Shown: positions 1 through 34,776 of the stretch, piece by piece
Layout: each line of letters opens with the position of its first letter
How positions within the stretch are numbered: the first letter of the stretch is position 1
DNA from: Desulfobacterales bacterium
GTDB lineage: Bacteria > Desulfobacterota > Desulfobacteria > Desulfobacterales > Desulfobacteraceae
Direction of reading: 5' to 3'
NCBI GenBank assembly: GCA_019038815.1
Contig: JAHOYS010000258.1
Span: forward strand, 1 to 34,776
DNA length: 34,776 nt
Program-made: the position numbers and the translations under genes
The notes under the pieces: model-generated
The model's input: only the letters and a program-made list of their open reading frames with translations
Told to the model about the DNA's origin: nothing
The model's database searches: none

Positions 1-55
1 ATTTTTCTGTATTCATTTATCTTTATCCTTTATTTAGTTTATGCTCCTGATGCTA
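1..55. repeat. Terminal direct repeat, left copy (circular assembly overlap)
   Basis: Bases 1-55 are identical to bases 34722-34776. An exact overlap of this length at both ends is the usual sign that a contig closes into a circle, and 55 is a common assembly word length. The start codon and Shine-Dalgarno sequence of the 118-aa gene at 34381-34737 lie in this overlap. I infer an assembly overlap and not a biological terminal repeat. Confidence 0.95.
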
Positions 56-114
56 CGATGAATCAAATATTTTAATGCCTCTTCTATGTCGTCTAATCTC
101 TTTTCTATATCCAT
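34..114 (-). CDS. Small hypothetical protein, 26 aa
   Basis: An ATG at 114 follows the stop of the upstream glycosyltransferase (117) by two bases and is preceded by an AAGGA Shine-Dalgarno sequence inside that gene. The 26-residue product starts MDIEKRLDDIEEALKYL, an amphipathic, probably coiled-coil helix, and ends in TAA at 34. Across the circle junction the next gene, the 118-aa protein, follows with its own AAGGA site. The family is not recognised. The tight coupling and good ribosome site argue that it is real. Confidence 0.5.
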   Translation of the reverse strand: MDIEKRLDDIEEALKYLIHRSIRSIN

Positions 115-116
115 TT

Positions 117-698
117 TCAATTCCTTTTATTATGTTTTCTTTTATTTCTGTATTGGTAAAAATATATTGGAGGGTCTTCTATCATCACCTCTGAATGTAA
201 ATGGCCTCTAAGTGCAAAAGAGTAGTCTCTATCCTCACCATGAGAAACCTCCTTAAATGGACAGAGAGCCGCTATCTCTCTTTTGACGGGGTTAAGGTGG
301 TTTGGACAACGATAGGCCGTTACAGACCCCTTCTGCGGCCTTATATGGGTATACCATGAGCTAATAGCAAGGCTGTGTATGAAATTTATGGGATTTTTAC
401 CATTTGTTGTCATTTGACCTTTGAATCCAACCACGTCTGGACAAGTAGTGGTGGCTTCTAAAATGAGTGGGATGTACCGAGAATCAACCCAGTCGTCGTC
501 ATCAATAAACGATATGTACGGGGCTGTGGCTTGTGCGATGAGTTGATTGCGTTTGTAACCTATACTATGCTTTTCGCCGGGCTGAATAATAATTTCTACC
601 TCATCCGACCTCTCTTGTGACTGCAAAAAAGAGACAAGCTTTTTCACCATGCTTGTTCGTCTGCGGATAGTGGGAATCAAAATAGATAATTTATTCAT
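117..698 (-). CDS. Glycosyltransferase family 2-like, GT-A fold
   Basis: The 193-aa protein starts MNKLSILIPTIRRR, the usual first beta strand of GT-A family 2 enzymes. It carries FIDDDDW near residue 75, a DXD-type metal and nucleotide-sugar site, and a GEDRDY element further on that fits the acceptor-side acidic motif. Such enzymes move a sugar from a nucleotide-sugar donor to an acceptor; the acceptor here is unknown. The ATG at 698 is chosen because it overlaps the end of the upstream gene (stop at 691-693); an upstream in-frame start would add 13 poorly supported residues. It belongs to the modification block that crosses the circle junction. Confidence 0.8.
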   Translation of the reverse strand: MNKLSILIPTIRRRTSMVKKLVSFLQSQERSDEVEIIIQPGEKHSIGYKRNQLIAQATAPYISFIDDDDWVDSRYIPLILEATTTCPDVVGFKGQMTTNGKNPINFIHSLAISSWYTHIRPQKGSVTAYRCPNHLNPVKREIAALCPFKEVSHGEDRDYSFALRGHLHSEVMIEDPPIYFYQYRNKRKHNKRN

Positions 699-1308
699 TA
701 TTCCACTCCGTGAAATTTTTTTGTTCTGTACGAGCATAGGATGTAGTTGCTAAAAAATCTCTACCTATGTCTTCGAGTACAACTGCTGTGGGCCAATGCT
801 TTGACCTAAAAGAAACTTGATGAATCTGCCATTCTGGGTTTAAATCTGGTGTGAGTATGGCGGCAATCTTTTTGGTCACAGCAGAAAACGTCAAAATTGG
901 GGATAAATTAAATTTATATTTAAAACTCCGGTATGCTCTCAAGTTGATAGCGTCAAGGCGGCGTAAATCACACTTTTTGCGAATGATATCAAAATTAATT
1001 TTGTGCAGCAGGAGCCAATCACACTCACAATGAAAAACGTATTTGCGATTATTTTCTTCATGTTCCCACACACTCTTGACAGCCATCGGGAAATTGGGCC
1101 ATGGGTTTTCTATAAAATAAATCTCCTCAAAATATTTGTAGAAGACAGATTTGACGGCAGAGATGTGTTGTGGCTCAAATATATCCAAGTTTACTATGGC
1201 CTTGGATGGTAACCCTAGGTTGCGAGAGAAGGACGCCAAAGACCGTTCGATGATGGTGTCCCTACCACCTATGACGCATTCTGTAGTTGTAAAAGTCGTG
1301 TTATCCAT
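691..1308 (-). CDS. Putative glycosyltransferase-like protein, 205 aa
   Basis: The product starts MDNTTFTTTECVIGGRD and has the alternating strand-helix pattern of a nucleotide-diphospho-sugar transferase. HCECDW near residue 93 sits where a DXD-like motif is expected. Assignment rests on this pattern and on its place between a sigma-like gene and a clear family 2 enzyme, so it is weaker than for its neighbour. The start overlaps the stop of the upstream gene (ATGGATAA), indicating translational coupling. Confidence 0.5.
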   Translation of the reverse strand: MDNTTFTTTECVIGGRDTIIERSLASFSRNLGLPSKAIVNLDIFEPQHISAVKSVFYKYFEEIYFIENPWPNFPMAVKSVWEHEENNRKYVFHCECDWLLLHKINFDIIRKKCDLRRLDAINLRAYRSFKYKFNLSPILTFSAVTKKIAAILTPDLNPEWQIHQVSFRSKHWPTAVVLEDIGRDFLATTSYARTEQKNFTEWNNE

Positions 1309-1756
1309 TATATTTATTTTTCAATTGCTTTATAGCTGATGCATATATGTCACGGCAAATTTCTACGTTGAGATTTAATTTCTCTGACACTTCTGTCCAA
1401 GTTTTGTTTTCCCATAGCCGTGCATATACAATCTCTTTGCCGGTTGGTCCTAGACTATCCATTATGGTCTCCACTACGGTCTGAATATCTGGGTCTTTTT
1501 CTTTAGATGATAAATAATCGAAGTCACGATTAGTAGAGTACTTTTTTTGTTTTTGTTCTGCACTTTTAATTTGTTTGTGTGCCTCAAGTAGGCACAACCT
1601 GCTCGATGCCGATACTCCATCTTTTATACTGCTAAGCGTTTTTACGATTGCCAAGGTGGCAATACCAACTCTATCCTCATAAGAGACACAACTTGACCGA
1701 AATTTAGCAGCTATCCATTTTGAAAATTTAAGAATGTCTTCCCCACCTGTTTCCAC
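1301..1756 (-). CDS. Putative phage sigma-70-like factor, 151 aa
   Basis: The C-terminal part (about residues 100-148) resembles sigma region 4: LGPTGKEIVYARLWENKTW, then TEVSEKLNLNVEICRDIY, a plausible helix-turn-helix, ending in a basic helix. The segment around residues 24-42 (VSYEDRVGIATLAIVKTL) resembles the start of region 2. It could redirect host RNA polymerase to phage promoters, which would matter because I see no obvious late promoter. The start is GTG overlapping the upstream stop (TAGTG), with AAGGAG five bases before it. It could instead be a non-sigma HTH regulator. Confidence 0.5.
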   Translation of the reverse strand: METGGEDILKFSKWIAAKFRSSCVSYEDRVGIATLAIVKTLSSIKDGVSASSRLCLLEAHKQIKSAEQKQKKYSTNRDFDYLSSKEKDPDIQTVVETIMDSLGPTGKEIVYARLWENKTWTEVSEKLNLNVEICRDIYASAIKQLKNKYNG

Positions 1757-2220
1757 TACTTCTCCTTAAATTTTTCTGTAACGTCTTGTAGCTTAGATAG
1801 GTTACTGCGATAACTGGCCATCAACCGTGAAAATTCTTTTTCCTTTTGCAGGGTGTGAACTTTATCCGCCAATCGAGGGGCAAGCCTTTTGAATAACAAA
1901 GAACTTTTGGTATAGTACCAGCCCTTTTCTTTATCAATCGCTGACCAGAAACGCTCATCCGAATGGCCATCAAACCCGTACTTGTGAATGAGAATAGTTT
2001 TTTCATCTTCTGTACACATAGCAAATAACTCTTTTACGGTTGCTTCACGCATTTCCCGTTCTTCGGTCTCCTCTGCCGTTTCATACTGTTCAGGCTCGCA
2101 GTCGTCCATGTCTCTCCTTGTCTTGTGGTCAAAACGCTCCTTGCCGTTACCACGCCATCTGTGCGGTGTGCATATCGTACACCTTACGCTTCTTTTGCTT
2201 TTCTTTCTTTTATAATTCAA
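1756..2220 (-). CDS. Conserved-looking hypothetical protein, 154 aa
   Basis: The N-terminus is strongly basic and holds CTICTPHRWRGNGKERFDHK, a CxxC...H arrangement seen in small phage zinc or nucleic-acid-binding proteins. The middle reads TEDEKTILIHKYGFDG (about residue 70), which resembles the first helix of sigma region 4, but no full region follows. The most upstream start is TTG overlapping the previous gene; a later ATG would remove the CxxC part. Its direct coupling to the sigma-like gene suggests a regulatory partner, but this is only inference. Confidence 0.55.
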   Translation of the reverse strand: MNYKRKKSKRSVRCTICTPHRWRGNGKERFDHKTRRDMDDCEPEQYETAEETEEREMREATVKELFAMCTEDEKTILIHKYGFDGHSDERFWSAIDKEKGWYYTKSSLLFKRLAPRLADKVHTLQKEKEFSRLMASYRSNLSKLQDVTEKFKEK

Positions 2221-2395
2221 CGTCTTCTAATAATTTATTTAAAAGTTTAAACCTTACCAGATTCAATTGGTCGTTTTGATTTACCGCTTCTCTATCTTCG
2301 TCTCGCTCTATCAAAACGTTAATACGGTTTGAATCTTCAATTCCGTTAATTTTTTTTAGCAATTCTAAAATTTGGTCGATTGTTTCTAATGTCAT
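2210..2395 (-). CDS. Small acidic helical protein, 61 aa
   Basis: The ATG at 2395 is preceded by AAGGAGAAATC, a strong ribosome site, and overlaps the stop of the HNH gene. The 61 residues are mostly charged and leucine-rich with heptad spacing (for example IDQILELLKKINGIED), predicting a short coiled coil. No family is recognised. It ends 10 bp inside the next gene. Confidence 0.6.
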   Translation of the reverse strand: MTLETIDQILELLKKINGIEDSNRINVLIERDEDREAVNQNDQLNLVRFKLLNKLLEDVEL

Positions 2396-2724
2396 GATTT
2401 CTCCTTAAGTAACTTTTCATACACAGATATATATGAAGGCGGTTTTGTTTTTTTGTAAGAATAATTTTTTATTTTTAAAAAAAGTTTTGGTCGGTTTTCT
2501 TTGAGCCACTCGCTGAACCAGACACCATTGCGGTGGGCTGAGAGAAAAGAAAATGAGTGACAACCAGCACAAAGTAATAGCCCTTCGCCGAACGGCCAAT
2601 ATTTTCTGTCAACCAGATGGTGAGAATTAAGGTGGTATTCACTGCCGCATACGACACAAACTTTGTCTCGCTCCTTGATAATCTCTGCCCAGAGTTTTAG
2701 GCATTTTTTTCTTGTGTATTTCAT
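2392..2724 (-). CDS. HNH nuclease-like zinc protein, 110 aa
   Basis: CVVCGSEYHLNSHHLVDRKY (residues about 23-42) followed by LLLCAGCHSF gives two CxxC pairs around an SHH motif, the beta-beta-alpha zinc architecture of HNH endonucleases. The C-terminal FSEWLKENRP segment is seen in small phage HNH/NinG-like proteins. Such proteins nick or cleave DNA in recombination, packaging or homing; which applies here is unclear. It is coupled to the preceding zinc protein by ATGA overlap and lies in the early gene group after the primase. Confidence 0.7.
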   Translation of the reverse strand: MKYTRKKCLKLWAEIIKERDKVCVVCGSEYHLNSHHLVDRKYWPFGEGLLLCAGCHSFSFLSAHRNGVWFSEWLKENRPKLFLKIKNYSYKKTKPPSYISVYEKLLKEKS

Positions 2725-2924
2725 AATTTGTTTAGTTGTTCGTGTATTTCACGATGGCACTTAACACAAACCCAAGTTATTTCAAGTGGTTTGGAATAAT
2801 CATCATGATGAGCTTCTATTCTAGTTTTGGGCCTTTCCTCACAAATAGAACAAACTTTTGGTTTCACTAAGCCGCTACGAACCATTCCGCTTATTTTTAA
2901 TCCACATTTAGTACAATATTTCAT
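2721..2924 (-). CDS. Small HNH-like zinc-binding protein, 67 aa
   Basis: Four CxxC/CxxH-type pairs are visible: CTKC at the N-terminus, CSIC, and CVKCH near the end, with AHHDDYSKPLEITWVCVKCH forming a compact HNH-like core. Full catalytic HNH enzymes are longer, so this may be a minimal or degenerate form or a DNA-binding zinc protein. The ATG lies only a few bases from the predicted start of transcription and has no Shine-Dalgarno sequence, so the gene may be expressed from a near-leaderless message. Confidence 0.65.
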   Translation of the reverse strand: MKYCTKCGLKISGMVRSGLVKPKVCSICEERPKTRIEAHHDDYSKPLEITWVCVKCHREIHEQLNKL

Positions 2925-2933
2925 ATAATATAT

Positions 2934-2961
2934 AATATACTTTATTTTACAAATATTGCAA
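2934..2961 (-). promoter_or_regulatory. Promoter for the 67-aa/HNH gene group
   Basis: On the minus strand TTGCAA (2961-2956) and TATATT (2939-2934) are separated by 16 bp. The predicted start site is near 2927, three bases from the ATG at 2924, giving a near-leaderless transcript. The promoter lies just past the terminator at 2977-3001, so it restarts transcription. Confidence 0.55.
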
Positions 2962-2969
2962 ATAAAAAA

Positions 2970-3001
2970 TAAAAAAAAGAGAAGTCCATTGGACTTCTCT
3001 T
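2970..3001 (-). terminator. Rho-independent terminator after the 73-aa gene
   Basis: An 11-bp perfect stem (2977-2987 with 2991-3001) with a 3-base loop is followed on the minus strand by a run of eight T and then more T-rich sequence. This is a textbook intrinsic terminator for leftward transcripts. Confidence 0.9.
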
Positions 3002-3004
3002 CTC

Positions 3005-3044
3005 AGGTTGAGGATTTGAAAGGTTAGGAAAAACTCCTCAACCT
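3005..3044 (-). other. Second hairpin in the 3' region of the 73-aa transcript
   Basis: Arms AGGTTGAGGA (3005-3014) and TCCTCAACCT (3035-3044) are perfectly complementary over 10 bp with a 20-base loop. The hairpin sits just before the terminator, so the transcript would end with two tandem stems. It may stabilise or process the message, or mark a small RNA. Confidence 0.6.
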
Positions 3045-3074
3045 TCACCTCGACGGGCAAATTTTGGCATACAC

Positions 3075-3130
3075 GCCTTGCTAAATCTGCCTTGCTAAAT
3101 CTGCCTTGCTAAATCTGCCTTGCTAAATCT
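3075..3130. repeat. Tandem repeat, 4 x 14 bp
   Basis: GCCTTGCTAAATCT occurs four times head to tail. The array covers the last codons and stop of the 73-aa gene. The 14-bp unit is not a multiple of three, so copy number changes the end of the protein. Confidence 0.95.
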
Positions 3131-3330
3131 TCTGAGCCCAATCTTTTCCTTACAAGGATATCAAGCTCTTCCTCCCAAATAGTTTTCATTTTAAAAGAAA
3201 TGTCGTAGTCCTCATAGTAAATTTCATCATCAGTAACCCAACCCTGAGAATTTGCGAATAAAAGTTCTTCCTCGGTAAGCTCCATATCTTCGTCATAAAA
3301 CCATTCTGTGAATTTTGCTTTTGTAATCAT
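3109..3330 (-). CDS. Acidic hypothetical protein, 73 aa, stand-alone cassette
   Basis: The product starts MITKAKFTEWFYDEDMELTE and is very acidic with many aromatic residues. Acidic small phage proteins often bind and inhibit host proteins or mimic DNA, but nothing here proves that. It has its own promoter (3363-3390), a ribosome site (GAAAGG) and its own terminator, so it looks like a moron-type cassette within the early operon. The last codons and TAG stop fall inside the 14-bp tandem repeat. With only one repeat copy the frame would run on past the hairpins, so the C-terminus is set by the array. Confidence 0.7.
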   Translation of the reverse strand: MITKAKFTEWFYDEDMELTEEELLFANSQGWVTDDEIYYEDYDISFKMKTIWEEELDILVRKRLGSEDLARQI

Positions 3331-3362
3331 TTTTTTAACCTTTCGAGTTAATTGCTATACTT

Positions 3363-3390
3363 ATAATACACTTTTATATACGCTTGTCAA
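3363..3390 (-). promoter_or_regulatory. Sigma-70-type promoter of the 73-aa gene
   Basis: TTGACA (3390-3385) and TATTAT (3368-3363) lie 16 bp apart on the minus strand. This is the best consensus match in the window and is placed about 30 bp before the ATG at 3330. Confidence 0.75.
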
Positions 3391-3429
3391 ACAAAAAATC
3401 CTAAAAAACTTATTTTTTTTCTAAAATTT

Positions 3430-3572
3430 TTAAACGACCCTTATAGTTTTCACGTAAGATTCAAAATCAGGGTGGTTTTCATTTGCCATGTTTCATTTGC
3501 CATGTTTCATTTGCCATGTTTCATTTGCCATGTTTCATTTAAAATATTATCGTCTAATCCAAAATCCGTCAT
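3430..3572 (-). pseudogene. Small gene interrupted by 14-bp repeats
   Basis: An ATG at 3572 has a strong AAGGAG site just after the primase stop. The frame starts MTDFGLDDNILNE but enters the repeat array and stops at 3507 after 21 residues. If the four repeat units are removed, the same frame continues as NHPDFESYVKTIRVV and stops at 3430, giving a 28-aa protein. Within the last unit an ATG at 3489 restarts that C-terminal frame. I infer that repeat expansion split a small gene. Confidence 0.5.
3480..3540. repeat. Tandem repeat, 4 x 14 bp plus partial
   Basis: CATTTGCCATGTTT is repeated four times (3480-3535) and followed by a partial copy. The array interrupts a small reading frame (3430-3572). 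It could also be read as iterons near the primase gene, but the gene-interruption reading explains the flanks better. Confidence 0.95.
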
Positions 3573-3583
3573 GTTATTCTCCT

Positions 3584-4633
3584 TCATCTATAAATTTTTG
3601 TTTTTTGTAATTCTTTAAACAGAGCATCTGCACCATATTTAATTAACATATCATTCCAGTCTTTACAACCTTTTGATGGGTGAATATATTCAATATTTCC
3701 CCTCGACATTCTAGATAACAAATATTCACATATTTTCTTAGCGGCTCTGATTCCTACCATATCATTATCGAGTGCTACAACAAACTTATAATTTTTAATT
3801 AGACTGTATTGTTTTAAACTAATCTCTGCACAGCCCAAAGCCACTCCATTGAGTCCTACTATGGATATTGCCTTTGCGTCGAACTCACCCTCTGTTATGT
3901 AGATTGTAGAACCATCTGTCGGCCACGTCCCAGCCATATATACCACGTCGCTCTTACCGGGAGAATTTAACCCTTTAGTTGGGGCCAAATATTTTGGTGG
4001 TCCTTCATATTTCTTCATCTTAACAATATCCATATATCTGCCGTTAAAATAAACCAATTTACCCTCTGGGTCATAATAAGGAATTATAATTCTATTCGCA
4101 TGTTTACCTCTAGAGCAAATATACATCTCATCAATAGGTAGGCAGCGACCATTAAGTAGGCAGCGACCATTAAGTATACCAACAGCCTTATCCCTCATGT
4201 GAGACTCTACAGTGTCCTCTCCTGAAGGTATATCGGTAAGCTTGTAGGTGTGCTCGGGTAAATTTATTTTAACCTGAGTGAAACCACAGACAATCTCATC
4301 ACTCATCTTTGCTTCTAACGCCCAACGATATGACATATAATCTGGATTGCTGTGATTGTCCACATACCTGCCTTCACCACAAACTTTTGCCATAGCTTCT
4401 TTTTTACTACAGCCATCTATTTCCATAATTAAATGATATAACCTTTTGCCACTACCCTTACGACTCACCTGACAAAAAAAAGTTCCTTTTTCCACATTAA
4501 TATATAGCTTCTTTTTCCTTGACTCACAATGAGGAGAAACTGAATAAAGCTCAGTGCCATTATCTTTTACTTCTCCAAAATTAGATTCCATATAGTTCAA
4601 AACTTTGTCTTTATTATATTCTTCATTCATCAT
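3584..4633 (-). CDS. DnaG-like TOPRIM primase, 349 aa
   Basis: This is probably the phage primase that makes RNA primers for replication with the neighbouring helicase. The TOPRIM domain is clear: ITEGEFDA (about 246-253) carries the catalytic glutamate, VVALDND (285-291) the DxD-type metal site, and KDWNDML (324-330) is typical of phage primases. The N-terminal zinc-ribbon position reads SPHC (33-36) and FFCQVS (52-57), so two of the usual four cysteines are replaced and zinc binding may be altered or lost. An in-frame duplication gives LNGRCLLNGRCL at about 154-165. It lies downstream of the helicase gene and upstream of the 14-bp repeats. Confidence 0.85.
   Translation of the reverse strand: MMNEEYNKDKVLNYMESNFGEVKDNGTELYSVSPHCESRKKKLYINVEKGTFFCQVSRKGSGKRLYHLIMEIDGCSKKEAMAKVCGEGRYVDNHSNPDYMSYRWALEAKMSDEIVCGFTQVKINLPEHTYKLTDIPSGEDTVESHMRDKAVGILNGRCLLNGRCLPIDEMYICSRGKHANRIIIPYYDPEGKLVYFNGRYMDIVKMKKYEGPPKYLAPTKGLNSPGKSDVVYMAGTWPTDGSTIYITEGEFDAKAISIVGLNGVALGCAEISLKQYSLIKNYKFVVALDNDMVGIRAAKKICEYLLSRMSRGNIEYIHPSKGCKDWNDMLIKYGADALFKELQKTKIYR
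4139..4174. repeat. In-frame tandem duplication, 2 x 18 bp, in the primase gene
   Basis: TAGGCAGCGACCATTAAG occurs twice in a row. It adds six residues (LNGRCL) between the zinc-ribbon-like region and the TOPRIM domain without breaking the frame. Confidence 0.95.
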
Positions 4634-4646
4634 ATCTTTTTCTTCT

Positions 4647-4694
4647 TTTCCTTACTAATTTCCTTACTAATTTCCTTACTAATTTGCTTACGAA
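4647..4694. repeat. Tandem repeat, 3 x 12 bp plus one diverged copy
   Basis: TTTCCTTACTAA is repeated three times and then once as TTTGCTTACGAA. On the minus strand each unit contains AAGGA, so the array multiplies a Shine-Dalgarno-like sequence just upstream of the primase start at 4633. Confidence 0.9.
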
Positions 4695-4734
4695 GACAAC
4701 TTGTAAAATCTCATGGCCCTTAGTGTTTTAACTT

Positions 4735-4756
4735 GGCACACTCTAAAGTGTGTGCC
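4735..4756 (-). other. Inverted repeat between helicase and primase genes
   Basis: GGCACAC (4735-4741) and GTGTGCC (4750-4756) can form a 7-bp stem with an 8-base loop. No T run follows on either strand, so it is not a clear terminator. The 199-bp gap holds this hairpin, the 12-bp repeats and a 23-codon ORF of doubtful reality. A role in replication initiation or message processing is possible. Confidence 0.5.
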
Positions 4757-4832
4757 TTAACGTGTCAACGACGGTCTGAGGTCATCTAAGTCTTTATTCC
4801 ACAGTTGTTTAACGTGGTCTAAAAGCATTTAA

Positions 4833-6518
4833 TCAACGACCTTTTTTTTCAAGCAACGTTTCTCTGTAATATACATCAGGTATTGATGCATTTTTAGATA
4901 GGTTCATTTGACATATTTTTATTTTTTCTTTCAACCTTATCAGGGTGTTAGTCATCAACGTTTTAGTCATGTTTTTAATCTTCTTTTCAGGTTTACATGT
5001 TTTAGGATTTTTATATTCAGTGACGTATTTTATATTTAATTTTTGTAAATCTGACTTAGAAACGCCGGTGTCTCTATTTACCTCAGATGCGGTTAGTATT
5101 GGAATATGTTTAAGCAACGCATTTTCTTGCAAGGAGTTTTCTTCGTCCTTTTCTTTATGCTTTTCTCCAGCAACGGTGCCCTCATATTCAAGAATTAGAT
5201 TAGACTTATTATTTTTAAGTTCAATAGATTTTGTTTTAATTATTATTTCTGGTAGTATTGGTGTAGATTTTGTTTTTATGTATTTTAAATTAAGTTTAGA
5301 TGGTGAACCTTTTGTTTCAAAGGTCCAGTGGATATCAGCATTTAAAGCACCACTGCCTCTGGGGCCAGAGCCAGCGTTGTTGGTGTGATGGATTATTATT
5401 ACTGTAGCACCATCCCACATACGTTTTAATTCATCTGCGACGTTAACAAATATACCCATGGCTGCTGAATCATTTTCACTTATCCCACCCCAACATCTAT
5501 GAAGCGTATCAATGATTACTAATTTTGGAGTAACTTTTGGGTGCTTCTTTTTCAATGCATCAACAAACATTCTGGCTAGGTTCGGAGTTTCAACAAAGTT
5601 TTCTGGTCTATCATATACAATAAAGTCATCATTCGCCAGAACATATTTGTTTGCCTTTTCCCAAGCCTGCCTTCTTTCTTTGATTTCGTGTTGACCTTCT
5701 GCTGCAATATAAAATACGGAGCCTATATGGGAATTATTAACTTTATATTTGCCCAGGAATGGTAGCCCTGAGCATACACTACAAGCCATGTGGCCAGCTA
5801 GATAGGATTTTAACGTACCGGACATACCATAAATCATTCCAAGAGTATCATTATGGAAGAAGTCCTTTATAATCCATTCTTTATCCTCCATATCATCTTG
5901 TTTTTTCTTGTCTAATATGTGGTTAGACATGTTATCTTTAGAAGATAAATTCATAATTGTAGACATATTACTTAGATGAGTCTCATAATCATCTACAGTT
6001 ATTTTTTCTCCTTCATCAGTTTTTACATTTATTAATCTATCAAATTCTCTACGCTCTTCACTGATACTCCTATCTCTTATAAACTCATCTATATGGTCAG
6101 TAATATAGAGTGTAGTGCCCTCTGTAAGTGGGTTAGAGAGAATTTTCTCTAGTTGGTGAGTTGCCTCTGATATTAGGGTATGAGCGTTATCTTCTAATTT
6201 AAAATGATTTCTTATCTCTTTAATAATAATCTTTTTTTCAGGAAGACCGGGATATTTATCATTAAAATCATGTGCAATTTTTACAAAGAGAGCTTGATTG
6301 CTATTTTTAAAAATGCCCGGTTTATCTAAATAAATTAGATTTGCGGTATTAGATGCGTCGGTAAGAATGACTGTACATACATCAAACGGGTCATACTGAA
6401 TTCTTCTTTCTTTAATTTCTTCTTCGTCTAAATCAAAAGTGGGTTCGTGATTTTCTACTAATTTAATATTTGCCTTAGACGCTTTGTACATCTCCTCAAA
6501 TTCATTTTTACTTTCCAT
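4833..6518 (-). CDS. RepA/AAA_25-type replicative helicase ATPase, 561 aa
   Basis: The ATPase core resembles RecA-fold helicases of the RepA/AAA_25 family, which form hexamers and unwind DNA at the fork. From the ATG at 6518: Walker A GMSGTLKS (about 231-238), Walker B KLVIIDTLHR (about 332-341), and sensor VIIIHHTN followed by GPRGSGAL (about 373-393). The N-terminal 200 residues have no recognised motif and may bind a partner or primase. The ATG at 6518 is chosen because GGAGG precedes it; it overlaps the end of the small upstream gene. With the primase it forms the replication module; no DNA polymerase is visible, so host polymerase is probably used. Confidence 0.85.
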   Translation of the reverse strand: MESKNEFEEMYKASKANIKLVENHEPTFDLDEEEIKERRIQYDPFDVCTVILTDASNTANLIYLDKPGIFKNSNQALFVKIAHDFNDKYPGLPEKKIIIKEIRNHFKLEDNAHTLISEATHQLEKILSNPLTEGTTLYITDHIDEFIRDRSISEERREFDRLINVKTDEGEKITVDDYETHLSNMSTIMNLSSKDNMSNHILDKKKQDDMEDKEWIIKDFFHNDTLGMIYGMSGTLKSYLAGHMACSVCSGLPFLGKYKVNNSHIGSVFYIAAEGQHEIKERRQAWEKANKYVLANDDFIVYDRPENFVETPNLARMFVDALKKKHPKVTPKLVIIDTLHRCWGGISENDSAAMGIFVNVADELKRMWDGATVIIIHHTNNAGSGPRGSGALNADIHWTFETKGSPSKLNLKYIKTKSTPILPEIIIKTKSIELKNNKSNLILEYEGTVAGEKHKEKDEENSLQENALLKHIPILTASEVNRDTGVSKSDLQKLNIKYVTEYKNPKTCKPEKKIKNMTKTLMTNTLIRLKEKIKICQMNLSKNASIPDVYYRETLLEKKGR

Positions 6519-6721
6519 TATTTTCCTCCGGCCACTCATTCTCGTAATGATAACTATCTGAATCTATCAGTATAGAGTCAATTGGTTCTATTGGTTCTAT
6601 TGGTTCTATAGTTTTTATGGGGGGGAAGTTGAGGGGTTTCGTCTGGTAGAGTAAGTTGTTGTAGATATTTGATGTAAGCGTCACCGACAGCATCTATTTG
6701 TTTTTTTGTAAATTTTTTCAT
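6508..6721 (-). CDS. Small gene split by a C7 tract (needs +1 shift)
   Basis: The ATG at 6721 follows GCAGGAAG. The frame reads MKKFTKKQIDAVGDAYIKYL and reaches a run of seven C (6625-6619). In the present frame it then gives a low-complexity NYRTNRTNRTN tail and stops at 6578. With one base fewer, or a +1 shift at CCC-C, it continues as PIKTIEPIEPIEP and then an acidic, aromatic tail to the stop at 6508, which overlaps the helicase start. The longer 70-aa product looks more natural. Phase variation, programmed +1 shifting and a sequencing error are all possible. Confidence 0.5.
6581..6607. repeat. Tandem repeat, 3 x 9 bp
   Basis: ATTGGTTCT is repeated three times. On the minus strand this encodes IEP repeats in the +1 frame, or RTN repeats in the unshifted frame, of the split gene. 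Confidence 0.9.
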
Positions 6722-6747
6722 TTTCGCACTTCCTGCCGCACCTTCGT

Positions 6748-6807
6748 TTAAAAAAAATGTGCTGGCCACCAGCACCGAAAGTGCGAGTAAAGAATGCTGG
6801 TGGCCAT
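6748..6807 (-). CDS. Putative 19-aa leader peptide of the replication operon
   Basis: A short ORF starts with ATG at 6807, shortly after the predicted transcription start, with AAGG about ten bases upstream. It encodes MATSILYSHFRCWWPAHFF and stops right at the end of the terminator U run. Its codons overlap both arms of the attenuator, and a tandem Trp pair lies in the terminator stem and loop, as in amino-acid-sensing leaders. Translation is not proven; the ORF could be a by-product of the hairpin sequence. Confidence 0.4.
   Translation of the reverse strand: MATSILYSHFRCWWPAHFF
6750..6806 (-). promoter_or_regulatory. Attenuator-like leader with competing hairpins
   Basis: On the minus-strand transcript, 6806-6795 (TGGCCACCAGCA) is perfectly complementary to 6774-6763 over 12 bp, an antiterminator-type pairing. 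The second arm also forms a 7-bp terminator stem (GTGCTGG 6775-6769 with CCAGCAC 6765-6759) followed by A and eight T (6757-6750). The two are mutually exclusive. A further pair, 6786-6779 with 6731-6724, could cover the ribosome site of the next gene. Confidence 0.65.
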
Positions 6808-6821
6808 TACTGCACTACCTT

Positions 6822-6849
6822 AATATAGACTTCTCAAATTTTTTATCAA
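6822..6849 (-). promoter_or_regulatory. Leftward promoter of the replication operon
   Basis: TTGATA (6849-6844) and TATATT (6827-6822) are 16 bp apart on the minus strand. Transcription would start near 6815 and pass through the attenuator into the split gene, helicase and primase. Confidence 0.65.
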
Positions 6850-6907
6850 CGGAAAAATAAAATAATAATTATATTAAAATAAAAACAACTTTTCTAGATT
6901 TTTTAAC

Positions 6908-6935
6908 TTGGCGCTAGATTTCAGATTGGTACAAT
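6908..6935 (+). promoter_or_regulatory. Rightward promoter of the 94-aa gene
   Basis: TTGGCG (6908-6913) and TACAAT (6930-6935) are 16 bp apart, about 35 bp before the ATG at 6970. With the leftward promoter at 6822-6849 it forms a divergent control region. Confidence 0.5.
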
Positions 6936-6969
6936 GTTTTTTGCTTACTGTATTTTTTAGGAGTAAAAA

Positions 6970-7254
6970 ATGAACGCATTTACAAACGTCACCTATCTAC
7001 TAACCGAAATAGACTGCATTCGGACCTGTATCAAAAAGACATCAAGGGCAAGAGGTTTCATAATCGCTATGATGGATGGGTTTATTGAGGCATTTCAAGA
7101 ACACACCAAGGAGGCCATTTTAGAAGCGCTACCGCCTGATGAGGGCACAGGAGAGCCACGAGAGGCTCTAAAAGAAATTTACAAGTCACTACGTGATAGC
7201 ATTATGATTTTAGATGAGTCTGCATCGTATCCAGAATGGGAAAATATTACATAG
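6970..7254 (+). CDS. Hypothetical protein, 94 aa
   Basis: This is the first gene of the plus-strand block. It has a strong AGGAG site six bases before the ATG, an upstream promoter and an intrinsic terminator 34 bases after its stop, so it is a single-gene transcription unit. The sequence (MNAFTNVTYLLTEIDCIRTC at the start) is mostly helical with an acidic C-terminal half; I recognise no family. Its position opposite the replication operon is where early regulators or anti-host proteins often lie, but no motif supports a specific role. Confidence 0.65.
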   Translation: MNAFTNVTYLLTEIDCIRTCIKKTSRARGFIIAMMDGFIEAFQEHTKEAILEALPPDEGTGEPREALKEIYKSLRDSIMILDESASYPEWENIT

Positions 7255-7287
7255 TCTAAAGTGATGGTTTGATATCAACCTTGCTTG

Positions 7288-7321
7288 GAAGCCCCGAGTC
7301 TGTCCGGGGCTTCTTTTTTTT
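7288..7321 (+). terminator. Rho-independent terminator after the 94-aa gene
   Basis: GAAGCCCCG (7288-7296) pairs with CGGGGCTTC (7305-7313) over 9 bp with an 8-base loop and is followed by eight T. The next promoter begins two bases later. Confidence 0.95.
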
Positions 7322-7322
7322 C

Positions 7323-7350
7323 TTGACTTTATATAAAATTTTGGTATACT
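7323..7350 (+). promoter_or_regulatory. Promoter of a putative small RNA
   Basis: TTGACT (7323-7328) and TATACT (7345-7350) are 16 bp apart. Only about 40 bases of transcript lie between the likely start near 7357 and the next terminator stem. Confidence 0.7.
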
Positions 7351-7356
7351 GTATAT

Positions 7357-7412
7357 AACAACAGTAAGTTGATGAATTACGAAGGAATGCCCGGCTTGTT
7401 GCCGGGTTTTTT
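7357..7412 (+). ncRNA. Candidate small RNA, about 56 nt
   Basis: A good promoter is followed directly by a complete intrinsic terminator (CCCGGC 7390-7395, loop TTGTT, GCCGGG 7401-7406, then six T). No credible gene fits between them, so the expected product is a short RNA with a roughly 33-nt unpaired 5' part (AAGTTGATGAATTACGAAGG lies in it). A tiny ORF beginning inside it would read through the terminator. Expression and targets are unknown. Confidence 0.5.
7390..7412 (+). terminator. Terminator of the putative small RNA
   Basis: A 6-bp GC-rich stem (7390-7395 with 7401-7406), a 5-base loop and six T. The first 94-bp repeat copy begins exactly at the loop (7396), so the second repeat copy carries only the right arm. 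Confidence 0.8.
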
Positions 7413-7489
7413 CTTGATAAAAATTTTTATTTTTTCTGGATTTTTTTATTCTAGCTGCTATACTATACATGTAGAGAAAAATACTTTGA
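7396..7489. repeat. 94-bp direct repeat, copy 1
   Basis: This is identical over 94 bp to 7960-8053. It contains the right arm and T run of the small-RNA terminator, a very T-rich stretch and an extended -10 promoter element. Copy 1 precedes the 7512-7910 small genes and copy 2 precedes the 8088-8766 genes. Confidence 0.95.
7456..7464 (+). promoter_or_regulatory. Extended -10 promoter, copy 1
   Basis: TGCTATACT matches TGn-TATACT, the extended -10 form that does not need a strong -35. It is preceded by a long T-rich tract that could act as an UP-like element. Confidence 0.5.
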
Positions 7490-7511
7490 TTTGGCAGCAG
7501 CAACGTTGCTA

Positions 7512-7744
7512 ATGCCAGAGCTTGAATACACAGACCCGAAAATTTACATGGTGGAAATCATGGTGGAAATCATGGTGGAAATCGCAATGCAAGCCATGCT
7601 GAAAAACTAGACCTTTGGCTACAAGGGCGCATCGACCAATTCAACGAGAAGCAGGATAGCGAACGGGCAGCAGAGCTTGCTTGTCTAGCTGGGGAATCCG
7701 ACCAAGACACAGAGCAGGTTATAGACGCCGCTAAGAGGAAGTAG
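7512..7744 (+). pseudogene. Small gene broken by a frame change, about 77 aa if joined
   Basis: An ATG at 7512 opens MPELEYTDPKIYMVEI and runs through a 12-bp repeat (MVEI three times) to a TAG at 7608. In the -1 frame from the same place, a coding-like stretch continues as LDLWLQGRIDQFNEKQD and on to a stop at 7742, but has no start codon of its own. A one-base change or a -1 shift at GAAAAAC (7601-7607) would join them. The heptamer is not a canonical slippery site. No ribosome site is clear. Confidence 0.4.
7548..7583. repeat. Tandem repeat, 3 x 12 bp
   Basis: ATGGTGGAAATC is repeated three times, adding MVEI units in frame to the small ORF starting at 7512. Confidence 0.95.
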
Positions 7745-7745
7745 A

Positions 7746-7910
7746 TTGAAAGAAAAGCGTAACAAAAAAAAGCGATTGAAAATGAAGCGATTAATTCATG
7801 TCAAGGGATATTACCGAAGAAACCCAAACATGCCGGAAGAAGATTGTATTGATATGTTGTTTTTGCTGGCCTGTTGCGGCAGAAGGTTAGACCATCATGG
7901 CTATAGGTAG
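7746..7910 (+). CDS. Small basic hypothetical protein, 54 aa
   Basis: The likely start is TTG at 7746, two bases after the previous stop, with AGGAAG just upstream; an ATG 12 codons later is the alternative. The N-terminus is strongly basic (MKEKRNKKKRLKMKRL), then RNPNMPEEDCIDML and a LACCGRRLDHHGYR C-terminus with paired Cys and His. It could bind nucleic acid or metal; no family is recognised. Confidence 0.5.
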   Translation: MKEKRNKKKRLKMKRLIHVKGYYRRNPNMPEEDCIDMLFLLACCGRRLDHHGYR

Positions 7911-7959
7911 AACGACCTTGACCAAATCTTTTCATAGCGTGCATTCTGAAGCATCTTTA

Positions 7960-8053
7960 TTGTTGCCGGGTTTTTTCTTGATAAAAATTTTTATTTTTTC
8001 TGGATTTTTTTATTCTAGCTGCTATACTATACATGTAGAGAAAAATACTTTGA
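7960..8053. repeat. 94-bp direct repeat, copy 2
   Basis: This is identical to 7396-7489. Here the left arm of the terminator is missing, so the copy should not terminate transcription but keeps the promoter-like element. Confidence 0.95.
8020..8028 (+). promoter_or_regulatory. Extended -10 promoter, copy 2
   Basis: The same TGCTATACT element in the second 94-bp copy, about 60 bp before the ATG at 8088. The preserved identity suggests recent duplication of a promoter cassette. Confidence 0.5.
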
Positions 8054-8087
8054 AAAAGGTACTCTGAACCGCAGGATACGCAGGAAG

Positions 8088-8288
8088 ATGTGTCAACCGC
8101 ACAAAAATTTCCCATGGGATACAGAAGAAAAAATTGATTCTGATGTACAAGCGGTTTTTTCTGGATTTGTGCGGTCTTACAAGTACGGCCCGACATTTTT
8201 GCTTGACATGGATTCGCCACTAGGAAAAAGATTTTTGCAAGCACATCCTCCTCTACCGTCGGCAAAATGGAAAGGACCAAATGGCTAA
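8088..8288 (+). CDS. Hypothetical protein, 66 aa
   Basis: The ATG at 8088 follows AGGAAG closely and lies about 60 bp after the copy 2 promoter. The product (MCQPHKNFPWDTEEKIDSDV at the start, proline-rich at the end) is not recognised. Its last codons overlap the ATG of the next gene by 8 bp, which argues for a real coupled pair. Confidence 0.5.
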   Translation: MCQPHKNFPWDTEEKIDSDVQAVFSGFVRSYKYGPTFLLDMDSPLGKRFLQAHPPLPSAKWKGPNG

Positions 8289-8562
8289 AACAAAAAAACC
8301 TAAAACAAAAAAACCTAAAACAAAAAAACCTAAAACAAAAAAACCCGTGCTTAATCGGATTAGCAGGTTGGGTATGATTCCAAAGGAGTTTAAAAATCAC
8401 TACCGCAGGGCGTGGAATCATAGAGGTGGTAAGGACGCCATATATGCTTTCTGCCTTGAGTGTATGAAATTTGATAAAATTAAAATCAAACTTTGTAAAA
8501 ATACAGCCTGTCCGCTGTATGAGTACAAAATGGACGCCTTACCAAAAATTTGTCAGAAATAA
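8281..8562 (+). CDS. Cys-rich phage protein with Lys-rich repeat tail, 93 aa
   Basis: The N-terminus is four KTKKP repeats encoded by a 4 x 15-bp array, a histone-like basic tail. The C-terminal part holds FCLECM, then LCKNTACPLYEYK, the CxxC...C...CPLY pattern of a widespread small phage protein of unknown function thought to bind zinc. The basic tail may bind DNA or RNA and its length would change with repeat number without breaking the frame. It overlaps the 66-aa gene and is followed after 33 bases by the 56-aa gene. Confidence 0.7.
   Translation: MAKTKKPKTKKPKTKKPKTKKPVLNRISRLGMIPKEFKNHYRRAWNHRGGKDAIYAFCLECMKFDKIKIKLCKNTACPLYEYKMDALPKICQK
8286..8345. repeat. Tandem repeat, 4 x 15 bp
   Basis: TAAAACAAAAAAACC is repeated four times without change, encoding the KTKKP repeats of the 93-aa protein. 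The unit is a multiple of three. Confidence 0.95.
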
Positions 8563-8595
8563 AAATTATTTAAATAAAAATTTAAAAGGAGAAAA

Positions 8596-8766
8596 ATGAA
8601 TTATAAACTAGCATTTAATGAACAAGAATTAAATATCATAATCAAGGCCCTAGGCGAGATGCCGTACAAATTTTCTGCCCAAGTGCTGGATAAAATTCAA
8701 AAAGTTATTAATGAATCTTTAGCTGAATCTTTAGCTGAAGCTACAACTGAATCCAGCGAGGGCTAA
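8596..8766 (+). CDS. Small hypothetical phage protein, 56 aa
   Basis: The ATG at 8596 has AAAGGAG at good spacing. The product begins MNYKLAFNEQELNIIIKALG and continues EMPYKFSAQVLDKIQ, a helical pattern I know from many small uncharacterised phage proteins. A 12-bp duplication (8713-8736) repeats ESLA near the end. It is the last gene of the plus-strand block and its 3' end overlaps the minus-strand membrane gene by 26 bp, tail to tail. Confidence 0.7.
   Translation: MNYKLAFNEQELNIIIKALGEMPYKFSAQVLDKIQKVINESLAESLAEATTESSEG
8713..8736. repeat. Tandem repeat, 2 x 12 bp
   Basis: GAATCTTTAGCT occurs twice in a row, giving an in-frame ESLA duplication near the C-terminus of the 56-aa protein. 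Confidence 0.85.
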
Positions 8767-9073
8767 TCCAATCTGTTGAAATTGCAAAAGGATTAAAAGA
8801 ATCAAGTTTGGTTTCTACCCGTGCCATTTTTATCAAAAGTTGTTTTATGTCTTTTGATTGAGACATAAGGGTTTTGTTTAGATTTATAAATTGTTCTTTA
8901 TCTATAATAATGTAATTATCAATTTTTGTATTGACAGTTAGTATATCATTATCAATTTTTGTTTTATGTGAGCCAACATTATAACTCACTGTTATTATTG
9001 TAGTTATACAAGCGATTGCTATACTAGCAATCGCTACAATCCACTTACATTTACTTTTGGTCTTGTCTGTCAT
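8741..9073 (-). CDS. Single-pass membrane protein, i-spanin-like or holin-like, 110 aa
   Basis: A Lys-rich start (MTDKTKSKCK) is followed by one clear membrane segment (about residues 11-31, WIVAIASIAIACITTIITV) and then about 75 residues of helical, heptad-rich sequence. This N-in, C-out layout fits an inner-membrane spanin (Rz-like) or a small accessory membrane protein, and the place after the tail fibre genes is common for lysis genes. No endolysin is adjacent. The ATG at 9073 is preferred over longer in-frame starts that overlap the Cys-rich gene. It is the last gene of the minus-strand operon. Confidence 0.5.
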   Translation of the reverse strand: MTDKTKSKCKWIVAIASIAIACITTIITVSYNVGSHKTKIDNDILTVNTKIDNYIIIDKEQFINLNKTLMSQSKDIKQLLIKMARVETKLDSFNPFAISTDWISPRWIQL

Positions 9074-9090
9074 GTCTGTCACGACCTTTT

Positions 9091-9231
9091 TTAAAATTTT
9101 CCATGCGGGCATTTGAATCTCGGCGACTTAAGCTTTCTCCTACATCCACCGCACCCTGCGGTTATCTTGCAGTTTTCTTCACACTCTTTACAAGCTGCTA
9201 ATCGAGTTTTCAACATTTCTTTTCTGTTCAT
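9091..9231 (-). CDS. Small Cys-rich zinc-binding-like protein, 46 aa
   Basis: The ATG at 9231 overlaps the stop of the fibre gene (TAATG). The 46 residues hold six cysteines in CKEC, ENCKI, GCGGC and KCPHGKF, a compact arrangement likely to bind one or two metal ions. Such tiny Cys-rich proteins often follow tail fibre genes in phages; some may assist fibre assembly, but the role is unproven. Confidence 0.65.
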   Translation of the reverse strand: MNRKEMLKTRLAACKECEENCKITAGCGGCRRKLKSPRFKCPHGKF

Positions 9232-10985
9232 TAGTCTTTGATGATATAGGCGACACAATACCACGCCGGCCTGTTATCGGTGTCAGCCTTGTCAGGATGC
9301 TCGGATACCGGGTCTTGAACCGGCGTGGTGTTAAGCCCATCAGATGTTTCCGCACCATGTCGTACTTCCAGATATCCACCTGACCCAGTTTTCTGAATCC
9401 CAGTCGTAGCCCATGAGGCCACTGTTGCACCTGAGCCAGACTGAACCGTCTCTGGTCCAGCAGCCATGTGGAGGTGGTCGATGTGGTCGGAGTGATTATT
9501 TTCAGTTAGACCGTGATAGGTTTTTCCACCAGTCTCTCCGGGTACTGCATAATCTCCAGTTTGTCCAAAGGCGCCAGCAACGCCGCCAGACACTACGCCA
9601 GTGCCGTCGTATGAACCTACTACGAATTGACCCCTCATATCTGGTCTATCCCCTCCACCATCACAAAGGCTCCACCCAGAAGGTATGGCATTTATGGCTC
9701 CGCTCCACATCACAATAACACCGCTAGGAATTCCTCCCGCTTCTGCCCCACCAGCAGTAGGCACCACCATCGTTCCGCTGGCGGTCCCTGATACCACTCC
9801 GCTAAAAACCTGCGAAGTTGCGTTAGCAATTTGTTCTATATTTCTACTCATCTGCATGAGTGGGTTGCTTGATTTATCATTTCCTGTTTGGATGACGGTT
9901 GTGGAATCTGTCCAACGGATATTTCTCACGTAACCATCATGTACAAAAGGAACGACCATTGGATATTCATACGTTGTAGGGGACGAATTTTGAGAGGCAT
10001 TGAAAGCTCTCAAGGCCATCTCGCTTGCAACGGCATTTAGCGCTGCTTGGTTTTGAACGGAGCTACCGTCGTGTTCGGCAAGGTAGTTTCCCATGTGCAT
10101 GGGTCGGCTTGATGCTCTCCCAACTCCGTTGACTTCAACTTCTTTTTCATAAAACGGTTCGGCTGCTCTGTCTGCTGAATCCACGCTTTCTTGATAAATG
10201 ATTGGAAAACTACAAGTATAGTTTTTTGGCATGGCTGCATTATTTCTAAGGAATGCATCTGTTGCAAATATTTTTGTAACTGCATCATCATATTTATCAA
10301 ACAAATCTGAGTTGGTTGAACTGATTGAATCGGCATCCCAAAGCGAAAGTTCTCCCGTTGAGTGGTTGAACCCAACCACCATAAATGTCTGTGCTGCAAC
10401 GACTTGTATACATTGCGCTATCGTTAGAGAATTAAAGCTCAAGTTTCTCGGTTTGTAACTTGTGGGCAGCGTACCCGAATTTACAAAAGACATTCCTTCT
10501 GGCATCAAGTTATTTATATACGAAATTACTTCTGCCCAAGTAAATTCAGAGCCACCATTAAGGGTCACCGTAATAAATTCTAAACCGTCTTCTGTATTTT
10601 TTTGTACGTTAAATTGCGTGTTTAAAATAACGTTTAAATCATTTCTAAGGTCATAGCACACAACTTCATAAAAATCATTTCCAGAAGATGCTCCGCTTTC
10701 TGAGTTCTCGCCAAAGTCGATAGAAGCTGGTGCGGCCCCACCAATTTGAACATCAAAGTCGTGAGTATGAATTCCTCTGAAATTGGAGTCGTTTAAAATT
10801 TCTGATGTGAGTGTTAACTTTTTGTTTGTGTTATCACTTTTGTTTATTTGAGCTTGAGGCTCATAGGCTAGAAACCGACCTATGCCCGGCTCAGTCGCCG
10901 AGGCATAGCTCTCGAAACTGTTTGGCACATAACATCCTTTAATAGGTGCTGAGATGCTGTAGTCTTTTAGGGTAATTTCATTCAT
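9231..10985 (-). CDS. Tail hub/fibre protein with collar domain, 584 aa
   Basis: The C-terminal third has a phage tail collar domain: PSGVIVMWSGAINAIPSGW (about 420-438), then CDGGGDRPDMRGQFVVG. HSDHIDHLHM (about 495-504) resembles the His-rich metal site in the shaft of long tail fibres. The protein ends NRPAWYCVAYIIKD, as fibre tips do. Residues 1 to about 390 lack known fibre motifs and may attach to the baseplate or form the hub. It is the last large structural gene and probably recognises the receptor. Start by ATGA overlap with the previous gene. Confidence 0.8.
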   Translation of the reverse strand: MNEITLKDYSISAPIKGCYVPNSFESYASATEPGIGRFLAYEPQAQINKSDNTNKKLTLTSEILNDSNFRGIHTHDFDVQIGGAAPASIDFGENSESGASSGNDFYEVVCYDLRNDLNVILNTQFNVQKNTEDGLEFITVTLNGGSEFTWAEVISYINNLMPEGMSFVNSGTLPTSYKPRNLSFNSLTIAQCIQVVAAQTFMVVGFNHSTGELSLWDADSISSTNSDLFDKYDDAVTKIFATDAFLRNNAAMPKNYTCSFPIIYQESVDSADRAAEPFYEKEVEVNGVGRASSRPMHMGNYLAEHDGSSVQNQAALNAVASEMALRAFNASQNSSPTTYEYPMVVPFVHDGYVRNIRWTDSTTVIQTGNDKSSNPLMQMSRNIEQIANATSQVFSGVVSGTASGTMVVPTAGGAEAGGIPSGVIVMWSGAINAIPSGWSLCDGGGDRPDMRGQFVVGSYDGTGVVSGGVAGAFGQTGDYAVPGETGGKTYHGLTENNHSDHIDHLHMAAGPETVQSGSGATVASWATTGIQKTGSGGYLEVRHGAETSDGLNTTPVQDPVSEHPDKADTDNRPAWYCVAYIIKD

Positions 10986-12601
10986 TTAGATTTTTTATCT
11001 GGTTCAGTACCAAAATTAACTTCGAACTCACTTAACGATTCGAAATCTACTTGTGTTTTATCTTCTTTAGAGCGTCTTGGGTCATTTGGATATGTAAGTC
11101 CAGCGAGTTTGAAATTATTATTATGAATCCTTATGACATACCTCCAACTCACAGAGTAGAGTCTTAATCCATTATCTAAAATTGCCACTTCTGGCGTCAC
11201 ATCTCTTTGCATGATTGTGGAATATTTTGGTGCTGGAACTTGAGGAGATTTGTCGTATCTTGACGCATATCCCTGTTGTATAACATTAACAGTTTCCACA
11301 GTCTTTTGTTGCACAATTTGTTTTTCTCCCTTTTTCTTAGGCACATAAACTACCTTGTTAGAATTTATCATTATGCCGAGTGTTTCGACAAAATCCATGT
11401 ATGGATTTTCTTTATGTTCTTTAGATAAATCTGTACTTAGAGCCTTTCTGGTTGGCTTTTTTGTTACTTTAGAAGAAGCTTTATCTTGTGGTTCTTTCTT
11501 ATCCGTATCAGGTTTGTTGATAGCAACATTGAGGCAAGCATCCTCCAAGTCTCTAACATTTGATTGAAGTCCAGAAGACCCCATTAGAGGAATTTTTCTA
11601 GATTTTCCTTTTTCTGACCCCGGCGGCTTATCGGTCATACTAGCGAACACGTTTGTTTTTTTAGTGACATCAAACAGATTTTCTCCGGCTACAGTCCCGG
11701 TGAAAAGGAAATCAATTCTTGGTCCATAGATATTAGTTTTAATTTCTTGCTTTGTGAATATAAAACTATCTTTTTGTAAAGGAAGGAAGTAGTGCCTAAG
11801 CAAATTAAAAATTTCTCTAATGGCTATATCTTTACTTTGGCTACCATCAACTACGAAGTACCCTTGTAGTGTAAGATTTATTAACGCTCCAATCGTAGTG
11901 CTTTGAGAAAAATCAACATCGCCGGATGTTACAGTTTTTGGTCTTGTAAACTTTTCCTCAACGTCTACAAAAGAATAGTTCATTGTGACCCCATCGTTTA
12001 ATACTTTATAAACTTGAGAAATCCTTTTAAAGTTTTGTGGAACTGCTACATTAATTTTTTCTTTAAAACGGTCTGGTGTAAATGCCTGTGAAGTTGTTAC
12101 TAACTGTCCAGAAATTATTCTTTTTGTATATCCATCTCTATCAACGTTATAAGTTGTTTCTTTTGTAATAAGTAGAACATCTTCTCTTGATGAGCTTGGG
12201 CATAGTTTTTGATTAACAACTATTTCTGCTGAATATGCACAGGCCACTCCGCCAAGGAAGTTCTCTACAGTAAAGTTTGTACAAGTTGGTCCAAATTTAA
12301 TATCTTGATTATCATTTGCTGTTGAGTGTTTTATATCATAAAATACAGAACCGTTGTGATTTACTATGAATCGTTGTCTTGGTTTTGATAATGAGTTCTT
12401 CATACTATCGAGCAAAACTTTCATATTTGCCTCTGTCGAAGCAGACAAAAATCCGGCGATGTTGAAAGTAGTTCTGGTATGTGTTAGTGTACGTCCACCA
12501 TCACCAGAAAGTTGATTTTGCGAAGAGACAGACATAGTGGTCCAATCAAATTCATAGTCCCCGTAAGTAATCGTTCTTTTAAACATCGCAGCATCAGACA
12601 T
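10982..12601 (-). CDS. Virion structural protein, probable distal tail/baseplate, 539 aa
   Basis: The gene lies directly after the tape measure and before the collar-domain fibre, where distal tail (Dit) and hub proteins are encoded in siphoviruses. The sequence is beta-rich (YGDYEFDWTTMSVSSQ near the start), with a Lys- and Ser-rich linker around residues 365-410 and a second beta-rich domain at the end. I recognise no specific motif, so the role is from position. The ATG at 12601 is chosen because AAGGATGG precedes it and it overlaps the previous stop (TAATG). Confidence 0.6.
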   Translation of the reverse strand: MSDAAMFKRTITYGDYEFDWTTMSVSSQNQLSGDGGRTLTHTRTTFNIAGFLSASTEANMKVLLDSMKNSLSKPRQRFIVNHNGSVFYDIKHSTANDNQDIKFGPTCTNFTVENFLGGVACAYSAEIVVNQKLCPSSSREDVLLITKETTYNVDRDGYTKRIISGQLVTTSQAFTPDRFKEKINVAVPQNFKRISQVYKVLNDGVTMNYSFVDVEEKFTRPKTVTSGDVDFSQSTTIGALINLTLQGYFVVDGSQSKDIAIREIFNLLRHYFLPLQKDSFIFTKQEIKTNIYGPRIDFLFTGTVAGENLFDVTKKTNVFASMTDKPPGSEKGKSRKIPLMGSSGLQSNVRDLEDACLNVAINKPDTDKKEPQDKASSKVTKKPTRKALSTDLSKEHKENPYMDFVETLGIMINSNKVVYVPKKKGEKQIVQQKTVETVNVIQQGYASRYDKSPQVPAPKYSTIMQRDVTPEVAILDNGLRLYSVSWRYVIRIHNNNFKLAGLTYPNDPRRSKEDKTQVDFESLSEFEVNFGTEPDKKSK

Positions 12602-13869
12602 TAGACCATCCTTATGTAATTTAAACTTTTCAGTTCGCTCATCCAAAGGTTCATTTGGTTTTCTGCTTTGTTATAATCTTGCAGCATAAGATTCTTAAAA
12701 GCCTGCATAGACTCTTCTATTCCCTTCCTGCTATTACAAGTTGAATTCATGCCCATGTATACATTTTGCTGTGCTGGGGGAACTGCTGTAGGTTCAATCT
12801 CGGGCCTTTCTGGACCTCCGGGTCCAGCAGCACCAGTTTTACCTACTGGACCTGACGCCCCGCCTCCAAAAGCTTTTGGATTACGTGGCTCCCCCTTATC
12901 AGTTATTAATTTTTTACTAACCAAATAATCTTTCATAGCATTAAAGAAATCAAAACCAACGCCTTTTTCTTCATCATCTTCTATTCCAAATAAGCTTTTA
13001 ATCCAATCTCCGATTGAATTAAAAACATCTCCTATTGCATCCCAAACTTTCCCTAGTAGACCACCAACCCAAGTAAACAAATCAAGAATTTTACCCAAAA
13101 CCCATAAAATTGGTTTAAGCACATTTACCAGCAAAGTTATAATCCTAGCCAAACCACTCAACACGGCACCTAGGAATTTCCAAACTGGTCCCAACTCATC
13201 AAATACCTCAGTTAAAGCTTCTATAACTTCGAAAAATCCTTCGAATAGCGGGGCCATTGAATTGCCCAGCTTAACAGCAAAATGTTGGAGATGTACTTGG
13301 TGTTTCAAAAATACTTTAGCCGTTGCTGCGGACCATTTGCTAAGCTTAGAAGCCAAACCATACAATGCAGCCGATAAAATTAGTGCAAATTTCCATATTT
13401 TTTTAATTGCTTTACCAAATCCGCCAAATATTTTACCAAATTTTCTAAAAATATTAGAAAAAGTTTTACCAAATTTTCCAAAAATACTTTTAATATTTTT
13501 GGAAAATTTGGTAAAACTTTTTTTAACTTTCTCAGTATCATAGTCAATCTCCATTACTGGTCTTTTAACAATATCAGTACCACCGCCACCGCCACCGGCC
13601 CCGGCTGTACCACTTAACGTCTGCCCCCCCATACCACCAGCAACACCATAAGCAATCCCCCCAGCAACAGCAGCACTAGCGGCACCAGCACTAGCGGCAC
13701 CAGCACCAGCCGCAGCCGCAGCAGTTCCAGCACCTATAGCACCGCCTATAGCAGCGCCACCAGCAGCCGACGCCCCTCCACCTTTGCGTTTGGTATCATC
13801 TCCAACACCTTGACCACCTTTAATGCCGTCGGCTTCGAATTCTAGTTTTACACGGTATGTTTTAGCCAT
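12601..13869 (-). CDS. Tape measure-like protein, 422 aa
   Basis: An Ala/Gly-rich stretch (about 30-95) is followed by amphipathic Lys/Phe helices (KSFTKFSKNIKSIFGKFGKT), several hydrophobic segments between about 165 and 275, and a Gly/Pro collagen-like stretch near 335-360. Helical, hydrophobic composition and the place between tail chaperones and distal tail fit a tape measure protein. It is short for that family: at about 1.5 angstrom per residue the tail would be about 60 nm. It is possible that the two preceding genes are also tail tip or terminator proteins. Confidence 0.65.
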   Translation of the reverse strand: MAKTYRVKLEFEADGIKGGQGVGDDTKRKGGGASAAGGAAIGGAIGAGTAAAAAGAGAASAGAASAAVAGGIAYGVAGGMGGQTLSGTAGAGGGGGGTDIVKRPVMEIDYDTEKVKKSFTKFSKNIKSIFGKFGKTFSNIFRKFGKIFGGFGKAIKKIWKFALILSAALYGLASKLSKWSAATAKVFLKHQVHLQHFAVKLGNSMAPLFEGFFEVIEALTEVFDELGPVWKFLGAVLSGLARIITLLVNVLKPILWVLGKILDLFTWVGGLLGKVWDAIGDVFNSIGDWIKSLFGIEDDEEKGVGFDFFNAMKDYLVSKKLITDKGEPRNPKAFGGGASGPVGKTGAAGPGGPERPEIEPTAVPPAQQNVYMGMNSTCNSRKGIEESMQAFKNLMLQDYNKAENQMNLWMSELKSLNYIRMV

Positions 13870-14387
13870 TAATTTAACCCCTTAAATGAAGCATAATCGT
13901 ATTCAAGTCCTACTATCCTATATGCCTGATGAACCGTTAAGTATTCGTGGTCATTTATTGATATTAAATCTATAGCAGATTCAGAAATTTGTTGAACCAT
14001 TTCCATTGTACTCACAATTGCCCCATCACCCTCAGTATCATCAAAATCATCAAACAAATGTATTACTTGTGAGCAACTTGAGGCTATGGTTAAAACATCC
14101 TTTGCAGCTTGGGTATTGCGGTCTAGCGAATCTTGCGAAGTCTCCACAAAAATTCCTACACCAAGAGTCCAATCTCTACGCCAGTTTCCTCCACCATAAT
14201 CTGACAGCGATAATGTTCCCTCATATGCCAATTGTATTGTATTTATAGCATCCTGATGTAGTGCCATAATTGTGCCGACTTGGTAAATATTTCCTATACC
14301 AAGACTAACTCTAGATGGAATATATGCCTTAGCAAATTCGGTTATTAATGCCGCCCTTATGTTATCTATTGATGTTTGTATTTGCAT
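13869..14387 (-). CDS. Probable minor tail protein, 172 aa (terminator candidate)
   Basis: The ATG at 14387 has AAGGAG five bases upstream, straight after the stop of the 434-aa gene. The mixed alpha/beta pattern (MQIQTSIDNIRAALITEFAK start, later a repeated VGIFVETSQDSLDRNTQ strand-helix) resembles tail terminator or completion proteins. The usual terminator slot between the gp10-like and tail tube genes is empty here, so this could be the missing protein. That is inference; no motif decides it. Confidence 0.45.
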   Translation of the reverse strand: MQIQTSIDNIRAALITEFAKAYIPSRVSLGIGNIYQVGTIMALHQDAINTIQLAYEGTLSLSDYGGGNWRRDWTLGVGIFVETSQDSLDRNTQAAKDVLTIASSCSQVIHLFDDFDDTEGDGAIVSTMEMVQQISESAIDLISINDHEYLTVHQAYRIVGLEYDYASFKGLN

Positions 14388-14395
14388 GTCGCTCC

Positions 14396-15700
14396 TTAAG
14401 TTCCAGATGCACAAATACTTGGACACACTGTAGCCAATGCGTCGTCTATTGTTTCGGCCCCCGCTCCAGCAGAATTAAGTTGTTTATCATAATATCTTGT
14501 GAAAAAATTCTGGAACACAGCGTCTCTTGAATTAGCGGTTGTTACATCCACATAATCGTCTATAATCCAATCTGTTGCTCCCGGCACAATATTGTATGCC
14601 ACATTTCCAAAAATAAATGCTGGAGCTATGATTAGGTCATCAATTAAAATTTGTTTGTCAATTGTTACTGTATCGCTGTCAGTCCAATCAATGAATACCG
14701 TTAGTTGGTCTTCATCTCTTGTCGCCGGTAAAGAGAAGAAAACGGAGTAGAGTTGCCATGTTCCGGCTAAGGTACTTGGGTTGGCACTGAAAACCTCAAT
14801 CGGAGAACTGAGTGTTTCATTTTCTGTGTCAATAAAAATGGCTAGATTTGAAGTACCATCCACTTCGTTCTGGTCTTTGAGTCTAACTGTCATGCAATAT
14901 ATTGTATTTTTATCCAGAGATAAGTTTTGGGTCAGAGTTGCAATCGTTGTACCCAGTGTTCCCTCACTGTCGGCTTCTAATAACAAACAGGAGTCTCCAC
15001 GGTATTGGTTGGTCTCTTCTATCTGTATCAATGCTGCTCCGGCGTCGATGGTCCAGCTTTCTGGTTCATTTAATGTCCATGATTCGAAGTCTCCATTAGA
15101 AATTAAATTTGAACCAATGGATGCTGAAGCTGTATCACTGCCATTACCTAAAGGTCTCCAAGATGTTCTGCTAAATTCTAGCTTTCCGGCCACAGAAAAA
15201 GTTGGACTTACAGACCCGGTAAATCTATCTGATGTACATCTGAACTGTACAACCTCATCAAAAATACCTTCAGCATCATTACCATCGATATTAACTACAG
15301 AAGCAAGAACTGTACCATCACCAGTATTACCGGTAGCAGAAACAGAGGGAGTAGTTATTACATTGGCGTTAATTGTTTCAGAGTCCTCAATCATCCTAAG
15401 ATTAAGAAGGTTAAGAATTTCATCAGAATCGGTTGTGGTTGCAATTAACTCATCCTTGAGAGATGCTAAAACCTCGTCCACATATGTTAATCCAAGACCT
15501 ATAGTTTCTTCTAGTCCTGTAGCTGACGAAATAAATGATTCAGTCAGACCTATAGTTTGCTCCGATTCAGACGTTGCGTATTCATCTAATGCGGCTTCAA
15601 CGTAATCAGAAGCTATTAATGTTTGAACATCAAGCATACGATTTGACATACAAACATATACTCCGATTTTACTAAAAATATCTGTGTAATCTACTGCCAT
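14396..15700 (-). CDS. Structural protein with carbohydrate-binding-like domain, 434 aa
   Basis: Residues about 198-355 look like a jelly-roll carbohydrate-binding module of the CBM4/9 type: NLISNGDFESWTLNEPESW at its start, repeated beta strands, and ILIDDLIIAP at its end. The N-terminal 190 residues are Thr/Ser/Glu-rich. It lies between the tail chaperones and the tape measure, an unusual place for a glycan-binding protein, so it may decorate the tail tube or take part in adsorption. Start by TAATG overlap with the chaperone gene. Confidence 0.6.
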   Translation of the reverse strand: MAVDYTDIFSKIGVYVCMSNRMLDVQTLIASDYVEAALDEYATSESEQTIGLTESFISSATGLEETIGLGLTYVDEVLASLKDELIATTTDSDEILNLLNLRMIEDSETINANVITTPSVSATGNTGDGTVLASVVNIDGNDAEGIFDEVVQFRCTSDRFTGSVSPTFSVAGKLEFSRTSWRPLGNGSDTASASIGSNLISNGDFESWTLNEPESWTIDAGAALIQIEETNQYRGDSCLLLEADSEGTLGTTIATLTQNLSLDKNTIYCMTVRLKDQNEVDGTSNLAIFIDTENETLSSPIEVFSANPSTLAGTWQLYSVFFSLPATRDEDQLTVFIDWTDSDTVTIDKQILIDDLIIAPAFIFGNVAYNIVPGATDWIIDDYVDVTTANSRDAVFQNFFTRYYDKQLNSAGAGAETIDDALATVCPSICASGT

Positions 15701-16325
15701 TATTTTTTTCCTATTGTATATTCGTTGACTGTATATCCAGTCCTTGGAGCAGCTAAATTATTAAGAGCTATTGCCAACTTCATTTTATCTTCCTCGTCAG
15801 GGAAAATTCTTAATAGCAACTGTTGCTTATATTTACTAAGGAATTTTCCCTTATCATCTCTAGGTGCAACCGCTGTTAGTAATATCGCTTCTTGATATTT
15901 ATTTTTAGCATCAATTCTATCAGCCTCTTTAGCTAAAATCAGTCTGTCAGCAGGATGCATAGCAATTAAATCTTTTAAAGTAATTGCACCTCTGAAGGCG
16001 ATGGCGAGGTCACACGCTCCTCTAATTGCTTTTTTTTTACATCATCCTTAGCAATCTCTTTTACATCACCGAATTCTTTATCAAAAACAACCATCACTTC
16101 TTCTAACAACCCCATTGCTTGTGAGCCAGTTAGCCCATCAATATCAAAAATTTTCTTTACACAATCTATATTTTCAATATTATTAGAACCTAGACTATCA
16201 GATTCATCTACCATGATGACTTCTGATAGAGATTTCGCTAAATCAATTAGGTCATATCTTTTGATATTTCCTTCTTCAATTTCTATTTCTAATACTTTTG
16301 TTTCTATGTCGTTTAACTTAATCAT
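15700..16325 (-). CDS. Tail assembly chaperone GT fusion via -1 frameshift, 208 aa
   Basis: Lambda-like phages make G and a G-T fusion through a -1 ribosomal frameshift; both bind the tape measure during tail assembly. Here the G frame contains A-AAA-AAG (16035-16029). After a -1 slip the frame is open and reads AIRGACDLAIAFRGAITLKD, then LIAMHPADRLILAKEADR, ending at 15700. The fusion would be 99 + 109 = 208 aa. The T part also has an internal ATG at 15960, but the sequence before it reads like a continuous natural protein, supporting the fusion. Confidence 0.8.
15975..16325 (-). CDS. Tail assembly chaperone G, 116 aa
   Basis: The unshifted product starts MIKLNDIETKVLEIEIEEGN and stops at 15975, 54 bases after the slippery site. 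Its place just after the tail tube gene, acidic helical content and the overlapping -1 frame are the usual features of gpG-type chaperones. The ATG at 16325 has AAAAGGAG at good spacing. Confidence 0.75.
   Translation of the reverse strand: MIKLNDIETKVLEIEIEEGNIKRYDLIDLAKSLSEVIMVDESDSLGSNNIENIDCVKKIFDIDGLTGSQAMGLLEEVMVVFDKEFGDVKEIAKDDVKKKQLEERVTSPSPSEVQLL
16029..16035 (-). promoter_or_regulatory. -1 ribosomal frameshift slippery site A-AAA-AAG
   Basis: The heptamer is in the correct phase in the G frame (GTA AAA AAA AAG CAA). Downstream, GAGG and CCTC repeats could form a short stem that would stimulate the slip. The -1 frame is open from here to the end of the T part. Confidence 0.8.
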
Positions 16326-16344
16326 AATACTCCTTTTCTTTTAG

Positions 16345-16815
16345 TTATGAAACAGCGTAATGCTCTCCTGTTGTTGGGTCAGGAAGCAACCTAAACGTTA
16401 TTGGTCCTTGTCTTAATCTTGAGCTTAATAATATTTCTATATCATTAACCACTAGTGCAGTGCTGGCTATGAAGGTTTGGTTATTGTTGTTACGTGTGTC
16501 AACAGGTGAAATATTAAGAATACCTCCTAAAGCTGACATGAGTTTACCAACATTGCCAAAGATGTCTCCTTGGCTTGCCGAACCACCGTTTGCTGCATAC
16601 AATGCTGGTAGCATCTTTGTATACTCTACGAAATCAAATTCAACAAAACAGTTAGAACCTGCAACAAGCATATCTGTTACACCTTCTCCATGTTCATCAG
16701 TCATAATATCACGCTGAAGCTTTTCTTCTCGTAGCGTTATGCCTTCTGCTGTTGTACCAACAGATGTTCCTGCGTATAAAATATTGTAAGGTCCGCTCAC
16801 AAATTGGTAGGCCAT
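16345..16815 (-). CDS. Major tail tube protein, 156 aa
   Basis: The sequence has the usual tube protein pattern: an N-terminal region with SVGTTAEGITLREEKLQRDI, then a beta strand with VTDMLVAGSNCFVEFDFVEY, then LLPALYAANGG. This compares with the GTTxGGVTL...VTVEFTLAE pattern of siphovirus tube proteins. The gene follows the neck genes and precedes the G/GT chaperones, as expected. AGAGGA precedes the ATG. Confidence 0.75.
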   Translation of the reverse strand: MAYQFVSGPYNILYAGTSVGTTAEGITLREEKLQRDIMTDEHGEGVTDMLVAGSNCFVEFDFVEYTKMLPALYAANGGSASQGDIFGNVGKLMSALGGILNISPVDTRNNNNQTFIASTALVVNDIEILLSSRLRQGPITFRLLPDPTTGEHYAVS

Positions 16816-16818
16816 AAT

Positions 16819-17091
16819 TTATCCTCTCATGGCGTTCTCAACGCCTCTATCTGTATATTTATCCGGGTTGAACAGGCGTCTTCTGGTATCCATTATCAAA
16901 CTATATTGTTCGTGGCTGCCTATGTTAAAACCCTTATCAGTTAATTCTAATTCAGTTGACCTCATCAGCCGTCCTGTATCATATGCTCTTTTTTTAATTT
17001 TTCTTTTAATTTCAACAAGAACAGACTCACCAATATCTTTGATGATTTCTTTTCTAACTCTGTCCATTTCGCTTTGTGGTATTTTATACAT
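16819..17091 (-). CDS. HK97 gp10-like neck/tail-completion protein, 90 aa
   Basis: The pattern KKRAYDTGRLMRSTELELTD, followed by FNIGSHEQYSLIMDTRRR, matches the APxDTGxLRxS...VGT..YA..hExGT layout of gp10-like proteins, which sit between head and tail. At 90 aa it is shorter than most members (about 120). It starts three bases after the previous stop. Confidence 0.6.
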   Translation of the reverse strand: MYKIPQSEMDRVRKEIIKDIGESVLVEIKRKIKKRAYDTGRLMRSTELELTDKGFNIGSHEQYSLIMDTRRRLFNPDKYTDRGVENAMRG

Positions 17092-17093
17092 AT

Positions 17094-17495
17094 TTATTGC
17101 CTATTAATTGTGCTCACTTTAGATTTATTAGTATTGGCTCTTCTCTGGTCTGAAGTAGGAATAGCAAGTCTATGTAGTTGTTCAATGCATTCTGTTTTCA
17201 TTTCAGTAACCTGTGTCGGTTCTTGTCCTGTTCTTGTCCATAAGCCACACCAAGTAAGTCTTGCCGCCAAGGTCTCAATTTCAGCACTAGGAGTCGAAGA
17301 AACCTCAACGTCAGAGTTGATATGTCGCAAATAGTTTGCCACTGTGTTCACTGAATCATCAATGTAAAGTTGAACAACTGCGTCTACGACATTATCCGAA
17401 TCATTAGGGTCGGCGGTTTCATCGTCATTAGACAACTTAACCAAAAGATTAGTTCTGAAATACTGCTTCATTTTTGCTACTGTTAAATATGCCAT
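17094..17495 (-). CDS. Head-tail adaptor, DUF1320/gp36-like, 133 aa
   Basis: The protein opens MAYLTVAKMKQYFRTNLLVK and has a VVDAVVQLYIDDSVNTVANY helix, in line with Mu gp36/DUF1320 proteins, which carry a similar YxTxxDL...D..ID.YL pattern and act at the head-tail joint. It lies between the connector and gp10-like genes. The ribosome site is weak, with the ATG only two bases after the previous stop, so reinitiation is likely. Confidence 0.55.
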   Translation of the reverse strand: MAYLTVAKMKQYFRTNLLVKLSNDDETADPNDSDNVVDAVVQLYIDDSVNTVANYLRHINSDVEVSSTPSAEIETLAARLTWCGLWTRTGQEPTQVTEMKTECIEQLHRLAIPTSDQRRANTNKSKVSTINRQ

Positions 17496-17497
17496 AA

Positions 17498-18799
17498 TTA
17501 ATCAGCCAAAAATATCTGGGCTGTAACTCCAATTTTATCTTTTATAAATTTTTCTATATCTGCTTCACTATAAAAACTTTGAATGTTTAATCCAACTCCT
17601 TGGTCCAACTGTTGACTTTTCAAAGAGGTATCTTTTCCAATTTGATGGTAAGCCATTCTAATGCACTCCAAAATTAGATTCTGATGAATGTACAACTCAT
17701 CTTCTTCGTCACCAGAGTCAGGATTAAACCCAGCCTTGTATTCAACTATCACGAAGTTCTGTCGATTGTTCTGAATCGAAGAAAAGAAAATCGGTGCTGA
17801 ATCATGTTCAAAACCATCGAGTAGGCTGATAGCCCCAACATCTGCGTGAAGCTGATATTTCAAACTCGCTGGACTTACAATATCTATTTCAACGCTATTT
17901 TCAGTGAACTCGACATTCGTCAGTTGCCAAATATCAAGCGAAGGTACGTTCTTAACCACCACCGCCGAGACATTGGGTATGTCTGAATTAATTTTATTTA
18001 CTAGAAGTTGTATCGTTGGATAGGTATTAAAGTCTAGTTCGGTTACAGTCTCCACCCCGACAGAACTGATGCTCTGGATAACCAAAGCTCCTTCTCCTGT
18101 CTTGCCTGAATTACGGTTCGTTGATTTACCACCAGCGGTTACTCGTAATTCAGAGCCAGAGTGTGTCAAAGTCATTCCCGATTGTAAACCAGATGAAATT
18201 CTTTTAATATATTTAACTGGCCAATTCTTAACGTTTATATCCCGACCCCTATGGGTTATAACTTTTTCTCTGTAGTCTCGCTCATACAAAAATCTATCAG
18301 CAATTTTTTCCACTTTACTTTGCATAAAATTGGCAAGGTCAGTCAGAAGATAGTCTTTGTCTGTATCAAGATAATCAAGATTTAAAAATCTTTTAATCTG
18401 ATTTAGACTTATTAAACTATAATCGCTGAGCGTTGGAGGGGTAACCCCCTCTGGCCCTTCCGGGTCAACAATTCTTCCTGACCAGTAGAAACGGTCATCA
18501 TTTATTTTTAAGTCAAGTGGATTGGCATCTGTATCAGAAGTTCCAGACTCACCACCAGAGCCTATCACCGACTTCACATAGTATATAACTTTATACCACC
18601 CATTAGCACTGGCTGGCATATCGACGGTAAACAAATTATTATTTGTCTCCGTCATGTCGATAACGTAGTCATCCCAATCAGCCAATACTTCTGCAACGTA
18701 GGTTGCAGAAGTTGGGTTGTACCGATATGAAGTGGACTCTTGGATTAACGTGCAGTATATTTCAAAACTGCCTTGATTATAAACATATAGCTCGTGCAT
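17498..18799 (-). CDS. Enlarged head-tail connector (gp6-like) with extra domains, 433 aa
   Basis: Residues about 133-180 (ISLNQIKRFLNLDYLDTDKD, LLTDLANFMQSKVEKIADRF) look like the helical core of HK97 gp6/SPP1 gp15-type connectors, which dock on the portal. Those proteins are near 100 aa; here an Ig-like or beta-rich N-terminal domain of about 125 residues and a large insertion are added, with the final connector helix near the C-terminus (NLILECIRMAYHQIG). The ATG at 18799 is preferred over an in-frame TTG because GGAG is correctly spaced from it. Confidence 0.6.
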   Translation of the reverse strand: MHELYVYNQGSFEIYCTLIQESTSYRYNPTSATYVAEVLADWDDYVIDMTETNNNLFTVDMPASANGWYKVIYYVKSVIGSGGESGTSDTDANPLDLKINDDRFYWSGRIVDPEGPEGVTPPTLSDYSLISLNQIKRFLNLDYLDTDKDYLLTDLANFMQSKVEKIADRFLYERDYREKVITHRGRDINVKNWPVKYIKRISSGLQSGMTLTHSGSELRVTAGGKSTNRNSGKTGEGALVIQSISSVGVETVTELDFNTYPTIQLLVNKINSDIPNVSAVVVKNVPSLDIWQLTNVEFTENSVEIDIVSPASLKYQLHADVGAISLLDGFEHDSAPIFFSSIQNNRQNFVIVEYKAGFNPDSGDEEDELYIHQNLILECIRMAYHQIGKDTSLKSQQLDQGVGLNIQSFYSEADIEKFIKDKIGVTAQIFLAD

Positions 18800-18838
18800 T
18801 AGCAAAAACTCCAGTTGCTTTTCAAATTCTCTCCTTTA

Positions 18839-18879
18839 CCTTACGCCGACAGGGGGCTTTCGCCCCCCATCAGGTAAGG
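18839..18879. other. Strong hairpin between capsid and connector genes
   Basis: Outer arms CCTTAC/GTAAGG (18839-18844 with 18874-18879) and a GC-rich inner stem GGGGGC/GCCCCC (18852-18857 with 18862-18867) enclose a 4-base loop that reads GAAA on the minus-strand RNA. No T run follows, so it is not an intrinsic terminator. It may protect or partially separate the highly expressed capsid message. Confidence 0.7.
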
Positions 18880-18892
18880 AGTAACAAACTTT

Positions 18893-20140
18893 TTACGTTA
18901 CTTCTGAACCGGTGGAACTAGTAAGCCCAAGAATACTGACGTGTGAATACGCCTGCGAATCGGGTCCAACAATATCATCGCTGAGCCACATCTGACCTGC
19001 CCATCGACTAACCGTTCGGAAAACCGTAACATCGTTCTGGAAGTAAAAGTGAATTGACTCATCGGACTTAATTGATTTTTGAGCCAAGTAGTATTCTTTA
19101 AGGTCAACCAAGAATAAATCTCCCTTTACCCCAAGATTCTTACAATAGTGGGTTTCAATATACGGCAGGCCCATTAAAGTATTATCAGGGGCACCTGATA
19201 CCCCATTTGGCATAAAGACATATCTGCCCGCATCGTCGGTCATGGCATAAATAGCGGTTTTTGCTTTTGGAGTTGCCAGCCAAACCACATCTCCATTCTG
19301 ATAAGAGCTTGGAAGAATCTGACTCATCATGGTTACAATATCTGTAAATTCGATACTCCCCGCCGTCGCCCTTTGAGTGGTAAGGTGACATGGAGCAGTC
19401 AGCATCGGTTTAACATTCGCTGAAGTCGAACCGTCTGTTATAATGGCCTGCAAAAGCTTACCATTAATTTTCTGTCCGGCATCGTCTCTGATGAATGCAG
19501 CCATATCAACCGCACTATCTTCAAGCAGTTCATCAGTCACCGGAGTGAACGTGATAAGCTTTTCTAAAACCATGGTCACTTGGCCGAATACTGGGCTGGC
19601 CTCGGTTTTTTCACCGGCCTCGGCTAGCCAATACGCCGTTATTCCTTTACCACTCGACCGCCAAGGAGTTGACTCGCTGGTGGGAATAACTATGCTCTGA
19701 CCATTGGTAATTGTAAATTTTCTAACTCTCGAAAGAATAGGAGAATCGTCAACACCAACCCTTACGATTTCACGCAGAAACTCACGGTCAACGGTGTTTC
19801 CGCCAGCAGTTGCAGTTCCAACGTTTGCATAGGTGGTAAGAGCTTTTTCCTCAGACTCAGAAATTTTGCGATTAGCAATTTTCTTTAACTGAATACCGGC
19901 AATTTCCAAATGATTAACTTCTTTATCCAAACTCTTGGTTGCTATTTCTGCATTTTTTTCATTAACGGAAATCATCTTTTCCAACTTCTCATTAATAGGA
20001 GCCATCAGTTCGTTGGTGATTTTTTTCACTTCAACGTCAGTAAGACCCTGTTCATCTACTACTGTGTAGCCTAACGTATCGTAGGCTTTTTGCTCATCCT
20101 CTGTGAGAGCGTTATAATCTTTTCTAGATACTTCTTTCAT
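18893..20140 (-). CDS. Major capsid protein, HK97 fold, 415 aa
   Basis: The first about 105 residues are charged and helical (delta/scaffold-like domain, including EKLEKMISVNEKNAEIATKS). The rest matches HK97-fold capsid proteins: DREFLREIVRVGVDDSPILS, SIVIPTSESTPW, AYWLAEAGEKTEASPVFGQV, ITFTPVTDELLEDS, then DVVWLATPKAKTAIYAM and LMGLPYIET. The delta domain is probably removed by the protease encoded just upstream. The ATG at 20140 is chosen because AAGGATT precedes it; upstream starts in frame lack such a site. Confidence 0.9.
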   Translation of the reverse strand: MKEVSRKDYNALTEDEQKAYDTLGYTVVDEQGLTDVEVKKITNELMAPINEKLEKMISVNEKNAEIATKSLDKEVNHLEIAGIQLKKIANRKISESEEKALTTYANVGTATAGGNTVDREFLREIVRVGVDDSPILSRVRKFTITNGQSIVIPTSESTPWRSSGKGITAYWLAEAGEKTEASPVFGQVTMVLEKLITFTPVTDELLEDSAVDMAAFIRDDAGQKINGKLLQAIITDGSTSANVKPMLTAPCHLTTQRATAGSIEFTDIVTMMSQILPSSYQNGDVVWLATPKAKTAIYAMTDDAGRYVFMPNGVSGAPDNTLMGLPYIETHYCKNLGVKGDLFLVDLKEYYLAQKSIKSDESIHFYFQNDVTVFRTVSRWAGQMWLSDDIVGPDSQAYSHVSILGLTSSTGSEVT

Positions 20141-20239
20141 AATAATCCTTATTAAATAAATATATTTGATGTCATTTGACATATCCATTATTTGGCTCGT
20201 GCTCGCTAAAGCACACCAACTCAAAGAATTATCAACTCT
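20141..20239 (-). promoter_or_regulatory. Untranslated leader of the capsid gene
   Basis: This 99-bp gap holds a small hairpin (GTGCT/AGCAC) and an inverted repeat ATGTCA-TT-TGACAT (20169-20182). I see no convincing -35/-10 pair. The inverted repeat may be an operator or message structure for separate control of capsid expression. Confidence 0.3.
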
Positions 20240-20998
20240 TTAATCTATGAAAATCTGACCTGTCTTCTTGGCCATTTCCATTGCCAACTCTTTGGCAATT
20301 TGGGCCTTCACGAGATTCGGGTCGGTTCTCCTTGTTATAATGTATGGCTTGACCGCCTTTTTCTGCGAAATTTCAGCCACTACCTTTTCAGCCTTTTCTA
20401 TTTCTTCTCTTTTAATATCCTCTGACTTTGTTTGCATCTCAGGTTCAACTACAATAGGCTCAATTTCTATTTCTTTAGAATTAACTTCTTCTTCGATAGT
20501 CTTAACAGCAAGCATTTGAGCCTCTTCATTAGCTGGCATAGATGTTAGGCTGAAACCAATTAGTTTAGTTTTAGAATAAACTAATTCCGCTTCATCCCCA
20601 AACATGCTCTTATCTTTTTTAGTTGGCATTCTACGTTCTACAGGCATGAAATCAACCGATGCTTTTAGAAGTCCAGCCTTGGCTAAGGCATATGCTTTGT
20701 CTGGATAGAACTCTTGTATTTCAATACCTTCAGGCTTTTCTGGGAATTTAATACTGGCAATTACTTTGTTGCCAACTTTTTCTATCCCAGTAATTTTTGC
20801 AGAAGGCTGGTCTGACCTGTGGTCTAACCAAACAATGTCCCTAGCTCCTTTTTTGATTGCAGATAAATCCATGCCGTCAATCAAAAGCACTTCTTTGTCC
20901 TCGTCTAAAATCTCGGAGGTGATGATAAAAGTTGCTGTACGGTCATCTATACTAACATCTGCACCGATTATCCCTTTAATGTGTTTATTTAAATCCAT
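20240..20998 (-). CDS. HK97-type prohead protease (peptidase S78), 252 aa
   Basis: The S78 protease pattern is visible: IVWLDHRSDQPSAKITGIEK (catalytic His near residue 59), GLLKASVDFMPVE (catalytic Ser near 114), and KLIGFSLTSMPANEEAQML (the SLTxxPANxEA signature). The enzyme matures the capsid by cutting the scaffold domain of the capsid protein and itself. The C-terminal 80 residues are charged and may be a scaffold-like tail. Order portal-protease-capsid is standard. Confidence 0.9.
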   Translation of the reverse strand: MDLNKHIKGIIGADVSIDDRTATFIITSEILDEDKEVLLIDGMDLSAIKKGARDIVWLDHRSDQPSAKITGIEKVGNKVIASIKFPEKPEGIEIQEFYPDKAYALAKAGLLKASVDFMPVERRMPTKKDKSMFGDEAELVYSKTKLIGFSLTSMPANEEAQMLAVKTIEEEVNSKEIEIEPIVVEPEMQTKSEDIKREEIEKAEKVVAEISQKKAVKPYIITRRTDPNLVKAQIAKELAMEMAKKTGQIFID

Positions 20999-21000
20999 GT

Positions 21001-22449
21001 TTATTTTTCCTTTTCATCATCGTTATTAAATTCATCAGAAGAACCACGGGGCTTTCTCTCTTCGTCAGACTCTTCCTCTTCTTTAGGCTCGTCTTCTAAA
21101 GCTTCTGGTACTTCTGGTGCATCATCTTCTGAAAAACCAAGTTCCTCACGTACCTTTTCTGCACTAATAATTCCAGCGTCCTTAAGAGAAATTAATCTTG
21201 CTTCTATTTTCTCCTCGTCTTTTGGAATAATTCCGTCATATGCTAAAAACACATCTTCTTCCATTCCATATAAAGGAAGTAAGAACTGATTTAGTGTGGC
21301 TTCGTCCATGTGACATATGTGTGAGATAGTATCTCTCATCCAAGCCTGTTCTGAAATATAAGAAGACGCAAGATTGGAATCATTTCCTTTTATTTTAGAA
21401 ATTGGAACGCCAAGGGCAAATGCTATCTCTTCAATTTTTGCTTCATAAGAATCTTTCAAAGAACTTTGATTTCCAAAATCAATTGTTGGCGGCTTTGCAA
21501 ATTTAACCTGCTCGGAATTATAAACTAAAATGCGACCCGCATTTCTAGTTCCTCTGAACTTGTTATTATACGCCCTCTCGAATTTTGTCATCTGGTCTTT
21601 AGTTCCATTTGGAATACCAGCAGTAACGCTGACTTGTCCCAAATTTTGGAATATAGCTGTCTGGAAGTCGTCCAACGCCTTTAACCAGTTCAGAGCCACC
21701 CAAGCTGGTTCTACAAGACTCTGACCGTAGTACAAGTCGTGTGGGCTGTAGTTACGACCATGAATTATTTCATTGGGTGGAAGTTTTTCTCTGTTGTGTG
21801 GGTCTCGTCCCCACCAATAATTTTTAATTAATTTGGGTCCAGTTTTATATGGTTCTATAACCATATACTCGGATGGGCATACCCATAAGCCAGAAGGCAA
21901 GCCACCAGTAAATCGCACTTGCATATAATAATTTCCACTTAGCTGAAGCTCTGTTATTCTAGCGGCAGTCATTATGGTGCCATTACTTCTGCTTTGACGG
22001 TATTGAGCATTACCCTGACCAAGTAAAACCAGCAGGGGATGCATTCCTTCTACCTCAACAAAATTTTGTCCATAATCTATATACTTTTGCATTACCGAGG
22101 CTGATGGTTTAGTATCAAATCTTCCTTGTAAAAATGCTTTAGTTCTTCCCGATAAAGGTCTAAGCTTCCACGGAGATGATTCTGACATCTGTTTCACAGT
22201 TCGCCCACCTGTCCATGCAAACAGTTTGAGAGGAATTGTGCTAACTGTTTTCGAATTCAAATTGACACAACCCGACAGTATCGGATTAGTTTTAAACATC
22301 TCTACAGCCCTAATGGCACTAAACTGCGGTATTAGCCTATCCCCATGCTGACCAAATGTGTATAAGGGCATAACGCCGTGTTGGGCTGAAGTAGTTGCTA
22401 TTCTTGAATCCCGTTTGTTGAAAAATATTGATTTTATTTTATTAAACAT
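21001..22449 (-). CDS. Portal protein, HK97 family, 482 aa
   Basis: The product has the phage portal signature: FSAIRAVEMFKTNPILSGCV, SKTVSTIPLKLFAW, QKYIDYGQNFVEVEG, EIIHGRNYSPHDLYYGQSLV, and FALGVPISKIKG (typical of VPxxxLG sites in portals). It forms the dodecameric ring through which DNA enters the head. The last about 50 residues are very acidic. GGAG lies seven bases before the ATG, directly after the terminase stop. Confidence 0.9.
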   Translation of the reverse strand: MFNKIKSIFFNKRDSRIATTSAQHGVMPLYTFGQHGDRLIPQFSAIRAVEMFKTNPILSGCVNLNSKTVSTIPLKLFAWTGGRTVKQMSESSPWKLRPLSGRTKAFLQGRFDTKPSASVMQKYIDYGQNFVEVEGMHPLLVLLGQGNAQYRQSRSNGTIMTAARITELQLSGNYYMQVRFTGGLPSGLWVCPSEYMVIEPYKTGPKLIKNYWWGRDPHNREKLPPNEIIHGRNYSPHDLYYGQSLVEPAWVALNWLKALDDFQTAIFQNLGQVSVTAGIPNGTKDQMTKFERAYNNKFRGTRNAGRILVYNSEQVKFAKPPTIDFGNQSSLKDSYEAKIEEIAFALGVPISKIKGNDSNLASSYISEQAWMRDTISHICHMDEATLNQFLLPLYGMEEDVFLAYDGIIPKDEEKIEARLISLKDAGIISAEKVREELGFSEDDAPEVPEALEDEPKEEEESDEERKPRGSSDEFNNDDEKEK

Positions 22450-22452
22450 TCA

Positions 22453-23796
22453 TTAACTCCACATATCGTCGTCATCGAAGCTGTCGTCTTCACTTATGAC
22501 GTAATCAAAGGCTGGTTGGTTATCTACAGTTAAAAAAACATATCTAGTACTGTCGATTGCATGGTTATATTTACTTATTGGTTTGTCCGTATTTAAATCG
22601 TTTTGATAACAGGAAAACTCATCAAAAATACCGGCAGGTATTCTTTTTTCTTTTAATAGTTCACAATTACTTTTTTGACAATTCTTGTCAAAAAATATAC
22701 CTTCATGATTTAATCTCGTTTTAATTAAATCAATACCAATCTTTATTCCGTCTTTACATTTTTTAACAGGATTGATAGAAAGTCCTGCATTTCTTATCTG
22801 CTCAATGCTTCTCGGCTCTGCTGAGTCTGCAACAATACGTATGTTTTCATACCTTTTTCTAATGTCCTTTAAAATATCAATCCACTCAGATATTTGTTTT
22901 TCTGAATAAATATGAGTTTCTAATACGTATGCAATTTCTTTTCTAAATCCGATTACTACGGCAGCACCAGCAGTCCATCCAAAGTCAACACCAACATATA
23001 CAAAATCAAATTCATCAGGAAAATCTTTTCTATCCCTACAATGTTCTTCCTGACTAAATTCATCAAATACTAGGTTGTCGCCCATGGCCCAAAGACCATC
23101 TAGCAATCTTTTCTTTTGAACACCCGACAATGATTCTGTCAAGTTTTCCATATAGTCTTTACCAGCATTAGTCCAATGACATAATTTTTCATTACCCTCT
23201 ACATGGTGAAAGTGTTTTGGGTTACACTTATGTCCAACAAAAATTCTTTCTCTCTTGGGGCTGGGTTTTAAAAACCTCTGGTTAAGCCAATGCTGTGGCC
23301 ATTGTGGATTAGTACAGACCAATACCTGCCGCCAAGATTTTCCTGTCTCTGGGTCTATCAAATGAGTACAAGACATTCTTGTAGTAATCGCACCAAAATC
23401 TTCTTCAGTTAGCTCGTGTCCCTCATTGATATATACAATATCGAATTCGGCGGACATGATACTATCTTTATTATCCATTCCTTGACAGACAAGTTCTGAG
23501 CCGTTTTTATACATATAAGACTGCCGATTGGCCCGCCTAGGGCCACCAGCGACCAAGTAATGAGATTGGCCTAAAATTTCATCTTCAAATGTCTGTAACA
23601 CACTCTGACTCATGCTCGTTTTTGTTTTTCTTAAAATTAAACCTCTTGCATTTGGGTAAAGACTCATCAACACATGTAGCTTGCTTAGAATTGTAAAAGT
23701 TTTGGAAGACCTAGTTGGCCCCTCTACCAACAATTCAAAAGCTTTAGATTTTATAACCCTTTTGCTCTCTCGTTGATTTTTAAATTTTTTCCCCAT
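22453..23796 (-). CDS. terL: Terminase large subunit (TerL), 447 aa
   Basis: The packaging ATPase/nuclease is clear. Walker A EGPTRSSKT (25-33), Walker B VYINEGHEL (121-129) with Asn in place of the usual Asp, coupling motif CTNPQWPQHW (161-170), then nuclease acidic residues in VGVDFGW (Asp271), VADSAEPRS (Asp324) and NHAIDSTRY (Asp415). It most resembles the Terminase_3/PBSX-type group, which often goes with headful packaging and would fit a circularly permuted genome. It overlaps the previous gene by 17 bp. Confidence 0.9.
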   Translation of the reverse strand: MGKKFKNQRESKRVIKSKAFELLVEGPTRSSKTFTILSKLHVLMSLYPNARGLILRKTKTSMSQSVLQTFEDEILGQSHYLVAGGPRRANRQSYMYKNGSELVCQGMDNKDSIMSAEFDIVYINEGHELTEEDFGAITTRMSCTHLIDPETGKSWRQVLVCTNPQWPQHWLNQRFLKPSPKRERIFVGHKCNPKHFHHVEGNEKLCHWTNAGKDYMENLTESLSGVQKKRLLDGLWAMGDNLVFDEFSQEEHCRDRKDFPDEFDFVYVGVDFGWTAGAAVVIGFRKEIAYVLETHIYSEKQISEWIDILKDIRKRYENIRIVADSAEPRSIEQIRNAGLSINPVKKCKDGIKIGIDLIKTRLNHEGIFFDKNCQKSNCELLKEKRIPAGIFDEFSCYQNDLNTDKPISKYNHAIDSTRYVFLTVDNQPAFDYVISEDDSFDDDDMWS

Positions 23797-24112
23797 TAAG
23801 CCCCAAAACTGGTTTTATACTCTGAGCGTTATACTCAGCGAATTCTTTTTTATTCACGAAAATTCTAGAAGGCGAACCTACGTATTCTAGATACTCATTC
23901 ATATTTTTTCTTTTCTTTCCAGTCATCTGCTCTTTTTCACGGTCTCCATTCTTGTCTAAATACGAATAGATATAACACATACATTTCTTTTTATGTGCAT
24001 ATGCTTCCTGCACAACCGTATCAACTGTTTTTGAGTCACCTTCAGCCACAGTTCGATTCAACAAAACGTCTTTATCTGTGTCGCAATAGACTCTTTTAAT
24101 CCTCTTTTTCAT
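23780..24112 (-). CDS. Hypothetical protein between TerS and TerL, 110 aa
   Basis: The ATG at 24112 directly follows the TerS stop with AAGGAG at good spacing; an earlier in-frame ATG lies inside TerS and lacks a site. The protein is basic (MKKRIKRVYCDTDKDVLL at the start) with a Cys pair CMCYIYSYLDK. I recognise no family. A gene between the two terminase subunits may be a DNA-binding or packaging accessory protein. Confidence 0.6.
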   Translation of the reverse strand: MKKRIKRVYCDTDKDVLLNRTVAEGDSKTVDTVVQEAYAHKKKCMCYIYSYLDKNGDREKEQMTGKKRKNMNEYLEYVGSPSRIFVNKKEFAEYNAQSIKPVLGLNGEKI

Positions 24113-24120
24113 ATCACTCC

Positions 24121-24540
24121 TTATAATTTGTTCCACTCTTTACCAGTGAAAACAATCGGTTCTCCCTTTGTTGTAATGTCGAGCTTCTGTTCGTTCAACC
24201 CACATATCCTAGCTATGTCTGACATAAACTTTCGATATTGTTCTAGCACTTTTGTTTTCTCGCCAGTGGTCTCTGCTTTTTCAAACAACTCATTGCAAAT
24301 TCTCAGTTTGCTTTGTAATGCAGTTTTAACTGCATTCTGCATATCTCTAATGTTATCTTCTTCGAATTGTTTTTTGGCTCGGGCTACAGCGGTCTGAACT
24401 GTACCTATTGCCAGACCCATCTTTTCACCAATTTCTTTAAGGGTATAACCCTCGGTAGCCAAAATGAAAGCGTCTCTACACCTTTTTTCTGCTCTTATTA
24501 AAAATGCTCCATGTTTATTTTTTTTAGGATTTGGTCCCAT
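24121..24540 (-). CDS. terS: Terminase small subunit (TerS)-like HTH protein, 139 aa
   Basis: A basic N-terminus is followed by a helix-turn-helix (GYTLKEIGEKMGLAIGTVQT, about 31-50) and a long helical region (about 60-110) that could oligomerise. This domain order and its place just upstream of TerL fit a small terminase subunit that recognises phage DNA. The HTH also resembles sigma region 4, so a regulator is the alternative. Confidence 0.65.
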   Translation of the reverse strand: MGPNPKKNKHGAFLIRAEKRCRDAFILATEGYTLKEIGEKMGLAIGTVQTAVARAKKQFEEDNIRDMQNAVKTALQSKLRICNELFEKAETTGEKTKVLEQYRKFMSDIARICGLNEQKLDITTKGEPIVFTGKEWNKL

Positions 24541-24548
24541 ATATCCCC

Positions 24549-24869
24549 TTATCTACTGTTGGCGTCCATTTGAATTTTAAGTTCGTCTATATCATCTTGG
24601 AGTGCTTCAATATCTATTTCTGTATCCTCGACCACAATATTTTCGACGGCTAGATGGCCCTCCACTGCGTCACTGATGACCACATAGCCATCGAAACTGG
24701 CTGCTAGACCACTAATGAGGCATACATAATCGCCCCCGGCAATCTCAGTGAAAGATTTAGTAAGCCCCGTGGTTACTTCTACATCAGCCGTGGTATAAAC
24801 TGTTTGTATAAGAGTCATACCTGTGAAGCTTAGACCAAGTACTACTTTATAGTTATATGTTACTGCCAT
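24549..24869 (-). CDS. Small structural/fibre-associated protein, 106 aa
   Basis: The first about 80 residues are beta-rich (MAVTYNYKVVLGLSFTGMTL) and look like the small beta-sandwich proteins found next to phage fibres. The end (EIDIEALQDDIDELKIQM) is a short coiled coil that could trimerise. It is placed between the 1070-aa fibre and TerS. A role as fibre-attached subunit is inferred. Confidence 0.5.
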   Translation of the reverse strand: MAVTYNYKVVLGLSFTGMTLIQTVYTTADVEVTTGLTKSFTEIAGGDYVCLISGLAASFDGYVVISDAVEGHLAVENIVVEDTEIDIEALQDDIDELKIQMDANSR

Positions 24870-24878
24870 TTTTATTCC

Positions 24879-27800
24879 TTAATATAGGGGGTTGGCCGTG
24901 CCATCAGTTAAGCCTACGGTCCCGTCTTTAAATACCAATTTACTTTGTGTTGAACTGTAATAAATGCTAAAGTTTGGAGCAGCTGCGTCAGCTAATGTCG
25001 TCGGACTAATCGTGGCATCACCTCTGATGCTCATGCCTAGTACCCTATCCAAGTAGATTTTGAAGTGGGCTTCTACTGGTGGGGCTACAATGGTCGGTGC
25101 GTAAGTTCTAGTAATTCTAATATATTTAGCAGACGTTATTGCATCGCCGTCAGAGGCATTTGAAGCTGCCCAAGCACCGGGAGCGGACCAACTAATCTGC
25201 CCCGACTGTTGGAACCCGGTTGTACCATCCGTTAATATTGGTAGTGTTGCCCATGTGTCATTCCCGGTAGAATACTCAAATGTAGCAACAATATTCTTAC
25301 CACCACCACCTAACTCCGTATATTCAAGAACTTCAAAATCAATGGCATTACCGATTAGGATTTTATCGCCATTAGCCCCAAATATAGTCATATCTGTAGT
25401 GCTAGTATCCAGAAAAGCCGTGCCTGCTTGTGGTGCCCCTGTAACTCTATCGGTTGTTACCCCGCCAACAGCCACGAAATCATAGCCGTAGCTTGGGTCA
25501 ACTGCGGTTGCACCTTGTACAATCACGGCGTTAGTGAATCCGGGAAGTATGCGTAGTGCTGTCGTGTTGGCATCTGAACCATTAACAGTAACGGCCAAGT
25601 AGGCATCAATTTCTGTCGTGGCGTCTGCACTAGTTGCTTCAGAAACATCCACCCTGATGCCCATCCCTCCACCAGTATCACCGGGCTGTAGGTCTCCAGA
25701 TTGATAATCAGCAACAATTGCTTGTACCGCATTATATCCGTTAGCTTTAGCTTCAAAAAAGCCACCGTCAACACCATCAGCCCCGGCTTCTAGCTCTACT
25801 TCAAACATATAGTTAGAATACTGGCTGCCAACCCAATCATTTGAATGTACATCAAAATGGCCCTCGCTGTTGCATTGGAATTCACTATGGTATCCGTCTC
25901 CCATAACGATTTGCGGATGAGTTATTACATAGTATCCAAAATCGGCCAAGTCGTCATCCCATCCCATTGTGTGCAGAACGACATTATCAGTATCAATGAC
26001 GGCAGCAATTGCCGCCATCGCCCCTCTCTTGGCTCCAGTCCTAACAATTATCCAGCGGCCAACATCATCTGAATCGAAAGTTCCGGCGAGGTCTGTCATA
26101 AGAGCCTCAAAAGAACCACCCGTCAGGTCAAAATCTGCTTCATGTGCTGTGTGGTCGTCGATTATATCGAGTCCACCACTATCAAAGCCTATAAGGGAGC
26201 CGCCCCATTCCAGAGCTTCACTTCTAATACCTGATGAAGTGTAAAATCGTCCGTTGCCCTGTATTTGTGCAAGGGTAGCGTCAGAACTATCTGTCCATGT
26301 TTGTAGGTTAGCCGTTTGTGAGGCGTTGCCCTTGACAATTGATTGTACAACATCGGTGGCACCACCAACAGTACTTACGCCCGTAGTAAGAAAGTCGCCA
26401 GTAGTCTCAATATCCGTATCGTCGAAGTCGGCTGTGCCCGCCGTACTATAATCCAAAATAACATCTGTGCCGCCCAAGGCGAGTAGTTGCCGTGCATCCC
26501 AATTGATAGAATTACCTGCTGATGAATCCTTCAGCAGCAGGGTGTTCCAGTTGAGGACTTCAGCGCCAGCCGAATGCATAGTACCTACCGACCAGTCAAG
26601 AGCAGCTGCTCCGCTGGTCATAAGTTGCTCAATATCCAGGTCTATGACGGTCGTACCACCCGTGTCTTTGAGTTCTCGGTTGGTCACATCAAAAGCATTT
26701 TTGGCACTATCGTCTATAATATCAGAAACGCCAGTCAAATCGTTGGCATCAAGGTACAGGTCGCCAGACAGGTTCATAGTACCAAACGCACCATTGCCAG
26801 TAGTGGTTATGTCGCCTGCGAACGTCGCATCGGCGCCCTCAAACTTCATCGGCTCGACTACGGCTCCGTCTAACATCGTGTGGAACGCCCACTTGGACGT
26901 TTCGTCATCGACAGTAGGGTCAAGCCAACTGACTTCCAGGTTAGCGGCTTGGGAAACCCCTCCGCCGCTCTCTTCGAGTTGCATCAACCATCTGAAGCCA
27001 AGGCCTACTCCACCAGAACCACCCCCACGAGCCAGTCGCATCGTGTGGATAGTGAAGATCTCATCTGCAGAGACCTTCGCTTGCTGTGACAATAGACCAG
27101 AACCCTCTATACCGCCTGGATTGATTGACAGGTCCTTCTGCGCAACCAGAGCACCACAATTTGCTTCAATTTCGTCGGAACCCTCATCCCAAACTATAGA
27201 ACCCGAATTGGTCAGCCCGAGGAAATTGATAGTGGAGTCGGTTGCGGCCGTCGCATCTCCAAGATTGAACGTGTGGCCGATGGTAAGGTCGCCTGTGGTC
27301 GTTATGTCACCTGCTTGGAAATCAAAATCTCCTGCCGAGTCAATAGACAAGAACGTGGCCCAAGCCCCACTATTGTATTTCAAATCCAAGTCACCGGACG
27401 TGTTGTTCCGGACAAACCCATATCTTGTGGCGGGCGTAGCACCAAAAGTTAACGGGATGTTATCATACATCCTGAACCCGTTGGTTGTTTTTTCATCTAT
27501 AAATGCGACTGGTGCCCCAGCCTCCAGAAACCTCCACCCCGTCGCAGCGTCAATATTGAAGTAGCCTAATGAATCAATGGACAACTTACCCCACCACGTA
27601 GAACGGTCATCAAATCCATTAATCTGTATGCCAGCGGAGTGAGCAAGTTGATTTACCTGCATAAACCCAGCATCAATATCGCCGGTAGTCTCAAGGTCCG
27701 TGTCGCCGAAGGCTGCTGTGCCCGCCGTACTATAATCCAAAATAACATCTGTGCCATCTGTAGCAAGCAGTTGCCTATCTGTCCAATCTATTGAACTTTT

Positions 27801-28091
27801 ACCAGACGTATCATCTAAAAATTGAGAATCAGCATCTATAACTGCTATGCCCGTTGATTCGTTAATTACGCCCGTAGTTACCTCATTAACATCTATAATA
27901 TCGCCCGCATTAGTAGGTGACAAAGTAGTCCCAGTTCGGGTCCAAGGTCCAAATGCACCAGTACCATCAGAGGCGATATTCAGCCACTTGCTAGTGGCTG
28001 AATTATATCTTAATATATCATTATCTGCTATGCTGGATATGTTGACATCATCAACCAACTCCGATAATCTTTGTAAAATTCTAAATGCCAT
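24879..28091 (-). CDS. Large tail fibre/adhesin-like protein, 1070 aa
   Basis: The N-terminal 60 residues (LVDDVNISSIADNDILRYNS) match the attachment segment of environmental phage fibres. The rest is beta-rich and repetitive, with TTGDLTIGHTF-type strands and a duplicated block (SSIDWTDRQLLATDGTDVIL near 97; SINWDARQLLALGGTDVIL near 527). A probable lectin-like or fold-capping domain ends the protein. It probably binds the host surface. It lies upstream of TerS, far from the other tail genes, and next to the glycan block. The middle is much more GC-rich than the rest of the window, suggesting domain acquisition. Start by TAATG overlap. Confidence 0.75.
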   Translation of the reverse strand: MAFRILQRLSELVDDVNISSIADNDILRYNSATSKWLNIASDGTGAFGPWTRTGTTLSPTNAGDIIDVNEVTTGVINESTGIAVIDADSQFLDDTSGKSSIDWTDRQLLATDGTDVILDYSTAGTAAFGDTDLETTGDIDAGFMQVNQLAHSAGIQINGFDDRSTWWGKLSIDSLGYFNIDAATGWRFLEAGAPVAFIDEKTTNGFRMYDNIPLTFGATPATRYGFVRNNTSGDLDLKYNSGAWATFLSIDSAGDFDFQAGDITTTGDLTIGHTFNLGDATAATDSTINFLGLTNSGSIVWDEGSDEIEANCGALVAQKDLSINPGGIEGSGLLSQQAKVSADEIFTIHTMRLARGGGSGGVGLGFRWLMQLEESGGGVSQAANLEVSWLDPTVDDETSKWAFHTMLDGAVVEPMKFEGADATFAGDITTTGNGAFGTMNLSGDLYLDANDLTGVSDIIDDSAKNAFDVTNRELKDTGGTTVIDLDIEQLMTSGAAALDWSVGTMHSAGAEVLNWNTLLLKDSSAGNSINWDARQLLALGGTDVILDYSTAGTADFDDTDIETTGDFLTTGVSTVGGATDVVQSIVKGNASQTANLQTWTDSSDATLAQIQGNGRFYTSSGIRSEALEWGGSLIGFDSGGLDIIDDHTAHEADFDLTGGSFEALMTDLAGTFDSDDVGRWIIVRTGAKRGAMAAIAAVIDTDNVVLHTMGWDDDLADFGYYVITHPQIVMGDGYHSEFQCNSEGHFDVHSNDWVGSQYSNYMFEVELEAGADGVDGGFFEAKANGYNAVQAIVADYQSGDLQPGDTGGGMGIRVDVSEATSADATTEIDAYLAVTVNGSDANTTALRILPGFTNAVIVQGATAVDPSYGYDFVAVGGVTTDRVTGAPQAGTAFLDTSTTDMTIFGANGDKILIGNAIDFEVLEYTELGGGGKNIVATFEYSTGNDTWATLPILTDGTTGFQQSGQISWSAPGAWAASNASDGDAITSAKYIRITRTYAPTIVAPPVEAHFKIYLDRVLGMSIRGDATISPTTLADAAAPNFSIYYSSTQSKLVFKDGTVGLTDGTANPLY
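26431..26471. repeat. 41-bp repeat inside the fibre gene, copy 1
   Basis: This is identical to 27715-27755. It codes for part of the duplicated VILDYSTAGTA block. Exact DNA identity in an otherwise diverged duplication suggests recent conversion or recombination. Confidence 0.9.
27715..27755. repeat. 41-bp repeat inside the fibre gene, copy 2
   Basis: Exact match to 26431-26471, 1284 bp away and in the same orientation and frame, so recombination between them would delete or add 428 codons without a frameshift. Confidence 0.9.
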
Positions 28092-28813
28092 TAGCTAATC
28101 CTTAATTTATTCATGAAAACTTCCCTACTGTTTACATTCTCTTCCAACCTTGTCATAACCTGCTCGATTGGAGTATATGGCAGTATCTCATTATCGCTGC
28201 AACAAATTATTTCTTTTTTTAATTTTACAGCTTGTTCTTTACACCACAGCAGCCCCTCTGTGGTACGGTCAACGAAGGTGTCTAAATGAAGCTTAGTTGG
28301 ACCAAAAAAGTTCTCTCCCTGCTTAGCACAATCAACTCCGGCAAAAATTATAGGATTAAATCCAAGATTACACGCAATTTGAAACAGTAGGGGTGTTGCC
28401 GTTCTAGACCCGTGTAATCTTAGTAAATTTTGATGAAAATCCCACTCTCCAACTATTTGGCGATATTCAAGCCTTGGTAACGCCTTACAACAGTTTTTAC
28501 GGCATAAAATAAGAGAATCCCTTGCTAATTCGTCTATTTCTTCCTGTTCTTCGATGTTTTTAGTATAAACCGACGCATCTTGAAAGAAAAGAATGTTCGG
28601 AGTCAGCATTTTATAGGCTCTATTTACTCCAATAGTAAAATAAAAATCTTCTAGCTCCTCTGCATATTCTTCTAGACAATTCAAAGACGGTCCACAACCC
28701 AATAAAAAGCAGGGGATATTTTTGAACATCCCCGGCCATTCATGCATAATTTTTTTTCTAACCTCAAACCGAAGTCTATATCGAAGAGGTGCTCTCTGAA
28801 CTCTTCCTGCCAT
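28091..28813 (-). CDS. Maf/DUF115-like protein, putative glycosyltransferase, 240 aa
   Basis: IPCFLLGCGPSLN (about 33-45), followed by FTIGVNRAYKMLTPNILFFQ, matches the GPSL-containing core of DUF115/Maf proteins, some of which add nonulosonic acids to flagellin, and related 6-hydroxymethylpterin-type folds. LHGSRTATPLLFQIACNLGF then GVDCA is the second conserved part. The likely role is sugar transfer in the modification block. It sits between the lipoproteins and the fibre gene, so the fibre could be a substrate; this is inference. Confidence 0.65.
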   Translation of the reverse strand: MAGRVQRAPLRYRLRFEVRKKIMHEWPGMFKNIPCFLLGCGPSLNCLEEYAEELEDFYFTIGVNRAYKMLTPNILFFQDASVYTKNIEEQEEIDELARDSLILCRKNCCKALPRLEYRQIVGEWDFHQNLLRLHGSRTATPLLFQIACNLGFNPIIFAGVDCAKQGENFFGPTKLHLDTFVDRTTEGLLWCKEQAVKLKKEIICCSDNEILPYTPIEQVMTRLEENVNSREVFMNKLRIS

Positions 28814-28814
28814 A

Positions 28815-29456
28815 CTAGTCCTTTAGTGACTTGACAACTTTTTTGGTGCTTTTATCCTGATTTTCAGCCAATTTGTTGTTGAAAGCTTCTCTATCGTCTG
28901 GAAGCAACGTATCTTTGGCTTTCTGAACACTCTCTACGATGTCCTTCGTTATTTTACCCTTTGTAACGGCCTGATAAGCTCCGCCCAAAATAGGAAGTGC
29001 CGAGAATAAAGGTTTTGCAAAAACAGATACACCGGGAATAAAAGTAGCTCCGAATAGTAATGCAATTCCACCTAAAGAAAAGAAAATTATATTACGACCT
29101 GCAATCCATAGACGCTCGATGAGAGATAAATCTCCGCCTCCGGCGGAGATTTTACCAGCCTTAGTATCTAACAATATCGGCTTCCTGTTAATGCTCCCCT
29201 CTATAGCACTCACGCCAAACGGAGACATTATGCGTGCCCCAAAATACTTATCTGTGGCTGTGTAACTCTCACCCTCGTAGGAATAGTTCTTACCCTCTTC
29301 TCCTGTTTCAACAACAATTTTTATTTCGTATTCATCAGGTAATTCTTTGACGGCCTTCACAATATCTTGGACCAGTGGCGGTGAAGCCTTCTCTACTTTA
29401 GTCGCTGGCTCACACCCAATACAAAACAACATGGCGAGACATAATAATTTATTCAT
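28815..29456 (-). CDS. Lipoprotein with membrane segments, u-spanin-like candidate, 213 aa
   Basis: The N-terminus (MNKLLCLAMLFCIGCEPATK) is a lipoprotein signal with lipobox CIGC at residues 12-15. Residues about 124-170 hold one or two hydrophobic segments (NIIFFSLGGIALLFGATF), followed by a charged tail. A lipoprotein with a second membrane segment is the layout of unimolecular spanins, which fuse inner and outer membrane at lysis, although those usually end soon after the segment. The ATG at 29456 is chosen by AGAGG and the signal sequence. It overlaps the smaller lipoprotein gene. Confidence 0.55.
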   Translation of the reverse strand: MNKLLCLAMLFCIGCEPATKVEKASPPLVQDIVKAVKELPDEYEIKIVVETGEEGKNYSYEGESYTATDKYFGARIMSPFGVSAIEGSINRKPILLDTKAGKISAGGGDLSLIERLWIAGRNIIFFSLGGIALLFGATFIPGVSVFAKPLFSALPILGGAYQAVTKGKITKDIVESVQKAKDTLLPDDREAFNNKLAENQDKSTKKVVKSLKD

Positions 29457-29610
29457 TTGTATACCTCTTGATGAGTATGGTTGTTTTGGTAGAGCCTTTA
29501 GTAATATCACTCGATGTGATACTAGGCCCGGATTTGCGTGCAGTCACGTCTGTCTTTGCAAAACTGCATCCCGATATTAGTAGTAGCATGATAATTAGAA
29601 ATTTTTGCAT
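29449..29610 (-). CDS. Small lipoprotein, 53 aa, o-spanin-like candidate
   Basis: The ATG at 29610 follows GGGGAG. The product starts MQKFLIIMLLLISGCSFAKT: a short signal with lipobox ISGC, leaving a mature lipoprotein of about 39 residues rich in Ser, Thr and Lys. It overlaps the next lipoprotein gene by 8 bp. Small lipoproteins in phages can be outer-membrane spanins or exclusion factors. The possible inner partner (8741-9073) is not adjacent, so a spanin pair is speculative. Confidence 0.65.
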   Translation of the reverse strand: MQKFLIIMLLLISGCSFAKTDVTARKSGPSITSSDITKGSTKTTILIKRYTNE

Positions 29611-29645
29611 AAGTTCTCCCCTTTTAATGTAGCACTTACATCGTT

Positions 29646-30326
29646 TTAACTGCGAAATTCTGTATAATCCTTAGTCTTTAACCACTTCCTTCTCAGTCGT
29701 CTGAATTTTCTTCGGTCCATACTCGTTTTAAAAGAATCCTCATTGGCTTCCATAAGGTCATCAGAATTATGAAGCCGCCACTCATGTTTAATAATGCATT
29801 TATCTATAAATTTTTGTTTTCCCTCAGTTACGATTGTTAAAAAGTTGTCACAACAGTGCGTGGTAAAGTCTGGATGATATAAATGAGTCATACCGTCATA
29901 CATCCGGCGTCCCATTATGGTCAGCGTGCAGATGTTTCTTTGTCTGTTATCGAAGTACCATAGCAACCCATCTAAATCGGGAAAATACTTCTCCATATCA
30001 TTCCTAATAATATCATCATACCCTTTTATCTGAGGTATTTGGTCGTCAGATACTAACACCACTATGTCCCAAGGTGTGTCTGGCACATCTGAATTGCAAG
30101 CTTCAATCTTTGTTTTACTATTCCCAAACTTTATAGAACAATTTTTAAGAGATTTAACAAACTCAATGATATTGTCATTGTTCATAGAGTCGTCCCCCCG
30201 GTCGGCAGATACTACAAATTCATAATCATCTTTATTTGTCATAAACTCTAAGTACTTGGTAATAGTAGACTTAAACAGTTCTGGACGACTTCTAGTTGGG
30301 TACTTTAGAAGCAATTTTAATCCCAT
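29646..30326 (-). CDS. Putative GT-A glycosyltransferase, 226 aa
   Basis: The product starts MGLKLLLKYPTRSRPELFKS, a GT-A-like first strand. IVVLVSDDQIPQIKGYDD (about 88-105) sits at the DXD position, and FTTHCCDNFLTIV further on matches the conserved C-terminal Asp region of such enzymes. The substrate is unknown. AAAAGGAG precedes the ATG. A short 72-bp gap before it contains an 8-codon ORF with a good site that I do not count as a gene. Confidence 0.6.
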   Translation of the reverse strand: MGLKLLLKYPTRSRPELFKSTITKYLEFMTNKDDYEFVVSADRGDDSMNNDNIIEFVKSLKNCSIKFGNSKTKIEACNSDVPDTPWDIVVLVSDDQIPQIKGYDDIIRNDMEKYFPDLDGLLWYFDNRQRNICTLTIMGRRMYDGMTHLYHPDFTTHCCDNFLTIVTEGKQKFIDKCIIKHEWRLHNSDDLMEANEDSFKTSMDRRKFRRLRRKWLKTKDYTEFRS

Positions 30327-30398
30327 TTTTTCTCCTTTTTTAATTTATCTAATTTGGTCTTTAAACGGCATAACAACTCCTTAATAAATAAGTTTATA

Positions 30399-31115
30399 TT
30401 ATACCTTATTCCAACCTAAAATACCAGTTAAAACATCATCCGGGTGAAACACTGGTTTTTTATATCTTTCTAAATATTTAAGTTGTTCATCAACACTGTG
30501 CCCAGACTTAATGACGCTCTCTTTGTATTCGGGTTTGTTCGTTCTATCTATTGGCATACTCGGATGATACGATTCATAATAACCGTCCTTGAAGAAGGTG
30601 AAACCCGTCACAAATAATTCTTTAATTTTAAACTGCATCAAATAGTCAATCGCCAACGTGCCCGTACAAGGTTCACCCTGTGTCGCATTCCTGATTTGTT
30701 TATGTATATCTAGTGGGATATAGACAAGTGTGAAATCATTATATTTATTATTAATTTCTTCCAGAGCAGCATATTGTTTTTGTGTAAATCTTGTATATGC
30801 AGGATGATGAACAACTATATATTTCAACCCACTAGCCTTAGCCGGTATATAATAATTTATATAAACATCTTCCATACGCTCTTTGTAATCCTCCTTACGA
30901 GAATTGTGGCACATATAATCCTCGGCCAGACCAGTAATTAATATGTCTGTACGAAGTCCTATGTCTTTATGAAGCTCTTCCGGTGCCGGAAGAGCTGAAT
31001 TCATACGTACAACAATATCATATGAATCTATGAGTTGTCCAGAATCCTTAAGAGACGGGGATGGACCAACAAGACATATTTTCTTTCCATATAAATCTGC
31101 CACAATGCTATTCAT
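30399..31115 (-). CDS. Sialyltransferase-like protein (GT29-type motifs), 238 aa
   Basis: The stretch CLVGPSPSLKDSGQLIDSYD (14-33) followed by IVVRMNSALP and DIGLRTDILI matches the L-motif of GT29 sialyltransferases (VGNGPSL...ID.YD.V.R.N..P...DVG.RT). CTGTLAIDYLMQF (150-162), then VTGFTFF, matches the S-motif (STG..AI..AL), and a late His (206) is present. These enzymes transfer sialic or related nonulosonic acids from CMP donors. The ATG at 31115 is chosen by ATGA overlap with the 29-aa ORF and AAGGGG. Confidence 0.65.
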   Translation of the reverse strand: MNSIVADLYGKKICLVGPSPSLKDSGQLIDSYDIVVRMNSALPAPEELHKDIGLRTDILITGLAEDYMCHNSRKEDYKERMEDVYINYYIPAKASGLKYIVVHHPAYTRFTQKQYAALEEINNKYNDFTLVYIPLDIHKQIRNATQGEPCTGTLAIDYLMQFKIKELFVTGFTFFKDGYYESYHPSMPIDRTNKPEYKESVIKSGHSVDEQLKYLERYKKPVFHPDDVLTGILGWNKV

Positions 31116-31201
31116 TTGACCCCTTTGCGTCTTTTTATATGACAATCCTTACTAAAACTACTCTTCTCTAACAATAGTTCACAACCTATACATTCTTTCA
31201 T
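31112..31201 (-). CDS. Small Cys-containing protein, 29 aa
   Basis: The ATG at 31201 has AAGGAG at good spacing, and the stop overlaps the next start (ATGA). The product is MKECIGCELLLEKSSFSK plus DCHIKRRKGVK: a CxxC, a later Cys-His pair and a basic end, as in one half of a zinc finger. The strong ribosome site and coupling make it a likely real gene; its role may be to couple translation or to bind metal. Confidence 0.55.
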   Translation of the reverse strand: MKECIGCELLLEKSSFSKDCHIKRRKGVK

Positions 31202-31240
31202 ATCATCTCCTTAAACCAAAATTATAACATAATTTTAATC

Positions 31241-31786
31241 CTATTTCCATAAGCCAATGTATAAAGTATGGTCACCTTGGAGACCCTCGCTATACATATA
31301 AATATCAGTTATATCTGAGTACTCCTCAAGCTTAACTGTCCACCAGCCCTGACTATTGGCTGAAGGATGAAGCGTCTTACCGTCTTCTGTCCTGTAGCAT
31401 GTCTCCTTCTTGAAGCATACTGTCACGAAGTACCTCTCGCTTACTCGTTTCATCTCCCTTAAGGAAGCGTCAACTTTCTCCTCATCCAAGTGCTCTAAAA
31501 CATCGAAAGACGTACACATATCAAACTCTTTATCTTTGAATGGAAGGTCATGGGCTGAAGCTATTACATCAGCACTTGGACATGCTATGTCTACACCGAC
31601 TTTATCTTTGTCAGATGCCATTGGATAACCCTTCACAAACTCATTGTGACCGCAGCCAATGTCTATAATACTCTTCGGAAAGAGCTTTAAAAGCTTTTGA
31701 AGATGGTCCCTACTATGGTTATCTGAGCCATATTTGCCGTATTTTGCTTGGTTATTATAAATATATTCATAGTCTTCTTTACTCAT
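31241..31786 (-). CDS. Class I SAM-dependent methyltransferase, 181 aa
   Basis: The Methyltransf_11-type motifs are present: IIDIGCGHNEFVKGYPMA (motif I, about 36-53), VGVDIACPSADVIAS (post I), LPFKDKEFDMCTSFDVLEHL (motif II/III, about 82-101). The enzyme transfers a methyl group from SAM to a small molecule or sugar. In this block it may methylate a glycan. AGAGGA lies upstream of the ATG. Confidence 0.8.
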   Translation of the reverse strand: MSKEDYEYIYNNQAKYGKYGSDNHSRDHLQKLLKLFPKSIIDIGCGHNEFVKGYPMASDKDKVGVDIACPSADVIASAHDLPFKDKEFDMCTSFDVLEHLDEEKVDASLREMKRVSERYFVTVCFKKETCYRTEDGKTLHPSANSQGWWTVKLEEYSDITDIYMYSEGLQGDHTLYIGLWK

Positions 31787-31807
31787 AATCTATATTCCTC
31801 TTAATTT

Positions 31808-31951
31808 TTATAAGTGGTCGTTAAAATAATCAACGCCTGTGATTGCGTTTGACGCCAAAAAGCAACTCTGTTTGCCCAAAATTATATGATTACATGTTTT
31901 ACTAATCGGTATTAGCCCACCGAGATATTCGATATCAAATTTTTTACTCAT
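31808..31951 (-). CDS. Small hypothetical protein, 47 aa
   Basis: The ATG at 31951 overlaps the stop of the 112-aa gene and has GGAGGAG at good spacing. The product begins MSKKFDIEYLGGLIPISK, contains TCNHIILGKQSCFLAS and ends in GVDYFNDHL. It carries two Cys about 12 residues apart. Its size and position two genes after a radical SAM enzyme make it a candidate peptide substrate, but nothing more supports this. Confidence 0.6.
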   Translation of the reverse strand: MSKKFDIEYLGGLIPISKTCNHIILGKQSCFLASNAITGVDYFNDHL

Positions 31952-32282
31952 AATCATTCTCCTCCATGTTTTTAAATTCTAAATAAGTTGTTGATAATTC
32001 CAACGCCCGTTCATCGTGAAAAATGTTCTCAAACATAGCAATGACTTCTAATTTTCGGCACACCTCGCCATTATATTCTGAGACATCTCCAGTCATGACT
32101 GTATTTATTTCAATCTCACTACAGGTAAAGTGCTCATAACCCTCAACGGGACAAATACAGTGCAGAAAATCACACTCTATTTTTTCGTTTCGATTATCAA
32201 TTTGGTCTACACCGTCTTCATAATCGAAAGTGAGAATCAGATGTTCTTCTAAACTGTCCTTCAATCGCCCCACTTCTCCCAT
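31944..32282 (-). CDS. Cys-containing hypothetical protein next to the radical SAM gene, 112 aa
   Basis: The likely ATG at 32282 lies 22 bp inside the radical SAM gene with AGGAAG upstream; longer in-frame starts and a TTG a few codons later are alternatives. The protein is acidic, with ECDFLHCICPVEGYEHFTCS near residue 35 (four Cys and two His). It may bind metal or be a partner or substrate of the radical SAM enzyme. Family not recognised. Confidence 0.5.
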   Translation of the reverse strand: MGEVGRLKDSLEEHLILTFDYEDGVDQIDNRNEKIECDFLHCICPVEGYEHFTCSEIEINTVMTGDVSEYNGEVCRKLEVIAMFENIFHDERALELSTTYLEFKNMEENDYE

Positions 32283-32899
32283 CGCTTCTTCCTCGCCCAT
32301 GGACAAATGACACACAATTGTCCACATTTTTGTATCTCTTTTTTCCAATTATCCGTTACTTCTATACACGTATCTGTGTCTAAGCCCGGACCTGCACAAC
32401 AAGAATATAATCGCCCCTCAAATAAAACGGGACCAATATCTAATCTTTCACAAGCTTGGTCTCTACCTGTCATGTCTGGAAACTGGACATGAACAACGTC
32501 GCCAATTGTAAGTTTTTCTTCAGGCACAATTGTCTGAATATATTGGCATAATTTTTCGTTGTCTTTACAGCCTTCATAAGTTTTTGAGGAATAATGACTT
32601 ACATTTACTTGGTCAAACAACTCAAATGCTTTTTCATTTCCTTTTATCTTGAAACCATCTGTCTGTAGAATTAGTGTCTTAGGTCTATATAGTTTTATAA
32701 ATGTTTTTATATATTTATAAAATTGTTTATGAATTGTAGGTTCACCACCAGTTATAACTACTTCTTCCATATCCTGAAAGTACTTAGAATATTTTTCTAA
32801 ATAATCAAAATCATTATCATGTTTAAATTCGTTATAAGCCGTTCCTAGACTGCACCAATGGCAAGTTCGGTTGCACCTGCTCGTTATACTAAACTGCAT
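32261..32899 (-). CDS. Radical SAM protein with SPASM/Twitch-like C-terminus, 212 aa
   Basis: The radical SAM cluster motif CNRTCHWC (C9, C13, C16; CxxxCxxC) and the SAM-binding VVITGGEP (47-54) are intact. The C-terminal part has seven more Cys (150, 167, 168, 178, 192, 196, 199), including GRLYSCCAGPGLD and CGQLCVICPWA, as in SPASM or Twitch domains that hold auxiliary iron-sulfur clusters. Such enzymes modify peptides, sugars or small molecules by radical chemistry. It lacks other queuosine genes nearby, so QueE is unlikely. AAGGAGGA sits about 35 bases before the ATG, too far for normal initiation. Confidence 0.8.
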   Translation of the reverse strand: MQFSITSRCNRTCHWCSLGTAYNEFKHDNDFDYLEKYSKYFQDMEEVVITGGEPTIHKQFYKYIKTFIKLYRPKTLILQTDGFKIKGNEKAFELFDQVNVSHYSSKTYEGCKDNEKLCQYIQTIVPEEKLTIGDVVHVQFPDMTGRDQACERLDIGPVLFEGRLYSCCAGPGLDTDTCIEVTDNWKKEIQKCGQLCVICPWARKKRWEKWGD

Positions 32900-32920
32900 T
32901 TTATCTGTTCTTAAAAGAAT

Positions 32921-32947
32921 TTTTATCCTCCTTTTATCCTCCTTTTA
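32921..32947. repeat. Tandem repeat, 2 x 11 bp plus partial
   Basis: TTTTATCCTCC is repeated, with a further TTTTA. On the minus strand it doubles an AAAGGAGG Shine-Dalgarno sequence between the glycosyltransferase and radical SAM genes, though too far from the ATG at 32899 for normal use. Confidence 0.85.
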
Positions 32948-33631
32948 CACTCCTGATGCTACTAAGACATAACCCTTAGTATCGGGTGGCCCATATGTTA
33001 ATAATTTATTTTTACTTGTATCTGTGAATTTCATTTCGAGCTTAGAAGCAATCACGGATGCTATTGACTGGTCATGACGGTGCCCTAAGCATCTCTCATC
33101 AGCCGAGCACTGTCGTCTATCGTTCTTCCACGGGCCTGAGAATACTTCTTTATTTTTACTATATTCATACCAAGTATAAAAGAAGTCCTGACAGATGGAA
33201 GTAGTAAAGTCAAAGCCCATGACGTTAGCCATAGCATGAGGCAAATCCATTGCTTCATCTCTCGTCAAATTCATTATTTCCAATGACTTATCTGTCATCC
33301 AGTTCCCAGTGTTCCAACCATTCTGTTGAAGATAATACCCCTGTTCATCGATTATATCCCAGATAGCATCTAGCCGCTTCGTTACAACACAGCCTGCATC
33401 TATCCAAAGAACTTGCTCATACCCTTGGACTCGTGCGATATTAATAACAAATGGTTTAAATCCGTAATTAATTTCTTGATGTGTTGGGCACCCTTCTGGG
33501 TACTCTGTATAAAACTTCATCTCGCCTATGTGATAATCAAGAACACTTCTTCGCAATTTTCCAAGGGCATTTCGGTATCGTCTCGAACCTTCATCATCTA
33601 TTCCTAAACTTATTACAATACGTTTTTTCAT
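32945..33631 (-). CDS. Putative glycosyltransferase (GT-A-like), 228 aa
   Basis: YEQVLWIDAGCVVTKRLDAI (about 72-91) has the DxG/DxD-type donor site of nucleotide-sugar transferases, and CLGHRHDQSIASVIASKL (about 178-195) matches their conserved HDQ..AS acceptor-side motif. The enzyme probably adds a sugar within the block. A good AAGGAGAAGG ribosome site precedes the ATG. Confidence 0.65.
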   Translation of the reverse strand: MKKRIVISLGIDDEGSRRYRNALGKLRRSVLDYHIGEMKFYTEYPEGCPTHQEINYGFKPFVINIARVQGYEQVLWIDAGCVVTKRLDAIWDIIDEQGYYLQQNGWNTGNWMTDKSLEIMNLTRDEAMDLPHAMANVMGFDFTTSICQDFFYTWYEYSKNKEVFSGPWKNDRRQCSADERCLGHRHDQSIASVIASKLEMKFTDTSKNKLLTYGPPDTKGYVLVASGV

Positions 33632-33720
33632 TTTCCTTCTCCTTAATCAATTGTTCAAATTGTTGACATCCTCATCTTTTATAAGCTTCGCCTGTTTTAA
33701 ATTTTCTGCATTTTGATAAT

Positions 33721-34320
33721 TTAGTTCCTCGTTAAAAGCAGGTTTTCGGCGTTCTCATATACGACCTTATACTTCAATGGTGCTAGACGCTCAATAATTT
33801 TTTGTTGATTCCCGTCGTGCTCGATTATGACACAGCTACAGTGTCTCAACTCCTCCCATGGGAACCTCACAAAGAGTTGAAAGCTGCTTCCCTCCACGTC
33901 AATATCAATCATGTTAAAGTCCTTACCAAACTGTTGCAGCAAGGCTGCAACAGTTATGCTTGGTATTGATATAATCTGCCAATCAACCCCTCCGGCCTTA
34001 GTACTCCACTTATCTACATGGTCTGTATTTGAAGAAGATATGGCATCGCCCTGCGAGTCATAAAATTCTATCATACCCCCATCAACGGTGACGGCTGCAC
34101 AGACTAACTCGACATCATGGCTCCTGACGTTTCGCATGAGGTTAACGAAGTTGACAGGCGAAGCCTCAACATCGACTCCTGACCAACCGCTCTCAACCAG
34201 ACAAAATGAATTAGAAAAAAGTTTTCCATCGTAGGCTCCAATGTCCAAAAATTTCCCCTTGACATCTTTGAAGTGTTCTAGTATATATTTTTGTTCGTCA
34301 TTTTGCGAATAATTTTTCAT
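33721..34320 (-). CDS. FkbM-family methyltransferase, 199 aa
   Basis: GKFLDIGAYDGKLFSNSFCL (about 22-41) and GWSGVDVEASPVNFVNLMRN (about 45-64) are SAM-binding motifs of FkbM enzymes, and FNMIDIDVEGSSFQLFVRFP (about 133-152) is the family's (K/D)xDVEGxE-like signature. FkbM proteins O-methylate sugars or polyketides. It follows the tandem repeats after the 118-aa gene, with an AAGG site eight bases before the ATG. Confidence 0.8.
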   Translation of the reverse strand: MKNYSQNDEQKYILEHFKDVKGKFLDIGAYDGKLFSNSFCLVESGWSGVDVEASPVNFVNLMRNVRSHDVELVCAAVTVDGGMIEFYDSQGDAISSSNTDHVDKWSTKAGGVDWQIISIPSITVAALLQQFGKDFNMIDIDVEGSSFQLFVRFPWEELRHCSCVIIEHDGNQQKIIERLAPLKYKVVYENAENLLLTRN

Positions 34321-34331
34321 TGTCTGGGCCT

Positions 34332-34373
34332 TATTTATTTTGAGGTTCCCTGTATTTATTTTGAGGTTCCCTT
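34332..34373. repeat. Tandem repeat, 2 x 21 bp
   Basis: A 21-bp unit starting TATTTATTTTGAGG occurs at 34332-34352 and 34353-34373 with one difference at the end. It separates the FkbM gene from the 118-aa gene. Confidence 0.9.
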
Positions 34374-34375
34374 TT

Positions 34376-34436
34376 TAACGCTAGTGTAACGCTAGTGTAA
34401 CGCTAGTTTTTAACGCTAGTGTTTTTAACGCTAGTG
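34376..34436. repeat. Five copies of an 11-bp motif
   Basis: TAACGCTAGTG occurs three times head to tail (the third lacks the last base) and twice more after short T spacers. The array contains the end and TAG stop of the 118-aa gene and encodes its LALKTLALKTSVTLALH tail. Confidence 0.9.
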
Positions 34437-34737
34437 TAGATTTATTGATTACATTCTGGATGCCTTCTTTCTGTCGTTCTGTGGCTCGCACATCAGTTAC
34501 ATACTGTTGACATAACTCAACTATTTCTTTAAGAACTGTACTGTGATATTCGCCGTCATAGGTGCCTATGACGGCATCTCTGAAATAAATATCACTTAGT
34601 GTGTAAAAAACATCCATGTACTCGATTGAGTAAACTAGGCCCCACTTATTTTTATATACGTCTACCGCATATTTCCCCTGCTCCAATGGCAATCTTTCTA
34701 TTTTGTCAATCTTTAAATATAATTTTTCTGTATTCAT
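34381..34737 (-). CDS. Hypothetical protein with repeat-encoded C-terminus, 118 aa
   Basis: The protein starts MNTEKLYLKIDKIERLPL and is an alpha/beta domain without a motif I recognise. The last about 17 residues come from the 11-bp repeat array, so they would change with copy number. The ATG lies 15 bases inside the terminal overlap with AAGGATAAAGATAA before it. Across the junction it follows the 26-aa ORF. Its role in the modification block is unknown. Confidence 0.6.
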   Translation of the reverse strand: MNTEKLYLKIDKIERLPLEQGKYAVDVYKNKWGLVYSIEYMDVFYTLSDIYFRDAVIGTYDGEYHSTVLKEIVELCQQYVTDVRATERQKEGIQNVINKSTLALKTLALKTSVTLALH

Positions 34738-34776
34738 TTATCTTTATCCTTTATTTAGTTTATGCTCCTGATGCTA
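34722..34776. repeat. Terminal direct repeat, right copy (circular assembly overlap)
   Basis: This is an exact copy of bases 1-55. Joining the ends makes the minus-strand operon continuous from the 26-aa ORF at 34-114 into the 118-aa gene at 34381-34737. Confidence 0.95.

Follow-up and report, generated by a model that had tools for sequence, protein, structure and literature searches.

Young tandem micro-duplications with unrelated units in a small tailed phage genome from a Desulfobacula bin

A complete circular tailed phage genome recovered from a Desulfobacula bin carries twelve short tandem arrays, each built on a unit of its own, in excess over shuffled sequence, over the rest of the bin and over randomly drawn viral contigs. 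The arrays are young and independent of one another, short microhomologies mark their junctions, and inside ORFs their units keep the reading frame. We think it probable that they are real and recent micro-duplications, made by microhomology-seeded slippage during replication of the phage and filtered by what its genes tolerate.

The phage genome and its twelve arrays

The window, by which we mean the whole stretch of 34,776 nucleotides analysed, is one contig of a MAG with 415 contigs. Its first 55 bases (1-55) recur identically at its end (34722-34776) as a direct terminal overlap, so that the contig represents a circular assembly of a complete 34,721-base genome, probably made with an assembler k of 55, as the length of the identical ends suggests. 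The DnaG of the MAG, 94% identical to that of a Desulfobacula MAG, places it in Desulfobacula, and binning points to this genus as the phage host. The window encodes a Toprim-domain DNA primase (3584-4633, minus strand), an AAA_25, RepA-like replicative helicase (4833-6539, minus strand) and a packaging, head and tail module (9231-24540, minus strand; large terminase, portal, major capsid protein, tape measure and tail-fibre proteins) that is almost without arrays, and is identified on these grounds as a tailed phage. No known RNA families were found in the window. A cluster of surface- or sugar-related genes spans 28091-34320 and 117-1308 (MptE-like, a GT29-like sialyltransferase fold, FkbM and other methyltransferases, radical SAM, glycosyltransferase family 2), and a weak match to Sigma-70 region 4 at 1301-1756, under the curated cut-off, may represent a phage sigma-like factor.

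The original prediction listed eleven tandem repeats; all eleven are present, starting at most 3 bases from the positions it gave, and a twelfth, at 13671, was absent from that list. The arrays listed here are on the minus strand unless marked as plus. At gene ends lie a perfect 14-bp array of 4.0 copies (3075-3130), at the 3' end of a 73-aa ORF (3109-3330) and with an in-frame stop within the unit; a perfect 14-bp array of 4.6 copies (3477-3540) in a short ORF and spacer downstream of the primase, with 8 nt of junction homology, TTTCATTT; and, at the 3' end of a 118-aa ORF and with a stop inside the array, an 11-bp array of 2.9 copies running into a 15-bp array of 2.1 copies with the shared core ACTAGCGTTA (34376-34437). 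Ahead of genes, the 12-bp unit TTAGTAAGGAAA (4647-4691; 3.3 perfect or 3.8 near-perfect copies) repeats a ribosome-binding-site-like stretch immediately upstream of the primase start, the 11-bp unit GGAGGATAAAA (32921-32947, 2.5 copies) repeats a Shine-Dalgarno-like sequence before a radical SAM ORF, and a 21-bp unit (34332-34372, 1.95 copies) lies immediately upstream of the FkbM-type methyltransferase ORF. Within ORFs, an 18-bp unit (4138-4176, 2.2 copies, junction homology GTA) gives LNGRCL twice in the Toprim primase; a 9-bp unit (6581-6609, 3.2 copies) encodes the EPI repeats of a 61-aa ORF that lies upstream of the helicase; a 12-bp unit (7547-7583, plus strand, 3.1 copies) lies inside a small plus-strand ORF; a 15-bp unit (8285-8345, plus strand, 4.1 copies) gives a 93-aa protein its N-terminal KTKKP repeats; a 12-bp unit (8712-8739, plus strand, 2.3 copies, junction homology TGAA) encodes the C-terminal ESLA repeats of a small protein (8597-8764); and a 15-bp unit (13671-13706, 2.4 copies) falls where the tape measure protein is rich in Ala and Gly, in its N-terminal part, and is possibly ordinary low complexity. 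At 13426-13535 the tape-measure gene also contains direct repeats (33 nt, 79%) that overlap with inverted ones (42-nt arms, 88%).

The twelve units are mutually unrelated, and the rest of the genome, searched with 0-1 mismatches allowed, has no further copy of any of them. Each being confined to its own locus, the prediction that a process and not a repeat family had produced them is borne out. An alternative is that several arrays are functional sites under selection: iterons of an origin at 3075 and 3477, operators at 34376, repeated ribosome-binding sites at 4647 and 32921, and basic or acidic protein tails at 8285 and 8712. Consistent with this, the Shine-Dalgarno-like sequences at 4647 and 32921 are repeated just ahead of start codons, where by their sequence they could affect translation, the core at 34376 is a near-palindrome, AACGCTAGTGTT, and the arrays at 3075 and 3477 both have a 14-bp period and adjoin the primase. 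However, iterons and operators should recur, whereas no unit is common to two arrays or present as a single site elsewhere, and the binding unit that replication iterons share among origin arrays is not seen here. Functional sites would moreover require one explanation for each of the 12 arrays, and the primase array sits in a conserved gene whose homologues do without it. Taken jointly, we regard these functions as an unlikely origin of the arrays.

Excess, age and distribution

Under a counting rule of perfect tandem arrays of at least 28 nt, the window holds 11, whereas none of 30 dinucleotide shuffles contains any; the proposed excess is confirmed. The total becomes 12 (0.35/kb) if one also counts an array that misses its second full copy by a single base. 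By the same length threshold the MAG, sampled as 20 stretches of 20 kb, has 2 arrays in 400 kb (0.005/kb) and none of at least 50 nt. Among viruses, 48 randomly drawn contigs gave 2 arrays in 417 kb (0.005/kb), both within the same gene on a single contig, the count was 41 in 1.12 Mb for 80 contigs that encode a related primase, many of them from one 39-nt family, and six isolate phages gave 7 in 262 kb (0.027/kb). One contig of the bin matched the window over 20 bases, but in unrelated sequence, and this match was put down to chance.

These rates are to be read with the knowledge that the window was picked for its repeats and that the comparison sets are modest, about 2.2 Mb in all; repeat-rich phages exist, and the window might simply belong to the upper tail of an ordinary distribution. 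One of the six isolates, Bacteroides phage BC679P5, does carry 4 arrays in 37 kb. Nevertheless, 12 unrelated units are more than the rate in isolates would give (for 10 loci, P about 6e-8), and the best other viral locus sampled has 4 distinct units, mostly of one 39-nt family and in one stretch, so that we consider an ordinary upper tail quite improbable. The arrays of BC679P5 (OP172651) are perfect, have units of 15-18 bp and lie at 16489-16580 and 21200-21395.

The quality of the arrays gives their age. With Tandem Repeats Finder, the ratio of near-perfect to imperfect arrays is 11:7 in the window, 6:47 in the random viral contigs, 12:39 in the MAG and 15:44 in the isolates. The rate of imperfect arrays in the window equals the background (P 0.1-0.4) and the excess is confined to the near-perfect class, which indicates that the arrays arose very recently or disappear before decay sets in. 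Counting near-perfect against imperfect arrays may serve as a simple measure for finding phage genomes with rapid repeat turnover.

The primase array amounts to one extra LNGRCL (six residues) relative to nine homologues, each of which is single-copy, and the duplication is accordingly the derived state. This orthologous comparison was possible for the primase alone. Single-sequence terminase and capsid searches of viral contigs found nothing, in Desulfobacula relatives and 389 genomes of the order the only terminase match was the window itself, and the early region had no DNA relative in the phage collection. A search with portal and a two-sequence terminase profile retrieved three sister contigs (terminase 57-64% identical), which cover structural genes only. 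Two of the three bear short arrays of their own (L104:3205, L104:5206 and L105:1177), at places that are array-free in the window. Contig L105 also opens (1-250) in a Ser-rich gene made of repeated AGTAGTTCA units.

The excess had been described as genome-wide, which does not hold: 11 of the 12 arrays fall within 22% of the circle (P about 6e-7), at 2.9-8.8 and 32.9-34.7 kb, around the replication and small accessory genes. As to the particular replication mode that had also been suggested, this grouping near the primase and helicase genes is the observation that may bear on it. Noncoding DNA makes up 22% of this array-rich region and 3% of the remainder, and more spacer DNA is a simpler cause of the clustering near replication genes, if a partial one. 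Coding arrays number five in the array-rich region versus one in the other 27 kb. A shift in GC skew was tried as a marker of the origin and proved uninformative, the skew tracking gene strand. The array-rich region also contains a second, dispersed kind of recent duplication, an exact 94-nt repeat (7396-7489 and 7960-8053) whose copies lie 564 bases apart, ahead of two plus-strand genes, and look promoter-like. In the same region, a small plus-strand ORF (7513-7742) ends in a TAG stop directly after GAAAAAC while its -1 frame stays open and encodes a helical-looking peptide; its end may reflect a -1 frameshift or an indel.

Effects on genes, junctions and a probable origin in phage replication

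The arrays at 3075, 3477 and 34376 had been said to change reading frames. Their units are indeed not multiples of 3, but the end of the protein is constant at all copy numbers tried from two upwards, because each array carries a stop within it. The first duplication shortens or alters the protein end, and later copies give an identical product. This bears on a second reading, that the arrays form a diversification or phase-variation system in which genes are switched by copy number. With units of 14, 14 and 11 bp, these gene-end arrays would be expected to shift frames, which speaks for it. The stops inside the arrays, however, yield the same protein at every copy number tried from 2 up, and copy number does not switch the reading frame in the manner of a contingency locus. 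Furthermore, no young array lies in tail-fibre or other receptor-type genes, and neither a dedicated enzyme nor a template region was seen. With copy-number change beyond two leaving the proteins unaltered, and with no preference for host-range or surface genes among the targets, the suggested diversification mechanism is very unlikely.

The junctions bear on mechanism. The arrays end in partial copies of their units, which implies that short direct repeats, one unit length apart, were already present in the ancestral sequence. In the seven arrays unbiased by the length cut, the extra bases at the junctions sum to 18 versus 5.1 expected (P = 2e-4). Such junctions fit strand slippage between microhomologies, and not RecA-type recombination or blunt joining. 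Slippage, one of the processes originally put forward, is the best-fitting one, given the junction microhomology and the derived, in-frame duplication in the primase. Hairpins within the units were considered as a trigger and rejected, as the units show no hairpin tendency. Unit length is divisible by 3 in 6 of 6 arrays inside ORFs and in 2 of 6 outside (Fisher P = 0.06, weak when taken alone), as expected if frame-breaking copies are removed.

An assembly artefact is a very improbable explanation. In its favour, if k is 55, as the length of the terminal overlap indicates, the three longest arrays (56, 64 and 61 bp) exceed k by less than one unit, which is also the size at which a longer array would be left after collapse by the assembler. 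Most arrays, however, are shorter than 55 bases and sit with their flanks inside single k-mers necessarily present in the reads, and they are not something that an assembler would make up; the other contigs of the bin have no such arrays, and neither the frame rule nor the microhomology would be expected of an artefact. An artefact is thus unlikely for arrays below the presumed k of 55, and if that k is right the copy numbers of the 56-, 64- and 61-bp arrays are uncertain and should be read as minima.

We return to slippage as the probable source of the arrays. A replicating strand would slip between short direct repeats of 0-8 bases lying 9-21 bases apart, and some of the arrays so formed would then gain further copies by the same route, arrays probably being gained and lost quickly. 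The binned host chromosome is without such an excess, which argues for a cause specific to the phage, and phage replication, or poor repair of its products, is the likely source. This replication would employ the phage's own Toprim primase and RepA-like helicase and, presumably, a host polymerase; no DNA polymerase was recognised among the window proteins scanned. Tolerance would then decide which arrays survive, namely those at gene ends, in spacers, in small accessory genes and at in-frame positions within ORFs.

Comparison with known systems

Several known systems share part of the pattern. Bacterial contingency loci, like the window, can have units not divisible by 3 at gene ends, but there copy number switches genes, whereas in the window the product stays unswitched. 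The rudivirus SIRV1, an archaeal virus, shows 12-bp indels of fixed length; they resemble the window arrays as short, in-frame length changes at many unrelated viral sites, and differ from them in that fixed length and in their archaeal setting. We take them as a lead only. In the virulent Campylobacter phages CP220 and CPt10, slipped-strand mispairing has been proposed for variable repeat regions, and variation within a plaque-purified stock has been shown (PMC2853527). These phages resemble the window in having many tandem arrays with slippage as the proposed cause. Most of their regions, however, share a related unit of ~75 bp spread over the genome, whereas each window array has its own short unit and no single unit occupies several loci. 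We found no description, in the open-licence literature, of unique-unit arrays at such density in a small tailed phage.

The closest known case, and one that the window closely matches, is the tandem repeats of the giant extrachromosomal elements called Borgs. Borg repeats are perfect, have unique units, occur in genic and intergenic DNA, are divisible by 3 in ORFs and are flanked by partial repeats; they are nearly absent from the host chromosome, and their copy number has been shown to vary in populations (PMC9879509). The window likewise has perfect, recent and unrelated units, each unique to its array, in genic and intergenic positions with partial copies at the array ends; its ORF units are divisible by three and the others mostly not, in what are small numbers; and its arrays are nearly absent from a host chromosome to which the window is linked by binning. 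Borg arrays of at least 50 nt and at least 3 units reach 0.03-0.09 per kb, with a mean of 0.056 (PMC9879509), and by the same rule the window has 3 arrays, or 0.086/kb. The coding-strand A content of Borg units is 48% versus 38% (PMC9879509); that of the window units is 40%, versus 34% in the genome and 36% in the same region, a small difference in the Borg direction, measured on 179 bases.

The elements themselves are quite different. Borgs are linear, archaeal and 0.6-1.1 Mb long, whereas the window is a 34.7-kb circular tailed phage from a bacterial (Desulfobacula) bin; a Borg is recognised by its huge linear genome, its terminal inverted repeats and its association with Methanoperedens, and the window is not such an element. 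Borgs also carry PolB, for which the scanned window proteins offered no recognisable counterpart, and the window differs further in having its arrays clustered in one part of the genome. A more far-reaching idea, that the phage's own replication apparatus makes micro-duplications far faster than the host, that Borg-like behaviour evolved independently and that the trait follows replication genes, is tentative and on balance doubtful. Borg repeats are themselves unexplained, and Borgs have no cultivated hosts. If their pattern is shared by a 35-kb phage of a bacterial genus, its cause would not have to be peculiar to Borgs or to archaea, and a small number of phage replication genes, placed in a laboratory bacterium, could, if this is true, serve to study it.

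Follow-up and report, generated by a model that had tools for sequence, protein, structure and literature searches.

Leader RNAs that govern DNA replication in phages have, to our knowledge, been described mainly for satellites of the P4 type and for prophages of enterobacteria. A short RNA lying upstream of the ribosome site of a small ORF, complementary to this site and carried by the same transcript, is also found in phages P1 and P7, where it constitutes the C4 antisense RNA. In the Gifsy-1 prophage, the isrK RNA has two alternative folds, with predicted values of -85.66 and -84.21 (Hershko-Shalev et al. 2016, PMC4825925). As outlined for P4 in the same paper, transcription of the replication genes is terminated prematurely through pairing of the CI RNA to two sites. 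Finally, trp leaders carry their control codons in region I, which precedes the competing II:III and III:IV pairs (PMC1183508).

Genomic context of the leader

The window analysed here is an entire contig of 34,776 nt from a metagenome-type assembly (2.8 Mb in 415 contigs). Its two ends carry a 55-nt direct repeat (1-55 = 34722-34776), so the contig probably closes to a circle, and it is most likely a complete phage genome. Protein searches identified terminase, portal, HK97-type capsid, tape-measure and tail proteins, as well as an AAA_25/RepA-like helicase and a Toprim primase, both encoded in a leftward replication cluster; none of the proteins searched was recognisable as an integrase or a repressor. 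The genome also contains a block of glycosyltransferase, methyltransferase and radical-SAM-like genes (29646-33631) and, within the tape-measure ORF, a perfect 29-bp inverted repeat with a 7-nt loop (13458-13522).

Searches of the phage collection retrieved no close known phage. The nearest relatives are three metagenomic contigs (L087, L088 and L099; portal 51-56% and terminase 57-62% identity), which are collinear with the window in the structural module only, end before the replication region, and together define a small phage group. The structural module of L088 shows 42-74% protein identity to the window, and two of the three contigs share the sample code 3300035698. When relatives were sought by helicase, none carrying the replication region was found in viral_contigs, genome_contigs, phages, 97 relatives or 389 genomes of the order; further searches with terminase, capsid, portal and primase led to no relatives but the three contigs above. 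At the DNA level, the leader has no counterpart in the phages collection and only short low-complexity matches in 86 genomes of the family. Recurring CAGCACATTTTTTTTAAA matches were, wherever they could be inspected, unrelated host DNA, and the two occurrences of the exact stem pattern in viral_contigs lie inside or overlap coding sequence of unrelated phages. The leader folds described below are thus predictions from one genome.

The first gene of the replication operon, hereafter gene 1, is read in two frames that join at a C7 tract (6625-6619), the second frame overlapping the helicase start (ATG 6518). A one-base change in this minus-strand tract would part the two frames of one protein of about 70 aa, and the split could reflect a sequencing error, slippage or phase variation.

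The leader lies between a sigma70-like promoter and gene 1 (Table 1). The -10 element of this promoter ends at 6822 and the expected +1, G6815, is located exactly 7 nt further; no other site of the TTGAYA/TATAWT type in the intergenic region is as good. As promoter-type matches are only about 1.8 times as numerous as expected from shuffles, both the promoter at 6849-6822 and a start near 6815 are putative. Elsewhere in the genome, a perfect 94-nt direct repeat on the plus strand (7396-7489 and 7960-8053) resembles a promoter module that was duplicated: it carries one half of a terminator (GCCGGG-T6) together with a promoter-like element of the extended -10 type, TGCTATACT. At 7323-7413 of the plus strand, TTGACT-16-TATACT is followed by a 7-bp stem and T6; this second unit of promoter and terminator would yield a short RNA of about 55 nt from the strand opposite to the leader.

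Table 1. Positions of the leader elements and of the replication genes in the window.
Feature	Position	Strand	Basis or detail
Toprim DNA primase	3584..4633	-	protein searches
AAA_25 / RepA-like replicative helicase	4833..6539	-	protein searches
Gene 1 of the replication operon, small, uncharacterised, two frames	6508..6721	-	start ATG 6721
Shine-Dalgarno AGGAAG of gene 1 (ATG 6721)	6729..6734	-	-7.0 kcal/mol with anti-Shine-Dalgarno
CGAAGGUGCGG, fold B partner of the loop segment; imperfect direct repeat of 6724-6733	6736..6746	-	folding
19-codon ORF MATSILYSHFRCWWPAHFF	6748..6807	-	ATG 6807, TAA 6750-6748
U8 tract	6750..6757	-	sequence
7-bp terminator hairpin B7, GUGCUGG-UGG-CCAGCAC	6759..6775	-	-11.2 kcal/mol
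Hairpin A 3' arm UGCUGGUGGCCA	6763..6774	-	sequence, shuffles, folding
Loop segment UCGCACUUUCG, partner 6736-6746 in fold B or 6724-6733	6776..6786	-	folding, shuffles
UUCUU, partner AGGAA 6730-6734 (Shine-Dalgarno) in fold B	6790..6794	-	folding
Hairpin A 5' arm UGGCCACCAGCA	6795..6806	-	sequence, shuffles, folding
GUGC at predicted 5' end, lower stem of hairpin A with GCAC 6759-6762	6812..6815	-	minimum-energy fold
Predicted promoter TTGATA-16-TATATT	6822..6849	-	10/12 matches
Second, weaker promoter-like site TAGAAA-17-TATAAT	6868..6896	-	prediction; start about 6861

Two mutually exclusive hairpins and a predicted terminator

Hairpin A is a perfect 12-bp inverted repeat (6806-6795/6774-6763) with a 20-nt loop. 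None of 1000 dinucleotide shuffles reached 12 bp, the shuffle maximum being 10 bp, and the 66-nt leader up to the U8 tract is far more stable than its shuffled versions (-29.3 versus -14.1 +/- 2.5 kcal/mol, z -5.97). The second hairpin, B7, has a stem at 6775-6769/6765-6759 and a UGG loop, and is followed by one A and then by U8. Such a GC-rich stem with a U run at once behind it is the hallmark of intrinsic terminators, and B7 plus U8 is indeed predicted as one, on the correct strand. As B7 uses bases of the 12-bp arm, the two hairpins are mutually exclusive. Termination of the RNA at U8 in vivo would be expected from this signature.

U8 is one of only four T8 tracts on the minus strand. Another of these sits behind an 11-bp terminator stem at 3001-2977, where, on the minus strand, the terminator stem and T8 come immediately after a hairpin of 10 bp with a loop of 20 nt (3044-2977), a plan like that of the leader.

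The four nucleotides GUGC at the predicted 5' end add a lower stem to hairpin A, which contributes about 4.6 kcal/mol (from -22.6 to -27.2). In an RNA ending at U8, hairpin A has a predicted probability near 1 and its lower stem one of 0.985, while the 7-bp hairpin is near 0 and stays absent unless the 5' arm of hairpin A is blocked. Because GUGC (6815-6812) pairs with the GCAC adjoining the U run, hairpin A is itself terminator-like; since it is also formed at U8, naming it an antiterminator would be unsafe.

A predicted second fold masking the Shine-Dalgarno sequence

For leaders of 97-100 nt, folding yields two structures, A and B, which have no base pair in common. In fold B, B7 is enclosed by two pairings, 6794-6790 with 6734-6730 and 6786-6776 with 6746-6736. 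The predicted energies are -32.4 kcal/mol for A and -31.5 kcal/mol for B, 0.9 kcal/mol higher, on a calculation that leaves aside pseudoknots, proteins and kinetics; A forms first, and conversion to B may never take place. A second fold of this stability occurs in 0.1% of 1000 shuffles and in five of 1388 natural 100-nt segments of this genome (0.36%), four of these five starting inside tape-measure/tail and large coding ORFs with higher GC. The Shine-Dalgarno sequence of gene 1 is mostly free in fold A and mostly paired in fold B. With a start at 6815, the predicted equilibrium is about 58% A and 42% B; it stays near balance for starts at 6817-6806 and moves toward B for starts at 6850-6822 or after 6803.

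The loop of hairpin A can also pair directly with the Shine-Dalgarno region, through eight Watson-Crick pairs (6786-6779/6724-6731) that extend to 10 bp with one G-U (6786-6777/6724-6733) and overlap part of AGGAAG. The duplex between loop and downstream leader is unusual both against shuffles (P 0.0025) and against random phage 19-mers (P 0.0046). The energy of fold B stands out only mildly (P 0.035) in shuffles that are confined to the loop and the downstream part of the leader and leave B7 fixed. Given these two values (0.0025 for the duplex and 0.035 for fold B given B7), we regard hairpin A and the terminator as firm structures, and the coupling of leader refolding to the Shine-Dalgarno sequence as likely rather than firm.

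A first-pass annotation of this DNA had described the 12-bp pairing (6795-6806/6763-6774) and the 7-bp stem with its eight U as mutually exclusive, had noted a 19-codon ORF near the 5' end that ends at the U run and carries Trp-Trp in the terminator stem and loop, and had named the downstream genes helicase and primase. The minus-strand check and the protein searches agree with all of this, and the pairing that it placed over the next ribosome site (6779-6786/6724-6731) is real and, at 10 bp, longer than thought. Absent from that description were the GUGC/GCAC lower stem of hairpin A and the complete second fold of near-equal energy.

Comparison with known leaders

Of the systems outlined above, the isrK leader would be the nearest working analogue. 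Both loci combine a promoter, a short RNA running to an intrinsic terminator, and a small ORF that is reached by read-through and tied to the gene behind it, a transcription pattern that is predicted for the present leader. Both also have two folds of near-equal predicted energy that differ in access to the ribosome site of the small ORF, and share control at this site, which in our case is likewise predicted. They differ in their targets, as isrK controls an antirepressor and an antiterminator whereas the leader described here precedes a helicase and a primase. The likeness to the P4 CI RNA and its seqA and seqC sites, as far as PMC4825925 describes them, consists in a short leader RNA located before replication genes and carrying a segment complementary to two repeated sites; here the complementarity amounts to 10-11 bp with 6746-6736 and 6733-6724 (duplex P 0.0025). 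However, in that description CI is released from the transcript by processing and is located between the P4 sites (PMC4825925), whereas in the present leader both sites are downstream, an intrinsic terminator would set the end of the short RNA, and no lysogeny genes were recognised. Similarly, as in C4 of P1 and P7, a leader segment is located upstream of the gene 1 ribosome site and complementary to it, within one transcript, but the C4 model failed to match the leader at E values up to 10.

More generally, a cmscan search of 6580-6980 against Rfam, extended to E 10, returned neither isrK nor C4 nor any other phage leader family, and there was no match at the gathering threshold. The YenS match (24.8 of 80 bits) and other matches far below threshold were discarded as chance similarities of AT-rich sequence. 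Because none of these families was matched even at E 10, membership by homology is not proposed: if our model is right, the leader would work like the isrK and P4 CI leaders without being a homologous member. These two precedents also mean that the rarity of such control in phages, claimed in the first-pass annotation, was overstated.

Proposed mechanism

We consider the leader to be real, probably functional, and of attenuator type. More specifically, we tentatively favour a cis-acting, two-state leader RNA that would limit expression of the helicase/primase operon, and assign to this reading a probability of roughly 0.45. Transcription would begin at about 6815 and hairpin A would form first in the nascent RNA, its stem, completed by the 5' GUGC, reaching U8. 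Part or most of the transcripts would stop at U8 (6757-6750), releasing an RNA of about 60-66 nt, and read-through transcripts would keep a leader of about 95 nt in fold A or fold B. In fold A the Shine-Dalgarno sequence of gene 1 would be largely open; in fold B, B7 would be formed and the loop would be paired to the downstream leader, with the AGGAA of the Shine-Dalgarno sequence also sequestered. Occupying or removing the 5' arm of hairpin A would then drive the RNA into fold B, so that transcription would terminate and the ribosome site would be masked, both decisions being set to off for the operon. Candidate blockers of this arm are an RNA, a protein, another start site or, possibly, a ribosome that occupies the initial codons of the leader ORF. 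This direction of the switch is the one that we infer from the modelled folds.

Alternative explanations

The main competitor is a plain promoter-proximal intrinsic terminator, passed either with the help of a timed phage or host antitermination factor, as with lambda N and Q, or by constant leakage; fold B and the match between loop and Shine-Dalgarno region would then be side effects of repeated GUGC words. The canonical hairpin followed by U8 fits this explanation, hairpin A with its lower stem would suffice as a terminator, and fold B adds little once B7 is given (P 0.035). However, the second exclusive fold (P 0.001) and the match of the loop to the Shine-Dalgarno region (P 0.0025) would both be unnecessary in a plain terminator, and none of the proteins searched could be recognised as an antiterminator, although such proteins often escape recognition. 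We regard this explanation as unlikely.

Less probable still is an action in trans, in which the 20-nt loop of the short RNA would bind the leader sites 6746-6736 and 6733-6724 and block or open gene 1 in the manner of P4 CI or isrK, thereby controlling copy number or excluding a second phage. The short RNA would indeed display UCGCACUUUC in its loop and match, over 10-11 bp, two imperfect direct repeats located downstream, one of them over the Shine-Dalgarno sequence, and the small gene 1 overlaps the helicase start in a way that recalls orf45 before anrP in isrK (PMC4825925). Yet the loop matches its own neighbourhood equally well in cis, and cofolding of the short RNA with its target favours other contacts. 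Moreover, an immunity role finds no support, because neither an integrase nor a repressor could be recognised in the set of proteins searched. We likewise give only a slim chance to a combined scheme, in which an RNA of about 100 nt would couple termination to site masking while its 66-nt product would regulate copy number or superinfection through the leader.

The hairpin might also serve mainly to stop run-on transcription from the late operon, which ends at 8741, before it enters the replication operon. The search for leftward terminators yielded no good one between 8500 and 6775, but transcripts from the only good promoter of the replication operon would also have to pass the hairpin and would be stopped as well, and both the competing fold and the Shine-Dalgarno match would be superfluous, which makes this function very unlikely.

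Classical ribosome-mediated attenuation through a Trp-Trp leader peptide, the translation-coupled control originally suggested for this leader, fares even worse. With trp-type attenuators the leader shares exclusive hairpins, a U-run terminator and a short ORF with tandem Trp codons (PMC1183508), and this ORF extends across both hairpins. However, its length is at chance level, as 39% of the shuffles with an ATG in their first 20 nt hold an ORF of at least 19 codons, and the stem sequence entails UGGUGG in one of its three frames, so that the ORF is probably incidental. From a start at 6815 its 5' UTR would be 8 nt long (GUGCAGUA) and devoid of a Shine-Dalgarno sequence (-1.4 kcal/mol); an AAGG located 10 nt before the ATG would be in favour of translation if the upstream promoter were used, but it lies within the main promoter and would be transcribed only from the weaker site at 6896-6868.

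The geometry is also wrong. Instead of preceding the competing arms, as in trp-type leaders, the control codons are inside the terminator (6771-6769 in the B7 stem and 6768-6766 in its loop), and the ORF ends at the U run. Folding with a ribosome on the leader, a check put forward in the first-pass annotation, shows B7 forming only with the ribosome on codons 1-6, which would switch A to B7. With the ribosome on codons 10-17, Trp codons included, both hairpins are lost, and with the ribosome at the stop codon hairpin A re-forms without its lower stem, the terminator being still blocked. As stalled and stop-codon ribosomes both prevent the terminator, fast and slow reading of the Trp codons have the same outcome, and we therefore rejected Trp sensing. 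Besides, trp-type leaders precede genes that make the sensed amino acid, whereas this operon encodes a helicase and a primase with no link to tryptophan. Of the attenuator-like leader initially proposed upstream of the replication genes, the exclusive hairpins, the terminator signature and possibly the masking of the ribosome site are thus retained, while coupling to translation of the Trp-Trp ORF, which we consider hardly credible, is not. In a weaker variant, initiation on the leader ORF may possibly favour termination.

Finally, a cluster of operators in which the five RGTGC words present in 97 nt (6816, 6776, 6742, 6731 and, inverted, 6779) would bind a DNA-level repressor, the hairpins being a by-product, is just as improbable, as the spacing is irregular, no repressor gene was recognised, and the perfect 12-bp stem and U8 would remain unexplained.

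If the cis-acting two-state leader is confirmed, RNA-level control of replication would extend to a phage group far from those in which it is known, and to a phage without recognisable lysogeny genes.
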